Shown in pieces: positions 1 to 64,000 of a DNA stretch of 64,000 nucleotides. Source of the DNA: Actinomyces sp. HMSC035G02. Lineage in GTDB: Bacteria; Actinomycetota; Actinomycetes; Actinomycetales; Actinomycetaceae. Positions within the stretch are counted from its first letter, which is position 1; each line of letters starts with the position of its first letter. The position numbers and the translations under genes are program-made. The stretch covers positions 108,485-172,484 of the forward strand of contig KV835868.1 in NCBI GenBank assembly GCA_001838165.1, in the 5' to 3' direction. The notes under the pieces are model-generated. The model was not told the DNA's origin and did not search any database. It saw only the letters and a list, made by a program, of their open reading frames with translations.

Positions 1-748
1 TGCGCACCGTGATGTCCTCGAAAGGAACGGAGCGAGCAGGGAAGAGCTCAGCCTCGGAGGCGCTCCAGCGACGCGGGTCGCGCGTCGAAAAATCGCCGAA
101 CAGGATTGAGCCGTCGGCTGCCTTCTGCGGGTTCTCGCGGCCCTTGAGGGCGGCGCGCAGCCAGCGCCGGTACAGCGAGGCCTCGTTGACGCGCAGCGCC
201 CGCATTCCCCAGTGGGCGCAGGCCATCGCCGCGGAGGCCAGCTGGCGCGCGGGTGTGGGCAGGCCCGTCGGCGGGTTGGGGATGGAACGCAGGAACATGA
301 GGCGCGCCCACAGCCACGTGCCGCGCGACTGGGCGCGGAAGCGACCGGGGTCGTCCGCGATCTCATCCAGGACGAACAGGTCCACGCCGATCGGCATGCG
401 GAACGAGCGGTCCTTCGCGACCTTCGAGACGAACTCCGAGCCCTTCAAGCCCAGCACGCCGAAGCTGATCGGATAGTTGGGGTGAGTGGCGGGGGAAGCG
501 ATGAAGAACTCCTCCCCGAGGAGGGCCGGGGCCTTGGCGATGAAACGCTCGTAATCCTCCCGGGGCATGCACACGTCCCCGTCGTCGTCCCACGGGATGA
601 AGCCCTGGTGGCGCACAGCTCCGATCGCCGTGCCACCGTAGGCGACGTAGCGCAGATCGAGGAGGGCGCACACGCGGTCGATCTCGGCGAGGCAGCGCTT
701 GGTCACGCGCTGAATGGCTGCCAGGGTTGCGGGGTCTGCTGCGCTCAT
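1..748 (-). CDS. licD: LicD family phosphotransferase, partial (3' end outside window)
   Basis: LicD proteins transfer phosphocholine (or a related phospho-alcohol) from its CDP-activated form onto surface glycans. The visible 249 residues begin at ATG 748, preceded by GGAG, and carry the family signature: YGGTAIGAVRHQGFIPWDDD near residue 40, with the acidic metal-binding cluster. The reading frame is open to the window edge, so the C-terminus is missing. It is a tandem paralogue of the gene just upstream: both contain FEDITV, and about 24 bp around that motif (near positions 6-29 and 912-935) are identical. It would be the last visible gene of the lic operon, 31 bp after its neighbour. Family assignment is firm; phosphocholine as the substrate is inferred from the adjacent licC-licA and licB. 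Confidence 0.87.
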   Translation of the reverse strand, partial: MSAADPATLAAIQRVTKRCLAEIDRVCALLDLRYVAYGGTAIGAVRHQGFIPWDDDGDVCMPREDYERFIAKAPALLGEEFFIASPATHPNYPISFGVLGLKGSEFVSKVAKDRSFRMPIGVDLFVLDEIADDPGRFRAQSRGTWLWARLMFLRSIPNPPTGLPTPARQLASAAMACAHWGMRALRVNEASLYRRWLRAALKGRENPQKAADGSILFGDFSTRDPRRWSASEAELFPARSVPFEDITVR

Positions 749-779
749 CAGTTCTCCGATTGTTTCAGGGCCGTGAGGC

Positions 780-1637
780 TTACAGGCTGTCGGCGTAGGG
801 GCCAAAGTCGATGACCGCGGCCTCATGGTTGTAGCGCTGCTCCGGGGGAGGCAGCTGCATGTAGTCGCCGTATCCGCGGCGCAGCAGGGCGTCGTACTCG
901 TTTTGGATCATCACCGTGATGTCCTCGAAAGGAACGTCGCGGGTGGGGAAGAACTCTTCCTCGCGCACGATCCAGTTCTGCGGGTCGCGCATCGTGAAGT
1001 CCGCGTACACGCCCGTGCCCGCACCCTCGTAGCGGCGAACCGCGCGCTCCCACCGAGCCTGCAGGCTCGCCGGCGTCGCGCGCACCGCCTTCAGGCCCAG
1101 GTGCGCGAGGGTCGTCGCCGAGAAAATCAAGGCCTTCTTCCAGGCGGGAGTGTTGATCAGGTGCGGACGAGGGGTGCCCTGCAAGAACAGCAGGCGACCC
1201 CACAGCCACGACTGGCGCGACATCTCCTGGAAGGCCTTCTCGTCGGACGGAATCTCATCGAGAGGCAGGATGTCAAGGAAGAAGGGCATCCGGTACTTCG
1301 AGTCCTTGTCCGCCTCGGGGATCAACAGGGTTCCCGGCATGACCATCTTCGTGAACATGAAGGGGAAGTCGTCGCGTGTGCGCGTGTTATCCAGGCGGAA
1401 ACGCTCGTCCAGCAGGGCGGGTGCCTCGGCCAGGAAACGCTCGTAGTCGGCGCGCGTCATCATCACGTCGATGTCGTCATCCCACGGAATAAAGCCGCCG
1501 TGGCGGATTGCGCCGATCGCCGTGCCGCCGTAGATCGCATAGGACACCCCGATGCGTCGGCACACCCGGTCCAGCTCGGCCAGGATCAGCGTCAGGAGCT
1601 TCTGGACCTTGCGCAGGTCGGTCTCGGGTGTCGTCAT
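780..1637 (-). CDS. licD: LicD family phosphocholine transferase
   Basis: This 285-residue protein is a complete LicD family member that should attach phosphocholine to a cell-surface polysaccharide. The signature YGGTAIGAIRHGGFIPWDDD followed by IDVMM sits around residues 35-60, with the Asp cluster expected to bind metal in the nucleotidyltransferase-like fold. The start is ATG 1637 because GGAGGAC lies just upstream; an in-frame extension to 1697 lacks a ribosome site. It follows the licB-like gene by 56 bp and precedes a second licD, so two acceptor sites or two polymers may be decorated, as with paired LicD enzymes in pneumococcus (family knowledge). No signal peptide is seen, consistent with a cytoplasmic enzyme acting before export. 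Confidence 0.9.
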   Translation of the reverse strand: MTTPETDLRKVQKLLTLILAELDRVCRRIGVSYAIYGGTAIGAIRHGGFIPWDDDIDVMMTRADYERFLAEAPALLDERFRLDNTRTRDDFPFMFTKMVMPGTLLIPEADKDSKYRMPFFLDILPLDEIPSDEKAFQEMSRQSWLWGRLLFLQGTPRPHLINTPAWKKALIFSATTLAHLGLKAVRATPASLQARWERAVRRYEGAGTGVYADFTMRDPQNWIVREEEFFPTRDVPFEDITVMIQNEYDALLRRGYGDYMQLPPPEQRYNHEAAVIDFGPYADSL

Positions 1638-1693
1638 CAGTCCTCCGAATATGACAAAGCGGGTGGGCGCGCCTGCGCCCACCCGCCATTGTC

Positions 1694-2668
1694 TCACGCC
1701 TGGGAGCTCGTGACCTTCTCCGTTCGCTTGGGAAGCAGGTCACCCCAGTTGGAGGTGGCCGCCAGGACCGTGCCCACGAGGATCACGACGCAGCACACCA
1801 CCTGGGTGGCCGTGGGCACCGTGCCCTGCAGGACGAGTGCGAAGATGATCGCCCACGCCGAGTAGGAGATGTTCAGAGCCATACCGCGCGAAGCGCCGAT
1901 CGCCGACAGTGCCTTGTAATAGAAGAGGTACGAGGCAGTGCCCGCCAAGCCGGCCAGCGCCACGACGCCCGCCGACAGGTGAGCCAGCGAATGCAGCGTG
2001 AAGCCGAAAACGCCCGCGATGGGTGCCACGATGAACAGGTACACGACCGCCGAGGTCGTCTCGCGGATCTGGAGGGCCACCTCGTTATCCACGGCCTCGT
2101 CGCGCATGCCCCACGTGAGGATCACGGCCTCGGACCCCCAACCGATCACGCAGGCCAGCGCGCCGACCACGCCGAGGATCGCATTGCCGCCCTCGATCGG
2201 CTCCGACGTCGCCGACCAACCCGTCGCGACGATCGCGCCAAGCGCGACCAGGAGGGCCACGATCTGGCGGGGAGCCATGCGCTCCTTCAAGAGGATGAAA
2301 GCCAGCAGGGTGCCCAGCGCCGGGTAGAACGTCGAAATGATCGCGGTCAGTCCCGGGCCGATGTTGTCGATCGCGATCAGGTAGCCGCTCATGCCGATCG
2401 GGCCGCCCAGGAGGGCCGCTGCGATGACCGACTTACCGGGGCGCGTGCGCAGCGCCGCCCAGGTGTCCTTCAGGCGGCCTCGGAGAGCCATATACACGAC
2501 CAGGATGACGGCACACGCAACGTCGTGCAGGACCGCGCCGGCGAGCGCCGACTGGCCGAAGTCGGCAAATGGGATCATGGCCAGTGCGATCGCCAGCACG
2601 ACCGTGTCCAGGCCCCATAGAGCGCCCGAGAAGAAGCCGTAGCGCTTGCCTCCGTGCTGAGTTTTCAT
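1694..2668 (-). CDS. licB: LicB-like DMT-superfamily permease (probable choline importer)
   Basis: A 324-residue integral membrane protein of the drug/metabolite transporter (EamA) superfamily with about ten hydrophobic segments from residue 10 to 305, in the two-times-five layout usual for the family. LicB of Haemophilus and pneumococcus is a choline permease of this superfamily, and the position here, between a choline kinase/cytidylyltransferase fusion and two licD genes, is the main argument for choline import. Its ATG overlaps the stop of the upstream licC-licA gene (ATGA), so the two are translationally coupled. Without that context it would only be called an EamA transporter. Confidence 0.82.
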   Translation of the reverse strand: MKTQHGGKRYGFFSGALWGLDTVVLAIALAMIPFADFGQSALAGAVLHDVACAVILVVYMALRGRLKDTWAALRTRPGKSVIAAALLGGPIGMSGYLIAIDNIGPGLTAIISTFYPALGTLLAFILLKERMAPRQIVALLVALGAIVATGWSATSEPIEGGNAILGVVGALACVIGWGSEAVILTWGMRDEAVDNEVALQIRETTSAVVYLFIVAPIAGVFGFTLHSLAHLSAGVVALAGLAGTASYLFYYKALSAIGASRGMALNISYSAWAIIFALVLQGTVPTATQVVCCVVILVGTVLAATSNWGDLLPKRTEKVTSSQA

Positions 2669-4494
2669 GCCAGTTTACCTTCCGTGGAGATCTGAGTGCT
2701 CGAGGCGGCCTCGTAGGCTGCGAGCAGGGAATCGAGTGTGCGTGTCGCGTGGGAGTAGTAGATGTAGAGCCACTCGCCGACGTCGTCGCCTTCGGCCTCC
2801 TTGACCAGCGCCCACAGGTACCAGCACCAGCCGGCGAACACCTCGTAGGCGAAGAAGTGGCGCGCCTCGCGCTCGGAGGGGGCGTGGCCCAGGTAGTACT
2901 CGAGGGCGGCGGCCGCGCGCTCGCGGGTCATCTCCGCAGTGCACACGGTCATTGTGCCGAAGTCGGCGGCCATGTCCGACATGCCCGCGTACTCCCAGTC
3001 GATGAGGCTGATCTTTCCGTCCTTATCCACCAGGAAGTTCGGCGGGAAGAAGTCGTTGTGCGAGGGGACTTTGTCGAAGCCGTCCGCGTCTGCGAAGGCC
3101 TTCAGGCGCAGGACCTTGTCGCGCAGCTCAAAGTATCCGGGAACGTCGATGGGGCCGAAGGCCTTGAGGAGGCCCTCGTAGCGCAAGCCTTCGGTGACAA
3201 AGTCGAAGGAGCGGTCCAGCACGCGACCGGAGGTGTGCAGAGCGCGGTCCATCTCCATGGCCGCCTTGAGCTCCTCGGGGCGGGTGACGTCCAGGTTGCG
3301 CACGTCGCGCACGAAGCGCGAGATCTTCCAGCCCGCTGCGGGGTCACCCGTGAGGAAGGTGTCGTCGATGCCGAGCTCTGCGGCCAGGCGCAGGCCGGCG
3401 AACTCCGCGCTGCGGTCCACGATCTTTTCTGTGCCGATGCCGGGGTGGCGATACACGTATTCGTCGTCGCCTACCGTGAAGTGGCACGACAGGTTCGTGA
3501 TGCCCTGCTTAAGCGGGTAGAAGTCGCGGATGTCCGACTTCTGACAGCCCAGGGTTTCCACGATGTGATCGAAGACCTCAGAGTCCACGTTCTCCATGAA
3601 CAGGGGATCGAAGTTGCGCAGCTCGTCGACCGAATCGAACTCGTGGATGACGCCGTCCGGGTAGCGGCGGATCACCATGTCGAAGGACTTGATGTGGTCC
3701 AGGTAGATGGACTCCCACAGCTTCGACACCGTCTCGGGCAGGTGGTAGACCTGCTCGAGGATTTCGCGGAACTTCGCGGAAAAGACGCGGTCGAAGTAGA
3801 CATGGCCGAGCATGACCCACGCGTCCTTGCCGCCCACGGTCGCGCCCGTGATGCGGTCGCCCGGACCCGTTTTGATGCACCACTCGTCGGTGGGACCCTC
3901 GACGTAGTTCGCCGAGTAGTAGGACTTGTACACGTAGGGTTCGAAGGGGTTCGTGGTGAAGTAGTCGTCCGAAGAACACACGTAGGTGTTGTCCAGGCGG
4001 TCCTTGACGAGCCACAGGGACCCGTTGTTGTTGCGCGTGGCGTATTCGCGGTTGATGACAATGTCGACGCCGTACTTGTCGGCCAGGTAGAAGAAGTATT
4101 CCTTCTTGTAGCCCACGACCAGCGCGATGTTCGTGATGCCGGCTTCGTGGAGCTGGCGGATCTGACGCTCGACGAGGATCTCGCCACGCACCTTGAGCGT
4201 GCCCTTGGGGCGCTCGTAGCTAATGGGGGCGAAGCGCGAGGACAGGCCTGCGGCCATGATGACGGCGCCCGTGACGCGGTAGGGCTCGAGGGCCTCGCGG
4301 CCCGCGTCGGTGATCGCGCGCTCGTCGATGTAGCCGGCGGCCTCGCACTCGCGGGTGGCGGTGTTGACGCGCCCCAGGCTCATGCCGGTCGCCTCCGACA
4401 GTGCCCGCTGCGTGAGGGGAGCGTCGGCCTTGGCCAGTGTGTTCAGGATGTTGAATTGGGGCTCGCTGAGCGTGCCGACGTTGGTCGTGGGCAT
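2665..4494 (-). CDS. licC-licA: Fused winged-helix / CTP:phosphocholine cytidylyltransferase (LicC) / choline kinase (LicA)
   Basis: A 609-residue three-domain protein predicted to phosphorylate choline and then activate it as CDP-choline for the LicD enzymes. Residues about 8-65 form a winged-helix DNA-binding-like domain (LTQRALSEATGMSLGRVNTA). Residues about 73-300 are a nucleotidyltransferase with the sugar/choline-phosphate signature GAVIMAAGLSSRFAP and a downstream lysine (RPKGTL). Residues about 310-600 are an aminoglycoside-phosphotransferase/choline-kinase fold with catalytic HNDFFPPNFLV and metal-binding LIDWEYAG. In Haemophilus and pneumococcus LicA and LicC are separate proteins. 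The start is ATG 4494 with AAAGG about 10 bp upstream. First gene of the lic operon, with a promoter at 4541-4569. Whether the winged helix binds DNA is unknown. Confidence 0.9.
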   Translation of the reverse strand: MPTTNVGTLSEPQFNILNTLAKADAPLTQRALSEATGMSLGRVNTATRECEAAGYIDERAITDAGREALEPYRVTGAVIMAAGLSSRFAPISYERPKGTLKVRGEILVERQIRQLHEAGITNIALVVGYKKEYFFYLADKYGVDIVINREYATRNNNGSLWLVKDRLDNTYVCSSDDYFTTNPFEPYVYKSYYSANYVEGPTDEWCIKTGPGDRITGATVGGKDAWVMLGHVYFDRVFSAKFREILEQVYHLPETVSKLWESIYLDHIKSFDMVIRRYPDGVIHEFDSVDELRNFDPLFMENVDSEVFDHIVETLGCQKSDIRDFYPLKQGITNLSCHFTVGDDEYVYRHPGIGTEKIVDRSAEFAGLRLAAELGIDDTFLTGDPAAGWKISRFVRDVRNLDVTRPEELKAAMEMDRALHTSGRVLDRSFDFVTEGLRYEGLLKAFGPIDVPGYFELRDKVLRLKAFADADGFDKVPSHNDFFPPNFLVDKDGKISLIDWEYAGMSDMAADFGTMTVCTAEMTRERAAAALEYYLGHAPSEREARHFFAYEVFAGWCWYLWALVKEAEGDDVGEWLYIYYSHATRTLDSLLAAYEAASSTQISTEGKLA

Positions 4495-4540
4495 GCGATC
4501 ACCTTTCGTTCATGGAAGTCGCCTGTGCGCTACGTGTTCG

Positions 4541-4569
4541 AGCGTAGCACTATTCGGCAAATTTGTGAA
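4541..4569 (-). promoter_or_regulatory. Sigma-70-type promoter of the lic operon
   Basis: Read on the minus strand, TTCACA (4569-4564) and TACGCT (4546-4541) are separated by exactly 17 bp, a good primary-sigma promoter. Transcription would start near 4534, about 40 bases before the licC-licA start at 4494. This makes the lic genes a transcription unit separable from the DUF2142 gene upstream. Seen in sequence; activity is inferred. Confidence 0.65.
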
Positions 4570-4588
4570 CAGTGTGGGTGTGAAGTGG

Positions 4589-6142
4589 CTATCGACGAGG
4601 CTCGGGCTGTGTTTCTGGGAAGCGCTGCCACAGGACAACGGCCAGCCCAATCGCGATAGCGCCGGCGAGAGAGCCAATGATCCACACGGCCATCGGGCCG
4701 ATCGGAGCCGTCGGCCACCACCACTCGTTGCCCGCGCTCAGGTTCCGCGTTGCGAGGTCGATCGGGTAGCCGTGCTGCGTGTACCCGAACGCGTAGCGCT
4801 CGATGACGAGGTAGAGGGCGCGGGCGTTGGTGAGCGCCCACAGGGCCGCCACAAGGCCCGTGGCTACGCGACCGGCGATGCTGGTGGGGAGGCGGAATGC
4901 CTCGCTGCCCGCAGGCCGCCCCTCGTCGTCCGCGCGGGCGGGGGAGGGGGCCAGGAGCATGAGCGCGAAGACCGCGAAGAGCGGCAGCATGTAGCGCGGC
5001 TGGTAGATCAGGACGTTGTTGAAGTGTCCGCGCAGGCCGATGACAACTGGAACGCCCGTAATCGCGCCGAAAACGGTGACAGCTGAGAGTGCCTTGCGCC
5101 ACGTCAGGGAGCGCAGCGACCAACACAGGACGGCGACGACCACGACGGAGGCGCCGTAGGAGACGGTGCCCTGGTAGGACACGTCGTTCCATCCCGGTCC
5201 GAACAGGTGACCGACGAAGCCGCGCAGGTAGTTGGGTAACGAGGACACGTTGAGCCACGCGATGTGCGTGAGCGAGTATTCCGCCAGCTCGTTGCTCGAA
5301 CCCAGGTGTGAGGCCGCCACGTTCGTGCGGGCCATGACCCAGATGCCCACGACGGAGGCGACGCACGCGAGGATCGCCTCGGGAACGATGCGCCTGCTCA
5401 GCGGTACCGCGAAGGCCAGGGCGACCGTGACGACGAAGAGGAAGAAGGCGCTGTCGCCGCGAGATGTGCACGCCAAGACCGCGCCAGCCAGCGCGCAGGC
5501 AATCAGGCCCACCCGGCGCGGCCCCACCGACCGGGTGGCAGCCAGCAAGCCGGCAGCAAAAGCAAACGTGCCCGTCATCGCCCACGACGACGGGTTCATG
5601 CCCGCGACGAAATAGAAACCCATCGGCAGCCACGCAACCGTCACAGAAACGCTGACCGCGCGTCTCAGCCCCGAATCCGCCAGGGCGATGATCGCGCCGA
5701 TCAGGCCAATCGCGAGCAGCGTGTTCACGGTGCGAAGCGCGAGGACCGCGTGGCTCGTGGAGCGCTGCACGAAGAGGTGGGCGAACTGGTAGTAACCCCA
5801 CGGGTAGTTGCCGTCGTCCCAGCGCAGCGTCGGCGCCAGCTCCTCGTCCGAGGCGTTGAGGGCACACTGAGCGGAATTGTCATGGTCGAAGGCGTAGCAA
5901 GTGACGTACTCCTTGGCCAGCGACTGCGGCACCATGACGGCCTTTTCGCCGTCCTTGGTGGAAATCTGGCAGCCCGTCTCGTCCACCGGCGGAGGGCACC
6001 ACATGGCCCCCACGTGGAAGTCTTCGTCCGGGGAGGCCCCGACCGGTGAAGCCACGACCCACGCCAACGAGGCCGCAATCACCGCGGCGACGAGGATGAG
6101 CGCCGCGACGAGCGTGCGGCGCTGCACGGCTGACGTGGGCAT
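4589..6142 (-). CDS. DUF2142 family membrane protein (putative surface-glycan assembly)
   Basis: A 517-residue polytopic membrane protein. It has a first hydrophobic segment at about residues 10-35, a loop containing SPDEDFH and cysteines (WCPPP, TGCQ), then roughly ten further membrane segments. This is the DUF2142 pattern, a family common in actinobacterial polysaccharide loci and thought to resemble lipid-linked-sugar-dependent glycosyltransferases (family knowledge, function unproven). The start is ATG 6142, with AGGA eight bases upstream, rather than the GTG at 6163. A paralogue of identical predicted length lies at 20081-21634. It lies between a GT4 gene (28 bp upstream) and the lic operon. 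Confidence 0.8.
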   Translation of the reverse strand: MPTSAVQRRTLVAALILVAAVIAASLAWVVASPVGASPDEDFHVGAMWCPPPVDETGCQISTKDGEKAVMVPQSLAKEYVTCYAFDHDNSAQCALNASDEELAPTLRWDDGNYPWGYYQFAHLFVQRSTSHAVLALRTVNTLLAIGLIGAIIALADSGLRRAVSVSVTVAWLPMGFYFVAGMNPSSWAMTGTFAFAAGLLAATRSVGPRRVGLIACALAGAVLACTSRGDSAFFLFVVTVALAFAVPLSRRIVPEAILACVASVVGIWVMARTNVAASHLGSSNELAEYSLTHIAWLNVSSLPNYLRGFVGHLFGPGWNDVSYQGTVSYGASVVVVAVLCWSLRSLTWRKALSAVTVFGAITGVPVVIGLRGHFNNVLIYQPRYMLPLFAVFALMLLAPSPARADDEGRPAGSEAFRLPTSIAGRVATGLVAALWALTNARALYLVIERYAFGYTQHGYPIDLATRNLSAGNEWWWPTAPIGPMAVWIIGSLAGAIAIGLAVVLWQRFPETQPEPRR

Positions 6143-6170
6143 GCGGTGTCCTACTTCGGGCACGGTCGAG

Positions 6171-7334
6171 TCAAGAACGGGCGGCGGCGCGGAATGCCTC
6201 GATATGGACGGAAGCGGCGCGAGCCCACGTGAACTCGTCGGCGCGCGGAATCGCGGCGGCCCCCAGGGCCTCGCGACGAGCAGGGTCGTCCAGCAGCTCC
6301 GTCAGGGCCGAGGCGATCGAGTCGGGGTCGATGTCGCAGTAGGCGACGGCGTCGCCGCCGACCTCCGGCAGGGAGGTCAGACGAGTCGTCAGCGTTGCGG
6401 CACCGCAGCTCATCGCTTCCAGGACCGGCAGGCCGAAGCCCTCTGCGATCGAGGGGTAGGCCAGAATGACGCAGCCCGAGAGGAAACCGGGCAGGTCCTC
6501 GAGGGGCAGGTAGCCGGGGCGCAGGACCGTCAGGTGCTCGGGCACCGAGGCCAGGGCCGGGTCGATGTCCTCGTCCCAGCCCTTGCCGCCCGCGAGCACG
6601 AGGGCAGGCGGATTCGGGCGGTCGGAGACGGCCTTGACCCACCCGCGCACCAGGTTCGGCACGTTCTTGCGGGGCTCCAGCGTGCCCAGGAAGCCGATGT
6701 AGTCGCGGCCCTCCAGGCCCAGCGATGCCTTGACGCGTTCGCGCTCGGCGTCCGAGACCGGGTGGAAGATCGAGCGGTCCACGCCGTGATAGGCCACGTA
6801 GAACTGCGAGGGATCGCCGCCCGCGTACTTGATGGTCTCGTCGCGCGTGGCCAGCGAGGGAACCACGAGGGCGTCCGCGCGGCGAATCGCGCGGCGAATC
6901 GCCGTTGTGAAGAAGCGCTGCTTGAGGCGCGAGTGGGCCTGCGGGTGCGAGAAGAACGTCGCGTCGTGCAGTGTGATGACGACGGGAACGCCCGGGAACT
7001 GCGGGGACGTGTAGTGCGGGGAGTGCAGGACGTCGGGGCGGACCTTGCGGATCAGCTTGGGCAAGCCCGTCTGCTCCCAGGCCATGCGCGCGGGACGGGA
7101 CTCGAAGCGCCGCGAAATCGGGATGATGCGGGCCGAGGGCAGGCGCGTCGCGAAGTGCTCGGCGTCGCGCTCCTGGACTGCCATCGTCAGGTCCACGCCC
7201 TGCTCGACCAGCTCGGGCACCAGGTCGTCCACGTAGCGGCCGACGCCGCCCAGGTCTGCGGGGATCGCGGTGCCGTCCAGCAGAACGCGGATCGGATGCG
7301 AGTGAGAAACGAAGTGGGCCACGATCATCCCCAT
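6171..7334 (-). CDS. Glycosyltransferase family 4 protein
   Basis: A 387-residue retaining glycosyltransferase of the GT-B fold. The N-terminal domain starts with a beta strand and a glycine-rich turn (LLDGTAIPADLGGVGRYV). The C-terminal nucleotide-sugar domain contains GFLGTLEPRKN and the E-x7-E motif EGFGLPVLEA. It probably adds a sugar from a nucleotide donor to a lipid-linked precursor in the cytoplasm. ATG 7334 is used; an in-frame ATG at 7328 is equally possible and neither has a strong ribosome site. It is divergent from another GT4 at 7434, with 99 bp between them, and is followed by DUF2142. Donor and linkage cannot be read from the sequence. Confidence 0.85.
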   Translation of the reverse strand: MGMIVAHFVSHSHPIRVLLDGTAIPADLGGVGRYVDDLVPELVEQGVDLTMAVQERDAEHFATRLPSARIIPISRRFESRPARMAWEQTGLPKLIRKVRPDVLHSPHYTSPQFPGVPVVITLHDATFFSHPQAHSRLKQRFFTTAIRRAIRRADALVVPSLATRDETIKYAGGDPSQFYVAYHGVDRSIFHPVSDAERERVKASLGLEGRDYIGFLGTLEPRKNVPNLVRGWVKAVSDRPNPPALVLAGGKGWDEDIDPALASVPEHLTVLRPGYLPLEDLPGFLSGCVILAYPSIAEGFGLPVLEAMSCGAATLTTRLTSLPEVGGDAVAYCDIDPDSIASALTELLDDPARREALGAAAIPRADEFTWARAASVHIEAFRAAARS

Positions 7335-7433
7335 TTGGTCGGGAGCAACAACTATTCCCCTTATCGTATGCCATTTTGCGCTTGCGGATACTTTTGTTCC
7401 CGCCCCCGCGCGCCCGTGAACTACCCTGGACGC
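7335..7433. promoter_or_regulatory. Divergent intergenic region between two GT4 genes
   Basis: These 99 bp must hold the promoters for both divergent glycosyltransferase genes. A minus-strand -10 candidate TACGAT lies at 7368-7363, about 30 bases before the minus-strand start; its -35 is weak. The segment from 7341 to 7400 is noticeably more AT-rich than the surroundings. No convincing plus-strand hexamer pair was found. Confidence 0.35.
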
Positions 7434-8549
7434 ATGAGCGTCAACGTTGGAATGGTCGTCGAGCAAATGTGGCAGCCGGTGCCCGGGGGGTCCGGCCGGT
7501 ACATCGTCGAGGTCGCCGCCCGCCTGGCAGACCAGGGCGTGCGTGCTATCGGCATCGCTGCGCGGCGCGGTGCGGGCGAGCCCGCGCCGAACGAGGTGGG
7601 CCTGACCATCCCCGTACTCAACTCGGCGCTGCCTCGCCGCGTCCTGTACGCCGCCTGGGATCGGCTGGGTGTCCCCAGCGTCGACCGGATGCTCGGCGTC
7701 GGATCCGGTGGGGGAGCGGACGTCGTTCACGCGACCACGTGGGCGATCCCGCCGACCTCGCGCCCCCTGGCCGTCACCGTCCACGACGTCGCCTTCCTGC
7801 GCGACCCTGACCACTTCACGGCCCACGGCTCCGCCTACTTCCACCGCGCCCTCGAGATCACGAGGAAGCGCGCCGACGCGATCATCGTCCCCTCGCAGGC
7901 CACCGCCGACGACTGCATCGAGGCAGGCCTGGACGCCTCGCGCATCACCGTCATCCCGCACGGCCTGAGCCACACTCCCGTCACCGATGAGCAGGTGGAG
8001 GAGTTCCGCGCTCGCCACCGACTCGAACGCCCCTACATCCTGTGGGTCGGTACGCGTGAGCCCCGCAAGAACCTGCCCACCCTCCTGGCGGCGTACGAGC
8101 AGATGCGTGGCACCGACCTCGACCTCGTCCTCGTCGGACCCGCCGGATGGGGAAGCGACCCCACCGACGCGCCGCTGCCGCCCGAACGCGTCCACGTCCT
8201 CGGACGCCTGGACGATGCCGACCTGGCCTGCGCGTACGCGGGCGCCCGGGTCTTCACCTTCCCCTCGATCTGGGAGGGCTTCGGGCTGCCCGTCCTCGAG
8301 GCCATGGCGCACGGAACGCCCGTCGTGACCAGTGCGGACACCTGCATGGCCGAGATTACGCGCGACGACGCCGGCCTCCTCGTCCCGGCCACCGACGCCT
8401 CGGCCTTGGCGCAGGCCCTCGAAGCCGCCGCCGGAAGCGAGCACGACCGCCTCGCCGCCGCCGGCATCGAGCGCGCCCGCGACTACACGTGGGAGGCGTC
8501 CGCCGCTGCCCACGCCGCCGTCTACGCATCCCTGGCGGGTGTGCGATGA
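7434..8549 (+). CDS. Glycosyltransferase family 4 protein
   Basis: A 371-residue GT-B enzyme. Features in order are an N-terminal glycine-rich loop (VPGGSGRYIVEVA), a central VTVHDVAFL strand, the C-terminal domain start ILWVGTREPRKN, and the E-x7-E donor motif EGFGLPVLEA near residue 280. It resembles mannosyl- and rhamnosyltransferases acting on undecaprenyl-linked intermediates, but the sugar is not predictable. The ATG at 7434 gives the expected family length. Its stop overlaps the start of the following GT2 (ATGA at 8546), so the two are coupled and likely act in sequence on the same polymer. Confidence 0.86.
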   Translation: MSVNVGMVVEQMWQPVPGGSGRYIVEVAARLADQGVRAIGIAARRGAGEPAPNEVGLTIPVLNSALPRRVLYAAWDRLGVPSVDRMLGVGSGGGADVVHATTWAIPPTSRPLAVTVHDVAFLRDPDHFTAHGSAYFHRALEITRKRADAIIVPSQATADDCIEAGLDASRITVIPHGLSHTPVTDEQVEEFRARHRLERPYILWVGTREPRKNLPTLLAAYEQMRGTDLDLVLVGPAGWGSDPTDAPLPPERVHVLGRLDDADLACAYAGARVFTFPSIWEGFGLPVLEAMAHGTPVVTSADTCMAEITRDDAGLLVPATDASALAQALEAAAGSEHDRLAAAGIERARDYTWEASAAAHAAVYASLAGVR

Positions 8550-9532
8550 GGGCGCGCAGCGCGAGGGTGATCCTCGTCAACTGGAAGAACGCGCCGCTCA
8601 CCCTGCGCGCCGCCCACTCGATCGCCCCGCAGATGGGGCAGGGGGACCACCTCGTCATCGTTGACAACGGATCCGACGACGACTCCCTGACCGTCCTGCG
8701 CGACGGCCTCGATGAGCTGCGTGGCATCGCCGATCCCGCGCGCGTGTCCCTCGTGAACGCCGGGACGAACGACGGCTTCGGTGCCGGCGTCATGGCAGGA
8801 GCCGCCGGCCTGAGTGAGGACTCCGTGGTCCTGCTCAACAACGACGCGACCGTGCGCGACGGCTTCCTCGACGCGCTCCTGGAACCCCTGGGCGAGGGCG
8901 TGGGCGCCACGACCGCACTCATCCTCCTGACCGGCACCTGGCGTCCCTCCACCCCCTCGGACACGGAGTTTCTCGTCGCCCGCGACGGCAGCCGTTGGAC
9001 GCGCGTTGCCGACGGTGAGAGCGGCGGCCAGGTCCTCATCAACTCCACCGGCAACGAGGTCGATGCGGCCGGCAACGGCTACGACCGCTCGTGGCTGGAC
9101 CCCGCCGACTCACCGCTGCCCGCCCCCGAGGTCTTCGGCCTGTGCGGCGGCGCCTGCGCCATCGACGCCGACGCGTGGCGAGCCGTCGGGGGAGTGCGCA
9201 CCGACCTGTTCATGTATTACGAGGACACCGACCTTTCCTACAAGCTGCGTGAGGCTGGGTACGAGGTGCGCTTCGCCGCCGGGGCCGTCGTCGATCACGA
9301 GCACGCCGCCTCCTCGGGCACGTCCTCGCCCATGTTCCTGCGGGTCAACGCACGCAATCGCATCATCGTCGCCGCCCAGCACGCCCCCTGGGGCGTCGTC
9401 GCGCGCGCTATCGCCCGCTCGATTGCGCGGGCAGTGCGCTCGGGTGGGCGGGGGCCGGTCGCCCGCGGAGTCCTCCAGGGTCTCCTCGCCCTGCCTCGCG
9501 CGCTGCGCCACCGCACGGCCTCGCGTTCCTAG
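8546..9532 (+). CDS. Glycosyltransferase family 2 protein (rhamnosyltransferase-like)
   Basis: A 328-residue inverting GT-A enzyme. It starts with VILVNWKNAPLTLRA and has the DNGSDDDS nucleotide-binding motif near residue 40 and VVLLNNDATVRDGF around residue 95. Further on are a CGGACAIDADAWR segment and YYEDTDLSYKLREAGY, which is typical of WbbL/GalF-like rhamnosyl- or galactofuranosyltransferases. Start ATG 8546 overlaps the previous stop. It ends about 100 bp before the epimerase gene. Acceptor unknown. Confidence 0.85.
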   Translation: MRARSARVILVNWKNAPLTLRAAHSIAPQMGQGDHLVIVDNGSDDDSLTVLRDGLDELRGIADPARVSLVNAGTNDGFGAGVMAGAAGLSEDSVVLLNNDATVRDGFLDALLEPLGEGVGATTALILLTGTWRPSTPSDTEFLVARDGSRWTRVADGESGGQVLINSTGNEVDAAGNGYDRSWLDPADSPLPAPEVFGLCGGACAIDADAWRAVGGVRTDLFMYYEDTDLSYKLREAGYEVRFAAGAVVDHEHAASSGTSSPMFLRVNARNRIIVAAQHAPWGVVARAIARSIARAVRSGGRGPVARGVLQGLLALPRALRHRTASRS

Positions 9533-9632
9533 CGCCATCGACCCGGATACGAGGCCGGGGCCGGTGGGTGCGTCACGGCACACAACGCGGGGCGGAGCTG
9601 CGTAGCGCCTACGCCTTGATAGACTGACTGAC

Positions 9633-10484
9633 ATGGTGAAGACTGTCCTCGTTACCGGAGCCGGTGGCTACATTGGCCGCCACATTGTTCACGCCCTGCT
9701 GGAGCGCGGCCTCGACGTTAGCGTCGTCGACTTCCGCCTCGACGGTGTCGACGAGCGTGCGCGCCGCATCGACACCCAGATTTTCAGCGGCGACGCTGAC
9801 ATTTACGACCAGCTCGGACGCCCGGACGTGGTCCTGCATCTCGCGTGGCGTGACGGCTTCGTGCACAACTCGCCGGCCCACATCGAGGACCTGCCCGCCC
9901 ACTACCACTTCATCGAGAATCTCCTTGAGGGCGGCTGCACCCACCTGGCCGTCATGGGCTCCATGCACGAGGTTGGCTACTGGGAAGGCGCCATCGACGA
10001 AAACTCCGCCTGCAACCCCGCCTCGCTGTACGGGATTTCCAAGAACGCGCTGCGACAGATCACGTCGCTGCTGACCGCCAAGCACGGCGCGACCATGCAG
10101 TGGCTGCGCGGCTACTACATCGTCGGCGACGACGCGCACGGCTCGTCGATCTTCTCCAAGCTCCTGGCAGCCGCCCAGGAAGGCAAGAAGACCTTCCCCT
10201 TCACCACGGGCAAGAACCTCTACGACTTCATCTCCATCCAGGGGCTGGCCTACCAGATCGCGGCCGCCGTCTCCCAGGACGAGGTCACCGGCATCATCAA
10301 CATCTGCAGCGGCGAGCCCATGAGCCTCGCCGACCGCGTCGAGGCCTACATTCGCGAGAACGACCTGGACATCACCCTCGAGTACGGGGCATTCCCGGAT
10401 CGTCCATACGATTCGCCCGGCGTGTGGGGCGACCCCACGAAGATCCGCCAGATCCTGGCCACCGTCGACGGTGCGGGGGAGTAA
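9633..10484 (+). CDS. NAD-dependent sugar epimerase/dehydratase (extended SDR)
   Basis: A 283-residue extended short-chain dehydrogenase. The Rossmann motif GAGGYIG lies at residues 8-14, and the catalytic YxxxK is seen as YGISK near residue 132, with SMHEVGYW in the usual Ser/Thr region. It should convert a nucleotide sugar precursor for the polymer (4-epimerase, reductase or dehydratase; the sequence does not say which). ATG 9633 opens the frame after about 100 non-coding bases that include TAGACT at 9620, a possible -10 element. It is followed after 4 bp by the RgpF-type gene. Confidence 0.83.
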   Translation: MVKTVLVTGAGGYIGRHIVHALLERGLDVSVVDFRLDGVDERARRIDTQIFSGDADIYDQLGRPDVVLHLAWRDGFVHNSPAHIEDLPAHYHFIENLLEGGCTHLAVMGSMHEVGYWEGAIDENSACNPASLYGISKNALRQITSLLTAKHGATMQWLRGYYIVGDDAHGSSIFSKLLAAAQEGKKTFPFTTGKNLYDFISIQGLAYQIAAAVSQDEVTGIINICSGEPMSLADRVEAYIRENDLDITLEYGAFPDRPYDSPGVWGDPTKIRQILATVDGAGE

Positions 10485-10488
10485 AGCC

Positions 10489-12351
10489 GTGAAGCGCGCC
10501 GGTATTTTCCTGTTCTTTGATCCCCAGGGCCTCGTCGACGACTACATCGTGGAGTGCCTGACCTCGCTGCGCGAGTACCTCGACGAGATCCTCGTCGTCT
10601 CCAACTCTGCTCTGGACGATACTGCTCGTGAGCGCCTCCTGAAGGGTGCCACCGAGGTCTTCGAGCGCGAAAACACCGGCTTTGACGTGGGCGGATACCG
10701 CGACGGCATTGCCCGCTTCGGCTGGGACCGCCTCGGCCAGATCGACGAGCTGATCCTCTTCAACTACACCTTCTTCGCGCCCGTCAACCCGTGGAAGAAC
10801 CTCTTCGACCGCGTGGACGCCGCCGGAGCGGTGGACTTCTGGGGCATCACCGAACACGACGAGGTGCGCCCCCACCCCTTCCTGGCAGCCACCCGCATGC
10901 CGCGCCACATCCAGTCCCACTGGATTGCCGTGCGCAACCCGCTGCTCAGCTCCCCGGACTTCCGCAAGTACTGGGACGAGATGCCGCCGATTCGTTCCTA
11001 CAACGACTCGATCCAGTGGCACGAGTCGCGCTTCACGGAGTACTTCGGCAACCTCGGATACACGCACGTCGTGGCCTACCCGCGCGAGGACTACCCCTCG
11101 CGCAACCCCGTCTTCGACAACGCCTCGATGCTGCTTGCGGACGGCTGCCCGATTCTCAAGCGCCGCAACCTCTTCCACGACCCGCTCTACCTGGACCGCC
11201 ACGCGATCATCGGCGCGGACATGCTGGAGCTCGCGGAGAAGGCCGGATACGACACCGACCTGATTCTCACGAACCTTGCGCGTACCTCACGTCCGCGTGA
11301 CCTCGTGACCAACGCGGGCCTGACGACCGTCATCTCTCCGCGCGCCGACCAGGCCACCCTGGAAGCCGCCGCCTCCCTGAAGGTCCTCGCGGTCGCCCAC
11401 ATTTTCTACGCCGACATGGCAGATGAGATCCTCGACCGCCTGAGCGTCCTGCCGGAGGGCTACCACCTGGTGGCCACGACCTCGAACGAGGAGAACAAGG
11501 CCCTCATCGAGGCGCGCGCTCAGGAACGAGGCGTGGACGCCGACGTGCGCGTCGTGTCCTCCAACCGCGGGCGCGACATCGGCGCGTTCCTGGTGGACTG
11601 TGGCGACGTGCTGACCTCCGGCGAGTACGACATCGTCGTGAAGATCCACTCCAAGAAGTCCGTCCAGGACGACTACAACGCCGCCCAGCTCTTCAAGCAG
11701 CACCTCTACGACAACCTGCTGGCCTCCTCCGATCACGTGGCCGGCATCCTCGCGGAGTTCGCGGCCCACCCGGGCCTGGGCATGGTGATCGCGCCCATGC
11801 CGCACATGGGCTACCCGACGATGGGCCACGCGTGGTTCGCGAACCGCGCCCCCGCCCGCGAGTTCGCGAAGAAGGTCGGCATCACCGTCCCCTTCGACGA
11901 CCACCAGCCGCTGGCCCCCTACGGCTCCATGTTCATCGCGCGCCCGGAGGCACTGTCTCTGTTGACCGGCGCGGGCCTCGTCCCGGAGGACTTCCCCGAG
12001 GAAGGCGGCTACAAGGACGGCTCCCTGGCGCACGTTATCGAGCGCCTCTTGGCCTACGCGGTCCTGTCGCGCGGCTACTACGTGCGCCCCGTCATGACCC
12101 CGAAGTGGGCGGGCGTGTACTACGGCTACCTTGAGTACAAGCTGGCCGCGACCTCGTCGATGATGCCCGCCTTCGCGATCGACCAGGTGCCTTTCCTCAA
12201 GGCGCGCATGGGCGCGGTCCCGAACCTGCTGGGTGCCGTCAAGACCAACATCATGGTGCGTACCCCCGGACTGGGCAACGCGCTCAAGCCGGCGTACCGC
12301 GCGGCCCGCGGAGCCGTCCACAAGATCCGATCCATGAAGGGTGAGCGATGA
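10489..12351 (+). CDS. Rhamnan synthesis protein F (RgpF) family glycosyltransferase
   Basis: A 620-residue protein of the RgpF family, involved in making rhamnose-containing wall polysaccharides in streptococci and related polymers elsewhere. Two similar halves are visible. Residues about 5-280 contain ENTGFDVGGYRDGI, ILFNYTFFAPV and FWGITEHDE. Residues about 305-560 contain SSNRGRDIGAFLV and VVKIHSKKS. The start is GTG 10489 with GGGGGAGTAAAGCC upstream; the epimerase stops at 10484. It overlaps the acyltransferase that follows by ATGA. It supports a rhamnan-like backbone or side chain for this locus, consistent with rmlB at 22520. The number of rhamnose units added is unknown. Confidence 0.88.
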   Translation: MKRAGIFLFFDPQGLVDDYIVECLTSLREYLDEILVVSNSALDDTARERLLKGATEVFERENTGFDVGGYRDGIARFGWDRLGQIDELILFNYTFFAPVNPWKNLFDRVDAAGAVDFWGITEHDEVRPHPFLAATRMPRHIQSHWIAVRNPLLSSPDFRKYWDEMPPIRSYNDSIQWHESRFTEYFGNLGYTHVVAYPREDYPSRNPVFDNASMLLADGCPILKRRNLFHDPLYLDRHAIIGADMLELAEKAGYDTDLILTNLARTSRPRDLVTNAGLTTVISPRADQATLEAAASLKVLAVAHIFYADMADEILDRLSVLPEGYHLVATTSNEENKALIEARAQERGVDADVRVVSSNRGRDIGAFLVDCGDVLTSGEYDIVVKIHSKKSVQDDYNAAQLFKQHLYDNLLASSDHVAGILAEFAAHPGLGMVIAPMPHMGYPTMGHAWFANRAPAREFAKKVGITVPFDDHQPLAPYGSMFIARPEALSLLTGAGLVPEDFPEEGGYKDGSLAHVIERLLAYAVLSRGYYVRPVMTPKWAGVYYGYLEYKLAATSSMMPAFAIDQVPFLKARMGAVPNLLGAVKTNIMVRTPGLGNALKPAYRAARGAVHKIRSMKGER

Positions 12352-13619
12352 GCCTGGCCTCCACGATTCGGGCTGCGGCCCCCCACACGCCCCAGTCCGT
12401 CGCGCAGGCATTCAACTCCAGGTCCAACTCGATCGGGTTTTTGCGCTGGCTGATGGCCTTCATGGTCATCTTCTCGCACGCTGGCCCGATCGCCGGATTC
12501 TACGGCGGCGAGGACCTGGGCGTGCAGATCTCGAAGGAGCAGTCCATCGGTGGTGTCGCCGTCGCGGGATTCTTCTTTTTCTCGGGCTTCCTGATCACGC
12601 GCTCGCGCATGGGGCGCGCGACGATCTGGCGCTACATGTGGCGCCGCGTCCTGCGTATTTTCCCCGCCTTCTGGACGGCCCTGCTTCTCACGGTCGGCAT
12701 TCTCGCGCCGATCGCCTACTGGCACACCTTCCACAACATCTCCGGCTACCTACACCCGGCCACCGAGTCACCGCTCACGTACTTCGTGAACAACATGTGG
12801 CTGAACCTCGGCCAGCGCAACATCGCCGGAATGGGCGAGAACCTGCCGTACTTCATCCTGCACGGCGCGCGCGACTGGAACGGCTCGGCCTGGACGCTCA
12901 TCTACGAGTTTAAGGCCTACATCCTGGTGGCGATCCTCGGGCTGTTCGGGGCGCTCGCGAACCGTAAGGTGGGAGGTGCCTTCGCCCTCGTGCTGATCGC
13001 CCTCAACGCTCTGCAGTGGATGGGCGCGGGTCAGGTCTCCAACGTCAACTACCTGCTGCGCGACCCCTTCATGCTGATGTTCATGGGCCCCTTCGCCTTC
13101 GGCATGCTGTTCACGCTCTACGGCGACAAGATCCCCATGGACTCGCGCCTGGCGTGGGGCGGCCTCATCTTCGGAGTGCTCTCCTACGCGTCGGGCGGCT
13201 GGAACATCGTCGGCCAGTACGGTTTCCTGTACTTCCTCATGTACCTGGCGATTCGCCTGCCCCTGCAGAACTGGGAGAAGCACGGCGATCTGTCCTACGG
13301 CATCTACATCTACGCCTGGCCGATCATGGCGTTCGCCGCCTACTTCCACCTGCAGGATCGCGGCTGGATCGCCTACCACCTGACGGTTGTCGTGACCGTG
13401 CACATCCTGGCCTACCTGTCGTGGCACCTCATCGAGAAGCCTGCGATGAGCCTGAAGAACTATCTGCCGCGCTGGATGGATAAGCTCATCGAGCACTTCC
13501 GTCCCACGTACGAGGCCGTGGCCCGCCGCATCGTCACGCCGGCCCTGTCCTCGACCAGGATCGCGACGGTCATGGAGGCCGAAGAGGCCTCCGCGCGCAC
13601 CGAGGAGGAGTCCAAGTGA
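12348..13619 (+). CDS. Acyltransferase family 3 membrane protein (OafA/YrhL-like)
   Basis: A 423-residue integral membrane O-acyltransferase of the acyltransferase-3 family, which moves acetyl or other short acyl groups across the membrane onto exported glycans. It begins with a short soluble stretch, then FLRWLMAFMVIFSHAGPIAG with the conserved membrane-embedded histidine, then GGVAVAGFFFFSGFLITRS, and about ten membrane segments to residue 370. The start overlaps the rgpF-like stop (ATGA at 12348). The next gene, an AlgX/AlgJ-like SGNH protein, overlaps its end by GTGA, so the pair probably forms a two-part O-acetylation system. Substrate is inferred to be the polymer of this locus. Confidence 0.87.
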   Translation: MSLASTIRAAAPHTPQSVAQAFNSRSNSIGFLRWLMAFMVIFSHAGPIAGFYGGEDLGVQISKEQSIGGVAVAGFFFFSGFLITRSRMGRATIWRYMWRRVLRIFPAFWTALLLTVGILAPIAYWHTFHNISGYLHPATESPLTYFVNNMWLNLGQRNIAGMGENLPYFILHGARDWNGSAWTLIYEFKAYILVAILGLFGALANRKVGGAFALVLIALNALQWMGAGQVSNVNYLLRDPFMLMFMGPFAFGMLFTLYGDKIPMDSRLAWGGLIFGVLSYASGGWNIVGQYGFLYFLMYLAIRLPLQNWEKHGDLSYGIYIYAWPIMAFAAYFHLQDRGWIAYHLTVVVTVHILAYLSWHLIEKPAMSLKNYLPRWMDKLIEHFRPTYEAVARRIVTPALSSTRIATVMEAEEASARTEEESK

Positions 13620-14920
13620 GCGAGAAGAAGGCCGCGGGCCAGTTCAAGGAATCCGAGTCCGGTCTGCGGGACGTCTCCTTCGACGAGGGTGTCCCCGCGG
13701 GTTCGTGGAAGCATCGCCTCCGCTACGTGCCCCTCGCCGTTCTCCTTGCGGGCGCGTGCGCTGCCACCGGCGTGGGCGCCTGGTACAAGGCCACCCACCC
13801 CTCTCCTCAGCCGGCTGCGGCACCCGCCGCCCAGGCCTCGTCCTTCGCGCGCACCACGCCCCAGTCCCTGCCCGAGGTCTGCGCGCCCACCCCGCGCGCC
13901 GACGTGGGCCCGTGGACGCCCGGCGTGGCTGGCACCGCGGGGTACCTGCCCACCGACGCCGCCCAGGCCTCGTTCGAGCAGTCCATGACCGGCGTTTCCA
14001 CCTACGTGCAGGGCCGCGATGGCTACCTGTTCCTCTCCGACGTCTTCAACGCGAACTTCTCCCAGGCGGTGGGCCGCGTGCGCCCCACCCCCGAGCAGGT
14101 GAGCGCGTGGGACCGCTACATGAGCGGTATCGAGGCCGCCGCGAGTGAGCAGGGCGCGACCGCACTGTTCATGCCCGCCCCGGCGACGTGGGACGTCTAC
14201 TCCGACAAGCTGCCCCAGTGGGCCGACCCGCTGATGGGCACAACCTCCCTGGATCTCATGCGTTCGGCGCTGCCCACTCGCGCGTGGGTGGACGTGCGTG
14301 AGGGCCTGCACGAGGCCCGCGCGGGGAGCGAGGCGCCGCTGTACTCGGCAGTCAACCCCCACTGGTCTCCCTACGCCGCGCACGTGGCCTGGAACCAGAC
14401 GCTGTCCTGCCTGGCCGCGGTCAACCCGCAGTTCGAGGGCCTGCCTTCCCTGACGCCGTCTGGCGTGAGCGGCGTGGACGCCCCCAACGAGTACGAGGCC
14501 CTGGGTGCCCCGGCCCAGAGCGGCCCGTGGGCGGTGCCCACCTACGACCAGGACCCCGGCAGCGTCCACCTGCTGCAGCTGGAATCCCGTGATGAGCTGG
14601 CCGATACCGCCGCGCGCCTGTCCGAGGTGAGCGCCGCCCCCGAGGTCTCCCTGGCCACCCCCGTCGACTTCCAGAACAAGCCGGCCCTCACCTACAACCC
14701 GAACGGACGCGGCACCGCGCTCATCGTGCGCGACTCCCAGGGCAACAACCTGGGGCCCGACGTGGCCGCGACCTTCGAATACACGATCCAGGTTGGCCAC
14801 GCCCTCGACTCCGATCAGCCGACGGACGTCGCCGCCCTCATCGAGGCCTACAAGCCCAGCGTCGTGATCGTGGAGTTCACGCAGCGCTACCTCGCGCTCA
14901 CGCCGGCCGCCGGCAAGTAG
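13616..14920 (+). CDS. Membrane-anchored AlgX/AlgJ-like SGNH hydrolase-fold protein (putative O-acetyltransferase)
   Basis: A 434-residue protein with one N-terminal membrane segment (about residues 37-57), an Ala/Pro-rich linker and an extracytoplasmic domain resembling the AlgX/AlgJ SGNH acetyltransferase domain. The landmarks are GRDGYLFLSDV near residue 135, NPHWSPYAAHVAW at 247-259 and IVRDSQG around residue 374. In AlgX/AlgJ the His motif is DxHW and the Ser nucleophile sits in a (G/R)DS motif. Here His249 and Ser374 are present, but the first residue of the His motif is Asn. The start is GTG 13616, overlapping the acyltransferase stop. It presumably receives acyl groups from the upstream membrane acyltransferase and transfers them to the glycan outside the cell. 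Confidence 0.72.
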   Translation: MSEKKAAGQFKESESGLRDVSFDEGVPAGSWKHRLRYVPLAVLLAGACAATGVGAWYKATHPSPQPAAAPAAQASSFARTTPQSLPEVCAPTPRADVGPWTPGVAGTAGYLPTDAAQASFEQSMTGVSTYVQGRDGYLFLSDVFNANFSQAVGRVRPTPEQVSAWDRYMSGIEAAASEQGATALFMPAPATWDVYSDKLPQWADPLMGTTSLDLMRSALPTRAWVDVREGLHEARAGSEAPLYSAVNPHWSPYAAHVAWNQTLSCLAAVNPQFEGLPSLTPSGVSGVDAPNEYEALGAPAQSGPWAVPTYDQDPGSVHLLQLESRDELADTAARLSEVSAAPEVSLATPVDFQNKPALTYNPNGRGTALIVRDSQGNNLGPDVAATFEYTIQVGHALDSDQPTDVAALIEAYKPSVVIVEFTQRYLALTPAAGK

Positions 14921-14960
14921 AATAGATTTCCTGACCACGACAGAAGCGATGGGAGTAGCC

Positions 14961-15803
14961 GTGTCTGAGACGAAACGGGTCATCGACCTGACGGTGCGCA
15001 TGGCGCAGCGCTCGATCTCCTCGGAGTTCAAGGGCACCGCGCTCGGCCGCCTGTGGTCCTTCATCAACCCGCTCGCGACGATCGCCGTGTACGCGCTGAT
15101 CTTTGGCGTCGTCTTTCGCGGCGAAGCCGATAAGGGCGTGAACTCGGGCCTGTCCTCGTTTGCGCTGTGGATCGGCGTGGGCGTCATCGCCTGGAACTTC
15201 ATGTCGAGCGGCATCCAGCGAGGCATGGACTCCCTCGTAGGCAACTCCGGCCTGCTCACCAAGGTCTACTTCCCGCGTCAGGTCCTCATCTACTCCTCGG
15301 TGCTGGCCCTGGCCTACGACTTCGCGTTCGAGCTGGGCGTCATCATCCTCATCATGTGCATCGCCGGCGGTCCCGGCGTGCTCCTCATGATCCCCGCGGT
15401 CATCGTCATCACGGCGCTCGCGATGCTCTTCGTGATCGGCATGGGCCTCATCCTGTCGGTCGCGTCGGTCTACTTCCGTGACATCTCGCACCTGTGGCAG
15501 ATCTTCAACCAGATCTGGATGTACGCCTCCGGCGTCGTCTTCTCCCTGTCGATGCTCAACAAGGTCCAGACGGACTTGGCGGCCAAGGGCTGGACGTGGG
15601 GCGGCGAGCCCCTCCCGATCGTCACGATCTTCCGCCTCAACCCCGCCGAGCTCTTCCTCGAGGCCTACCGCTCGACGCTGTACGGCTTCGCGATGCCGTC
15701 CTGGCAGGTGTGGCTCGGCTGCGCCGCCTGGGCCTTCGGCATCTTCGGTCTCGGCTCGCTGATTTTCCGCCGCTTCTCGGCACGAATCGTGGAGGAACTC
15801 TGA
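14961..15803 (+). CDS. wzm: ABC-2 type polysaccharide export permease (Wzm-like)
   Basis: A 280-residue ABC-2 permease with six membrane segments, of the Wzm/TagG/RfbD type that exports finished undecaprenyl-linked polymers or teichoic acids. The N-terminal amphipathic region (RSISSEFKGTALGRLWSFINP) is typical of polysaccharide permeases. GTG 14961 is chosen because GGGAG lies five to six bases upstream, placing it inside the slightly longer frame that opens at ATG 14949. It is followed with a one-base overlap by its ATPase, so the two form one exporter. Promoter-like sequence was not identified; it probably continues the upstream operon after 40 bp. Confidence 0.88.
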   Translation: MSETKRVIDLTVRMAQRSISSEFKGTALGRLWSFINPLATIAVYALIFGVVFRGEADKGVNSGLSSFALWIGVGVIAWNFMSSGIQRGMDSLVGNSGLLTKVYFPRQVLIYSSVLALAYDFAFELGVIILIMCIAGGPGVLLMIPAVIVITALAMLFVIGMGLILSVASVYFRDISHLWQIFNQIWMYASGVVFSLSMLNKVQTDLAAKGWTWGGEPLPIVTIFRLNPAELFLEAYRSTLYGFAMPSWQVWLGCAAWAFGIFGLGSLIFRRFSARIVEEL

Positions 15804-17095
15804 TGACGAACGCGATCTCGGTGGAGGGCGTCTCCAAGCGCTTCCGCATCTACAAGAACCGCAATCAGTCCCTCAAGGGCGCGTTCCTGCAGCGTTCGCG
15901 CGCGCAGTTCGAGGAGTTCTGGGCCCTCGACGACGTCTCCTTCGAGATCCCGCAGGGCAAGACCTTCGGCCTGCTCGGACACAATGGTTCGGGCAAGTCG
16001 ACGCTGCTCAAGTGCATCGCGAAGATCCTGACCCCGGACAAGGGCTCGATCTCCTCGACGGGTCGCATGGCCGCCATGCTCGAGGTCGGCTCCGGCTTCC
16101 ACCCCGAGCTGTCGGGCCGCGAGAACATCTACCTCAACGGCGCGATCCTGGGCATGAGCAAGAAGGAGATCGACTCCAAGCTGGACGCGATCATCGACTT
16201 CTCCGGCGTCGAACGCTTCATCGATCAGCCGGTGAAGAACTACTCCTCGGGCATGTACGTGCGCCTGGGGTTCTCCGTGTCGATCCACGTCGAGCCGGAC
16301 ATCCTCCTCGTTGACGAGGTCCTGGCCGTGGGCGACATGGAATTCCAGAACAAGTGCATGGACAAGTTCGCCCAGCTCAAGGATCAGGGGCGCACGGTCG
16401 TCGTCGTGTCCCACGGCCTCGAGCAGATGCGCACCTTCTGCGACCAGGCCGCCTGGCTGGACCACGGCACGCTTGTCGACGTGGGCGGGGCCGCCGAGGT
16501 CATCGACACCTACTCCGACGTCGCTCACCACGCCGTCGAGGTCGAGGGCGGCGGCACGCGCTTCGGCAGCGGCGAGGCCATGATCGAGCGCATCGACCTA
16601 CTGTCCTCGTCCGGCGAGCCCACGTCGCTCGTGTACCCGGGCGATCCGGTTCGACTGCGCTTGCACTACCGCGCGAACGAGCGCATCGAGTCCCCGGTCT
16701 TCGGTGCCTCCATCGACACCCGCGAGGGCGTGTTTGTGTGGGGCCTGCACGGCATGGACGCCTGCTACGTGCCCACCTCGATCGAACCGGGCACCGGTCA
16801 CCTCGACATCGACATCCCGCGTCTGACCTTCAACCCGGGCGCCTACACGATTTCCGCGGCCATCCAGAACCAGGACATGACCAGCGTCATCGACGCCCTG
16901 CAGAAGGCCCGTCGCTTCGACGTCCTGCCCGGCCCGGGCATGGAGTCCGGCGGCCTGGTGAACCTGGGTGCATCGTTCACGGGCCTGACGCCCGCGCGGC
17001 CCATGCGCGACGTGCCCAGGCGCGGTGCCGCCGACTACGAGCACCTCGCGCGCATGCAGGCCCAGCAGGCCGACGCGCTCGAGAACGAGGACTGA
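15803..17095 (+). CDS. wzt: ABC polysaccharide exporter ATPase with C-terminal glycan-binding-type domain (Wzt-like)
   Basis: A 430-residue ATPase energising export by the permease upstream. The nucleotide-binding domain has Walker A GHNGSGKST (about residue 63), the signature YSSGMYVRL, Walker B ILLVDEVLAVGD and the switch His in VVVSHG. Residues about 255-400 form an extra beta-rich domain like the Wzt C-terminal domain, which in E. coli O9a recognises the capped end of the polymer and so gates export (family knowledge). ATG 15803 overlaps the permease stop and is preceded by GGAGG. The extra domain suggests that only polymer carrying a particular terminal modification leaves the cell. Ends just before a strong terminator. 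Confidence 0.9.
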   Translation: MTNAISVEGVSKRFRIYKNRNQSLKGAFLQRSRAQFEEFWALDDVSFEIPQGKTFGLLGHNGSGKSTLLKCIAKILTPDKGSISSTGRMAAMLEVGSGFHPELSGRENIYLNGAILGMSKKEIDSKLDAIIDFSGVERFIDQPVKNYSSGMYVRLGFSVSIHVEPDILLVDEVLAVGDMEFQNKCMDKFAQLKDQGRTVVVVSHGLEQMRTFCDQAAWLDHGTLVDVGGAAEVIDTYSDVAHHAVEVEGGGTRFGSGEAMIERIDLLSSSGEPTSLVYPGDPVRLRLHYRANERIESPVFGASIDTREGVFVWGLHGMDACYVPTSIEPGTGHLDIDIPRLTFNPGAYTISAAIQNQDMTSVIDALQKARRFDVLPGPGMESGGLVNLGASFTGLTPARPMRDVPRRGAADYEHLARMQAQQADALENED

Positions 17096-17115
17096 CGGAC
17101 GCATCGACGTTCGAG

Positions 17116-17158
17116 GCCGGGGCCCAGCGGAGTGATTGCCGCCGGGCCCCGGCTTTTT
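17116..17158 (+). terminator. Intrinsic terminator of the polysaccharide export operon
   Basis: A perfect 10-bp stem (17116-17125 with 17144-17153, gccggggccc/gggccccggc) is followed directly by five T residues. It ends the plus-strand operon after the Wzt-like gene. Confidence 0.85.
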
Positions 17159-17246
17159 GTCGAGTTGATGATTCAAACGTGCCCGCACTGCGTGATGGGC
17201 AGCCTACACTTATGGGAGAACTGTTCTCCAACAACAAGGCACTGTC

Positions 17247-18971
17247 ATGGCAACGACGCCCACGCTCGCCCGCCGCGCGCACATGCGCGCCCTCACCGCG
17301 GCTCTGACCCTCGCGCTCATCGCCCTGCCCGCGCAGGCCCGCGCTGACGCCGAGGACGAGGCCGCACCGCAGTCCGCAGCGCAAAGCTCCACTGCGGCCC
17401 AGTCCGCCCCGCAGGCCGAGCCGTCGGCCTCTCCCAGCCCCGAGACCACGGACGCGCCCGAGCCCGCCGCCCCCGCAGCGAACGGCGAGGACCGGGCACC
17501 CACTGCCTCGTCGGAGAGCGAGGAGCCTCCGACGATGGCCGCTCCCGATGAGACCGGACGGGGCGCGTGGATGCGTGACTCGGTCGGCTGGTGGTGGCGG
17601 CGAGCCGACGGCACGTACCCGGCCTCCCAGTGGGTGGGGATCGGGGGCGCCCGCTACTACTTCTACGACAGCGGCTACATGGCCACCGGCTGGTTTCGTG
17701 ACGGTGCCGACTGGTTCTTCCTGGCTCCCTCTGGGGCGCTCGTTGGCGGCTGGCTGAAAGACGGTGGCTCGTGGTACTACCTGGATCCCGCGAGCGGCGT
17801 GATGCGCACGGGCCTGACCGCGGTGGATGGCACGTGGTACTACCTGGATTCGTCGGGTGCGATGCGCACCGGGTGGGTGCTCCTGGACGACGGGTGGCAC
17901 TACTTCGCGTCCAACGGCTCCCAGATCGGCGGTTGGCTGCGCGACGGGGGAGAGTGGTACTACCTCGACCCGAACAGCGGAGTGATGCGCACGGGGCTCA
18001 CCGGCGTGGATGGCTCGTGGTACTACCTGGGGTCGTCGGGTGCGATGCGCACCGGCTGGGAGCACCTCTTCGACGGGTGGCACTTCTTCGCCTCCAACGG
18101 TGCCCAGATGGGAGGCTGGCTGCGCGACGGGGGAGAGTGGTACTACCTTGACCCCGACACCGGCGTCATGCGAACCGAGCCCCTGGAGCTGAACGGTCGC
18201 CGCTACGTGTTCGACGCCTCGGGCGCGTGGCGCGGGTACGAGGCCCCGGCCGGCTACCTGCAGCCCACCGACCACATCACGAGCCTCGGGGATGCGACTA
18301 ACACGCTCACCTGGGGCATGAACGGCACCAAGGTACGCATCGCACAGGTGCGCCTCGGCCTGTGGCATGCAAACAAGCTCGCCTCCGTCGACGCGCCCTT
18401 CGTGGCCGCCGTCAAGAACTTCCAGCAGCGCGCAGGCCTGCCCGTCACCGGCGTCGTCGACAAGGCCACCTGGGACGCCATGGACACCGGATACCCGTGG
18501 ACCGTCGACCAGTACCAGGCCACGCCCCTGCCCCTGACGGCCACGCGCGGCGAGCGCGTCGAGGCCATGATCGGGTACGCGTGGAACCAGACGGGCTCGT
18601 CCTACACGTGGGGCGGCGCGGGCCCCTACGACCAGGGATTCGACTGCTCCGGCCTGGTCCTCCAATCCCTCTACGCCGCGGGCCTGGATCCACAGCCCAT
18701 CGACGTCATCAAGCACGCGTGGCCCTCCTACCGAACGTCGCAGGAGCTCTACGCCTACCCGTACTTCCAGCATGTGCCCCTCGCCCAGCGCCAGCGCGGT
18801 GACCTCATCTTCTACACGACGAGCGGCACCGTCACACACGTCGCCATCTACCTGGGCGACGACATGATCGTCCACACCGACTGGATGGGGCGACCCGCCC
18901 GCATGCAGCACATCACCGCGGGATACGGGTGGGATCGTATGACGCCAGACGTTGTGCGCCCGCTGCCCTAG
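17247..18971 (+). CDS. Secreted choline-binding-repeat protein with peptidoglycan-binding and NlpC/P60 hydrolase domains
   Basis: A 574-residue secreted protein. Residues 1-34 are a signal peptide ending AQARA. Residues 35-105 are an Ala/Pro/Glu-rich linker. Residues about 108-330 hold at least eight 20-residue choline/glucan-binding-type repeats (WYYLDSSGAMRTGW pattern), organised into a 61-residue superrepeat. Residues about 350-410 resemble a PG_binding_1 domain (VAAVKNFQQRAGLPVTGVVD). Residues about 430-574 are an NlpC/P60 cysteine peptidase with Cys467 in FDCSG and His531 in THVAIYLG. It should cleave peptidoglycan peptides while docked on choline-bearing polymer. Pneumococcal autolysins use the same repeat type to hold teichoic-acid phosphocholine, so the lic operon in the same locus gives a ready ligand. 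Starts at ATG 17247. Confidence 0.9.
   Translation: MATTPTLARRAHMRALTAALTLALIALPAQARADAEDEAAPQSAAQSSTAAQSAPQAEPSASPSPETTDAPEPAAPAANGEDRAPTASSESEEPPTMAAPDETGRGAWMRDSVGWWWRRADGTYPASQWVGIGGARYYFYDSGYMATGWFRDGADWFFLAPSGALVGGWLKDGGSWYYLDPASGVMRTGLTAVDGTWYYLDSSGAMRTGWVLLDDGWHYFASNGSQIGGWLRDGGEWYYLDPNSGVMRTGLTGVDGSWYYLGSSGAMRTGWEHLFDGWHFFASNGAQMGGWLRDGGEWYYLDPDTGVMRTEPLELNGRRYVFDASGAWRGYEAPAGYLQPTDHITSLGDATNTLTWGMNGTKVRIAQVRLGLWHANKLASVDAPFVAAVKNFQQRAGLPVTGVVDKATWDAMDTGYPWTVDQYQATPLPLTATRGERVEAMIGYAWNQTGSSYTWGGAGPYDQGFDCSGLVLQSLYAAGLDPQPIDVIKHAWPSYRTSQELYAYPYFQHVPLAQRQRGDLIFYTTSGTVTHVAIYLGDDMIVHTDWMGRPARMQHITAGYGWDRMTPDVVRPLP
17771..18180 (+). repeat. 183-bp tandem superrepeat inside the choline-binding region
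   Basis: The sequence gtggtactacct recurs at 17771, 17954 and 18137, an exact 183-bp (61-codon) period, with long near-identical stretches such as cgcgacgggggagagtggta. Each unit encodes three 20-residue ligand-binding repeats. Two units are complete and a third is partial. Such DNA can gain or lose units by recombination. Confidence 0.85.
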
Positions 18972-18986
18972 GACAGATGCGGATGC

Positions 18987-19018
18987 GGGCCGGCCGTGGA
19001 GCGCTCCACGGCCGGCCC
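18987..19018. terminator. Bidirectional terminator between convergent genes
   Basis: A perfect 32-bp palindrome (16-bp arms, gggccggccgtggagc and its complement) sits between the choline-binding protein gene ending at 18971 and the minus-strand GT2 ending at 19041. It is not followed by a long T-run, but its position and strength make it the likely terminator for both strands. Confidence 0.7.
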
Positions 19019-19040
19019 GTCTGTCTGAGTCAGGTATTCC

Positions 19041-20084
19041 TCAGCGCCCCAGCAGACGACGCAGGACGCGCTTGGGCAGGGACGCCGTGCGGCGCAGCGA
19101 CCGCTGCAGGGCGAATCCGGCATCGAGCTGCTCGCGCAGGGCACTGACCTCTCCGCGCAGCTCATGCACCTGCTCGTGCAAGGCCGTCATCGTGTTCAGC
19201 AAGTTCACATGCACAAGATTCAGTGAGGAGTGTACGCCCGAATCCACGCGCGCCAGCTCCTCGCGCATCCGGCGGTAGTACTCCGCCGACAGCAGAGCCT
19301 GGCCCAGGTGCGGGGACGAAGGGTCGTCCGTCGCCAGCATGGCACGCAGGTAGCGGTCGCGGATATGCAGGTTGTCCCACTTGTGCAGGTACGCGTCCGT
19401 GACGACGGAGTTGCCCAGGGACGCATCCATCGTGTCGCGGTGGTGCCAGTAGGCCAGCGGCTCCCCGTCGACGAAACCGACCGGCGAGTCCGCCAGCAGT
19501 CGCAGGTTGAAATCCCAGTCTGCCTGCGTCTGCAGGGATCCATCCCAGTGGCCGACCCGGTCGGCGACCTCGCGCCGGATCAGCTGAGAGATCGGCGGCG
19601 TGTAGTTCTCCACCATCATGTCCACGAGGGACAGGCCGTAGTTATCCGTCGACAGGACCTCGCGCTCGATCTCGATGCAGGTGCCGTCGGCGCGCACGCG
19701 CTCGCGGATGATCTCGCAGCGGGTGGCAACGCCGCCCGCCTCGGGGTGCTCGTCCAGGTAGGCGACCGTCTTCTTCAGGAAGTGCGGGTGCCAGGAGTCG
19801 TCATCGTCGTGGACCGCGTAGTAGCGGTTGTGCGACACCGCCAGGCCAGACTCGAGCGCGGCCTCGCGGCCGTTCGAGACCTCGTTCGTGACGATCGTGA
19901 TCTTGGAACGAACGGCGCTCTTCTGCTTCTTGACGATCTCGCGGACCTCGGCCTCGTCGCCGGCGTCGTTAACGATGACGACCTCGTAGTCGTCGAAGCT
20001 CTGCGAAGCGATCGATGCGAGGGCACGGGTGAGCATCGCCGGGCGGTTACGCGTGCGCACGACGACGGTAACTGTTGCACTCAT
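19041..20084 (-). CDS. Glycosyltransferase family 2 protein
   Basis: A 347-residue GT-A enzyme. The N-terminus VVVRTRNRPAMLTRALASI is followed by VIVNDAGDE, then AVHDDDDSWHPHFL with the DxD-like metal-binding aspartates around residue 95, and a C-terminal region ending in a predicted coiled coil (ELRGEVSALREQLDAG) and a basic tail. The tail and coiled coil suggest membrane or partner association. It overlaps the stop of the upstream DUF2142 gene (ATGA at 20081-20084). This GT2/DUF2142 pair mirrors the GT4/DUF2142 pair near 6 kb. Acceptor and donor unknown. Confidence 0.83.
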   Translation of the reverse strand: MSATVTVVVRTRNRPAMLTRALASIASQSFDDYEVVIVNDAGDEAEVREIVKKQKSAVRSKITIVTNEVSNGREAALESGLAVSHNRYYAVHDDDDSWHPHFLKKTVAYLDEHPEAGGVATRCEIIRERVRADGTCIEIEREVLSTDNYGLSLVDMMVENYTPPISQLIRREVADRVGHWDGSLQTQADWDFNLRLLADSPVGFVDGEPLAYWHHRDTMDASLGNSVVTDAYLHKWDNLHIRDRYLRAMLATDDPSSPHLGQALLSAEYYRRMREELARVDSGVHSSLNLVHVNLLNTMTALHEQVHELRGEVSALREQLDAGFALQRSLRRTASLPKRVLRRLLGR

Positions 20085-21634
20085 GCAGTTTCTTCCTCTT
20101 CGGTCGGAGTGGTCGAGGCGGACGCCTCCACCTGGCGGTTACGCAGCAGGTAGATGGCGCTCGCCAGGGCAAGTGCGTATCCCAGGGAGGCCAGGCCCCA
20201 CAGGGCCATTGGGCTCAGCGGCATGTCGGCCCACCACCACTGGATGTCACCATTCAGGTTACCCGGTGCGATCCATCCGAGGTGGCGGATCGACAGCAGG
20301 CCTCGGACGAAGCGAGCGATCGTCGTGTGCATCGCAACCGCGTCGACGACGCTCAGGAAGAAGACGAACATGACGATCTGGCCACGGGTCAGCGAGGACT
20401 TCTTGAAGGCGGAGGAGAGCCAGATGAGCAGCCACGTACCCAGCAGCGGCAGGGCATAGCGGGAGTGGTATCCGCCGAGGTTGGGGAACGTCGGCGGGGT
20501 CGCGATCAGCAGCGGGATGCCGGCCATTGCGCCGAAGACCATGAAGGCTGCCAGGGCTTTGCGCAGGCTCACGGTGCGCGCGCCGTAGAAGAGGACCGCG
20601 CCCAGGACGAGGAGGCCGAGGATCGTCGTGTAGCCCGGCAGAGGAGTGTCACGCCAGCCGGGGCCGGAGTACAACCCGATGAAGCCCGCGAAGTACTCGG
20701 GCAGGTAGCGGATGTTCATGATCGCGACCTCGATCCGCTCGTGCAGGGTCACCGAGGCGTCGGACTGGGCGATGTGGCCGGACTGTCCGGAGCTGAGCAT
20801 GCACCAGATGCCGATGACGCTGAGGAGCGACGCGACACCGATCTCGGGCAGGTGTCGGCGGCGGGCAGCCAGGATCAGGATCCCGAGGGACGCCACGAAG
20901 ACGTAGAAGGCTGCGTCGCCTCGAGAGCCGTAGCACAGGAGGGACGCGAGACCGGCGACACCCAGGAGCGTCCAGCGGCGCCATCCCTGCGCGTTCAGTG
21001 CGCCGTAGAGAGCCGCGCCGTATGCGAAGACGCCCGTGATCGCCCACGAGGACGGATTGTTGGAGGCGATGAAGTACAGGCCGATCGGCGTCCATGCGAT
21101 GAGCGCGGCCAGCGCGGTCGCGCGCCGGACCTCGCGGGTTGACAGCGCGCAGACTGCGCCGATCAGCGCTATTGCGATGCCAACGTTGATCGCTCGCATG
21201 ATCCACACGGAGTGCTCGACGTTGTGGCCCACGAACAGATGGTGGAACTGGTAGAAGCCGTAGGGGTATTGGCCGTCGTTGTACCGGTTTGACGGGAACA
21301 TCGTGTCGTCCGAGTATTCCTTGATGCACGCGTGCGAGCGATCGGGCTTGAAGGCCTCGCACGGCGCGTGGGAGGTGGTCACGGGGGCCATGACGTACAG
21401 GTCACCGTCGATGGTTGTCGTACCGCAGCCCGTGGACTCGATGGGGCGCGGGCACCACGTGGAAACGAGGTGGTAATCGTCGTCCGGAGATGCACCCGGA
21501 GGAGAGGCGAAGATCCAGCCCGTGGCCACGGCGAGGATGCCGAGGGCCAGGATGATGAAGGCCAGGGGTCGCGCTGCGGTAGAGACGAAACGGTCCCGCG
21601 CTTGGGCGAGGTGGTCGACGAGCGCACGTGCCAT
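20081..21634 (-). CDS. DUF2142 family membrane protein (second copy)
   Basis: A 517-residue polytopic protein, a paralogue of the DUF2142 gene at 4589-6142. It shares the first membrane segment, the SPDDDYH loop and WCPRP and TGCG cysteines, then the NDGQYPYGFYQFHHLFV region matching NYPWGYYQFAHLFV in the other copy. Start ATG 21634 makes the two copies the same length; an upstream TTG at 21646 is possible and neither has a clear ribosome site. Coupled to the GT2 downstream. DUF2142 proteins are suspected to be polyprenyl-phosphate-sugar dependent transferases at the outer face of the membrane, but this is not proven. Confidence 0.8.
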   Translation of the reverse strand: MARALVDHLAQARDRFVSTAARPLAFIILALGILAVATGWIFASPPGASPDDDYHLVSTWCPRPIESTGCGTTTIDGDLYVMAPVTTSHAPCEAFKPDRSHACIKEYSDDTMFPSNRYNDGQYPYGFYQFHHLFVGHNVEHSVWIMRAINVGIAIALIGAVCALSTREVRRATALAALIAWTPIGLYFIASNNPSSWAITGVFAYGAALYGALNAQGWRRWTLLGVAGLASLLCYGSRGDAAFYVFVASLGILILAARRRHLPEIGVASLLSVIGIWCMLSSGQSGHIAQSDASVTLHERIEVAIMNIRYLPEYFAGFIGLYSGPGWRDTPLPGYTTILGLLVLGAVLFYGARTVSLRKALAAFMVFGAMAGIPLLIATPPTFPNLGGYHSRYALPLLGTWLLIWLSSAFKKSSLTRGQIVMFVFFLSVVDAVAMHTTIARFVRGLLSIRHLGWIAPGNLNGDIQWWWADMPLSPMALWGLASLGYALALASAIYLLRNRQVEASASTTPTEEEETA

Positions 21635-21718
21635 GAAATGAGCCAATCTGTCCGGGATAGGTACGTCTAATGTACACGAGTCCGGGCTCGGCCCGGCGGG
21701 GGCGAGGCCGCGCGCAGG

Positions 21719-22312
21719 CTAGAAAACGACGGGCCAGTGGGGCATGCAGGTCGTGAGCGTCCCGTGGGCGTTCGTGGCCTCGGCGAGGGCCTGCGTGTAG
21801 GCGGGATTCACCTCGGGCTTTTCGCCGCGCTTGAGGGCCTCCTCGGCCTCCTGCTGATCGGCGAACTCCGGGATCGCGCCGGAGTCGAGGGCCTCGTTGC
21901 GCTCGACGTAAACGGCGAGGGCAGCGAGGGCCTGCTTGGAGGTCTCGTCCGTGGCTGCCTGGGTCAGGCGGTCGGAGTAGTCGTTTTTGAAGGAAGCCGC
22001 GAAGGCTTCCCACGCGCGGTGACGCTCGTCTGCGTTGGTTTCCCCCGAGCGCTTGGCCGCCAGCGACCTGTAGGCCTGGCCGGTCTCGGACCCGTTGAGC
22101 GCCTCGGTGAAGATCTCGTCCATGGCCGCGCAGCCGGGGGAGGCCGCGTGCAGAGTCGGCATCGCCGATCCTGACGGCTGGCCGGGGTCTCCCGGGGAAA
22201 CGGAGGCCGCGGGCGTCGACTGTGTGCTCTGGGTGTCCTCGTGCATGGAGCACGAGGCGGTGGCACAAGCACAGAGGGCGAGCAGTGCGAGCGAAGGGAC
22301 GAGACGAGTCAC
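21719..22312 (-). CDS. Hypothetical lipoprotein
   Basis: A 197-residue protein not recognised as any named family. It starts with a lipoprotein-type signal (MTRLVPSLALLALCACATAS) containing cysteines at positions 14, 16 and 21; the lipidated one is probably within LCAC. A Ser/Thr/Pro spacer follows and then a helical, charged domain (about residues 60-190) rich in Ala and Glu with AAMDEIFTEAL and a single Cys near the C-terminus (TTCMPHW). It stands alone on the minus strand, 85 bp upstream of DUF2142 and divergent from rmlB. An extracytoplasmic role is likely; nothing more can be said. Confidence 0.72.
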   Translation of the reverse strand: MTRLVPSLALLALCACATASCSMHEDTQSTQSTPAASVSPGDPGQPSGSAMPTLHAASPGCAAMDEIFTEALNGSETGQAYRSLAAKRSGETNADERHRAWEAFAASFKNDYSDRLTQAATDETSKQALAALAVYVERNEALDSGAIPEFADQQEAEEALKRGEKPEVNPAYTQALAEATNAHGTLTTCMPHWPVVF

Positions 22313-23527
<1,215 letters not shown>

Positions 23528-23540
23528 GCCTTTGGATCGC

Positions 23541-24506
23541 GTGACCCGAGACGAGGCCGCGCCTCGCCCCCGAGTCACCGTCCTCATGGCCACCTACAAC
23601 GGGATGGCCGAGGGCGGGGCCTGGCTCGACGAACAGGTGGACTCCGTGCTCGCCCAGGTGGGCGTGGAGGTTCGCCTCGTCGTGTCCGACGACGCGTCGA
23701 GCGACGGAACGCGCGCGCACTTGGAGGCGCGTGCCTCCGCCGACCCTCGGATCACGGTTCTGCCCCAGCGCGACGGCACCCCCGGAGTGACGGGCAACTT
23801 TCTGCACCTCTTCACGACGCATGCCCCCGACGGCTCCTACGTCGCCTTCACTGACCAGGACGACGTGTGGCACGAGGACAAGCTGAGTTCCCAGCTGGCC
23901 CTCATGGCCGATCGCGGGGCTGACGTCGTGTCGTCGAACGTCACGTCCTTCCAGTGGCTGCCCGGCGGGGCGGTGGGGGAGCGTCGCCTCATTCGCAAGT
24001 CGCAGCCCCAGCGCGCCTGGGACTTCCTCTTCGAGGCCGCGGGGCCCGGCTCCACCTACGTCTTCAGTCCAAAGGCCCACGAGGCCCTCGTGCGAGTGCT
24101 GAGTGGCCTCGACTACAGCGAGATCGGCGTGCACGACTGGTACGTGTACGCGCTGGCCCGCTCCATCGGCCTCACGTGGGTGATCGGCGAGGAGCCGACA
24201 CTCGAATATCGTCAGCACGGCGGCAACGTGCAGGGTGCGAACTCCGGATCCGGGGCGCGCGATGCCCGCATGGCCAAGCTGCGCAACGGCTTCTATCGCA
24301 ACCAGTTCATTCTGACTGCCCGCACCGCCCAGGAGGTTGGCACGTTCGACGAGCGCCGCGCGCGCCAGCTGCGCGCCATCCTGCGCGAGCTCGAGGGGCA
24401 GGGCGTCGCCTCGAGGCTCCGCTTCGCCATGCGCTGGCGGCAGATCCGCCGCGACCGCATGGAGGGCCTCAAGCTCGCAGGTGCGCGCCTCCTGGGCGTG
24501 TGGTGA
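23541..24506 (+). CDS. Glycosyltransferase family 2 protein (rhamnosyltransferase-like)
   Basis: A 321-residue GT-A enzyme with VTVLMATYNGM at the N-terminus, VVSDDASSDGT near residue 55 and AFTDQDDVWHEDKL (metal-binding DxD region) around residue 105. HDWYVYALA and EYRQHGGNVQG in the C-terminal half are typical of RgpB/WbbL-like rhamnosyltransferases. GTG 23541 is taken as start; the in-frame TTG at 23532, with AAGGA at 23517-23521, is a fair alternative. Its position directly behind rmlB supports dTDP-rhamnose as donor. Confidence 0.82.
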   Translation: MTRDEAAPRPRVTVLMATYNGMAEGGAWLDEQVDSVLAQVGVEVRLVVSDDASSDGTRAHLEARASADPRITVLPQRDGTPGVTGNFLHLFTTHAPDGSYVAFTDQDDVWHEDKLSSQLALMADRGADVVSSNVTSFQWLPGGAVGERRLIRKSQPQRAWDFLFEAAGPGSTYVFSPKAHEALVRVLSGLDYSEIGVHDWYVYALARSIGLTWVIGEEPTLEYRQHGGNVQGANSGSGARDARMAKLRNGFYRNQFILTARTAQEVGTFDERRARQLRAILRELEGQGVASRLRFAMRWRQIRRDRMEGLKLAGARLLGVW

Positions 24507-24510
24507 CCTT

Positions 24511-25242
24511 CTACCTCTGATAGGTGACGAGCCCGCCGTCCGCATCCTCCGTCGCCAGGATCTGCGTCAGCCTGTCCGGCGAGACGGCGTGCGGATCAAT
24601 GATGACGACCGAGCGTCCCTGCATCCACTGATCCAAGACCTGGCCCGCACCCGTACGCGCGTCCCACAGCAGCGCGACGCGGCTGCCCTGAACCGGCGCC
24701 GACGGGCGGGTCCCAGCCAGTGCCTCGTCTCGGGCTTGGGCAAGCAGAGGGGGAGTGTCGACGACGAGCGCATCCGGCTGCGTGGCGATTTCCGCGAGGC
24801 CGTCGAGAGCCCCGTCCAGCGGACCGTCCCATGCGAACGACAGGTACTGGGCTGGTTGCGCCAGTACGTGCGCCCCGGCGTCCAACGCGTCGGATGCGTC
24901 GGAGCCGAGAGTATTGGTGACGAAAAGGTCTCCGGGGAGGGGGCGTCGTGTATCGAGTACCTCCCATCCCATCGCGCGCGCTGCGATCTGCCAGAGGGTG
25001 TCCTGCCAGGGCTGAAGAGTCGTGTAGATGCGAGTTGGTGTCGCTTCTCCCGTGCCGAACAGATCGGCCGCGAGTTCGTTTGTCAGGTAGTTCGCGATCT
25101 TCGCTAACCACCGGCTGACCACGGGTCCTCCCAGTTCAACCCGCTCCTGGCCGTATTGGGTGAGTGCTGGGCCTGACCATCCGTTAATCGCTGTGATACA
25201 GTAGGTGAGCCTGCTCATAGTTTCTAAGGACTTATTGTTCAT
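24511..25242 (-). CDS. TIGR03089 family protein
   Basis: A 243-residue actinobacteria-specific protein that resembles fragments of AMP-binding enzymes but lacks a full adenylation domain. Recognisable parts are VELGGPVVSRWLAKIANYLTN near the N-terminus and GDLFVTNTLGS in the middle. In mycobacteria the homologue sits near rml genes, a WbbL-type transferase and WhiB2, and the same neighbours occur here. Function is unknown. ATG 25242 is used because TATACT lies just 7 bases upstream, which would make the transcript leaderless and start at this codon; the ATG at 25218 has no convincing ribosome site. It converges tail to tail with the GT2 gene. Confidence 0.82.
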   Translation of the reverse strand: MNNKSLETMSRLTYCITAINGWSGPALTQYGQERVELGGPVVSRWLAKIANYLTNELAADLFGTGEATPTRIYTTLQPWQDTLWQIAARAMGWEVLDTRRPLPGDLFVTNTLGSDASDALDAGAHVLAQPAQYLSFAWDGPLDGALDGLAEIATQPDALVVDTPPLLAQARDEALAGTRPSAPVQGSRVALLWDARTGAGQVLDQWMQGRSVVIIDPHAVSPDRLTQILATEDADGGLVTYQR

Positions 25243-25249
25243 GGTTTCA

Positions 25250-25277
25250 AGTATATCGAAGGTCCCAGGCGAACCAA
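25250..25277 (-). promoter_or_regulatory. Promoter of the TIGR03089 gene, probably leaderless
   Basis: On the minus strand TTGGTT (25277-25272) and TATACT (25255-25250) are 16 bp apart. Only seven bases separate the -10 element from the ATG at 25242, so transcription should begin at or next to the start codon. Leaderless mRNAs are common in actinobacteria. Confidence 0.6.
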
Positions 25278-25367
25278 ATACTTAGTAACTGTGAAGTCCT
25301 TGAAATAGGGCATTGTTTTACCGTTGGGTCAAGTGCTACGGAAAAGGTCTCAATATCGCGAAACGGC

Positions 25368-25396
25368 TTGACTTCCTGCAATGACACGCGTGTAAT
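25368..25396 (+). promoter_or_regulatory. whiB promoter
   Basis: TTGACT (25368-25373) and TGTAAT (25391-25396) have a 17-bp spacer. Start of transcription would fall near 25403, giving a leader of about 30 bases that includes AAGGAG before the WhiB ATG at 25434. Confidence 0.7.
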
Positions 25397-25433
25397 TCTC
25401 GTATTGATCGATTCGTTATAAGGAGCTCCCGCA

Positions 25434-25730
25434 ATGTGGAACATCTTCGGTGACGGACCCCTCGAGTGGTCCGAGGATGCCGACGCGGCACTGTACGCCC
25501 GCATTGACGGCCCCCTTGCGTGGCAGCAGCACGCTCTGTGTGCGCAGACGGATCCTGAGGCGTTTTTCCCCGAAAAGGGCGGCTCCACTCGCGAGGCTAA
25601 GGCTGTTTGTCAGGCCTGCCAGGTGCGCGAAGAATGCCTGGAATACGCGCTGGCTAACGACGAGCGCTTTGGCATTTGGGGCGGCATGTCCGAGCGCGAG
25701 AGGCGGCGCCTGCGCCGTATGGCCGGTTGA
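25434..25730 (+). CDS. WhiB family iron-sulfur transcriptional regulator (WhiB2/WhmD-like)
   Basis: A 98-residue WhiB-like protein, which binds a [4Fe-4S] cluster and acts with the primary sigma factor. The four cluster cysteines are seen in ALCAQ, AVCQACQV and EECLEY, followed by the GIWGG turn and the basic C-terminal helix RERRRLRRM. The neighbours (TIGR03089 upstream, DUF3499 and a metallopeptidase-family protein downstream) match the mycobacterial whiB2 region, so it is probably the WhiB2/WhmD orthologue linked to septation. Start ATG 25434 has AAGGAG nine bases upstream, and a clear promoter lies at 25368-25396. The large glycosyltransferase that follows starts within its last codons. 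Confidence 0.92.
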   Translation: MWNIFGDGPLEWSEDADAALYARIDGPLAWQQHALCAQTDPEAFFPEKGGSTREAKAVCQACQVREECLEYALANDERFGIWGGMSERERRRLRRMAG

Positions 25731-28700
25731 GCCCGACACAGCGCTCCGTCGGTGTGATCCTTGTCACAAGGGGAGAGGCACCGCTCACCCAGTCCGTACT
25801 GCGGGCCATCGAGAATCAATCGGTGGCCCCGCGTTCGTTGACCATCATCGACGTCGCAGGACGTCACGTCACCCCTTTCCCCGCTGATCGAGTACCCGAC
25901 GGTGCCGTGCTCGTCCGCGTCGGTCGTGCCCGCAACCTCGGCGATGCGATCCGTCGTGCTCAGGCACAGGGGGCCCCCTTCACCTCGGAGCAGTGGTGGT
26001 GGATCCTGCACGAGGACAGCGCCCCCGAGTCCGAGTGCCTCGACGAACTCATTCAGGCCGCCGCCGTCGGTAGGACCGTCGGAGCTGTCGGCGTCAAGCA
26101 GATGAGCTGGGACGGCAACCGCCTCCTCGAACTCGGAATCTTCGCCACGGCCAGCGCCCGCCGACTCGAGCGCATCGGTGATGACGACATCGACCAGGGC
26201 CAGCACGATGGCACGAGCGACGTCCTCGGTGTCGGCACCGCCGGTCTGTTCATCAGTGCCGAGGCCTACGAGGCCGTCGGCGGATTCGATCCCGCGCTCG
26301 GCCCCTTCGGTGACGGCCTCGACCTGGGACGGCGTCTGCACCTCGCCGGCTATCGCGTGATCGTGGCCCCCAAGGCGCGCGTGCGTCACGCCCGCGTCTC
26401 CCTCTACTCCGGCTTTGACGCTGCTTCGGAGACGGACCGTAGCGAACCGACGGGGGATGTCTCCGACGCCCTCGTCGATGGTAACGACGCGACTGATGGA
26501 TCGTTCCGCAAGCGCCGCTATGCGCAGATGTACAACTGGTGCAAGGCTGTGCCCGCCCTTGTCCTGCCGTTCCTGGCGCTGTGGCTCCTCGTGTGGAGCC
26601 CCGCCCGCGCCCTGGGGCGTATCCTGACGGGCCGAGCCTCGCTGGCTCTGCCCGAAATCGGCGCCCTCGTGTCCCTGATTGGTGCGACCCCGCGTCTGCT
26701 GGCGGGACGTGCGCGCGCGGCTCAGACGCGCCGCGTTCCCCGCTCGGCCCTACGTGCGCTTGAGACGGCTCCCGGCTTGCTGCGCAAGGAACCCGCGGGC
26801 GTGGATGAAGACGAGCACGGAGAACGGATCGATCCGCTCGTCGTCGCCTCGATGCGGCGCTACCGCGTCCGCTCGGCATCAACTGCCCTCGGGCTCCTCA
26901 TCATGACTGCCACCATGGCAACCATGCAGTGGTGGGGTACGGCGACCGGCCTCGTGGGCGGTGCCTGGGTGTCCCTGCCCTCCTCATGGTCCGAGCTGTG
27001 GGGAGCCGCGTGGTCCGCATGGATTCCGGGCGGCGACGGATACGCTGGCGGGGCCGACCCGCTGACGATCCTCATGGCGATTCTCAGCGCTCCGTTCGCG
27101 CCCATGGGCGTTACCCCGGGAGCGCTCGCCACCTTCCTGCTGGTCGCGTCGACGCCAATTGCCGCGATGCTGGCGTGGATTCCCTCGCGCGCGCTCACCT
27201 CGTCCCTGCGCGTGCGCTTCCTCGTGTCCCTTGCGTGGTCTTTGGCCCCCTCACTGCTCATGAGCGCCACGCACGGCGTTCTCGCCGCGACGCTCGCGCA
27301 CGCAGCTCTGCCGGCGTTTGCCGCATACTGCGTGGGCCAGCCGAAGCCTCTGCTGGTCGCCGGTGCCGGCGGCGTCGATGAGGCCCCGCTGCGCCCCCGC
27401 GGAATCAACGGCGGATGCGCGGCTCTCGCCCTCGTCGCCCTGGCCTGCTGCGTCCCCTGGATGCTCCCGCTGGGTGCGGCTGTGCTGGCGTGGCGCTCGC
27501 GTCGTTCTCTCCTCGCAGCGCTGCCCGCCCTCGTCCTCCTCGTCCCCACCTACGTCTCGATCGCGGCGCGTCCCTCGGCCTGGCCGGCGCTCGCCTCGAC
27601 GAGCGGGGGAGTCCACGCCTACACGCGCTCCGACTCGTGGATGGCGATGCTCGGCATGCCCGCCGCGCCGTCAACGCCGCTTGAGGCGGTTGCGCTGTGC
27701 ATTATCGGAGCCGGCGTGATTGCCGCCGCGGGCATCGCTCTCCTGCGCCTGCGCACTCGCTTCGCCGCACTCGCTTTCTGCGGAGCCCTCGTGTCCGCAG
27801 CGGCCGGCTGGGCTGCCTCGCAGATCGGCGTGGGAATCTCCGGCGCCTTGGTCGCAAGCGCGTGGAGCGCCCCTGCGCTGTCCCTGTCCTTCGGTGCTCT
27901 GCTCGCGCTCGCCGCCCGATCCGGATCGGGCAACGAAAACGCGGCCGAGGCCTCGCGTCCCGCATGGGATGGATCGCGTCCCTTCGCCGTGCGAGCGCTC
28001 GGCGCCCTGACCGCGCTTGTTCTACTGGGAGCAGGAGGAGGCGTGGCTGCCTCCTCCTTTGCCGCCCGCAGCGATGCGGCGGACACCCCGACCTTCACGC
28101 TCGCGCAGCGATCGACCGTTTCTCCGATGTCCTCGCCGATCGTCTCCGCCGTCGCCGCGCAGGCCCAGCGCTCGACGCGTGCGGGGCGGATCCTCGTCCT
28201 TGACGGCGATCCCACGCACGGCACGGTGAACGCGTCCCTGTGGCGCGGCTCGGGCCCCTCCCTGACCGATGGCTCGCCGGCAACGCGGGCCCTCGCCCTC
28301 GCCCAGGCGCGCTCCGGCGCTGCGGAAGGAGTCCTGAGCGACCCCGCAACCGCGTCGCTCGCCCAGGCGGCCTACACCCTCGTCGTCTACCCCGACGACG
28401 CGACCGTGGCGGCCCTGGCTGCCCACGACGTCGACACGATTCTTGTGCCCCTGGGCGCCAGCGGGTCCCAGGCTCTCATCTCCGGGCTCGACCGCGCCTC
28501 CGGCCTCGAAAAGGTCGGCGACACGAATTCGGGCACCGTCTGGCGCGTGCGCCCGAACGGCGTAACCCCCTCGCGCGTCCGCGTCGAATCTGCGTCCGGC
28601 GTGACCACCCCGGTCGGTGGCAGCCAGCTCAGCGTCAGTGGAGACGTCGATGCGAGCGGCACCCTCGTCCTCGCCGAGCGCGCCGACTCCGGATGGCGCG

Positions 28701-28891
28701 CATCCGTCGACGGGACCGCCCTGGCCGCCACTGAAGCAGCCGACGGATGGTCTCAGGCCTTCGAGATGCCTACTGCAGGCCACCTGACGCTCACCTACGC
28801 CGCGTGGTGGATCATCCCCTGGCGGATCGCCTCCGGCGTGTGCCTGGTCGTCGCCGCAGCAAGCGCCCTATCCGCCTGGAGGAAGAGATGA
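25727..28891 (+). CDS. Large multi-membrane-spanning family 2 glycosyltransferase
   Basis: A protein of about 1054 residues. Residues 1-250 are a GT2 domain: VGVILVTRGEAPLTQSVLRA, WWWILHEDSAPES near residue 90, and FDPALGPFGDGLDLGRRL. Residues about 270-1054 contain a series of hydrophobic segments (at least twelve) and a long extracytoplasmic segment near residues 790-1015 before a final membrane helix. Such proteins are regular neighbours of WhiB2-type genes in Actinobacteria and are presumed to build arabinan-, galactan- or teichoic-type wall polymers; the substrate is unknown. Start is uncertain: TTG 25727 overlaps the whiB stop; a GTG near 25754 or the ATG at 25676 are alternatives. It is coupled by ATGA to the next gene. 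Confidence 0.8.
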   Translation: MSPTQRSVGVILVTRGEAPLTQSVLRAIENQSVAPRSLTIIDVAGRHVTPFPADRVPDGAVLVRVGRARNLGDAIRRAQAQGAPFTSEQWWWILHEDSAPESECLDELIQAAAVGRTVGAVGVKQMSWDGNRLLELGIFATASARRLERIGDDDIDQGQHDGTSDVLGVGTAGLFISAEAYEAVGGFDPALGPFGDGLDLGRRLHLAGYRVIVAPKARVRHARVSLYSGFDAASETDRSEPTGDVSDALVDGNDATDGSFRKRRYAQMYNWCKAVPALVLPFLALWLLVWSPARALGRILTGRASLALPEIGALVSLIGATPRLLAGRARAAQTRRVPRSALRALETAPGLLRKEPAGVDEDEHGERIDPLVVASMRRYRVRSASTALGLLIMTATMATMQWWGTATGLVGGAWVSLPSSWSELWGAAWSAWIPGGDGYAGGADPLTILMAILSAPFAPMGVTPGALATFLLVASTPIAAMLAWIPSRALTSSLRVRFLVSLAWSLAPSLLMSATHGVLAATLAHAALPAFAAYCVGQPKPLLVAGAGGVDEAPLRPRGINGGCAALALVALACCVPWMLPLGAAVLAWRSRRSLLAALPALVLLVPTYVSIAARPSAWPALASTSGGVHAYTRSDSWMAMLGMPAAPSTPLEAVALCIIGAGVIAAAGIALLRLRTRFAALAFCGALVSAAAGWAASQIGVGISGALVASAWSAPALSLSFGALLALAARSGSGNENAAEASRPAWDGSRPFAVRALGALTALVLLGAGGGVAASSFAARSDAADTPTFTLAQRSTVSPMSSPIVSAVAAQAQRSTRAGRILVLDGDPTHGTVNASLWRGSGPSLTDGSPATRALALAQARSGAAEGVLSDPATASLAQAAYTLVVYPDDATVAALAAHDVDTILVPLGASGSQALISGLDRASGLEKVGDTNSGTVWRVRPNGVTPSRVRVESASGVTTPVGGSQLSVSGDVDASGTLVLAERADSGWRASVDGTALAATEAADGWSQAFEMPTAGHLTLTYAAWWIIPWRIASGVCLVVAAASALSAWRKR

Positions 28892-30432
28892 CGAAGCGCC
28901 CAACCAACTCCCTGACGATCCTGATGGGAGCGGGGATCGCCGTGGCGGCCACGGCCTCGGCGTCGATGTGGGTGTCGTCAGCTCCGGCTACGGTGGACGG
29001 CGTCCCGCAGAGCGCGCACCCCTCCCAGGTCCAGCTCGCTTGCCCCTCAGGAATCGTCGATCCCTTTGAGACCACGAACGTCGCGGCGGGCACCACCTGG
29101 TCCTCGCTGGCGACGGCTCCCGTGTCTCCCGCACCCGCTTCCGTCACGGGGCAGGGCGGCGTCATCCCGACGGCCCTCACCCTCGCCGGCCAGGGCGGCG
29201 GTGAGCTCGCCGGCCTCAGCGCTGTCGGCTGCGCGGCCGCTCGCACGTCCCAGTGGATCGCGACCGGCGCGACCACCGCGGGTGCCGACATGGTCCTCAT
29301 CCTGTCCAACCCCGGCCCCACAGCCTCTGTCGTCAGCATCGATGGGTACGGCGCGTCGGGCCCGCTCAACGCCGCACCGCGTCAGGTCACGGTCCCGGCA
29401 CATTCCTCGGCGTCGGTCCTACTCGCCGGGTGGTTCCCCGACGAGAGCGCGTTGGCCGTGCATGTGCGCGCAGACGGGGGAGGGGTCGCCGCCTGGGCGC
29501 AGGCCTCCCTCATGAACGGTGAAATTCCGCAGGGAACCACCCTGGCATCCGCGGTCGTCCCCGCGACCACGCAGACGATCCTCGGCGTGGACCCGAAGGG
29601 AACCTCCCTGCTGCGCCTCGCCTCGCCGTCGGGAGAAGCCCACGTGAGCGTCTCCGTCGCCGATTCGACGGGCGTGCACCCCCTGGCTGGCGGCGAGGCG
29701 ACGGTCGCCGAAGGGACGACCCTTGACATGCCCCTCGACGGCGCGTCCAGCGACTCCACCCCGATCACGCTCATCGTGACCTCCGACCACGAGGTCGTGG
29801 CTCAGACGACGACGATCACCCTCGGTGCGCCCTGGGCCGAGCGAGCGAGCGCCTGGGTTATGCGGTCCAATGCGACTCCCGCCACCGCCCTGACGGAAGC
29901 GACCATTCCTGGTGCCACCCAGATCGAGGGCATGGGGCGCCAAGTTCTCTCCTCGACGCCTATTCGCGCCACCTCCCTGGCAACCAATTCGGGCGTGACC
30001 AACGTGCGTGCGAGCCTCCTGCTCTACGCACCCGCGCCCACCCAGGCCTCGTTGAACGATCAGGGCAGCGCCTCATCGGATGCCCCCAGCCCGAGCGCAA
30101 CCCCCGACATCTGGGCCTCGCCCTCACCGAGCGCCGGGCAGTCCGGGACGAGCCAGTCCGGCGACGAGGAGGATGCGCAGTCGAGCGGTACGTCCGCCTC
30201 CACGCCCGGAGCGGTCGCCGTGCGCGTGGGCGGGCGCACCGTCTACGTTGCTCCCGGGATCCCCACCCTCGTCGATCTGCCCGACAATGGCACAACCCTC
30301 AGCGCGGACTCCCCGATTCAGGCGGCTGTTGTCGTCTCTGCGGACACGGCCGTGGGGCGCATGACAACGACGTGGAACGTGGGTACGGAAGGCATCAGCG
30401 CCGTCAGCGGTGCCATCCGCACCACCAACTGA
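28888..30432 (+). CDS. DUF5719 family secreted or membrane-anchored protein
   Basis: A 514-residue protein with an N-terminal hydrophobic segment (residues about 11-30, signal or anchor), then a long extracytoplasmic region of beta-rich, Ser/Thr/Ala-rich sequence. Internal motifs include LACPSG, LILSNPGPTASVVSIDGYG and VPAHSSASVLLAGWFPDE. A low-complexity Ser/Pro/Gln segment occupies residues about 390-440 before a final folded part. The order GT2-DUF5719 is conserved in actinobacteria beside whiB2, suggesting it assists the giant transferase at the cell surface; no biochemical role is established. ATG 28888 overlaps the preceding stop and has GGAGG upstream. Confidence 0.78.
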   Translation: MTKRPTNSLTILMGAGIAVAATASASMWVSSAPATVDGVPQSAHPSQVQLACPSGIVDPFETTNVAAGTTWSSLATAPVSPAPASVTGQGGVIPTALTLAGQGGGELAGLSAVGCAAARTSQWIATGATTAGADMVLILSNPGPTASVVSIDGYGASGPLNAAPRQVTVPAHSSASVLLAGWFPDESALAVHVRADGGGVAAWAQASLMNGEIPQGTTLASAVVPATTQTILGVDPKGTSLLRLASPSGEAHVSVSVADSTGVHPLAGGEATVAEGTTLDMPLDGASSDSTPITLIVTSDHEVVAQTTTITLGAPWAERASAWVMRSNATPATALTEATIPGATQIEGMGRQVLSSTPIRATSLATNSGVTNVRASLLLYAPAPTQASLNDQGSASSDAPSPSATPDIWASPSPSAGQSGTSQSGDEEDAQSSGTSASTPGAVAVRVGGRTVYVAPGIPTLVDLPDNGTTLSADSPIQAAVVVSADTAVGRMTTTWNVGTEGISAVSGAIRTTN

Positions 30433-30440
30433 AGCGCCTC

Positions 30441-30863
30441 TCAGCGCATCGCGTCGTCGATCTCGTCCGGCGGCAGCGCCAGGATGTGGCTGATGCGCTC
30501 GATCAACACCCTGCGCGTCATGAGCGCGACCTCCTCCGGGGCGCAGCGCAGCGTGACCGGCAGTCGATAGACGACGATACGATCGCGCAGACCGCGACGC
30601 CGATCCGCCGGGAAAATGCGCGCGACGACGACGTTGTGGGACTCCCAGGGAGCAGGATTCGACGGGGGAACATCCTCGACCCCGAACTCGATCGTGGCCA
30701 CCTGCGGCCATCGTCGAATGAGCTCTGTGACGAGCTCACCGACCATCAGATCGAAGTCCTCACGCCGAGTCCTCCACACCGGAGTCCCCGGGAAAAACAG
30801 GGGACCGCGCGGACCGCGACCGTGGCGGTCACGACTCGAGACATGGCGGCGCGTAGGAAACAC
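30441..30863 (-). CDS. Zincin-like metallopeptidase family protein with degenerate active site
   Basis: A 140-residue protein of the small actinobacterial zincin family that neighbours whiB2 and DUF3499. It keeps the family layout: a basic N-terminus with GPRGPLFFPGTP, FDLMVGELVTELIRRWP, TIEFGVEDVPP, IVVYRLPVTLR and a C-terminal helix. In the family that helix carries HExxHH; here the corresponding residues 121-126 read IERISH, so the first zinc His and the second are replaced and only the Glu and the last His remain. Peptidase activity is therefore doubtful. GTG 30863 is taken as start (upstream GAGGGG). Divergent from the DUF3499 gene. Confidence 0.75.
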   Translation of the reverse strand: MFPTRRHVSSRDRHGRGPRGPLFFPGTPVWRTRREDFDLMVGELVTELIRRWPQVATIEFGVEDVPPSNPAPWESHNVVVARIFPADRRRGLRDRIVVYRLPVTLRCAPEEVALMTRRVLIERISHILALPPDEIDDAMR

Positions 30864-30932
30864 CCCCTCAGGGTAGGCGTATGGCGCGCCGAAGCGGGCG
30901 ATACGGGCACAGAGTGTCGTACTCTTAGGGGC

Positions 30933-31385
30933 GTGATTGCCCAACGCCACTGCTCCAAGCCCGGCTGCTCCACGGTCGCCGTCGCCACCCTGACCTACGA
31001 CTACCGCGACTCGACGGTCGTTGTCGGTCCTCTTGCGACTGTCGCCGACCCTAACTCGTATGACCTGTGCGACGAACACGCGCATAACCTCACCGCGCCG
31101 CTCGGCTGGCAGGTCGTCCGTCTGGCAACCACCTTCGAACCCGCTCCGCCCTCGGGGGATGACCTGGCGGCGCTCGTCGATGCCGTGCGCAGGGTCGCCC
31201 AGGAGGCTCAGGCTGCCCCGGTGCCGCCTCAGGAGACCCGCAAGCCGACCACCGGGCCGTTCGGGCCCGCACGTTCCGTGGGGACCCCCGACACGTCGAG
31301 TCCGCTCGACCCGTCGAGTCCCTACGCGCGACGCCGCGCCCAGTTCACCGTCGTCGACGGCACGGACACCGAGGGCACCGACTAG
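30933..31385 (+). CDS. DUF3499 family protein
   Basis: A 150-residue actinobacterial protein of unknown function. The N-terminus IAQRHCSKPGCSTVAVATLTYDY and the later DLCDEHAHNLTAPLGW supply Cys and His residues in a pattern that could bind a metal ion (CxxxxC...CxxH). The C-terminal third is a Pro/Ser-rich tail. GTG 30933 has AGGGG upstream. It sits in the conserved whiB2 / metallopeptidase / DUF3499 neighbourhood. It ends 3 bp before the convergent RDD gene. Confidence 0.85.
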   Translation: MIAQRHCSKPGCSTVAVATLTYDYRDSTVVVGPLATVADPNSYDLCDEHAHNLTAPLGWQVVRLATTFEPAPPSGDDLAALVDAVRRVAQEAQAAPVPPQETRKPTTGPFGPARSVGTPDTSSPLDPSSPYARRRAQFTVVDGTDTEGTD

Positions 31386-31388
31386 GGG

Positions 31389-32219
31389 TTACAGGCCGAA
31401 ACGAGGCTGCGTCGCCTCGTGGAAGCGGGCCTGGCCGCGCGATCGGCGCTCAGCTTCCCGACCCCAGTCGCGATCCCTGCGGGCCACCAGCACGGCTGCG
31501 ATCACAACCTCCGGGTGGAGACCATCCGGCAGAGGCGTCTGCACGCGACGCGAGAGGCGCTGCGCGAGTGAGACGGCGACCTGTGCTCGCACGTCCGTCT
31601 TCAACGAGCGATTCGACTGCAGGAAGGCGCGAGCCTCCGCGACGAGGGCATCGTCGAGGGGGAGGATCGTCGCGGTGCGCGCCCAATCTTCGAGGCCCGG
31701 CGGCAGCACGAGGGGCGGGTAGAACACGGAAGCGCCCTGCGAACACACCATCGTCCCGGCCGCCAGATCGCCCAGGCGCTTGCCTTTCGAGCTCATGATC
31801 TCAGCGAGTGCCGCCAGGCCGCCAAACGTCCCCCAGTTCTCCAGGATGCCCGTCGAGACGCGCACCGCGCTATGGCGGGCGGTGATCGCACCGCCGTCGT
31901 CGCGTACGACCCGCAGGTTAAACGCCCACTTCCCAAGCGAACGCCCACGCGTCGCGATCTCGACCACGAGCGGCAGGAAAAACATCGTTGTCGAGAGGAA
32001 CCCGACGATGATCACGCGCTGGATCGACGCGGACGGCGAGGTGAACCTGGCGGCCATCACAAACAGCACCAACGTGCACAGGGTGTACGTCGTCGCATCC
32101 ATGACGGCGGCGGCGAAGCGCTCCGGAGGTGAGGCCGGCGTCACGTCCAGGGTAACTGCCTCGCCAGTGCGCACAAAGTCGTCTTGAATGGCGCTCGATT
32201 GACTGCGTTGCGTGCTCAT
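31389..32219 (-). CDS. RDD family membrane protein
   Basis: A 276-residue protein with an RDD domain, seen as PERFAAAVMDATTYTLCTLVLFV (first helix with conserved Arg and Asp), a second helix, and a third region RGRSLGKWAFNLRVVRDDGG. The last 80 residues are soluble. RDD proteins are membrane proteins of mostly unknown role. In actinobacteria this type pairs with SpoIIM- and DUF58-type genes. ATG 32219 is chosen over the GTG at 32228. It is divergent from the SpoIIM gene with only 18 bp between starts. Confidence 0.85.
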   Translation of the reverse strand: MSTQRSQSSAIQDDFVRTGEAVTLDVTPASPPERFAAAVMDATTYTLCTLVLFVMAARFTSPSASIQRVIIVGFLSTTMFFLPLVVEIATRGRSLGKWAFNLRVVRDDGGAITARHSAVRVSTGILENWGTFGGLAALAEIMSSKGKRLGDLAAGTMVCSQGASVFYPPLVLPPGLEDWARTATILPLDDALVAEARAFLQSNRSLKTDVRAQVAVSLAQRLSRRVQTPLPDGLHPEVVIAAVLVARRDRDWGREAERRSRGQARFHEATQPRFGL

Positions 32220-32237
32220 ATATGACACGCTAGTCCA

Positions 32238-33230
32238 ATGGACATTGATGTGCTGCGGGTAAGTGGCGAAACGGAATGGAAACGGCTGGAACAGCTGACG
32301 CGCCAGCGCTCGCTGTCAGGCGACGAGATCGATGAATTCGACCGCCTCTACCGTTCGACCACGACGGACCTGGCGCGCGTACGCACGCTCAACCCCGATC
32401 CCGACGTGATTGCTGAGCTGTCGCGCATCCTGTCCGCCGCGCGCGGGCGTCTCGCGGGCACCGGCGGGCTGTCCGGAGCCGTTATCGCGCGTTTCTTCAC
32501 GGTGTCCCTACCGCTGACGCTCTACCGGATCCGTTGGGTAATCGTGGCGGTGATGGCAACGTTTATCGCGATCGCCGGCGTCCAAGCGCATTACCTGATG
32601 AGTCACCCGGACGTCATGAACGAGCTCGGTACCCCCGAGCAGCTGAAGTACTACGCGCAGAGCGCGTTCGTGGAGTACTACCACCAGGACACGAACGCGG
32701 AGTTTGGCCTGTCTGTGTGGGCTAATAATGCCTGGATTGCCCTGGTGGGCGTGGCCACGGGGATCACGGGCGTCTACCCGCTGAAGATCCTGTGGGAGAA
32801 CGCCACGAGCATTGGCACGTCAACGGCCATCGTCTTCAGCTACGGCGGAGTCTGGCACTTCTTCCGTTTCATCCTGCCCCACGGACTTCCCGAGCTGACT
32901 GCCGTCTTCATCTCGATCGCGGCGGGCCTGCGCGTCTTCTGGTCGCTGCTCGTGCCCGGTCCGATGACGCGTTTCCAGGCCGTCGGACAGGCGGCTCGCG
33001 GCGCGATGACGGCTGCGGCGGGCTGCGCCATCCTCCTGGCCGGCTCCGGCGTCCTGGAGGGTTTCGTGACGCCCTCTGACCTGCCTGACGCCGTCAAGAT
33101 CGCCCTCGGTGCCCTCATGACGGGGGCCGTGTGGGCATACATCCTCATCCTCGGGCGGCGCGCGCACCAGGCGGGCGCCAGTGCCGACGTCGGCATTGAC
33201 GCCGGCTACTACCAGCCCGTCTCGGGGTGA
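32238..33230 (+). CDS. Stage II sporulation protein M (SpoIIM) family membrane protein
   Basis: A 330-residue protein with a soluble helical N-terminus (about residues 1-85) followed by six or so membrane segments, including VIVAVMATFIAIAGV and WANNAWIALVGVATGITGVY. The SpoIIM domain in Bacillus belongs to the engulfment machinery, but the family is widespread in non-sporulating actinobacteria, where it lies with RDD, DUF58 and MoxR genes as here. No sporulation role is implied. ATG 32238 gives the standard start with few bases before the divergent RDD gene. Confidence 0.86.
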   Translation: MDIDVLRVSGETEWKRLEQLTRQRSLSGDEIDEFDRLYRSTTTDLARVRTLNPDPDVIAELSRILSAARGRLAGTGGLSGAVIARFFTVSLPLTLYRIRWVIVAVMATFIAIAGVQAHYLMSHPDVMNELGTPEQLKYYAQSAFVEYYHQDTNAEFGLSVWANNAWIALVGVATGITGVYPLKILWENATSIGTSTAIVFSYGGVWHFFRFILPHGLPELTAVFISIAAGLRVFWSLLVPGPMTRFQAVGQAARGAMTAAAGCAILLAGSGVLEGFVTPSDLPDAVKIALGALMTGAVWAYILILGRRAHQAGASADVGIDAGYYQPVSG

Positions 33231-33270
33231 GGCTCACGCGGCGTCAACGCGCGCGAGAAGTGGGCCCGGC

Positions 33271-34602
33271 TTAGAGTCGGCCGCTCTTCTTGAGTTCGAT
33301 GTAGCGGTCCGCCGTCCGAGCGGGAAGCAGGCCCGCCGAGGCGCGCACGGTCAGCGCGCCGGCCAGGCGAGCGTCGGTGGCTCCCGCCTCGTCAGATCGT
33401 TCTGCGAGGGAGGCGGAGGCTGCAAGGAACACCTGCTCGGCGTCCTCGCGGCCCGCTCGCGCTCGGATTTCGTCCGGGTCGGTCGCCGATGCAACCAGCA
33501 CCGTGTGGCGGTCGCTCAGGCGTGCCAGCGCGTCGGTGAACTCGGTTTCCATGCCGGCCGGCGGAATCTTCGTCGCGATAACGACGAAGGCGGAATGATG
33601 CACGGTCTGCTCGACCGTGCTGACCATCTCCGACCAGTCGGTGACGTCGAGGCGGGGCGAAATATCCGTGAACGTGTGGGCCAGGGTCTCGATGACCTTG
33701 GCTCCTCGGACGCCGGACACGCGTGCGCGGACAGCCGAGTCGAGGACGATGAGGTGCACCTTGTCGCCCGCTCGGTCGGCCAGTGCAGCGAGAAGCAGGG
33801 CGGTTTCGATGGAGGAATCGAGGCGCGGGGCGCGTCCCAGCGCGATCGAGTCGACCTCTTCGTGCTCGGGGGCTCCGAGCAGGGCTGAGGAGGCGCGCCC
33901 GCAGTCCACGACGATCACGACGTGGCGGTCGCGTTCGGGCCTCCACTGGCGCACCATCAGTTCCGTCGAACGGGCGGAAGCTCGCCAGTCAATGTCGCGC
34001 GGATCGTCGCCCACGACGTAGGAGCGCAGGGAGTCGAACTCGGTTCCCGCGCCGCGCAGTGTCGTCGGTGTCGTTCCTTCGAGCTCGTGAAGGCGCGCCA
34101 GGCGCGAGGGCAGCAGGACGCGCGCCTTGAACTCGGGGAGCACCGACAGGGAGAGGGGAGCGGACAGACTCACCTGGCGCGCTCCCAGATGCAGGGGGCC
34201 CCACGAGCGAATGGTGACTAAGTCGGCTTGGCGGGTGCCGCGCCGGTTCGGGGCGAGCATCGTGGAGATGCGCTCTGAGGTGCCCGGGCGTACACGCACT
34301 CGCTGGCGCGTCGGCGACGGGTTGAGGGAGGGAGGCCACGCGTCGCGCACGTCCAGGTTCATGTGGCGCTTCGTCGTGTTCGTCAGCCGCAGGCGAGACT
34401 CGGTGGTCTGGTCAGCGCGAATTGGCCCGGTCACGTCACGGCTGAGACGCAGGGTGCGCGGCGAGGGCGCGGCGAAGGCATCGAGGAGGCATACAGCCAC
34501 CACGAGGCCGCACCACGCCCACGCGAGAGCGCGGGACGGGGCGAAAGCGAGGGGGATGAGCCCGACCAGTACGAGGAGCGCGCTACGCGCCGAAATCACC
34601 AC
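33271..34602 (-). CDS. DUF58 domain-containing protein
   Basis: A 443-residue protein with two short N-terminal membrane segments (LLVLVGLIPLAFAP and LAWAWCGLVVAVCLL), a beta-rich middle region and the DUF58 motif EFDSLRSYVVGDDPRDIDWRASAR near residues 190-215. After it comes a von Willebrand A-like fold (VVIVDCGRASS). DUF58 proteins are partners of MoxR AAA ATPases, and the MoxR gene is directly upstream. GTG 34602 is used, 7 bp after the MoxR stop; a start at 34641 would overlap MoxR. It is the last gene of the five-gene operon running from 38778. Confidence 0.85.
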   Translation of the reverse strand: MVISARSALLVLVGLIPLAFAPSRALAWAWCGLVVAVCLLDAFAAPSPRTLRLSRDVTGPIRADQTTESRLRLTNTTKRHMNLDVRDAWPPSLNPSPTRQRVRVRPGTSERISTMLAPNRRGTRQADLVTIRSWGPLHLGARQVSLSAPLSLSVLPEFKARVLLPSRLARLHELEGTTPTTLRGAGTEFDSLRSYVVGDDPRDIDWRASARSTELMVRQWRPERDRHVVIVVDCGRASSALLGAPEHEEVDSIALGRAPRLDSSIETALLLAALADRAGDKVHLIVLDSAVRARVSGVRGAKVIETLAHTFTDISPRLDVTDWSEMVSTVEQTVHHSAFVVIATKIPPAGMETEFTDALARLSDRHTVLVASATDPDEIRARAGREDAEQVFLAASASLAERSDEAGATDARLAGALTVRASAGLLPARTADRYIELKKSGRL

Positions 34603-34609
34603 GGGGGAC

Positions 34610-35761
34610 TCAGCGGGGCACGGGGGTGGCCGCAAGGACACCGGCGATGACGTCCGTGGCGGTAACGCCCTCGAGGTTGGCCTCGGCGCGCAGACCCAGA
34701 CGGTGTGCGAGCGTCACGGGAGCCATCGTCTTGACGTCGTCGGGGGTAACGAAGCCTCGGCCCTGGAGGAACGCCCACACGCGCGAGGTGCGCAGCAGTG
34801 CGGTCGCGCCTCGGGGAGACACGCCCAGACGCACGGCGGGGGAGGTACGCGTCGCACGGCACAGGTCAACGAGGTAGGCCATGACAGCCGGGGAGACCTC
34901 GATGTGGGATGCAACCGCGTGGGCGGCCTGAATGTCGGTGGCGCTGGCGACCGGGCGGATGCCGGCCTCTGCCAGGGCCATCGGGCTGAAGCCAGCCTGG
35001 TGACGCGCGATGATGTCGATCTCGGCCTCGCGCGACGGCAGCGGCAGTTCGAGCTTGAGCAGGAAACGGTCCAGCTGTGCCTCGGGCAGCGGGTAGGTGC
35101 CCTCGTACTCGACCGGGTTCTGCGTCGCGATCACCATGAAGGGTTCCGGGAGCTGACGGGTCTCGCCGTCGATCGAGACGGTGTGCTCTTCCATCGACTC
35201 GAGGAGAGCGGACTGGGTCTTCGGAGGCGTGCGGTTGATTTCGTCGGCGAGCAGCAGGTTCGTGAAGACGGGGCCCTCGCGGAAGACGAACTCGGACTGG
35301 CCGGCATCCCACACCATCGAGCCCGTGATATCGGCGGGCATGAGGTCGGGGGTGAACTGAATACGCGCCATGTCCACGTCGAGGGCGCGCGACAGAGTGC
35401 GCACAAGCAGCGTCTTCGCGACGCCGGGCACGCCTTCGAGGAGCGCGTGACCACCCGCGACAAGGGCGACGATGAGCCCGCTGATCGCGGCGTCCTGGCC
35501 GACGACCGCCTTGCCGATCTCCGCCTTCAGAGCAAGGAGCGCCTCCTGGGTGCGCTTCTCAGTCTCATTGAGTGCGCGGCCCGACCAACCCTCGCCGGTG
35601 GGCGCAGAGAACGAGGCGTTGGCGCCCTGCGGGGTGACCTGCACCTGGGGTGCGTAGGGGGTCGGTGCGCCCTGGGGAGCGTAGCCGTTCGGCGGCGCGG
35701 CGGGGACGGGGCCGGGCTGGGGCATGCCCTCGGGCGCGGGGCCGGGGATCGGGCTAGTCAT
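34610..35761 (-). CDS. MoxR family AAA+ ATPase
   Basis: A 383-residue AAA+ chaperone-type ATPase. The first 75 residues are Pro/Gln/Gly-rich and unstructured. Then come VVGQDAAISGL, Walker A GVPGVAKTL (an Ala in place of the usual Gly before Lys), Walker B LLLADEINRTPPKTQ, sensor 1 VIATQNP and the arginine-finger region PLPEAQLDRF. MoxR proteins remodel or assemble partner complexes, usually with DUF58/VWA proteins such as its downstream neighbour. ATG 35761 has AAGGAG nine bases upstream and overlaps the DUF4350 stop by eight bases. Confidence 0.92.
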   Translation of the reverse strand: MTSPIPGPAPEGMPQPGPVPAAPPNGYAPQGAPTPYAPQVQVTPQGANASFSAPTGEGWSGRALNETEKRTQEALLALKAEIGKAVVGQDAAISGLIVALVAGGHALLEGVPGVAKTLLVRTLSRALDVDMARIQFTPDLMPADITGSMVWDAGQSEFVFREGPVFTNLLLADEINRTPPKTQSALLESMEEHTVSIDGETRQLPEPFMVIATQNPVEYEGTYPLPEAQLDRFLLKLELPLPSREAEIDIIARHQAGFSPMALAEAGIRPVASATDIQAAHAVASHIEVSPAVMAYLVDLCRATRTSPAVRLGVSPRGATALLRTSRVWAFLQGRGFVTPDDVKTMAPVTLAHRLGLRAEANLEGVTATDVIAGVLAATPVPR

Positions 35762-36905
35762 GGCGAATCTCCTTTTCGAGAGCGTCGAGGTCATTGGCGA
35801 GGCGGATGAGCGCCTTTTCGGAGGTTGGGGGCGGACCCCACAGGAGGGCGGAGCAGCGTGAGGCGGGCAAGCCCCGCTGTTCCATCGCGTGAGTGAGAGC
35901 TTCCCGGTCGGCGGTGTGCGCAACACCCAGGGCGGTCGCGATGCGCGAGGCCGTGGAACTGCGCAGCGCCTGGGCGGCGTGCTCGTAGGCGCGCTGCGAA
36001 CGCATGAGGCGGGCCTTGCCGATAAGCGTCTCGGAGGCCGGGACCTCGACGGGGAGGCGCTCGGATGTCAGGGGGCCGAGCCTGCGACCACGCGCGAGGC
36101 CCGCCAGCAGGCAGGCGGCGATGATCATGAGGAATGCGGGCATGAGATACGGGGAAGTGAGCATCTGATCCTGGGACACGCCCGTCGGAGTATCGGTGCG
36201 CGTCGGTGAATACCATGCGACCTTCGGAGTCCGGCCGATCGTGTTGATCGCCAGCGCGGCGTTTCCTCCCTCGGAGATCGCGCGGTTGCGCAGGCGCAGG
36301 GAGTCGGGGATCAAAGCGCGGAAGCGGCCAGAATCGGAGCGCTCGGCGTACGCGTAGCTCTTACCGTCGTCGGAGAAACACAGCTGCCATCCCGAGGACG
36401 GGCCGGACAGCACGTAGTCCGAGGCCTGCAGATGCTGGGTACGGCCCGCAATCTCGGACGAGCAGCCGGGGGTGAGCCACGTCTTGCTGCTGTATTCGCG
36501 ATCGGAGCGCAAGCCCTGGAGGTAGACGGAGTGTGACCCGTGATCCTCCTCGAGGCCCACGTAGACGACGTTCGCGCGTGTCTCGATTGCCTGTGCCATG
36601 CTGTCCGTCATACGTGACGGGAAAATAACGACGAGGGTCGTGTTCTCATCGACCGACGCGGCCTGCTGTGCGTTCACTTCGCGCACGGAAATGCCGTGGT
36701 CGCCCAGGACCTGGGCGAGGGCGCGCGCCCCATCGCCCTCCTTGTTCCGAATACCGACGGGTGTGTTGTCGTACCCAGCCTTGGGCAGGATGGACGCCGC
36801 GATCACAAACAGCAGCGAGAACACGACGATGATGATCATCGGGCGTGCCGCGGCGAAGCGCTCGCGCGTCGTCGGGGTGACGACAGCGACCTGTTTGGCC
36901 TTCAC
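35754..36905 (-). CDS. DUF4350 domain-containing membrane protein
   Basis: A 383-residue protein with an N-terminal membrane segment (IIIVVFSLLFVIAASIL), the DUF4350 extracytoplasmic domain (NKEGDGARALAQVLGDHGISV) and a second membrane segment near residues 240-258 (YLMPAFLMIIAACLLAGL). The C-terminal cytoplasmic tail is soluble. The family is found in MoxR/DUF58/DUF4129 operons of actinobacteria; biochemical role unknown. GTG 36905 overlaps the DUF4129 stop and is preceded by GGAGG. Confidence 0.83.
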   Translation of the reverse strand: MKAKQVAVVTPTTRERFAAARPMIIIVVFSLLFVIAASILPKAGYDNTPVGIRNKEGDGARALAQVLGDHGISVREVNAQQAASVDENTTLVVIFPSRMTDSMAQAIETRANVVYVGLEEDHGSHSVYLQGLRSDREYSSKTWLTPGCSSEIAGRTQHLQASDYVLSGPSSGWQLCFSDDGKSYAYAERSDSGRFRALIPDSLRLRNRAISEGGNAALAINTIGRTPKVAWYSPTRTDTPTGVSQDQMLTSPYLMPAFLMIIAACLLAGLARGRRLGPLTSERLPVEVPASETLIGKARLMRSQRAYEHAAQALRSSTASRIATALGVAHTADREALTHAMEQRGLPASRCSALLWGPPPTSEKALIRLANDLDALEKEIRHD

Positions 36906-37534
36906 GATGCCACCTCCGCATCGCGACATGCACGCAGGAGGTCCGGGGTGAAGCGGCGCAACGCCTCAACCTGATCGGAAGAAGCGCCGGAGCGGCCGTA
37001 GCGCACCTGGTCGAAGGCCTGCGCAAACTGATCGAGCTGGGGGCCGAACATGGGCGCAACTCGCGTCGCCGCATGCGCCGCCTCGCGCGCCGTCAAGCCG
37101 GGCGTGGACGTCACGACGTCGTGAGCATCGAGGCCCAACACCATGAGACGGTACGCCCACACGTAGGCAAGGTCCCAGTCCTGGGCTGCCACGGCCTCGT
37201 CGAACGAGGCCTGGGCCTCCGTTTCGTTGGCCTCCTCCTCGAACACGGTGGGGGAGACGCGCTTGGCGAGGCGGATTGGGTTGAGGATGAGCGCAATGAT
37301 GATTGCGGCGACCGCGATGATTCCCACGATCATGAAGATCAGGGAGACCGGGGGCGTGCCCTGCCCCTTCCAGGACAGGGCCTCCGTGAACCAGTTAATG
37401 AGCGACGCGAGCCAGCGCGCGATGGGGTTGGGAACATTGGCGTACTCGGTGTGAGCGAGTTCCTCAACGATCCACTCGTGCGCCTCCCCCTCATCGGGGG
37501 TCAGCGGAGCATCGCAGGCGAGCAGGCCGATCAC
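36902..37534 (-). CDS. DUF4129 domain-containing membrane protein
   Basis: A 210-residue protein with a short N-terminal extracytoplasmic part, one strong membrane segment (about residues 64-87, LIFMIVGIIAVAAIIIALIL), and a cytoplasmic C-terminal DUF4129 region: DLAYVWAYRLMVLGLDAHDVV and LTAREAAHAATRVAP. It is part of the MoxR-linked operon and is coupled at both ends by overlapping stop and start codons. The start is GTG 37534, sharing one base with the stop of the upstream gene. Function unknown. Confidence 0.82.
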   Translation of the reverse strand: MIGLLACDAPLTPDEGEAHEWIVEELAHTEYANVPNPIARWLASLINWFTEALSWKGQGTPPVSLIFMIVGIIAVAAIIIALILNPIRLAKRVSPTVFEEEANETEAQASFDEAVAAQDWDLAYVWAYRLMVLGLDAHDVVTSTPGLTAREAAHAATRVAPMFGPQLDQFAQAFDQVRYGRSGASSDQVEALRRFTPDLLRACRDAEVAS

Positions 37535-38778
37535 TACTGCTGAGCGCCTGCCTGTGCGAGGACCGCGGCGAAGTTCTCCTTGCGGATGCGCAGATCCGTG
37601 TAGATGAGCGTCTCGAACGCTGCAGAGAAGGGCAGCAGGAGCCCGGAGCCGAGCATGACGAAGAACATGGAGATCGCCAAGCCGATCGGGCTTGTGGGGT
37701 TGGATGTCACCACGACCGTGACCAGGCCGCCGATGAGGCCGATGACGAATCCCAGGAATCCACCGATGAATCCGATGACGAGGTTCATGAGTAGGAAGCG
37801 GCCGAGAGTCGGCCAGAATTCACCCTTGACGAGCGACCAGGAACGCTTCAGCGAAGCGACGGGACCGATCTCTTCCAGCACTGCGCACATCGGGGCGAAC
37901 AGCAGCTTGATCTGGAAGAAATACATCAGGATAAAGATGGGGATAATTGCAAAGAAGGCGAGAGCAGAGAGCCACCACATATCACGGTTACCGTCCGCTA
38001 CGGCGAGCGACGCGAAGATAGCGACGATCCAGAGGACAATCGGAACTGCCGTGATGAGAGCGGTCAACGCGAAGGAGCCGATGAGTGACCCGAGTCGCTT
38101 GCGCGTCATCGCCCACGCCTCGCTCAACGTCAGTTTCCTGCCGACCGTCAGCTGGGAGACCGTCGCGGCCAGCAGGCCCGTGAGGATGCTCGTGCCCGCG
38201 AACGTGGAGAGCCATTGCACCAAGTTCGAAATCATCTGCAGAAGAAGGGCGTTGGCGAAATTCTCCGTCGTTTGCTGGAGTGCCTGGGGGTCGTTCTCAG
38301 CATTGATGACGGACTCGTATCCGAGGCCTGAGACCAGGATCGACACGCTGGCGATGAGCGACACCAACAGCATAATGACGATGGTGAAGCCGAAGAGAAC
38401 CTTCGGGTTGGAGCGGATCGCCTCGAAGGCGCCGCTGAACAGGTCGCCGATCGTCAGGGGGCGCAGGGGGATGATGCCGGGCTTGGCCTGCCATCCCCAC
38501 CGGTTGGTGGTGGAGTAGCCGGATGCCCCGGGCTGGGCGTTGTAGCCCGGCTGCGCGCCGTAGGTGGGCTGCGCACCGTAGGCGGGCGCCTGGGGTGCGG
38601 TGTAGCCCTGCTGGGCTCCGTATCCCTGGGGGGCCTGGGGGGCCGTGTAGCCCTGCTGTGCTCCGTAGCCTGGCTGTGCCCCGTAGCCCTGCTGGGGCGT
38701 CGGTGCACCGGGCTGGGGCTGGGGCGTCCAACCCTGGTAGGGTGCGGACGGATCGGGAGAGGTCCAGGGGGAGCTCAT
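37534..38778 (-). CDS. Multi-pass membrane protein with Pro/Gln/Gly-rich repeat N-terminus
   Basis: A 414-residue protein. Residues 1-105 are low-complexity with repeats such as YGAQQGYTAPQAP and GAQPGYGAQ. The rest carries six or more long hydrophobic segments, starting with LRPLTIGDLFSGAFEAIRSNPK, a motif common in actinobacterial membrane proteins of the glycerophosphoryl-diester-phosphodiesterase membrane-domain type (no catalytic phosphodiesterase domain is present). ATG 38778 follows GGAGG. It heads the DUF4129/DUF4350/MoxR/DUF58 operon and is divergent from mtrA, so the repeat region at 38893 could affect it too. Confidence 0.8.
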   Translation of the reverse strand: MSSPWTSPDPSAPYQGWTPQPQPGAPTPQQGYGAQPGYGAQQGYTAPQAPQGYGAQQGYTAPQAPAYGAQPTYGAQPGYNAQPGASGYSTTNRWGWQAKPGIIPLRPLTIGDLFSGAFEAIRSNPKVLFGFTIVIMLLVSLIASVSILVSGLGYESVINAENDPQALQQTTENFANALLLQMISNLVQWLSTFAGTSILTGLLAATVSQLTVGRKLTLSEAWAMTRKRLGSLIGSFALTALITAVPIVLWIVAIFASLAVADGNRDMWWLSALAFFAIIPIFILMYFFQIKLLFAPMCAVLEEIGPVASLKRSWSLVKGEFWPTLGRFLLMNLVIGFIGGFLGFVIGLIGGLVTVVVTSNPTSPIGLAISMFFVMLGSGLLLPFSAAFETLIYTDLRIRKENFAAVLAQAGAQQ

Positions 38779-38892
38779 TGATGCCTCCGTGTTGATGGTG
38801 CTTCTACAGTGTCCATCCTGCCATATGCGCAACTTGAACGAAACCTTATCTCGGGGAGAAATTGAGGGATGGCTGCGCGAGTCTCCTGCGTT

Positions 38893-38920
38893 CGTGACGA
38901 TTTCGTGACACTATCGTGAC
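38893..38920. promoter_or_regulatory. Three phased CGTGAC repeats at the mtrA start (candidate MtrA boxes)
   Basis: CGTGAC occurs at 38893, 38904 and 38915, an exact 11-bp period, so all three lie on the same face of the helix. The last copy ends one base before the mtrA ATG. MtrA sites reported in mycobacteria and streptomycetes are direct repeats of GTCAC/GTAAC-type motifs; the minus-strand reading here is GTCACG repeated with 5-bp gaps. Autoregulation is inferred. Confidence 0.6.
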
Positions 38921-39604
38921 ATGAGTTCGCGCATCCTCGTCGTCGACGACGACGTCGCCCTGGCTGAGATGATCGGCATTGTTCTCCAGAACGAGGGCTA
39001 TGACGTCGTCTTCTGTGCCGACGGATCCGCTGCGTTGGCTCAATTTCAAGAACACAATCCGGACCTGGTCCTTCTGGACGTCATGCTGCCCGGCATGGAT
39101 GGCTTCGACGTGTGCCGGGCGATCCGGCGGGTATCGGACGCTCCGATCGTTATGTTGACCGCCCGTTCCGACACCTCTGATGTCGTGACGGGTCTCGAGG
39201 CCGGTGCCGACGATTATGTTCCCAAGCCCTTTAAGCCCAAGGAACTCGTGGCCCGCGTACGCGCACGCCTGCGCGGTCGCGAGGACTCGCAGGCGGACGA
39301 GGGCCTGACTCTCCAGGACCTGTCGATCGACGTTGCCGGCCACATCGTCAAGCGTGAGGGGCGCGTCATCGCGTTGACCCCTTTGGAATTTGACTTGCTG
39401 GTGACTCTGGCGCGCTCGCCGTGGAAGGTATTCTCGCGCGAGGAACTCCTCGAACAGGTGTGGGGCTACCGACATGCAGCCGACACCAGGCTCGTCAATG
39501 TTCACGTGCAGCGCCTTCGATCCAAGATTGAACGCGACCCGGAGCGTCCCGAGCTGGTCGTGACAGTCCGCGGGGTTGGGTACCGTGCCGGCGCAGGGGC
39601 GTAG
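38921..39604 (+). CDS. mtrA: Two-component response regulator MtrA
   Basis: A 227-residue OmpR-type response regulator. The receiver domain has the acidic pair in ILVVDDD, the phospho-accepting Asp53 in LLDVMLPGMDG, the conserved Thr in VMLTAR and Lys in PKPFKPKELVARV. The C-terminal winged helix spans about residues 130-225 (VFSREELLEQVWGY, RLVNVHVQRLRSKIE). MtrA controls cell-wall, division and replication genes in actinobacteria. ATG 38921 has no ribosome site in front of it, only the CGTGAC repeats, so translation may be leaderless. Its end overlaps mtrB. Confidence 0.95.
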   Translation: MSSRILVVDDDVALAEMIGIVLQNEGYDVVFCADGSAALAQFQEHNPDLVLLDVMLPGMDGFDVCRAIRRVSDAPIVMLTARSDTSDVVTGLEAGADDYVPKPFKPKELVARVRARLRGREDSQADEGLTLQDLSIDVAGHIVKREGRVIALTPLEFDLLVTLARSPWKVFSREELLEQVWGYRHAADTRLVNVHVQRLRSKIERDPERPELVVTVRGVGYRAGAGA

Positions 39605-41204
39605 GGACGCTCTCAAGGATCTGCTGCGTGCCGTCGCATCGTCGAGGCCGTGGTCCCTACTTGCCTCCTCGCATCTCGCCAGGCGCATCCGGCATTCCCT
39701 GTCGGCACGCATCGCATTGGCGATCACGGTCGCCGCACTCGTCATCCTCCTCGTTTTTGGGGTGATCATCGCCTCCCAGCTGCGTACCTCCATGTTTGAG
39801 ACGCGCAAGGACGCGATTCTGGCTGACGCCTCCTTGCGCTTTTCGTCCGCGCAGTCCGTGTTCTCCTCGTCCACCGCCTCCTCTCCCGCGCAGGTTCAGG
39901 AGTCCGCGCGCGGCGCGCTGGCCTCCCTCAAGGCCTCGGCGGCCGGCGCGGGTGCAACGAATGTGGCGCTGCTGCGCTCGGAGGGAGCCACGGCCTCGCT
40001 GCGCATCAACCAGATCGAGGATGAGCAGATGCGCGCGCTCATCACCCCGCAGATGCGCACCGCGGTCTCGAGCGGGGGCGCGCAGTGGCAGTCGGTGGGC
40101 ATCCGCTCAAGCGACTCCGACAAGGTAGTCCCTGGAATTCTCGTGGGCACCCAGGTGCAGCTGCCTCGCGCGGGCACACACGAGCTCTACATTCTCTACT
40201 CGCTGTCCGCCGATCAGGCGCAGGTCGACGTGGTCCTGCGGGTCCTCGTCCTGTCCGCGCTTCCGATCATCGTTGCCCTGCCGATCGGTGTGTTTGCGCT
40301 GCTGCATCGCCTCCTGCTGCCCGTGCGCGTCACCGCCCAAGCTGCCACGAAGGCGTCGAAGGGAAACCTCGACGTGCGCGTGGACGTGCACGGGGACGAC
40401 GAGATGGCCGACCTTGGGCACGCCTTCAACGCGATGACTTCGTCGCTCCAGGACACGATCTCGCGCTACGACGAGCTGGCCAAGCTCCAGCAGCGCTTCG
40501 TTTCCGATGTCTCCCATGAGCTGCGCACCCCGCTGACGACAATCCGCATGGCGGAGGACATCGTGTGGGATAACCGCGACGAACTGCCAGCTCACGCGCG
40601 ACGATCCGTCGAGCTCCTGCACGACCAGACCGAACGCATGGAACAGATGCTCGCGGACCTGCTGGAGATCTCCCGCTACGACGCTGCCAGCGCCCTGCTG
40701 GACGCCGAGGACCGCGACCTGCGACCGATCGTCCAGCGCGTCGTGGAAGGCTGCGCGGAACTCGCGCAGCGACAGAACGTGCGCGTCGAGACGGTGGCGC
40801 AGGGTAGAGTCGCGGCCGAAATCGACGAACGCCGTATCGAGCGCGTTATTCGAAACCTCGTCGTCAACGCGATCGAGCATGCCGATGGCACGCCCGTGAC
40901 GATCACGCTCGCCGAGACCGAGACCGACGTTGCATGCCGCGTGCGCGACCGCGGGGTGGGCATGACCCAGGAGGTCGCCGACCACGTCTTTGACCGCTTC
41001 TACCGCGCTGACACCGCCCGCGCCCGTACGACCGGTGGCACCGGCCTCGGCCTCGCGATCGCAACTGAGGATGTCGCCATCCACGGAGGACGCCTGCAGG
41101 CGTACGGAGAACCCGGGCGCGGCGCGTCCTTCCTGATGACCCTGCCCAAGCGCGCCGGCGAGGAGATCGTCAGCCGCCCCCTGGCTCTGTGGGAGGACGA
41201 ATGA
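39585..41204 (+). CDS. mtrB: Sensor histidine kinase MtrB
   Basis: A 539-residue sensor kinase, partner of MtrA. It has an N-terminal membrane segment (about residues 35-60, IALAITVAALVILLVFGVII), an extracytoplasmic domain, a second membrane segment (about residues 205-235), a HAMP linker (AFNAMTSSLQDTI), the phospho-accepting His311 in SDVSHELRTPLTTIRM, and an ATPase domain with NLVVNAIEHADG, DRGVGM and GTGLGLAIA. GTG 39585 is used, overlapping the mtrA stop by 20 bases; a TTG at 39576 is also in frame. It is coupled to lpqB by ATGA. Confidence 0.95.
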   Translation: MPAQGRRDALKDLLRAVASSRPWSLLASSHLARRIRHSLSARIALAITVAALVILLVFGVIIASQLRTSMFETRKDAILADASLRFSSAQSVFSSSTASSPAQVQESARGALASLKASAAGAGATNVALLRSEGATASLRINQIEDEQMRALITPQMRTAVSSGGAQWQSVGIRSSDSDKVVPGILVGTQVQLPRAGTHELYILYSLSADQAQVDVVLRVLVLSALPIIVALPIGVFALLHRLLLPVRVTAQAATKASKGNLDVRVDVHGDDEMADLGHAFNAMTSSLQDTISRYDELAKLQQRFVSDVSHELRTPLTTIRMAEDIVWDNRDELPAHARRSVELLHDQTERMEQMLADLLEISRYDAASALLDAEDRDLRPIVQRVVEGCAELAQRQNVRVETVAQGRVAAEIDERRIERVIRNLVVNAIEHADGTPVTITLAETETDVACRVRDRGVGMTQEVADHVFDRFYRADTARARTTGGTGLGLAIATEDVAIHGGRLQAYGEPGRGASFLMTLPKRAGEEIVSRPLALWEDE

Positions 41205-42847
41205 GACGCCGCCTGATGCCACTCGCCGTTGCCGCCTGCCTGGCGCTTGCGGGATGCACCTCCCTGCCCACCTCCTCGGCCCCTGCGCCCTTTGACGTGT
41301 CAGCTCGGGACGGCAGCGGCATCCAGTTTTCCGCGGAGGGCCCCTCCGATGGGGCGGACGCCGCGACCCTGGTGAGCGACTTCCTGCTGGCATGCGCGGC
41401 CGGTCCCCAGGATGACTACGCGACCGCGCGTCTGTTCCTGAGCGCAGCGTCAGCGCGTTCATGGCAGCCGGAGACGGAAATCCTCATCTACGACACGGAC
41501 GCGGCCCCCGCGGTCACCGCCGGATCCGAGAACGGTTCCGAGGTAGACGTGACGGTGTCCGTGCTCGGCGTGGCCAGCATCGATGCGTCGGGCGTGCTGA
41601 CCCGCGTCGCTGCCTCAACCGTGACGCACACCTTCAGCCTCGTGCGCGAAGACGGACAGTGGCGTATCAACAGCCCTGAGAATTTGGTCCTCATGAGCCG
41701 GGCGTCCTTCACGGCCTCGTTCTCGCTTGCCAATCTCTACTTCCCGGCGACAGAGGGCGGGGACCTGGTCGCCGATCCTCGCTGGTACCCGTCGCGACGC
41801 CTGGCCTCCCACCTGCTCGCGGGCCTCGTCGAAGGGCCGCGTCAGTCCCTCGTGCCGGTTACGGTGAACGCAATCCCGGCGGGCGCGACCGTTCCCTCCC
41901 AGGGACTCGACGTCGTCGACGGGGTGGCGCGCGTGGAACTGAATGCGGTGGTGCCCGCGACTGAGGGGGCGCGCGCGAACCTCGCGTGGGAGCTCACCCA
42001 CACCCTCACCCAGGTGGCGGATGTGTCGCAGGTGAGCATCTCGCTGTCCGGTGACGTCCTGGATGCGCAGGGTATCCCGGTGCCTCCGACCTACTCTCTC
42101 GACACTCTCGTCGGGGCGGGCCCGGGTGGTGTGGGGATCGTGTCGTCGTCGGGGGTGACGAACCTGAGCAGTGCCACCGACGCCTCGAATCCGACAGTCT
42201 CTCCCGTGGATCCCTCCCTGGTCGCCTGGAGCGGCACCGATGGGGTGTACGCGCAGCGTGGTGGCTCGTCGGTTGCATTCCTGCCCGGGCAGGCGCCTCT
42301 CGGCCCGTCGGTGGATCGCTTCGGATGGGTGTGGGGGCCTGCCACGGCCTCGTCTGTGAGCGTCGGCGGGGGAGTCGATGGTGCGTTCAGCGTCAGCGTG
42401 GAGTCCGAGAGTGCCGGCGACATTCACGCGGTGCGCATTTCCCCCGACGGTACGCGCGCGCTCGTCCTGCGAGGATCCGACGCGAGCGCATGGGTGGGGG
42501 TCGTCGAACGCGGGGACTCCGGGCGTCCGCTGGCGATCCGTGCCCTCGAACAGATCCCGCTCGAACACGGATCCGTCGTCGACGCGTCGTGGACGACGTC
42601 GACCGGCATCATGCTCGTCGTACGCGCGACCGGCGAGGACGACCAGCTGGTGACGCTGCCCCTGGGAGGTTTGCCCTCCAACGTATCCCTCCCGATCCGC
42701 GTGACATCGATGAGTGCCGGTGGGTCCTCCTCCGCGGTCGTCATCTCGGGCACCGATGCCTCCGGCAAGGCGCAGGTGCTCATCCGCTCGGGCGCGCTGT
42801 GGCAAAACGCCCCCGAGTCCCTCACCTCCGCCCGATACGCGGGGTAA
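41201..42847 (+). CDS. lpqB: Lipoprotein LpqB
   Basis: A 548-residue lipoprotein that accompanies MtrAB in actinobacteria and modulates MtrB signalling in mycobacteria (family knowledge). Signal peptide with lipobox LALAGC, Cys at residue 22; a GerMN-like domain around residues 185-290 and a C-terminal beta-propeller-like region with repeated SPDGTRALVLRG-type blades. ATG 41201 overlaps the mtrB stop and is preceded by GGGAGG. The longer frame opening at 41189 would disrupt the signal peptide. Confidence 0.93.
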   Translation: MRRRLMPLAVAACLALAGCTSLPTSSAPAPFDVSARDGSGIQFSAEGPSDGADAATLVSDFLLACAAGPQDDYATARLFLSAASARSWQPETEILIYDTDAAPAVTAGSENGSEVDVTVSVLGVASIDASGVLTRVAASTVTHTFSLVREDGQWRINSPENLVLMSRASFTASFSLANLYFPATEGGDLVADPRWYPSRRLASHLLAGLVEGPRQSLVPVTVNAIPAGATVPSQGLDVVDGVARVELNAVVPATEGARANLAWELTHTLTQVADVSQVSISLSGDVLDAQGIPVPPTYSLDTLVGAGPGGVGIVSSSGVTNLSSATDASNPTVSPVDPSLVAWSGTDGVYAQRGGSSVAFLPGQAPLGPSVDRFGWVWGPATASSVSVGGGVDGAFSVSVESESAGDIHAVRISPDGTRALVLRGSDASAWVGVVERGDSGRPLAIRALEQIPLEHGSVVDASWTTSTGIMLVVRATGEDDQLVTLPLGGLPSNVSLPIRVTSMSAGGSSSAVVISGTDASGKAQVLIRSGALWQNAPESLTSARYAG

Positions 42848-42882
42848 GAGCCGTGGTGGGCGGGAGTAGAGTCCGGGGCCTG

Positions 42883-43599
42883 ATGAGAGGGCTGATCGGT
42901 GCGCTCCTCCCCGTGCAATGCGCCGGCTGTCGCGCCTGGGACGAGGTGCTGTGCCCGGCGTGCCGCTCCCTGGCTGGCCGCCCCGCGCACGTGGCCACGA
43001 TTGACGGTGGGCGAGGCCCCCTTCCCCTGGTGGCCATGGGAGACTACGACGGGCCGCTGCGCCGAATTGTTCTCGCTGCCAAGCATTCTGCGCGGACGGA
43101 CGTCACTGGTTTTCTCGACGAGGCCGGGGCCCGCCTCGGCACCGCGCTGGGCGGGGTTCTGGGCCTGGCGGGGTCGCCCGCCGCCGCTGTGGGTGTCCCG
43201 ACGGGGAGGGCGCCGTCGACCGGGAGCGCGGTGGACGTGTGGGTGGTGCCCGCGCCCTCGTCGTGGAAGAGGCGCCTGCGGGGCAGGCAGGTGGCGCTGC
43301 CGCTGGCGCGCGCTGTTGCCCGGGCGTTGGCGGCAGGTGCGCGGCCGGGTGTGCGCGTTCGAGTGGTGGACGCGGTGCGGCTGCGGGTCGGTGCGACCTC
43401 CCAGTCGGGTAAGGCTGGGGCGCAGCGCACGGTGGGGCGCATGGGGTCGATGCGTGCGCTCGTGGTCCCGGGTCCTGGAGTGCGTGTTGTCGCGGTGGAT
43501 GACGTGGTGACGACGGGTGCGACGGTTCGGGAAATGGAGCGTGTACTGGGTGGGCTTAATGCGGTTGCGACTCTGTGCCGACCCGGGCTTATCTCATGA
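42883..43599 (+). CDS. comF: ComF family phosphoribosyltransferase-like protein
   Basis: A 238-residue ComF family member. The N-terminus has a zinc-binding-like Cys set (VQCAGCRAWDEVLCPACRSL), and the C-terminal domain has the PRPP-binding motif VVAVDDVVTTGATV near residue 205, preceded by RLRGRQVALPLARAVARAL. ComF aids DNA uptake in competent bacteria; in actinobacteria it lies between lpqB and hpf and its role is unclear. ATG 42883 is used; GTG codons at 42853 and 42856 are possible earlier starts. Its stop region overlaps the -35 of the hpf promoter. Confidence 0.85.
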   Translation: MRGLIGALLPVQCAGCRAWDEVLCPACRSLAGRPAHVATIDGGRGPLPLVAMGDYDGPLRRIVLAAKHSARTDVTGFLDEAGARLGTALGGVLGLAGSPAAAVGVPTGRAPSTGSAVDVWVVPAPSSWKRRLRGRQVALPLARAVARALAAGARPGVRVRVVDAVRLRVGATSQSGKAGAQRTVGRMGSMRALVVPGPGVRVVAVDDVVTTGATVREMERVLGGLNAVATLCRPGLIS

Positions 43600-43624
43600 C
43601 GCAGGTCACCGACTGGGGTATGAT
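43596..43624 (+). promoter_or_regulatory. hpf promoter
   Basis: ATGACG (43596-43601) and TATGAT (43619-43624) have a 17-bp spacer. The -35 overlaps the comF stop codon. Transcription would start near 43631, leaving a leader of about 143 bases before hpf. Confidence 0.6.
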
Positions 43625-43630
43625 GTAGGT

Positions 43631-43773
43631 ACAGACTTTCGATAGCGTGAGCAGCAGGGACGCTCCTCACGTCAGTGCGGGAGGTGATAGCTCAGACCAC
43701 GGTTCGGGCAGTGAGCACCGAACAATCCCCACCTGCGGGCAACGATGCCCGCCCCACACCATGGAGGAAACAC
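43631..43773 (+). promoter_or_regulatory. Structured 5' leader of hpf (candidate raiA-type RNA)
   Basis: Three hairpins can be drawn: cgtgag/ctcacg (43646-43651 with 43666-43671), gttcgg/ccgaac (43702-43707 with 43718-43723) and gcgggc/gcccgc (43735-43740 with 43747-43752). GGAGG for hpf follows at 43763. A conserved noncoding RNA named for raiA is known upstream of raiA/hpf genes in Firmicutes and Actinobacteria; membership here is unverified. The leader could instead be simple mRNA structure. Confidence 0.45.
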
Positions 43774-44418
43774 ATGGACATCACCGTCGTCGCACGTAAT
43801 GCCGAGATTCACCCGAATTTCCGGGAATACGTGGAGGAGAAGGTTTCGAAGATCACTCAGTTCTACCCCCGCGCTCAGCGCGTCGACGTGGAGCTGACTC
43901 ACGAACGTAACCCCCGCCAGGCCGACACTGCCGAGCGTATCGAGCTGACCGTTTACGGTAAGGGTCCGATCATCCGCGCTGAGGCTCAGTCCGCTGATCG
44001 CTACGCGGCCGTCGACATTGCCGCCGGCAAGCTCTACGAGCGCCTGCGCCGCCTGCGCGATCGCGTGAAGGACCACCGCCGTCGGTACCCCCGCGACCTG
44101 GCCGAAGCCGAAATCCTCGAAGCTCCCGTCGTCGAAGAGACGGTCGCACCCGAACCCGAGGCCCCCAAGCCGCTGCGTAGCGCTGAGGACCTGAAGGTCG
44201 GAGAGGCTCGCGAGGAGCAGTGGGGTGATACCCCGATCATCGTCCGTCAGAAGGTTCACGAGGCCCCGCCGATGAGCGTGGATGAGGCCCTGGATCAGAT
44301 GATGATGGTTGGCCACCCCTTCTTCCTCTTCGTCGACAAGGACACGAACCAGCCGTGCGTCGTCTACCACCGCCACGGGTGGACGTACGGCGTGCTTCGC
44401 TTGAACACGACAATCTGA
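43774..44418 (+). CDS. hpf: Ribosome hibernation-promoting factor, long form
   Basis: A 214-residue long-type HPF that pairs 70S ribosomes into inactive 100S dimers. The N-terminal RaiA domain (residues 1-100) begins MDITVVARNAEIHPNFREYV and has the RVDVELTHERNPRQAD strand. After a charged linker (about 105-155), the C-terminal dimerisation domain appears as IIVRQKVHEAPPMSVDEALDQM with GHPFFLFVDKDTNQPCVVYHRHGWTYG. ATG 43774 follows GGAGGAAACAC; the open frame extending to 43675 is leader. In the conserved order comF-hpf-secA. Confidence 0.96.
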   Translation: MDITVVARNAEIHPNFREYVEEKVSKITQFYPRAQRVDVELTHERNPRQADTAERIELTVYGKGPIIRAEAQSADRYAAVDIAAGKLYERLRRLRDRVKDHRRRYPRDLAEAEILEAPVVEETVAPEPEAPKPLRSAEDLKVGEAREEQWGDTPIIVRQKVHEAPPMSVDEALDQMMMVGHPFFLFVDKDTNQPCVVYHRHGWTYGVLRLNTTI

Positions 44419-44433
44419 CGGTTGAAGGACCGC

Positions 44434-44462
44434 GGCGCCCCGGGCACTATGCCCGGGGCGCC
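44434..44462 (+). terminator. Hairpin after hpf
   Basis: A perfect 12-bp GC stem (ggcgccccgggc with gcccggggcgcc) and 5-base loop, 15 bp after the hpf stop. No T-run follows, so termination may be partial and secA could receive read-through. Confidence 0.55.
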
Positions 44463-44525
44463 CCCGTGTGCGCTGTCAGCGTTAAATACGTCCATAGTTC
44501 GCGCGGGCGTTTCCACTTTGGGCAG

Positions 44526-44541
44526 TTAGTTCGTAAACTAA
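44526..44541. promoter_or_regulatory. Inverted repeat TTAGTT-CGTA-AACTAA upstream of secA
   Basis: Six-base perfect arms around CGTA, 60 bp before the secA GTG. TAAACT (44534-44539), a possible -10, lies within it, though no strong -35 is found. It could be an operator for secA; no regulator is proposed. Confidence 0.35.
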
Positions 44542-44600
44542 TGGGTGGATTTGACTGTCCGCTCTACAAGGGGGCGGGCGATTAACGTCAGGAGCTATTC

Positions 44601-47447
<2,847 letters not shown>

Positions 47448-47460
47448 TCGCTGCACGTCA

Positions 47461-47496
47461 CGGGTGAGGGGGTTCCTGCGGGAGCCCCCTCACCCG
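47461..47496. terminator. Bidirectional terminator between secA and the Rv3235-like gene
   Basis: Perfect 12-bp arms (cgggtgaggggg and its complement, 47461-47472 with 47485-47496) separate the convergent genes ending at 47447 and 47530. No long T-run on either side. Confidence 0.7.
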
Positions 47497-47529
47497 TGTG
47501 CGTATCTGTCGAGACTCGCGGCTGGTCCG

Positions 47530-48021
47530 TCAGGCGAGTTCGAGGGCTGTTGTGATCCAGCGTCCGTGGTACTCCTCGAGGCGCAGAGCGAGAGCGTAGG
47601 TGCGCGACACGGTGGAGACGATGACGGCTGCCTCCGTCGTGCGCTCGTCGAGGGGGCATGTGCGCACGTGGACGGGCCTCGTTCCCCTGGCGCACGGGGA
47701 CATGTGGACGCACATGAGGGCACCGTAGAGGTCGGGAAGGAGCCAGCGGCGTAGCTGGGGTGCCTGACGAACGCCCGTGACGACCTCGACGATGGCGCGT
47801 GCGAGGTTCGCCGCCCACGGTCCGGGATCCGGAAGATTCTCCTGCGGGAGCGTGACGTAGTGGGTCGGTGTCGGCGATGTGGCGGCCCTGTAGACCAACT
47901 CAGGATCCTGGCTCCACCGGAACGGGGCGGGTTGGATCGGGTGGGTGGGGGTGGGCCTCGTGCTGGTCCGTCGTCTGGGGGCCTCGGAGGCGCGAGGCCG
48001 GGGCGCGATTTGGGTGCTCAT
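47530..48021 (-). CDS. Rv3235-like family protein
   Basis: A 163-residue protein with a Pro/Arg-rich N-terminus (about 60 residues) and a compact domain holding PWAANLARAIVEVVTGVRQAPQL and a C-terminal alpha/beta region (ALALRLEEYHGRWITTALELA). Proteins of this kind lie close to secA in mycobacteria (Rv3235 family) and share the RPLRRWL-type segment, here APQLRRWLLPDLYGAL. Function unknown. ATG 48021 overlaps the LysM gene stop, so the two are co-transcribed from the promoter at 48779-48807. Confidence 0.75.
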   Translation of the reverse strand: MSTQIAPRPRASEAPRRRTSTRPTPTHPIQPAPFRWSQDPELVYRAATSPTPTHYVTLPQENLPDPGPWAANLARAIVEVVTGVRQAPQLRRWLLPDLYGALMCVHMSPCARGTRPVHVRTCPLDERTTEAAVIVSTVSRTYALALRLEEYHGRWITTALELA

Positions 48022-48740
48022 GGCAGGTCCTGGGGAATGACGAGGTTCTGTCCTGGGTAGATGAGAGCGGGGTCGTGAACCGACTCGGAGTTGGCCGCGT
48101 GGATTGCCCGCCATGTGGCGTCGATGCGCGCGTCGTCGACATCGGGGCGCAGGGAGGCGGCGATCGACCAGAGCGAATCGCCCGGCGCGACGGTGATTGA
48201 GGTGGGGTGAGCGGGTGCATCTGTGACCGGTGCATCCTGCGCGGGTGCGGGTACCGCGGCCGGAGCTGTCTGTGTTGCCTCCTGGTCGGGGGAAGAGGCT
48301 CCGGGGCTATCCGCCCATGTCAGTGAGACGGTGGGGGAGGAATGCTCCTGAGGCGCCGCCAGGGTAGCGGCGGCGGGTGCTCCGGTGACGAGTGCCGAGC
48401 CGATCAATGCGCTGGCTCCGGCGCGTGCCAGGAGCGACCGCGAGAGACGGGTGCCGCAACGGGAGACGAAGAAACGCGCGGCTGCGCGCGCTGCGGGTGG
48501 AGCAACGCGGAGAAGCGCGAGGTGGGCGCACGCTGAGCATAGGAGGCTCCACCCCAGGAGCGCGAGGGCAGCAATGCCGAGAACCCAGACGACAAGCGTC
48601 TCGGGACGGTCCGCGTTCAGCGGCGGTGCGAGGTGGGAGAGATAGAGTACATCGAGGAGGGCGAGCGGGGTACCGACGAGCCACAGGAACGCATCGGTGA
48701 GGTGTGATTGGCCGGCGGCGGCCAGTGAATCATCAGTCAT
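48018..48740 (-). CDS. LysM domain membrane protein
   Basis: A 240-residue protein with two N-terminal membrane segments (about residues 17-38 and 48-73), a third hydrophobic stretch near 108-128, a Pro/Ala/Gln-rich linker and a C-terminal LysM domain (about residues 180-238: ITVAPGDSLWSIAASL, then PGQNLVIPQ). LysM domains bind N-acetylglucosamine-containing glycans such as peptidoglycan. It lies next to secA in the same place as in other actinobacteria. No catalytic domain is present. First gene of a two-gene operon with a strong promoter. Confidence 0.83.
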   Translation of the reverse strand: MTDDSLAAAGQSHLTDAFLWLVGTPLALLDVLYLSHLAPPLNADRPETLVVWVLGIAALALLGWSLLCSACAHLALLRVAPPAARAAARFFVSRCGTRLSRSLLARAGASALIGSALVTGAPAAATLAAPQEHSSPTVSLTWADSPGASSPDQEATQTAPAAVPAPAQDAPVTDAPAHPTSITVAPGDSLWSIAASLRPDVDDARIDATWRAIHAANSESVHDPALIYPGQNLVIPQDLP

Positions 48741-48778
48741 GGTGAACTCTTCATTGAGTGGACGGATTCGATGCGTTA

Positions 48779-48807
48779 ACTATCCGCTTCATTATGGATA
48801 GTGTCAA
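48779..48807 (-). promoter_or_regulatory. Promoter of the LysM operon with an internal inverted repeat
   Basis: On the minus strand a consensus TTGACA (48807-48802) and GATAGT (48784-48779) are 17 bp apart. The perfect inverted repeat ACTATCC-N10-GGATAGT (48779-48785 and 48796-48802) fills the spacer and the -10, which is where a repressor would block RNA polymerase. Candidate operator; no regulator assigned. Confidence 0.68.
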
Positions 48808-48869
48808 TACCTGTCAGTTTATGTTATCAAAATGTGATGCGCGGCGCATATGTGTGGCATCGTAGGGGC

Positions 48870-49436
48870 ATGGATATGTCAGCGTTCATTGCCGAGCTGG
48901 AGGCGCGCTTCGATGATGAGCGTGGTCGCGATCTCGATGCGCTCATCGACGAGCTCACCGATGCTGAGCGTGCCTCGGTCACCCTGTCTGCCCGCCTGGC
49001 CGGTGCAGATGGAGACATCACGCTGGCGCTGCGAGGGGGTTTGACCGTCACCGGCTCGGTGCTCGATTCGACCCGCTCGTGGGTGCTCCTGCGCGGGAGC
49101 CTCGACGACAGCCTGATCATGCTCTCCGCAATCGTCGCGGCCTGGCCCCTCGGGCGTAGCGTTGCACGAGAGTCCTCCGTACGAGGAGGCGTCGGTGTTG
49201 GCCATGTGCTGCGCGAGCTAGGTGCGCGCGGCGTTGGAGTCGTCATCGAATCCGATGGGGGTGACCATCGGGGGATCATCGATGCGGTCTACGCGGACCA
49301 CGTCGATGTCGCCCTGGATGGAGAGGCCTTCACCTATGACGGCCGAGATGAAGCAGGCGGCATGACCGTGTCGCTGGCGCTCGCGGGGCTTCGTCGACTC
49401 CGCGTGATCGGCCAGCGATGGTCGGCCGACTACTGA
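48870..49436 (+). CDS. Conserved actinobacterial protein of unknown function
   Basis: A 188-residue soluble protein that I do not recognise by name. It begins with an acidic helical segment (AFIAELEARFDDERGRDLDALIDELTDAERASV), then a beta-rich domain with GSVLDSTRSWVLLRG, suggesting small barrel-like strands, and ends DVALDGEAFTY and LRVIGQRWSADY. No signal peptide or membrane segment. ATG 48870 is used; ATG 48876, with GGGG at a better distance, is also possible. It overlaps the convergent excisionase-like gene by 7 bp. Position between the LysM operon and a DNA-binding gene gives no functional clue. Confidence 0.65.
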   Translation: MDMSAFIAELEARFDDERGRDLDALIDELTDAERASVTLSARLAGADGDITLALRGGLTVTGSVLDSTRSWVLLRGSLDDSLIMLSAIVAAWPLGRSVARESSVRGGVGVGHVLRELGARGVGVVIESDGGDHRGIIDAVYADHVDVALDGEAFTYDGRDEAGGMTVSLALAGLRRLRVIGQRWSADY

Positions 49437-49642
49437 GGGTTTTCCGCCTTCTGACGCTCGCGCGTCGCGGCGTATTGATCCTGGATGAACTGCTCCAGGA
49501 CGGACTCTTCGATCCGCCAGACGTGCTTGCCGCCCACCTGAATGGCAGGAAGCTCGCCGGAGGAAACGAGGGCGCGGGTGGCTGACATCGTGAGATTCAG
49601 GGTCTCGGCGACGTCAGCGAGAGTGAGGAATCGTGTTGCCAT
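49430..49642 (-). CDS. Small excisionase/BldC-like helix-turn-helix protein
   Basis: A 70-residue MerR-type winged helix protein. The helix-turn-helix is FLTLADVAETLNLTMSATRA and the wing IQVGGKHVWRIEE, followed by a C-terminal helix (VLEQFIQDQYAATRERQ). This is the layout of BldC and excisionase-like regulators in actinobacteria; BldC itself binds DNA head-to-tail on direct repeats. ATG 49642 lies inside a perfect 16-bp palindrome (49634-49649), so it may regulate itself. No integrase is nearby, so a phage role is unlikely. Confidence 0.82.
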   Translation of the reverse strand: MATRFLTLADVAETLNLTMSATRALVSSGELPAIQVGGKHVWRIEESVLEQFIQDQYAATRERQKAENPQ

Positions 49643-49649
49643 GGCAACA
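49634..49649. promoter_or_regulatory. Perfect 16-bp palindrome over the start codon of the HTH gene
   Basis: TGTTGCCATGGCAACA is self-complementary over all 16 bases and includes the ATG at 49642. Its position would let a bound protein block initiation, or its RNA fold at the start codon. Confidence 0.5.
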
Positions 49650-49787
49650 TGCTATCAGTTGGGGTTGCTTCGTTTGATTGGTTTGAGTCGGCAATTTTTT
49701 ACGCGTCATTTCACCGATCGGATCGGTTGGTTCTAATGAATAGTCGGCAACCTACCGCTTTTGCGGCCGAACGTGCATCATAGAAGA

Positions 49788-50423
49788 GTGAAACGCGTCT
49801 CAGCTTCAGTGTCGATCCCGACGCGCGCCCCCGGCAAGATGGACCGTCGATTCATTATCGGCCTGGTCCTCATCATCGCGTCCGTGATCGCCTTCAGTGT
49901 CCTCAGCGGCCTCCTGCGGGGAGGAAGCCGCGTCTACACCGCGACGACGACCATTGCCCCGGGTGACGCCCTCACCGCCGACAACGTCCGCGAGGTCGCC
50001 CTACCCGTCGACACCGCCGTCTACGCGCCCACGTCCGAGGCCCCGATGGGCTCTATCGCGACCCGCCAGATCACCCCGGGCCAGATTGTCATGCGCACGG
50101 ACCTGTCGCACGGAGAAAGCGGAGCAGCTCAGGGTGACATGCTGCGTGTGGCCGTCACCGTCAGCGCTGGGCTACCCGACGGCGTTGCTGATGGAACGCG
50201 GATCCGGCTGTGGACGATCCCCGCGCGCACGCAGGGCCAGGCGGGAAATCAGGCTCGCGAGATCGAGGGGACCTTCACCTTCGTACGCCGAATCGAGGCC
50301 TCGTCGCAGTCCCATCGTGGCCAGCGGATCGAGATCCTCGCGAACGCCCAGTCCATGCCCGTCCTCCTCGCCGCGCAGTCCTCGACCGACGAGTTAGCCG
50401 CCGTCCCTGTGGGGGCACCGTGA
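49788..50423 (+). CDS. SAF domain protein (CpaB/RcpC-like)
   Basis: A 211-residue protein with one N-terminal membrane segment (residues about 18-38, FIIGLVLIIASVIAFSVLSG) and an extracytoplasmic SAF domain (about residues 45-115: TIAPGDALTADNVREVALPV, then RQITPGQIVMRTDL). SAF domains of this arrangement occur in CpaB/RcpC proteins of Flp/Tad pili. GTG 49788 gives the membrane segment close to the N-terminus. It overlaps the CpaE-like gene by GTGA. No pilin, secretin, CpaF or TadB/C gene is in the window, so a full pilus system cannot be claimed. Confidence 0.78.
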   Translation: MKRVSASVSIPTRAPGKMDRRFIIGLVLIIASVIAFSVLSGLLRGGSRVYTATTTIAPGDALTADNVREVALPVDTAVYAPTSEAPMGSIATRQITPGQIVMRTDLSHGESGAAQGDMLRVAVTVSAGLPDGVADGTRIRLWTIPARTQGQAGNQAREIEGTFTFVRRIEASSQSHRGQRIEILANAQSMPVLLAAQSSTDELAAVPVGAP

Positions 50424-51607
50424 GCTCCGTCCACGGGGTCGTCATCCTCGCCGATCAGCGCTACGAGGCGCCCCTCATTCAGGCGATTCAGGGCCGATCT
50501 GACGTCCTCGCCATCGTCCGGCGCTGCGCCGACCTGGCCGAGGTCGTCGCCGCGGCCCGCGCCGGCCTCGCCGACCTCGCGGTCATCGACGGATCCGACC
50601 CCGACCTGACGATCGAGACCGTCGAATCGCTGCGCGGGTGCGGAATGGTCGTCGTCGCCCTCGCGCCGCATCACGAGCGCTCCCGCCTCATCGCCCTGGG
50701 GGTTGCCTCGGTCGCTGCGCCCGGCAGCCCAGACCAGGTCGTCAACTCTCTCATCGCGGCGACGCGCTCGCGCCGCTCGACCCCGGCCACGGCCTCGTCC
50801 GCACCCCCGCCGCCCCCGCCTCCCTCCGCTCCGGGCAGCGTTCTGGCAGTGTGGGGGACTTCCGGCGCGCCCGGGCGCACGACCCTCGCCGTCGGCATCG
50901 CGACCGCGCTGTCCGCCCACGCCTCTACCCTCCTCGTCGATGCGGACACAGCCAACCCGACGATCGCGCACCTGCTGGGATTTCCCGTCCACGCGTCGGG
51001 TCTGTCCACCCTCGCGCGGACGGCCTCGCGCGGCCCTATCACGCCAGCGGACACGCTCGGGGCATCGGTCATGCGCTCCAAGAACCTCCACGTCATCACG
51101 GGCCTCGTGACGCCCCACCGCTGGCGCGAAGTAAGCAAACCCGGCATCGAATCCATTGTCGGGGCCCTGCGCCTGAGCGCCCGCTACTCGGTCATCGATG
51201 TTGCGTCGACCTGCCTGGAAAAGGCCTCGCGCGGGGCCAGCCGTGACGATGCTGCCCTCGGTGTGCTTGACCGCGCCGATCGACTCGTCATCGTCGCGCG
51301 CGGCGACATCGTCGGCATCAACCGGCTCTCCTTCCTGGCGCGGTGGTGGCGCGAGCAAGAGCGTGACATCCCGGTGGAGGTGATCGTCAACCGCGTGAGC
51401 ACCGCGGCAATCGGCCCGCACCCGGTGCCCTCCCTGCAGGCGGCGATCGGCGCCTTCATGCCCGACTGCATCTTCCACGTCGTCCCCGAGGACGAAGGCG
51501 TTGGGCGTGCATCCCTGCGAGGCAAGGCTCTGGGAGAAAACGGCGCGCGTTGCGACGCTTCCGACGCGTTGCAGGCGATTGTCGAGCAGTGGGTGCCTAC
51601 ACTGTGA
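50420..51607 (+). CDS. CpaE-like ParA/MinD-superfamily ATPase with unusual Walker A
   Basis: A 395-residue two-domain protein. The N-terminus (residues 1-115) is receiver-like without an obvious phospho-acceptor set (VVILADQRYEAPLIQAI, ADLAVIDGSDPDLTIETV). A Ser/Pro-rich linker (PPPPPPPS) leads to a ParA/MinD-type domain. Its P-loop near residues 145-155 reads GTSGAPGRTT, so the usual Lys of GK(S/T) is Arg. LLVDADTANPTIAHLLG and YSVIDVAS are the other nucleotide-site strands. CpaE proteins position Flp-pilus machinery. Coupled to the SAF gene upstream and followed 2 bp later by a DUF6912 gene. Confidence 0.76.
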   Translation: MSSVHGVVILADQRYEAPLIQAIQGRSDVLAIVRRCADLAEVVAAARAGLADLAVIDGSDPDLTIETVESLRGCGMVVVALAPHHERSRLIALGVASVAAPGSPDQVVNSLIAATRSRRSTPATASSAPPPPPPPSAPGSVLAVWGTSGAPGRTTLAVGIATALSAHASTLLVDADTANPTIAHLLGFPVHASGLSTLARTASRGPITPADTLGASVMRSKNLHVITGLVTPHRWREVSKPGIESIVGALRLSARYSVIDVASTCLEKASRGASRDDAALGVLDRADRLVIVARGDIVGINRLSFLARWWREQERDIPVEVIVNRVSTAAIGPHPVPSLQAAIGAFMPDCIFHVVPEDEGVGRASLRGKALGENGARCDASDALQAIVEQWVPTL

Positions 51608-51609
51608 CC

Positions 51610-52080
51610 ATGCGCGTCTACGTTCCCGCCGTCCTATCCGACCTGTCCGTCCCGCTGCCGCCCGTGCGCAGCGGCGTCCTGTGTGTGCCCGAGACCGGCA
51701 TGAGCGGCGAGGACGTCGAGGTCCTCGAGGACGACGCCATCACCGAGGCGGCGCTGTCCTCACTCGAACTGGCGCGCGAGACGGAGGGCTCGGATGCCGC
51801 TCGCGTCGTCCTGGCCGTCGACACTCCCACCTCGACGACGCTGACCCCCGGCGATCAGATCGAGCCCCACATCTTCGAGGCCGCGGCCTTCGAATACACC
51901 TGGTCGGACGTGGCCGCGATCCTCGTGGACCTGCCCGACGCGTCGCCCGCCGTGCAGGCTGTGCTGAGCGCCGACACGCAGGAGAGCGCCGACGAGGCCG
52001 TCGCCGCCCTGTGGGAGTCCTCCCTGGCCTGGTTCGACCGTTCCGAGCGCCCCGACGTCCTGGCCCTGCACAAGGGCTGA
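51610..52080 (+). CDS. DUF6912 family protein
   Basis: A 156-residue soluble actinobacterial protein. It starts MRVYVPAVLSDL, the family hallmark, followed by an acidic alpha/beta region with ITEAALSSLELARE, VVLAVDTP and AVLSADTQESADEAVAALWESSLAWFDRSE. No catalytic motif is seen and the function is unknown. ATG 51610 lies 2 bp after the CpaE-like stop, suggesting co-transcription. It is convergent with sbcC, 3 bp away. Confidence 0.78.
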   Translation: MRVYVPAVLSDLSVPLPPVRSGVLCVPETGMSGEDVEVLEDDAITEAALSSLELARETEGSDAARVVLAVDTPTSTTLTPGDQIEPHIFEAAAFEYTWSDVAAILVDLPDASPAVQAVLSADTQESADEAVAALWESSLAWFDRSERPDVLALHKG

Positions 52081-52083
52081 CCC

Positions 52084-55000
52084 CTACGCGCGCACGCTGA
52101 GGGTCGATCCGCCTTCCGGCAGGGGCCGCACCTGGATCTGGTCCGCGATCTGGGTCGCCATCTCCTCGACGTGCGAGATGACGCCGACCGTGCGTCCCGC
52201 GCAGCGCAGCGCCTGGAGCTGCGCCATCACCAGGCTCAGCGTGTGCGAATCCAGCGACCCGAATCCCTCGTCGATGAACATCGTGCGCAGCTCGACGCCC
52301 CCGGCTTCGGCTGAGACGACGTCCGCGAGGCCGAGTGCCAGCGCGAGGGACGTGTAGAACGTTTCCCCGCCCGACAGCGTGCGCGGGCTGCGCAGCGCGT
52401 CCGTGTCGTGATCGATGATCGCCAGGCCCAGGCCGGATTTGCGCGAGGCGGTGCCGTCGTCGGGGACGGACACGAGCTCGTAGCGTCCCGACGAGATTGC
52501 CGCCAGGCGCGGGTTCGCGGCAGCCAACACCTCCTCCAGGCGCGAGATGAGTACCCACGCCGACAGGGGAGTGGAGGCCAGGTTCTCGGGACCGGATGCG
52601 GCGGCGATGTCAGCCAGGCGGCGGATGGGGCCGGCCTGCTCCCGGGCGTGGGCGAGCGCCTCCAACGCCCGCTTGAGGGAGGCGCGGGCGGCGTCCAGTT
52701 GGGCGCAGTGCTGCTCGAGGATGCCCGAGGCCCGGGCGCTCGCAGCGGCCTCCTCCTCGGCCTTACGGGTGGCCTCGGTGAGGGACTCGAGATTCGGCGC
52801 GGGAGTCGATGCCGCGCGGGTGAGGCGCTGCGAAGCAAGCGCTTCGCGCGCCGCGAAGAGTGCCTTCTCGTGCTCGGCCACGCGCGCCTCGAGCGCCTCG
52901 ACCTGGGGGAGCGGAAGCAGGAGGGAACGCCACGAGTCCGCCTGAAGGCCCTGCTCCGTCAGCGCATCCGCGAGGGAGTGGCGCGCTTGCGCGTGCGCGG
53001 CGCGGGCGTTATCCCAATCGGTGCATGCCCCGGCCAGCGCCGCCGCCCGGTGCGCGCGTTCATCCAGATGTGCCGCGCGCTCATCGAGGGAGACGAAGTC
53101 GGCGCGCTCAACCTCCACGCGAGCCACGGCCGCAGCCAGAGCGGATTCGCGCTCCTCGAGGGTGGACGCGAGGGAGGCGGCGGCCTCGCGGGCGCTCGCG
53201 AGGGAATCGTTAAGGCCATCGAGGCGCATGCGCTCCTGCGCGAGGGCCGCCTCGATCTCGGCGATCTGGGGGCTCAGAGCCTCGAGCTTCGCCACAAGCT
53301 CGGCGGCCCGATCCCGCTCGGTCTCGAGAGTCGGAGTGGGGGCGCCGGCCACCTCGTTGAGATGGGCGATACGGCGTACGAGGTCCTGGTGGCGCGCCTG
53401 CGCATCCCGCAGCGCGGACTCCGCGCGGTCTCGCGCCTGGTCCAGCTCAGCGACCTGCTCGCGCGTGATCTCCCCGTCCACGGCAGGTGCTGGGGTGGGG
53501 TGCTCAGTGGAGCCGCACACCGGGCAGGGCGTGTCCTCTTCGAGCTCGCGTGCGAGGGCCGAGGCGCTCTGTGCGATCCACAGGTCATGGCCATCGGCGG
53601 CTGCGGCGTTCGCGAGCTTGGCGGCGACCGTGGCCTCGCGCAGCTCGTCCGACGCTCCGAGGAGAGCCGACCGCAACAGGTCCGCCTGCATCGAGGCATC
53701 CAGTCGCTCGTTGATGGCGCGCAACGCAGACGCGGCCTCGGGTAGGGTGTCGGCGTCCGCGCGCATGAGGCGCAGTGCCTCGCTGGTCTGCTCGATGCGC
53801 AGGGGCAACGCCTCGCGCTCGGCCTCGATCGACGCGATGCGCGCCGTTTCCTGCTCGCGTCGGAAGCGCAGCGACTCGATCTGGGCGCGCGCCTCGGGCA
53901 GCGAGTGCTCGACGGCCAGGGCCTCTTCGAGAGATCCGCGCGTGCGCGTTGCTTCATCGCGCAGGTTCTGCGCCCGCTCGCGCAGAGCGGCCACGGCCTC
54001 GGGCGTCAAGGATGCAGGATCGATGGAATCTGCGTCTGAGAGGGCGGGGGACAGAGCCGCAACCTGGTCTCCTGCGGCCTCCAGCCGAGCGAGTGCCGAG
54101 GCCTCGGCTGCGTCGAGGGGCACCACGGCCAGAGCCCGGCGGGCCTGCCCCGCGAGCTCCCGGTCGGATGCGATTGCCTCCTCCGATGCGGCAAGCTCGG
54201 CGAGTTTTGCGCTGACGCGTGCATGCTCGGCCTGGGCCTCAGCCAGGGCACGCCCCTCGGACAGGGCGCGTGAAGCCTCCCGCGCGCTTGCTGTGGCTGC
54301 CTCGGCGACGCGAAGAGTCTGCATGTGCGCCTCCCGCGCGCGCTCGCACGCGTCGTCGGCCCAGCGCGTGACGGCGCTGGGGTCCTCTGCGCCCGCGTCC
54401 AGCTGAGCGGCTTCCTCGGCCTCGGCTGCGCGCTCTTCCGCTCCGGGTGCGTCCGTGTGCACGTCCTCGCTCAGGGCGTCATCCAGCGACCGCGCGCGCT
54501 CGAAAGCACCGACCGCAGCGATGCGCCGCTCCTCGATGCCGCGCTTTGACGACGCGGCCGCATCGACGAGGGCCTTCGTGAAGTCCACGTAGATCTGCGT
54601 GTCAAAAATGTCGCGCAGGATCTGCTCGCGAGCATCCGACGTGGCGTTGAGGAACTGAGAGAACTTGCCCTGCGGGAGCACGATCGTCTGCAGGAACTGG
54701 TCCTTATCCAAGCCCACGATTGCCGGAATCTCGTAGCCTACGTCTCGCGGACCCGACGCGATCGGCTCGACCGTGCGCCACCCGTCCGGAGCGTCCGGGT
54801 CCTCCACGACGCGAGTGAGCGTCGACTTTGAATTGCGCTGCGACTTCTTGCCCGCCGGCGTGTACGCGGGGGTGCGTGTCACGCGGTAGATGCCCGTCGC
54901 CACCTCGAACACCAGGTCCGCCTCCGATGGATCCGAGTCCGAGATGTGGTTGGAACGCAGGCGGTCCTTCGACGCATCCTTCGTGCGCGCCACGTCTCCG

Positions 55001-55158
55001 TACAGGGCGAAGGTGATCGCGTCGATGAGCGTGGACTTACCAGCGCCCGTTGGACCGTCCAGCAGGAACAGTCCCGAGTCCTCGAAGGCCGAAAAGTCAA
55101 CCGTGTGCTCGCCCGCGAAGGGGCCGATGCCCACAATGCGCAGCCACCGAATCTTCAC
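52084..55158 (-). CDS. sbcC: Exonuclease subunit SbcC (Rad50-like)
   Basis: A 1024-residue SMC-like ATPase that works with SbcD to cleave hairpins and blocked DNA ends. The N-terminal ATPase half has Walker A LDGPTGAGKSTLIDAI near residue 35 and the Q-loop LDKDQFLQTIVLPQGKF. Two long Ala/Glu/Arg-rich coiled-coil arms flank the zinc hook CPVCGS near residue 540. The C-terminal half has signature LSGGETFYTSLALALGLADV and Walker B LRTMFIDEGFGSLD. GTG 55158 overlaps the sbcD stop, with AAAGGA upstream. Alternating opposite-strand open frames here are shadows of its GC-rich coiled coil. Confidence 0.95.
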   Translation of the reverse strand: MKIRWLRIVGIGPFAGEHTVDFSAFEDSGLFLLDGPTGAGKSTLIDAITFALYGDVARTKDASKDRLRSNHISDSDPSEADLVFEVATGIYRVTRTPAYTPAGKKSQRNSKSTLTRVVEDPDAPDGWRTVEPIASGPRDVGYEIPAIVGLDKDQFLQTIVLPQGKFSQFLNATSDAREQILRDIFDTQIYVDFTKALVDAAASSKRGIEERRIAAVGAFERARSLDDALSEDVHTDAPGAEERAAEAEEAAQLDAGAEDPSAVTRWADDACERAREAHMQTLRVAEAATASAREASRALSEGRALAEAQAEHARVSAKLAELAASEEAIASDRELAGQARRALAVVPLDAAEASALARLEAAGDQVAALSPALSDADSIDPASLTPEAVAALRERAQNLRDEATRTRGSLEEALAVEHSLPEARAQIESLRFRREQETARIASIEAEREALPLRIEQTSEALRLMRADADTLPEAASALRAINERLDASMQADLLRSALLGASDELREATVAAKLANAAAADGHDLWIAQSASALARELEEDTPCPVCGSTEHPTPAPAVDGEITREQVAELDQARDRAESALRDAQARHQDLVRRIAHLNEVAGAPTPTLETERDRAAELVAKLEALSPQIAEIEAALAQERMRLDGLNDSLASAREAAASLASTLEERESALAAAVARVEVERADFVSLDERAAHLDERAHRAAALAGACTDWDNARAAHAQARHSLADALTEQGLQADSWRSLLLPLPQVEALEARVAEHEKALFAAREALASQRLTRAASTPAPNLESLTEATRKAEEEAAASARASGILEQHCAQLDAARASLKRALEALAHAREQAGPIRRLADIAAASGPENLASTPLSAWVLISRLEEVLAAANPRLAAISSGRYELVSVPDDGTASRKSGLGLAIIDHDTDALRSPRTLSGGETFYTSLALALGLADVVSAEAGGVELRTMFIDEGFGSLDSHTLSLVMAQLQALRCAGRTVGVISHVEEMATQIADQIQVRPLPEGGSTLSVRA

Positions 55159-56360
55159 TGCATGTCCTTTCCTCGAAGCCCCGCCCACACGTCCAGGGCA
55201 AGCTCGCGCTCCTGCGCGCTCAGCGCACGCCCGCCCACGGCCTCGTAAAACTCCTCCGTGACCTCGCGCGGATCGCGGGACGCGCGCACGGCCATCGCGG
55301 GAGCCAACGAGGGGGCCTGGGAAGGGCGATGAACGACGACGAGGGCGTGCGGGTAGACCTCGCGGATGCGCGGAACCATGCGCTCGGGGCGCGCGTCGTC
55401 CGTGACCGTGATCGACACGTACGAGGCCGTGGTGGCCTCGTCGGGATCCGAGAGCAGCTCATCCATGGTTCCCTCGAGCACCGCAATGCCCCGCAGCGTC
55501 GGGATGGGCACCACCTCGATGTCGGTCACCGAGGTGGCGTCCGTGGTCACGAGAGTGATCGACTTGGTCGCCTCGGCCTCGGAGAAGGAATACGCGATGG
55601 GGGAGCCCGCGTAGCGGATCGGGACGGATGCGCCCGAGATGTTCTGCGGGCGGTGCAGGTGCCCGGCGGCCACGTAGTCCAGTCCGTGGGCCAGCGGCTC
55701 CTCAGCCCCGAGGGTGTCGAACAGGTCTGCCGACACGGAAGGGACGCCGCCCACCTGAATGTCGCGCTCCGAGTCCGAGGCCTGGGCGCCCGTTACGAAG
55801 GCGTGCGGCATCGCGATGGCCGGGCGCTCGTCGCCCGCGCTGCGCCGATCTGCGAGGTCCGCGCGCACCCGGCGCAGCGCAGCCGCCAGGACCGCCTGGT
55901 GGGAGCGGGGCAGGGGAGCGGGCAGGTCGGCCTCGCCGCTGGGATCCAGGTCCGACAGCGACTGGCGCACGAGGTCGGGCTCCAGGTAGGGCATCGGGTA
56001 CACGAGGGCGCCCCCGGCCTCGACGGGCGTGCCGATCGCCTCGGGGTCTGTCACCACGTGCAGAGAGGGGGTGAGCATGTCGGCGAAAAGCCCCAGGCGT
56101 GCCGCCCCGTCGTGGTTCCCCGACGTCAGGATGACCGTCGTCAGCGCCGTCAGCTCGCGCAGGGCGCGGCGCATCCGTGCGAGGGCGTCGAGGGGCGGGA
56201 CCGCGCGGTCGAACACGTCGCCCGAGATGAGCACGGTGTCCACGCCGCGCTCACGCACCAGGGCGACCAACCACTCGATGAACGCGTCCGCGCTGTCGCC
56301 CAGGGACGCGCCGTGCAGCGTGCGCCCCAGGTGCCAGTCGGAGGTGTGCAGAATCAACAT
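55155..56360 (-). CDS. sbcD: Exonuclease subunit SbcD (Mre11-like)
   Basis: A 401-residue calcineurin-like phosphoesterase, the nuclease partner of SbcC. All five metal motifs are visible: HTSDWHLGR near residue 5, LISGDVFDRA near 47, ILTSGNHDG near 82, and AGHLHRPQ near 225, with the preceding His-containing segment. ATG 56360 is preceded by GGAAG and begins directly at the first motif; the open frame extending to 56432 has no ribosome site. Operon with sbcC. Confidence 0.95.
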   Translation of the reverse strand: MLILHTSDWHLGRTLHGASLGDSADAFIEWLVALVRERGVDTVLISGDVFDRAVPPLDALARMRRALRELTALTTVILTSGNHDGAARLGLFADMLTPSLHVVTDPEAIGTPVEAGGALVYPMPYLEPDLVRQSLSDLDPSGEADLPAPLPRSHQAVLAAALRRVRADLADRRSAGDERPAIAMPHAFVTGAQASDSERDIQVGGVPSVSADLFDTLGAEEPLAHGLDYVAAGHLHRPQNISGASVPIRYAGSPIAYSFSEAEATKSITLVTTDATSVTDIEVVPIPTLRGIAVLEGTMDELLSDPDEATTASYVSITVTDDARPERMVPRIREVYPHALVVVHRPSQAPSLAPAMAVRASRDPREVTEEFYEAVGGRALSAQERELALDVWAGLRGKDMQ

Positions 56361-56461
56361 GCTTCCAGTGTGACAGAGGCCGCCCACATCTGCGTCCGTC
56401 ACACACGCTTGGAAGGCGGACACCTTCTGCATGTGCGCAGGTAGTCGATAGCATGGTGGGC

Positions 56462-57190
56462 ATGACCAAGCCCTTCCTCATGCTGACCTCGCGCGACGAC
56501 GGCCCCGTCCTGGCCGCCGAGTGCGCCGACCTGCCTCGCTTCTCGGGACTGGCCCCCGACCAGGTCCGCCAGGTGCGCATCGAGAGGGAGCTGCCCGACC
56601 TCGACCTGTCCGAGTACTCGGGTGCCTTCGTGTGCGGATCCCCGTGGGACGCGAACGCCGACGACCACCTGAAGGACGAGCGCCAGGTGCGCGCCGAGGC
56701 ATGGCTGCGGTCCTTCTACGACCGGGCCCTCGGCGAATCCTTCCCGATCCTGGGCCTGTGCTACGGGCTGGGCACCCTCACCCTGCACCTGGGCGGCGTC
56801 ATCGACACCCACCACGGTGAGGAAATCAGTGGCATCGCGCTGACGAAGACCGACGCGGGGCGCGAGGACCCGCTCCTGGAGGGCACGCCCGACCGTTTCC
56901 ACTCCTACGTCGGCCACCACGAGGCCGTGCGCGAGCTGGCCCCCGGCATGCAGGTCCTCCTGGCCGGCGACGACACTCCGATCCAGATGGTGCGCGTGGG
57001 CGAGGCCGCGTGGGCAACCCAGTTCCACCCCGAAATGGACCTCGAGGGTGTCAACGTACGCATCGACCAGTACGCGGGCCGCTACTACCCGGTGGAGAAA
57101 GCCGAGGCGATCCGCGCCCAGGTCGCGACCGTGGACACGGATCCCTCGCGCCTCGTCCTGCGTAACTTCGTGCGCCGCTTCCAGCGCTGA
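56462..57190 (+). CDS. Class I glutamine amidotransferase family protein
   Basis: A 242-residue stand-alone class I amidotransferase domain. The nucleophile Cys is in the elbow ILGLCYGLGTL near residue 100, and the His of the triad is in WATQFHPEMD near residue 187, with Glu two residues later. It resembles GuaA-type or gamma-glutamyl hydrolase-like single domains; no synthetase partner is fused or adjacent. ATG 56462 with GGTGGG upstream is preferred over ATG 56453. It is divergent from sbcD. Substrate unknown. Confidence 0.83.
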   Translation: MTKPFLMLTSRDDGPVLAAECADLPRFSGLAPDQVRQVRIERELPDLDLSEYSGAFVCGSPWDANADDHLKDERQVRAEAWLRSFYDRALGESFPILGLCYGLGTLTLHLGGVIDTHHGEEISGIALTKTDAGREDPLLEGTPDRFHSYVGHHEAVRELAPGMQVLLAGDDTPIQMVRVGEAAWATQFHPEMDLEGVNVRIDQYAGRYYPVEKAEAIRAQVATVDTDPSRLVLRNFVRRFQR

Positions 57191-57284
57191 GCGCCGCCGG
57201 CGGGCGGGGCCGCGCCCCGAAGCGGCCACGTCTCAAACAGGGGTGAGACGTGGCCGCTGTCGGCGACGATGGGAGGGTGCGAGG

Positions 57285-57737
57285 CTATCCGGCTGGGTGG
57301 ATCGGTCCGCTGCGGCGGGCGCGGTACTTTGCGATGATGAGCACCACGAAGAAACAGAGGGCAACGAACTCCGCACCCATGGCGACGTTCCATGGCGTGT
57401 TGTAGGGTTCGGGGTCGATGCCCCCGTCCGTGACATCACCGACGATGACAGCGGCGGTGCATACGAGGGAACAACCCATCACCACCCACTCGCAGGCGCG
57501 AAGGAAAGGATGAACGCCGGGAATCGTACGCGAATATCCTGGAGCCAGATAAGCGAGTAACGCCGAGGCACTGACGATCTCGTAGTCATTCAGGCGGTTG
57601 TCTCTCCCGAAGAAGGTGCCGCCAATCGAATAGACGAACGTGCCGATGAACAGCGCGAAGAAGAAGTAGCGGAGGACCTTGTCGATCCGCGAAAGCCCTG
57701 CGGTGTTGCCGATAAGGTTGCGCTCAATGGTGGACAT
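57285..57737 (-). CDS. Small membrane protein of unknown function
   Basis: A 150-residue protein not recognised. Four hydrophobic segments are visible: about residues 22-43 (YFFFALFIGTFVYSIGGTFF), 55-70, 82-102 and 118-140 (FVALCFFVVLIIAKY), with a basic C-terminal tail. It begins at ATG 57737; a GTG at 57746 is in frame. The gene is somewhat lower in GC than its neighbours. It stands alone between the amidotransferase gene and rsgA with its own promoter and a palindrome just downstream of it, so it looks individually regulated. Confidence 0.65.
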   Translation of the reverse strand: MSTIERNLIGNTAGLSRIDKVLRYFFFALFIGTFVYSIGGTFFGRDNRLNDYEIVSASALLAYLAPGYSRTIPGVHPFLRACEWVVMGCSLVCTAAVIVGDVTDGGIDPEPYNTPWNVAMGAEFVALCFFVVLIIAKYRARRSGPIHPAG

Positions 57738-57763
57738 AGCGATCACGACCTTGTGAACCAGAG

Positions 57764-57780
57764 ATAGCGACCATCGCTAT
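57764..57780. promoter_or_regulatory. Inverted repeat ATAGCGA-CCA-TCGCTAT, candidate operator
   Basis: Perfect 7-bp arms with a 3-bp centre lie just downstream of the promoter at 57787-57814. A further ATAGCGA half-site occurs at 57736-57742, over the start codon of the membrane protein gene. The layout suggests repression by a dimeric regulator. Confidence 0.5.
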
Positions 57781-57786
57781 ATCCTC

Positions 57787-57814
57787 ATTGTCCACGCAGC
57801 AGGGGCTCTGTCAA
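57787..57814 (-). promoter_or_regulatory. Promoter of the small membrane protein gene
   Basis: On the minus strand, consensus TTGACA (57814-57809) and GACAAT (57792-57787) are 16 bp apart. The predicted start of transcription falls at the edge of the inverted repeat at 57764-57780. Confidence 0.6.
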
Positions 57815-57837
57815 GTACTTTCGGCACGCACTTTTCT

Positions 57838-58923
57838 CTAGCGGGCAGCCTTGCTGGCAGCCTCCGCCGTCGCCACGGCCTCGAGGAGCCTGCGCACTGA
57901 CGCCAGGCGGGAGGCGCGCTCGCGGCGCACCTGATCCGCGTCCTCATCCCCGGCCTCGTCGATGCTGAAGGGGCCGGTGGCTCGCGCATAACTGTCAAGC
58001 GCGCACGAGGGTTCCTCCTCGCCGTGCGAGCACAGCGGCAGGCACCAGGCGGCCGCCTCCGCGACGTCCGGGAACACGCCGAGCACGTCGGCGACGCTCA
58101 CGTGCCCCAGGCCAAAGGATCGCACGCCGGGCGTATCCACAATCCAGCCGCCCTCGTCCAGCTCGAAAGCCTCCGAGGATGTGGAGGTGTGGCGCCCGCG
58201 TCCCGTCACCTCGTTGACGTGGCCCGTCGCGCGGCCCGCGCCCGGTACCAGGAGGTTGATGAGCGTGGACTTACCGACCCCCGAGTGCCCCACCAGCACC
58301 GACCAGTGGCCGGCCAGCAGGTTCCGCAGCTCGGCGATGCCCGGATCGGACTCCCCGGCCTCGGCGCTCGTGAGTACCACGCGCACGTCAAAGTCCTGGT
58401 AGGCGGCGATCAGCTCGTCCGCGCTGGCCAGGTCTGCCTTTGTCAGCACGAGGACGGGGTCGAGGCCCGCCTCGAAGGCCGCGACCAGGCAGCGGTCGAT
58501 CATGCCGGTGCGCGGCGGAGGATCCGCCAGCGCCACGACGATGCACATGGTGTCCGCGTTCGCGACGATCGCCTTCTCCCCGCGCTGATCCGGCGCATCC
58601 TCGAGGGAGCGGCGCAGCACCGAGGAGCGTTCCTCGACGGCGACGATGCGCGCGAGCGTGTCGGGGCGCCCGGACAGGTCGCCGGTCAGGCGCACGCGGT
58701 CGCCCATGATGACGGAGCCTCGCCCCAGCTCGCGGGCGCGCACGGCGACCACGCGGGTGCCGTCAGCCTCCAGGCTCACCTGGTAACGGCCGCGGTCGAT
58801 GCCGATGACGCGCCCCAGCGGCTTGGAGGACCAGTCTGGCCGGTCCTTCGTGCGCGGGCGCGAACCCTTGCCGGCGCGCACGCGCACGCGCGGATCGTCG
58901 GTTCCGGTGTCGCGCCTGGCCAT
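57838..58923 (-). CDS. rsgA: Ribosome small-subunit-dependent GTPase RsgA
   Basis: A 361-residue circularly permuted GTPase that helps mature the 30S subunit. An OB-like N-terminal domain (residues about 30-110) is followed by the GTPase motifs in permuted order: G4 LVLTKADLA, then G1 GHSGVGKST, then G3 VDTPGVRSF. The C-terminal zinc site is seen as WCLPLCSHGEEEPSC. ATG 58923 overlaps the aroA stop by one base. The aroA-rsgA order is conserved in actinobacteria; a much longer frame upstream is only the shadow of aroA. Confidence 0.95.
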   Translation of the reverse strand: MARRDTGTDDPRVRVRAGKGSRPRTKDRPDWSSKPLGRVIGIDRGRYQVSLEADGTRVVAVRARELGRGSVIMGDRVRLTGDLSGRPDTLARIVAVEERSSVLRRSLEDAPDQRGEKAIVANADTMCIVVALADPPPRTGMIDRCLVAAFEAGLDPVLVLTKADLASADELIAAYQDFDVRVVLTSAEAGESDPGIAELRNLLAGHWSVLVGHSGVGKSTLINLLVPGAGRATGHVNEVTGRGRHTSTSSEAFELDEGGWIVDTPGVRSFGLGHVSVADVLGVFPDVAEAAAWCLPLCSHGEEEPSCALDSYARATGPFSIDEAGDEDADQVRRERASRLASVRRLLEAVATAEAASKAAR

Positions 58924-60275
58924 CACTTCGCCTCCTCGATCGACGAGGCCGGGGCAGCCTGGGTGCTTCCCTGACCGTGAGCACTCACGAGCGAGGCCCA
59001 CATCGCCTCGAAGGTGGGCAGCGTCTTGGACGTGCAGGCGATGTCGTCGACCGTGATGCCGGGTGTCACCAGGCCCAGGATCGCGCCGAAGGTTGCCATT
59101 CGGTGATCCGCGTAGGAGCGGATTTGCGCGGCGCGGAGCGGGTGCGGCGTGATGATCAGGCCGTCCTCGGTCTCTTCGGCCTGCCCGCCCGCGCGGTTGA
59201 TCTCGGCGACCAGCGCCGCCAGGCGGTCCGTCTCGTGTCCGCGCAGGTGCGCGATCCCGCTCAGGTGCGAGGGGGTCGAGGCGTAGGCGCAGATCGCGGC
59301 CAGGGTGGGGGTGAGCTCTCCGACCTCGGCCATGGTCGCCTTGATGCCCGGGTAGTTGCCGGCGCCCGGACCGCTCAGGGTCAGGCCCTCCTCGTCCAGG
59401 GTGATGGTTGCGCCCATGTGGCCCAGCAGCGCGCGCCAGGCGTCGCCCGCCTGGGTCGTCGCCCCCGGCCACGCCGGGATACGCACGCGCCCGCCCGTCA
59501 CCATTGCGGCGGCCAGGAAGGGGCCGGCGTTGGACAGGTCTGGCTCGACGGTGATGTCGCCCCCTCGCGGGCGCGACGGGAAGATGTGCCAGGTGGACAG
59601 GTGCGCACGGCCCTCGTCCACGACCTCCAGGTCGACGCCTGCGCCCGCCAGGGACGCCAGCGTCATCTCCACGTGCGGCATCGACGGGACGATGCCCGGA
59701 GCCGACACGAAGAGGGGGTCGCCCACGAGGGGAGAGACGAGCAGCAGGGCGGACAGGAACTGCGAAGAGCACGAGGAGTCCACCCAGGCCTGCGCGCCAA
59801 GCGGCGTGTGGATCGGTCCCTGGATCGTGAAAGGAAGGTGCCCGCGCTCCCCGTGATACGTGACGGTCGCGCCCATGCGTACGAGGGCGTCCAGGAGCGG
59901 GCCGAGCGGGCGCGCGTAGGCCTGCTCGTCCCCGTCGAAGAGGGTCTCCTCGGGGGACAGAGCCGCCAAGGGAGGCAGGAAACGCATGACGGTGCCGGCT
60001 AGGCCGCACTCAATGCGACCGCCGCGCGGCGGAAGCTCCATCGGGGTGACGCGCAGGATGCCCGCGCCCTCGTCCTCGACGCGCGCACCCATCACCTCCA
60101 GGGCAGCCGCGAAGAGGCGCGTATCGCGTGCATCCAGGGCACCGCGAATGACTGAGGGAGAATCGGCGACGGCAGCCAGGTACAGGGCGCGCGCCGTGAT
60201 CGACTTTGAGCCCGGCACCTCGATCGTGGCATCCACGGGGGAGGCGGCCAGGGGAGCGGGCCAGGGCGCGCTCAC
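58923..60275 (-). CDS. aroA: 3-phosphoshikimate 1-carboxyvinyltransferase (EPSP synthase)
   Basis: A 450-residue enzyme of the shikimate pathway joining shikimate-3-phosphate and phosphoenolpyruvate. Conserved parts are PGSKSITARALYLAA near residue 22, the PEP-site loop CGLAGTVMRFLPPLA near 90, SSCSSQFLSALLL near 168, DLSNAGPFLAAAMV near 245 and RGHETDRLAAL near 345. The loop sequence is of the actinobacterial type. Start is GTG 60275, overlapping the stop of the upstream DoxX-like gene. Operon doxX-aroA-rsgA. Confidence 0.95.
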   Translation of the reverse strand: MSAPWPAPLAASPVDATIEVPGSKSITARALYLAAVADSPSVIRGALDARDTRLFAAALEVMGARVEDEGAGILRVTPMELPPRGGRIECGLAGTVMRFLPPLAALSPEETLFDGDEQAYARPLGPLLDALVRMGATVTYHGERGHLPFTIQGPIHTPLGAQAWVDSSCSSQFLSALLLVSPLVGDPLFVSAPGIVPSMPHVEMTLASLAGAGVDLEVVDEGRAHLSTWHIFPSRPRGGDITVEPDLSNAGPFLAAAMVTGGRVRIPAWPGATTQAGDAWRALLGHMGATITLDEEGLTLSGPGAGNYPGIKATMAEVGELTPTLAAICAYASTPSHLSGIAHLRGHETDRLAALVAEINRAGGQAEETEDGLIITPHPLRAAQIRSYADHRMATFGAILGLVTPGITVDDIACTSKTLPTFEAMWASLVSAHGQGSTQAAPASSIEEAK

Positions 60276-60799
60276 GAAGCGGTGCCGCTCAGACGCTCCA
60301 CGACGGCGGCCTCGGCCGCAGCGATCGCGCGGCGCTGATCGCGGCGCATCGCATGGGCGACGAGGGCCGAGGGCTGACCGACACGATCCGTCGACGCGAG
60401 GAGGACGCCGGCGGCCAGGCCCGCCTTATTCAGCGTGCGGTAGCGACGGCGCTTGATCTGCTCCTTGGATAGGCCTCGCGTCGTTCCCGGCAGGGGAGCG
60501 TTCACGAGGGCCATGGGCGCGCCGATCGCGGCCAGGGTCAGGGCGGCCACGCGGGGCTTGCGCCCCAGCGCAAAGCGCAGACCGGCGACGACCGTCACCG
60601 CGCCCGTCACGCGGGTCGCGACGGCCAGCTGCTGATCCGTCAGCGGCTCCAGGCCGACCGCGCCGGTCGCCTTGTCGATGAGGGGACGAACGCCCGCGGC
60701 GCGCTCCACGTGGAAACGCGGATGCATGAGGGCATCAACCCCATCGGCGATGAACGGGGCGGCGAGCAGGGGACGGGCAACAACGCGCAGCAGATTCAT
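60272..60799 (-). CDS. DoxX family membrane protein
   Basis: A 175-residue DoxX-like protein. It begins MNLLRVVARPLLAAPFIADGVDAL, the family's first helix, and has further hydrophobic segments near residues 58-75 and 82-100; the C-terminal 70 residues are basic and Ala-rich. DoxX family members associate with redox and oxidative-stress systems in mycobacteria. It is divergent from the SigR-like gene and overlaps aroA. ATG 60799 has AGGGG upstream. Confidence 0.82.
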   Translation of the reverse strand: MNLLRVVARPLLAAPFIADGVDALMHPRFHVERAAGVRPLIDKATGAVGLEPLTDQQLAVATRVTGAVTVVAGLRFALGRKPRVAALTLAAIGAPMALVNAPLPGTTRGLSKEQIKRRRYRTLNKAGLAAGVLLASTDRVGQPSALVAHAMRRDQRRAIAAAEAAVVERLSGTAS

Positions 60800-60902
60800 A
60801 CCCCTATTGTTCGACACCTTTGCCGCCGGGGGAAGCCGAACGGCCCGGCTACTCCCAAACAACGGGGCGAAAGTGGTGCAACGCACAGTTGATGGAGGTT
60901 AT

Positions 60903-60927
60903 GGAATAAAGAGGGGCGTGAGGCGTT
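60903..60927 (+). promoter_or_regulatory. Candidate SigR/SigH-type promoter upstream of the sigma factor gene
   Basis: GGAAT (60903-60907) and GTT (60925-60927), separated by 17 bp, resemble the GGAAT-N18-GTT pattern of SigR/SigH promoters, one base short of the usual spacing. It lies about 70 bp before the sigma gene start, consistent with autoregulation. Confidence 0.45.
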
Positions 60928-60997
60928 GCCCTCAGTATGACCACTCATCGCCCACTCCCAGTCGCGCCGCATGCCCGCGCGACTACGCTGGGACGCG

Positions 60998-61630
60998 ATG
61001 GATACGACAACCCCCTCACCGACGCCACAGGCACCCGAGCCTGCCCCGGCCTCGTCCGCGCCGGACGGCGCTGCGCCCGAGGCGCGCTTCATGGACGAAG
61101 CGATGCCCCTCATGAACCAACTGTTCGGCGCGGCCCTGGGTATGACCCGCAATCGCGCCGACGCGGAGGACCTGGTCCAGGAGACCTACCTGAAGGCCTA
61201 CCAGAAGTTCCACCAGTACAAGCCCGGCACCAACATCAAGGCCTGGCTCTACCGGATCCTCACCAACACCTACATCACCAGCTACCGCAAGGCACAGCGC
61301 TCTCCCAAGCGCGCCTCCAGCGACACCGTCGAGGACTGGCAGCTCGCCGACGCAGCCTCCCACTCGGAGGTCGGCCTCAAATCCGCAGAAGTCGAGGCCC
61401 TCGAATCGCTGCCCTCCTCGCAGCTGCGCGACGCCCTCGATTCGCTCTCAGAGGAACACCGGATGGTTGTCCTCATGGCTGACGTTGAAGGTATGAGCTA
61501 CAAGGAAATCGCCGAAGAACTAGGAGTTCCCATGGGGACCGTCATGAGCCGACTGAACCGGGCGCGCAAGAACCTGCGCTCCGCGCTGGCCGACGTCGCC
61601 GCGGAATACGGGATCGGAGGGGCCAAGTGA
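60998..61630 (+). CDS. sigR: ECF sigma factor, SigR/SigH-like (oxidative stress)
   Basis: A 210-residue group 4 sigma factor. After an unstructured Pro/Ala N-terminus of about 30 residues, sigma region 2 contains [21 protein letters not shown] and [20 protein letters not shown]. Region 4 contains [40 protein letters not shown]. The RILTNTYI segment and the following zinc-type anti-sigma gene identify the SigR/SigH class that responds to thiol oxidation. ATG 60998 is used; the frame opens slightly earlier at 60971. Confidence 0.92.
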
Positions 61631-61926
61631 CCACCCACATCACATGCCAGGACGTCCTGGACGCCCTGTACGAACTGATCGATTGCGAGGAATGCGACCG
61701 CCGCAGCGGCCTCATCGACGCCGGATCCGTGCCCGGTCCCGATGCTCGCGCCCGCGCCCTCATGATTAAGCACGTCGCCACCTGCGCGCACTGCACCGAC
61801 GCCCTGGACGCCGAGCGCCACGTGCGCGCCCTCATGCGCGGCTGCTACGAGACCGAGCAGGCCTCGGATGCGCTGCGTGCTCGCGTCGTCGCCTCGATCA
61901 CCAGCGTGTCCGTCAGCTGGCGCTAA
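61627..61926 (+). CDS. rsrA: Redox-sensing zinc anti-sigma factor, RsrA/RshA-like
   Basis: A 99-residue ZAS-domain anti-sigma factor expected to bind the SigR-like protein and release it when its thiols are oxidised. The HxxxCxxC motif is HVATCAHC near residues 49-56, with additional Cys and His upstream ([14 protein letters not shown]). Start GTG 61627 overlaps the sigma stop. An inverted repeat gtaacgc/gcgttac (about 61937-61961) follows the stop codon and may end or attenuate the transcript. Confidence 0.9.
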
Positions 61927-62094
61927 TCGCGCTGCGGTAACGCGCGACCGCGTGGCGTTACGCTGGCTGACGAGGCCGGGGCTGCCGCCCGTTTTTCGGT
62001 GACCTTTGTCGCCGCGAACGGCCTGTGCCTTGGTGGTTTGGGTCAATGTGTGCAAAAATGCTTCAGTCTAGACAACAAACCCAAGGAGAATGAC

Positions 62095-62169
62095 ATGTCG
62101 AAGCGGGGTCGTAAGCGTCGCGATCGTCGTAAGCACGGCGCGAACCACGGCAAGCGTCCTAACGCCTGA
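62095..62169 (+). CDS. Mini ribosomal protein bL37
   Basis: A 24-residue basic peptide: MSKRGRKRRDRR, KHGANHGKRPNA. It closely resembles bL37, the tiny 50S protein found in mycobacterial ribosomes, which shares the KRGRKKRDR start and ANHGKRPN end. AAGGAG lies seven bases before ATG 62095, and a strong terminator follows 13 bp after the stop, so it is a genuine short gene. It lies downstream of the SigR/RsrA pair. Confidence 0.9.
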   Translation: MSKRGRKRRDRRKHGANHGKRPNA

Positions 62170-62182
62170 GCCGAATACGTTG

Positions 62183-62214
62183 CGCGCCCGGACCGGTTGG
62201 TCCGGGCGCGTTTT
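62183..62214 (+). terminator. Intrinsic terminator of bL37
   Basis: A perfect 12-bp stem (cgcgcccggacc with ggtccgggcgcg, loop ggtt, 62183-62210) is followed by TTTT. Confidence 0.88.
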
Positions 62215-62480
62215 GTATGCGCGGGTGGTGGGTGTGTGTCGGGTGCGGTTGTACGAGGTGCGCGTGACGTGTGGGGTGTGCGCGGTGTGGTGGGGTGTGC
62301 GCTGCATGGTTTGCGTCCCGCGGCGCAAGAAAGTGGTGTGCTAGGCCGACTTCGCGGCCGATCGTGAGCGTGCCCCGTGCATGCGGATAGGTTGTCCGTG
62401 TACTGGGCTGACGCCGAGAGCGCGCGTGGTGGCGTGAGCAACCTGTCTATGGGTGGTGTCAATCCACCGCCCGTCCTTCT
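62215..62480. other. Non-coding stretch before the repeat arrays
   Basis: No supported gene. The first 130 bp are strikingly G/T-rich on the plus strand (many gtgtgcgg runs), unlike flanking coding DNA. No promoter or RNA fold was recognised. Confidence 0.5.
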
Positions 62481-62771
62481 GGATAGGAACCACGCATCTG
62501 GATAGGAACCACGCATCTGGATAGGAACGGCGTATCCGGATAGGTTATTAAGCTATCCGGATGTTCGTAACCTATCCGGATGTTCGTAACCTATCCGGAT
62601 GTTCGTAACGTCTCCGCGTGATGGCTGGAGTCGAGGCGTGCTCGGCGGCGCATCCGGATAGGAACGGCGCATCTGGATAGGAACGGCGTATCCGGATAGG
62701 TTATTAAGCTATCCGGATGTTCGTAACCTATCCGGATGTTCGTAACCTATCCGGATGTTCGTAACCTATCC
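62481..62771. repeat. 19-bp periodic repeat arrays with inverted halves, tandemly duplicated
   Basis: GGATAG starts at 62481, 62500, 62519 and 62538, then CTATCC at 62553, 62572 and 62591: two oppositely oriented halves, each with an exact 19-bp period. The pattern returns 156 bp later: GGATAG at 62656, 62675 and 62694, CTATCC at 62709, 62728, 62747 and 62766. Typical units are GGATAGGAACCACGCATCT and CTATCCGGATGTTCGTAAC. The centre GGATAG-gttattaag-CTATCC can form a hairpin. The last units encode the C-terminus of the endonuclease gene. There are no CRISPR-like spacers. Confidence 0.92.
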
Positions 62772-63844
62772 GCGTGATTGCGTCCCATGCGTGGGGCTCG
62801 TGAATAGAAGCGCCGCAACGGCCCGTCGCAACGCTGTGTCGGTAGTTTCCACAGGAAACGACAGTCGGGAGCAGGATTGATCGGCCCCAAGGCTCGACTC
62901 AACCTGATCCGCAGCTGTTCCCAGTCGTCGTAGTCTGGCCAACTCACTCGGATGACCTGCCACCCGGCATCTCGAAGGTTCTGATCGCGCAACACCCACT
63001 CGCGCTTAGCTTGTTCGAGCTCGACGCGACTTTCCCCAAGTTTCTCAACCCCATCAAATTCGATGATGAGGTGCAAGTCTTCAATCAGGATGTCGATGTA
63101 GTAGTGGTGGCCGCGTACTCCAATATGCATCTGCGTTTTAACCGTGAAGGGACAGATGGACCGTACCAGCCATAGAAGCGCAGCTTCGGCGGGATTGGCA
63201 CAGCCTGGGTCGATAGTCTTGAGGACTGCGTGAGCGCGTCGGTAGCCGCGCACGTGGCCAGCCCGATCAAGTCGAGCGAGCAGTTCAGCTCGTATCTCCT
63301 CGGCTCTCCGGCGGCACTCATCCTGATGAAACATCGAGAACTGGCTCCATACGTTGAGTGCCATGCAGCCCAAGACGAATGCTTCCAGTGGCTCATCATG
63401 AAGCGCGCATCTCACGAGCGCATCGTAGGGGTGCTCTACGACCAAGCCGTCGATCCTCCTGCGTTCTTCCGAAAGAGGTGGAAACTCAGAGCATGACACC
63501 GATGTCGCTGGAACCGTCGTGGATCCGACGTGACACGAAGGGAGAGAAGAAGTGCATCTTCGGTTGTCCCGGTAGATGGTAACGGGAGGGTTTTGGGACC
63601 AGCCGCGAATCCCCAAAAGTCGTAAGCAACTCTGTCCGATAAAGATGGGAGAGTGCTTGTGGGAGGCATTGACGGCATGCATGCGTGCGCGAGCGACGGC
63701 GTCCCACACGTCCCAGGGGTTGGAACTTATGGAATCGAGGGGTAGGACTGCACAAATGCCACGCATGATGTGGACCATGGTTGATGTTGGTTGTTCACGA
63801 GATGAGTCTGCTGGAGGGGTGATGATGATGGAAGCCTGCGTCAT
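62747..63844 (-). CDS. DUF559/Vsr-like endonuclease-domain protein
   Basis: A 365-residue protein. The C-terminal domain (about residues 215-335) has the PD-(D/E)xK-like DUF559/Vsr fold: HHYYIDILIEDLHLIIEFDG (active-site Asp and Glu), VEKLGESRVELEQAKREWVLRDQ and AGWQVIRVSWPDY. The N-terminal 200 residues resemble proteins of this type in Actinobacteria that also carry AbiEi-like parts, but are less conserved. Biological role unknown; defence or repair nucleases are possibilities. The start ATG 63844 has no clear ribosome site and is uncertain. The stop codon and last residues lie inside the 19-bp repeat array, and another array lies upstream of the gene. Confidence 0.75.
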   Translation of the reverse strand: MTQASIIITPPADSSREQPTSTMVHIMRGICAVLPLDSISSNPWDVWDAVARARMHAVNASHKHSPIFIGQSCLRLLGIRGWSQNPPVTIYRDNRRCTSSLPSCHVGSTTVPATSVSCSEFPPLSEERRRIDGLVVEHPYDALVRCALHDEPLEAFVLGCMALNVWSQFSMFHQDECRRRAEEIRAELLARLDRAGHVRGYRRAHAVLKTIDPGCANPAEAALLWLVRSICPFTVKTQMHIGVRGHHYYIDILIEDLHLIIEFDGVEKLGESRVELEQAKREWVLRDQNLRDAGWQVIRVSWPDYDDWEQLRIRLSRALGPINPAPDCRFLWKLPTQRCDGPLRRFYSRAPRMGRNHADRLRTSG

Positions 63845-63896
63845 AGACGAAGTTTCGTACCATCATCAGCAGTGAGGAAAGCGCTAGACGGTGGCC

Positions 63897-63936
63897 TGTG
63901 GATACAACCGGTAGGGGATGGTCGCCCTGTGGATAA
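63897..63936. promoter_or_regulatory. Two DnaA-box-like sites
   Basis: TGTGGATAA at 63928-63936 is the exact complement of the DnaA box TTATCCACA. TGTGGATAC at 63897-63905 differs by one base. They have the same orientation, are 31 bp apart, and precede the third 19-bp repeat array by 16 bp. Confidence 0.55.
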
Positions 63937-63952
63937 CCTTGTGTGAGCATCA

Positions 63953-64000
63953 GGATAGGAACGGCACATCTGGATAGGAACCACGCATCTGGATAGGAAC
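63953..64000. repeat. Third 19-bp repeat array, running off the window
   Basis: GGATAG occurs at 63953, 63972 and 63991, again exactly 19 bp apart, with units such as GGATAGGAACCACGCATCT identical to those at 62481-62518. The array continues beyond the window. Confidence 0.9.

Follow-up and report, generated by a model that had tools for sequence, protein, structure and literature searches.

Does the locus described here, in which genes for choline decoration lie beside a secreted protein with choline-binding-type repeats, serve to display proteins on the phosphocholine of the cell's own surface, and, if so, how would such a system be controlled? To our knowledge, most known examples of choline-anchored surface proteins come from pneumococcus and its relatives. 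The window, that is, the whole stretch of 64,000 nucleotides that was analysed, comes from an oral bacterium of the Schaalia odontolytica group. We put at roughly three in four the probability that the locus is a phosphocholine surface-display system in which the winged helix fused to LicC-LicA tunes the operon at its own promoter.

In such a system, choline would be brought in by LicB, phosphorylated by the LicA part of the fusion protein and used by the LicC part to make CDP-choline; inside the cell, both LicD proteins would move phosphocholine onto a glycan that is the product of RgpF and the adjacent glycosyltransferases, and Wzm/Wzt would export the decorated glycan. Secreted repeat proteins, namely, the NlpC/P60 hydrolase of the window and some 20 proteins of a relative, would be held non-covalently on the choline tags. 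The winged helix, in turn, would bind an inverted repeat over its own promoter, tuning the operon to choline or CDP-choline.

Gene content of the locus

Positions 1-18971 of the window carry two licD genes, licB, a gene for a fused winged helix (wHTH)-LicC-LicA protein, glycosyltransferase genes, the genes for RgpF and Wzm/Wzt, and the gene for a secreted, repeat-bearing NlpC/P60 protein (Table 1). The initial annotation of this stretch is confirmed, its placement of licD, licB, licC-licA, the glycosyltransferases, the exporter and the hydrolase being borne out by Pfam and by the open reading frames (ORFs). The two licD genes that it listed both match PF04991, but licD1 is incomplete, being cut at the window edge; its start (MSAAD) was assigned from the complete copy of a relative (L095:3735-4634, 299 aa). 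The hydrolase gene, described as directly following the exporter, does lie 152 bp past wzt, but the gap contains a hairpin that, with its T run, resembles a terminator (17141-17153; 1 found, 0.2 expected), so that the hydrolase gene may be its own transcription unit. No tRNAs were found in the window, and no known RNA family reached its gathering score there.

Table 1. Features of the locus, in window coordinates
Feature	Position	Strand	Evidence or detail
licD1, phosphocholine transferase family	1..748	-	PF04991 2.2e-26; ~249/299 codons inside window
licD2, phosphocholine transferase family, WDDDIDV motif	780..1637	-	PF04991 6e-38; FKRP 6kaj 2e-5
licB, choline importer of DMT superfamily (predicted)	1694..2668	-	7b0k/7paf LicB E 3e-33
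wHTH-LicC-LicA fusion	2665..4494	-	winged helix ~9-66, CTP:phosphocholine cytidylyltransferase 73-299, choline kinase 315-589
Third GAAC half-site	4509..4512	-	adjoins AAAGGTG ribosome-binding sequence
Inverted repeat GTTC-N27-GAAC	4536..4570	-	astride -35/-10-like promoter
DUF2142 membrane protein	4589..6163	-	PF09913 1.8e-33
Family 4 glycosyltransferase (start approximate)	6171..7334	-	PF13439 1.1e-26
Family 4 glycosyltransferase	7434..8549	+	PF00534 2.2e-26
Family 2 glycosyltransferase	8546..9532	+	PF00535 1e-9
NAD-dependent epimerase/dehydratase	9633..10484	+	PF01370 5.2e-22
RgpF-family polysaccharide synthesis protein	10471..12351	+	PF05045 4.2e-138
Membrane O-acyltransferase	12348..13619	+	PF01757 8.2e-20
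AlgX-like SGNH protein	13616..14920	+	PF16822 4.1e-7
Wzm, ABC exporter membrane subunit	14949..15803	+	PF01061 7.4e-10
Wzt, ABC exporter ATPase with Wzt C-terminal domain (Wzt_C)	15803..17095	+	PF14524 5.4e-25, PF00005 2.7e-21
NlpC/P60 cell-wall hydrolase with choline-binding-type repeats	17247..18971	+	Choline_bind_3 7.8e-42, NLPC_P60 (PF00877) 1.3e-15
Family 2 glycosyltransferase	19041..20084	-	PF00535 2.2e-20
Second DUF2142 membrane protein	20081..21646	-	PF09913 5e-43

The Lic pathway and its proposed acceptor

The Lic-1 set is complete, homologues of LicA, LicB, LicC and LicD all being present at the locus. Specifically, the sole PDB match of LicB at E <= 0.001 is LicB 7b0k/7paf, the LicC part (residues 73-299) matches the CTP:phosphocholine cytidylyltransferase 1jyk (1e-38), and the LicA part (residues 315-589) matches the choline kinase 4r77 (7e-27), all of these structures being those of pneumococcal proteins. 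Each of the 67 genomes in which LicCA is matched, at full length in 63 and partially in 4, has LicD as well.

An improbable alternative to the surface-display system is that these enzymes attach their tag to a lipid or glycolipid, or serve to produce phosphatidylcholine, with the repeat proteins binding something else, for instance, glucan. LicC-LicA fusions in Treponema serve phosphatidylcholine synthesis, and the sole NCBIfam match of both LicD proteins, far under its cut-off, is the Mycoplasma Mf1 cholinephosphotransferase (1e-16 and 8e-13), both of which count in favour of a lipid acceptor. The surroundings of licCA argue for an exported glycan instead: within ~20 kb of the gene, Wzt is found at 46 and Wzm at 41 of 60 loci. 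RgpF homologues accompany 28 of these 60. The RgpF/Wzm/Wzt polymer, possibly rhamnose-containing as proposed in the initial annotation, is a candidate acceptor.

The hydrolase and its repeats

From its N-terminus, the hydrolase consists of a signal peptide (assigned by eye), a repeat solenoid (residues ~105-330), PG_binding_1 and NlpC/P60; the last domain has, as read off the sequence, C467, H531 and H543, which we take to be the Cys and two His expected of NlpC/P60 endopeptidases. In Pfam, Choline_bind_3 (PF19127) scores 141 bits versus a cut-off of 27, and Choline_bind_1, PG_binding_1 and NLPC_P60 match as well. AlphaFold folds the repeats into a solenoid (pLDDT ~70-91 over residues 111-330); beyond them the model is poor (mean pLDDT 54), and hence we make no structural claim on the NlpC/P60 part. 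With the repeat model as a query, the first Foldseek match is Pce (2bib), and the lowest rmsd among the 50 matches listed, 2.9 A, belongs to the LytB module 7pl2. The repeats are homologous to the pneumococcal ones as judged from both sequence and fold matches. Pneumococcal choline sites use two tryptophans, according to the available part of PMC4929436, and both are kept in six of the eight regular repeats of the hydrolase, as read from the sequence.

Toxins and glucan-binding proteins also belong to the repeat family, and they feature prominently in the results of both the sequence and the fold comparisons. A ligand other than choline, such as glucan, is disfavoured here by two features: a W precedes YY in the hydrolase repeats, in contrast to the K mostly found at this place in toxin repeats among the matches listed, and the hydrolase reaches only 72.4 of the 147.7 bits set as the curated threshold of glucan_65_rpt, a model of glucan-binding repeats.

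With the pneumococcal LytB and LytC, the hydrolase shares an N-terminal choline-binding module, a C-terminal wall-lytic domain and the GYMA motif (at residue 143), which the available part of PMC4929436 describes as found so far only in LytB and LytC. Unlike these glycosidases, it has NlpC/P60 as the catalytic domain and, in addition, PG_binding_1.

The window hydrolase is one representative of a larger set. A close relative has about 20 choline-binding-repeat proteins, including an amidase-glucosaminidase, subtilases, an L,D-transpeptidase, a sialidase-type protein, a fucosidase and a pullulanase. In oral and gut Actinomycetota, too, the cell surface appears to follow the logic of choline anchoring, and the anchored cargo would there extend beyond wall hydrolases to proteases and to the last four proteins just named. 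If so, repeat proteins should be released by choline and lost on deletion of licD.

Co-occurrence and linkage across genomes

The initial annotation proposed a search for co-occurrence of LicCA, LicD and the repeats across Actinomycetaceae, and the pairing proves general. Among 200 sampled genomes of the family, LicCA and repeats occur together in 49, repeats alone in 5, LicCA alone in 18 and neither in 128 (Fisher 1e-25, kinship ignored); the respective numbers for 197 sampled genomes of Coriobacteriia are 36, 12, 16 and 133 (6e-17, kinship ignored). The genes are also linked: of the 11 genomes in which LicCA is accompanied by just one repeat protein, 9 encode this protein <=30 kb from licCA, and at two Collinsella loci licCA is flanked by six repeat genes. 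This combination of co-occurrence and linkage speaks against both a lipid acceptor and a glucan ligand. Taken together, sequence, fold, co-occurrence and linkage support a phosphocholine pathway of the Lic-1 type with reader proteins of the choline-binding type.

The pairing has exceptions on both sides. LicCA is missing in 12 of the 48 repeat-bearing Coriobacteriia, repeats are missing in 10 of 27 further LicCA genomes reached by locus, and Actinomyces gerencseriae (G006) has the pathway with no repeat match. In the family, 5 of the 54 repeat-bearing genomes have neither LicCA nor LicD matches. One of these, G202, a single 2.14 Mb contig, has at least 36 repeat matches (33 of 72 candidate frames scored), and Wzt was not matched there at 1e-30; the other four have sialidase-type repeat proteins. 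Repeat proteins in genomes of this kind fit the lipid or glucan alternative and also the notion that such proteins bind the phosphocholine of neighbours or of the host, and mainly not that of the producer. We consider this latter notion very improbable, given that LicCA is present in 49 of the 54 repeat-bearing family genomes, often near a repeat protein. Among phage records with a match, 160 of 189 are Streptococcus-named, and none is Actinomyces-named among the records listed.

The winged helix and the inverted repeat at licCA

The N-terminus of LicC-LicA is a winged helix (HTH_24, 6.6e-10); this domain and its conserved site were absent from the initial annotation. The inverted repeat overlaps two promoter-like boxes, TTCACA (4569-4564, -35-like) and TACGCT (4546-4541, -10-like), and its GTTC-N27-GAAC spacing occurs in a single copy within the window. 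Upstream of licCA, GTTC-N26-28-GAAC is found at 107 of 121 loci with the winged helix versus 1 of 6 without it (94 of 108 versus 1 of 6 with one locus per 60%-identity cluster), shuffled controls yielding <=3 per set of 63-65. The strict form has a single occurrence, at licCA, in every one of five genomes (reversed control, 0).

The protein has the two features of an autoregulatory fusion of an enzyme with a DNA-binding domain: the fused domain itself and, at the promoter of its gene, a conserved site. We infer from these sequence features that wHTH-LicC-LicA would be a self-regulating choline enzyme. Somewhat less firmly than the surface-display system as a whole, we favour the view that the CDP-choline-making protein also binds over its own promoter, at a dedicated inverted repeat of 35 bp, and that this enzyme-plus-site unit may have moved between phyla together with choline-anchored surface proteins, which would make up a large share of the secreted enzymes in some oral and gut Actinomycetota.

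Alternatively, the inverted repeat could be read by another regulator or be a mere promoter feature, the winged helix having some other role. The overlap with the -35/-10-like boxes and the putative nature of the DNA binding are compatible with this possibility, as are the presence of the site at L057, where the winged helix was not detected, and its lack from the 200 bp upstream of licCA at 14 of the 121 winged-helix loci (at 3 of these 14, it lies 2-3 kb upstream). We nevertheless deem it unlikely: the strict form is limited to one copy per genome in the five genomes, and the site accompanies the gene at loci of Actinomycetaceae, Coriobacteriia, Gardnerella, Lachnospiraceae, Erysipelothrix and spirochaetes. 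Since the site travels with licCA across all these groups, a second, shared regulator is improbable. Given self-regulation, the conserved site would provide a simple assay for the matching of tag synthesis to choline supply.

A wider regulon was considered and dropped, the strict pattern being confined to licCA in the five genomes, with two one-mismatch matches elsewhere. Similarly, an inverted repeat before the hydrolase gene (17215-17229) was rejected as a second control site because it is not kept in the orthologues shown, and no GAAC-N0-6-GTTC was found near the starts of 18 other repeat proteins of genome G113.

Relation to known systems

Homologues of LicA, LicB, LicC and LicD, along with choline-binding-repeat proteins that include wall hydrolases, are shared with the pneumococcal lic1/lic2 teichoic-acid system. 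In contrast to that system, LicC and LicA form one polypeptide with a winged helix in front, and the locus encodes Wzm/Wzt as its exporter, with no match to a Wzx/TacF-type flippase family among the 44 window ORFs scanned (the window begins inside licD1).

Published work already covers Lic genes from Actinomyces as well as choline-binding proteins from A. odontolyticus. The Lic-1 genes of A. viscosus and A. gerencseriae represent the same pathway as that in the window, and both species are listed as phosphocholine antibody-positive, structure unknown, in the available part of PMC10434233, where the term "choline-binding" is absent. A. odontolyticus XH001 has choline-binding protein genes with higher expression when the epibiont TM7x is attached (PMC6166536, citing He et al. 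2015); LicD and phosphorylcholine are absent from the available part of that text. Going by this report, the TM7x host strain would be a ready model.

The suggestion that the locus is an independent actinobacterial version of the surface system is not supported, considering the LicCA tree and the homology of the repeats to the pneumococcal ones. A quick tree of LicCA unites the window with 13 named loci of the family in one clade (SH-aLRT 100) among sequences of Coriobacteriia, and L054, from an Actinomycetaceae bin, is placed outside this clade.

Gene content of the locus and the choline-binding-type hydrolase

The initial annotation had described a complete phosphocholine pathway and a choline-binding hydrolase in one locus, and the juxtaposition of Lic genes with an exporter and a choline-binding-type hydrolase was borne out at positions 1-18971, with licD1 truncated by the window start. 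On the minus strand, licD1 is accompanied by licD2, licB, a gene for a winged helix (wHTH)-LicC-LicA fusion (licCA), DUF2142 and a family 4 glycosyltransferase gene; the plus strand carries a second family 4 and a family 2 glycosyltransferase, an epimerase, RgpF, an acyltransferase, an AlgX-like protein, Wzm, Wzt and the NlpC/P60 repeat protein. LicB, LicC and LicA each matched solved proteins of corresponding name or function. A terminator-like hairpin with a T run lies between wzt and the hydrolase gene.

Features of the locus (window positions)
Feature	Position	Strand	Remark
licCA	2665-4494	-	wHTH-LicC-LicA fusion
Inverted repeat GTTC-N27-GAAC	4536-4570		upstream of licCA; TTCACA and TACGCT inside, 17 bases apart
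Hairpin and T run	17141-17153		terminator-like
NlpC/P60 hydrolase	17247-18971	+	choline-binding-type repeats

The repeats of the hydrolase score five-fold over the curated cut-off for choline-binding repeats and are predicted to form a regular solenoid (pLDDT about 70-91, residues 111-330). In a fold search, Pce was the first match and, among the 50 matches listed, the LytB module had the lowest rmsd (2.9 A); clostridial toxin and glucansucrase repeats likewise ranked high among those listed. Two tryptophans are given as the residues of the pneumococcal choline pocket in PMC4929436, and the corresponding putative pocket retains both in six of the eight regular repeats, the first place being taken by leucine in the other two. 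The N-terminal placement of the binding module and a GYMA motif (residue 143) are shared with pneumococcal LytB and LytC, the only proteins from which the same paper describes this motif. The main lengths of the hydrolase homologues (513, 574 and 635) differ by steps of 61 residues, that is, three repeats, which we count as one solenoid turn.

Co-occurrence and linkage

In a sample of 200 genomes of Actinomycetaceae, LicCA was matched (E 1e-30 or lower) in 67 (63 judged full length), LicD in 72, including all 67 with LicCA, and repeats in 54; repeat numbers per genome are lower bounds because at most 33 frames were scored in each. The co-occurrence search proposed by the initial annotation yielded LicCA together with repeats in 49 of the 200 genomes, a count that, like those that follow, ignores kinship. 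Among 197 Coriobacteriia, repeats were present in 48 (46 above the curated cut-off), LicCA in 52 and both in 36. Repeats also occurred in 17 of the 27 additional genomes that were reached through a LicCA locus (16 above the cut-off).

The neighbourhoods of 60 licCA loci, surveyed over about 18-20 kb per side where the contig allowed, contained a repeat protein in 30, Wzt in 46, Wzm in 41, RgpF in 28, and homologues of the window's LicB and LicD in 43 and 53, respectively; an AlgX-like gene and nearly the gene order of the window were kept in eight. Linkage was followed in 20 of the 54 repeat-bearing family genomes, picked mostly for few repeats: four lacked LicCA, five had two or three repeat proteins, and 11 combined LicCA with a single repeat protein (one split over two frames), located 2-27 kb from licCA in nine, 228 kb away in one and on a separate contig in one. 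In two Collinsella loci, six repeat proteins surround licCA.

The pairing has exceptions. Neither LicCA nor LicD was matched in five of the 54 repeat-bearing genomes, four of which possess related repeat proteins labelled sialidase-type by eye and by likeness to a BNR protein of the single-contig relative G113. The fifth, G202, a single contig of 2.14 Mb, encodes many repeat proteins, a subtilase-like and a fucosidase-like one (by eye) among them, with no match for LicCA or LicD and none for Wzt at 1e-30; of all the observations, it speaks most strongly against a strictly one-to-one pairing. The reverse case, LicCA with no repeat match, was seen in three named species, one of them A. gerencseriae.

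Of 20 repeat-bearing frames among the matches listed for G113, a domain scan covered 17: seven contained a subtilase domain and two LRR repeats (one of them also subtilase), three consisted of repeats alone, and one each carried amidase plus glucosaminidase, L,D-transpeptidase, BNR (sialidase-type), fucosidase and pullulanase domains. The frame at L231:348-1799 joins choline-binding repeats to an L,D-transpeptidase domain.

Relatives and history of LicCA

The LicCA sequences closest to that of the window are 98%, 94% and 91% (Actinomyces bouchesdurhonensis) identical, followed by Schaalia georgiae at 79%, from which we infer that the window probably falls within the Schaalia odontolytica group or close to it. 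The records with 98% and 94% identity are titled Xylanimonas cellulosilytica and Sanguibacter keddieii, improbable genus labels that look wrong. A quick tree was computed from 79 LicCA rows, with 24 of its 76 inner branches left open. In it, a single supported clade amid Coriobacteriia unites the window with 13 named loci, one Actinomycetaceae bin falls outside this clade, and Gardnerella groups with Collinsella stercoris and its kin. This placement gives no sign of independent invention, so the system, as judged from LicCA sequences, does not look like the independent actinobacterial version that had been proposed.

Lic-1 enzymes are reported for A. viscosus and A. gerencseriae, with antibody evidence only for phosphocholine (PMC10434233), and in A. 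odontolyticus XH001 the genes for choline-binding proteins are reported to be up with TM7x (PMC6166536, citing He et al. 2015). The open-licence literature searched, as far as accessible, yielded no description of the linked system or of the control site considered below, and nothing on choline-binding with Schaalia or on licD plus choline-binding with Actinobacteria.

A candidate control site upstream of licCA

The inverted repeat upstream of licCA has no second copy with such spacing in the window, and a third GAAC lies near the licCA ribosome-binding sequence. The site is kept alongside the wHTH-LicC-LicA gene in loci of Actinomycetota, Bacillota and spirochaetes; that it accompanies the gene across phyla though the spacer varies is best explained if this candidate site is read by the winged helix of LicCA itself.

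The pattern GTTC-N26-28-GAAC was sought within 200 bp upstream at 127 of 140 loci, after exclusion of ten duplicate genomes and of three loci with less than 150 bp upstream. Where a winged helix was detected, 107 of 121 loci had the pattern, versus one of six where none was (Fisher 2e-4); with one locus kept per 60%-identity cluster, the figures were 94 of 108 and one of six. Three of the 14 wHTH loci lacking it carry a copy 2-3 kb upstream. In controls run before removal of the last duplicate, shuffled upstream sequences in sets of 63-65 gave 0.4-0.5 sites on average and 3 at most, and 25 of 2468 random stretches from the same loci contained the site.

When 49 distinct sites were aligned, GTTC was followed by A in 48; a TAnnnT directly precedes the second half-site, its T, A and T being conserved in 45, 44 and 48 of them. 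A third half-site occurs within 60 bases downstream in 46 of 52 family loci (shuffles: mean 13, maximum 22), at a constant distance of 22-24 in 42. Each of five genomes has exactly one copy of a strict form of the pattern, located at licCA; the reversed control gave 0, and two one-mismatch copies were found away from licCA in these genomes.
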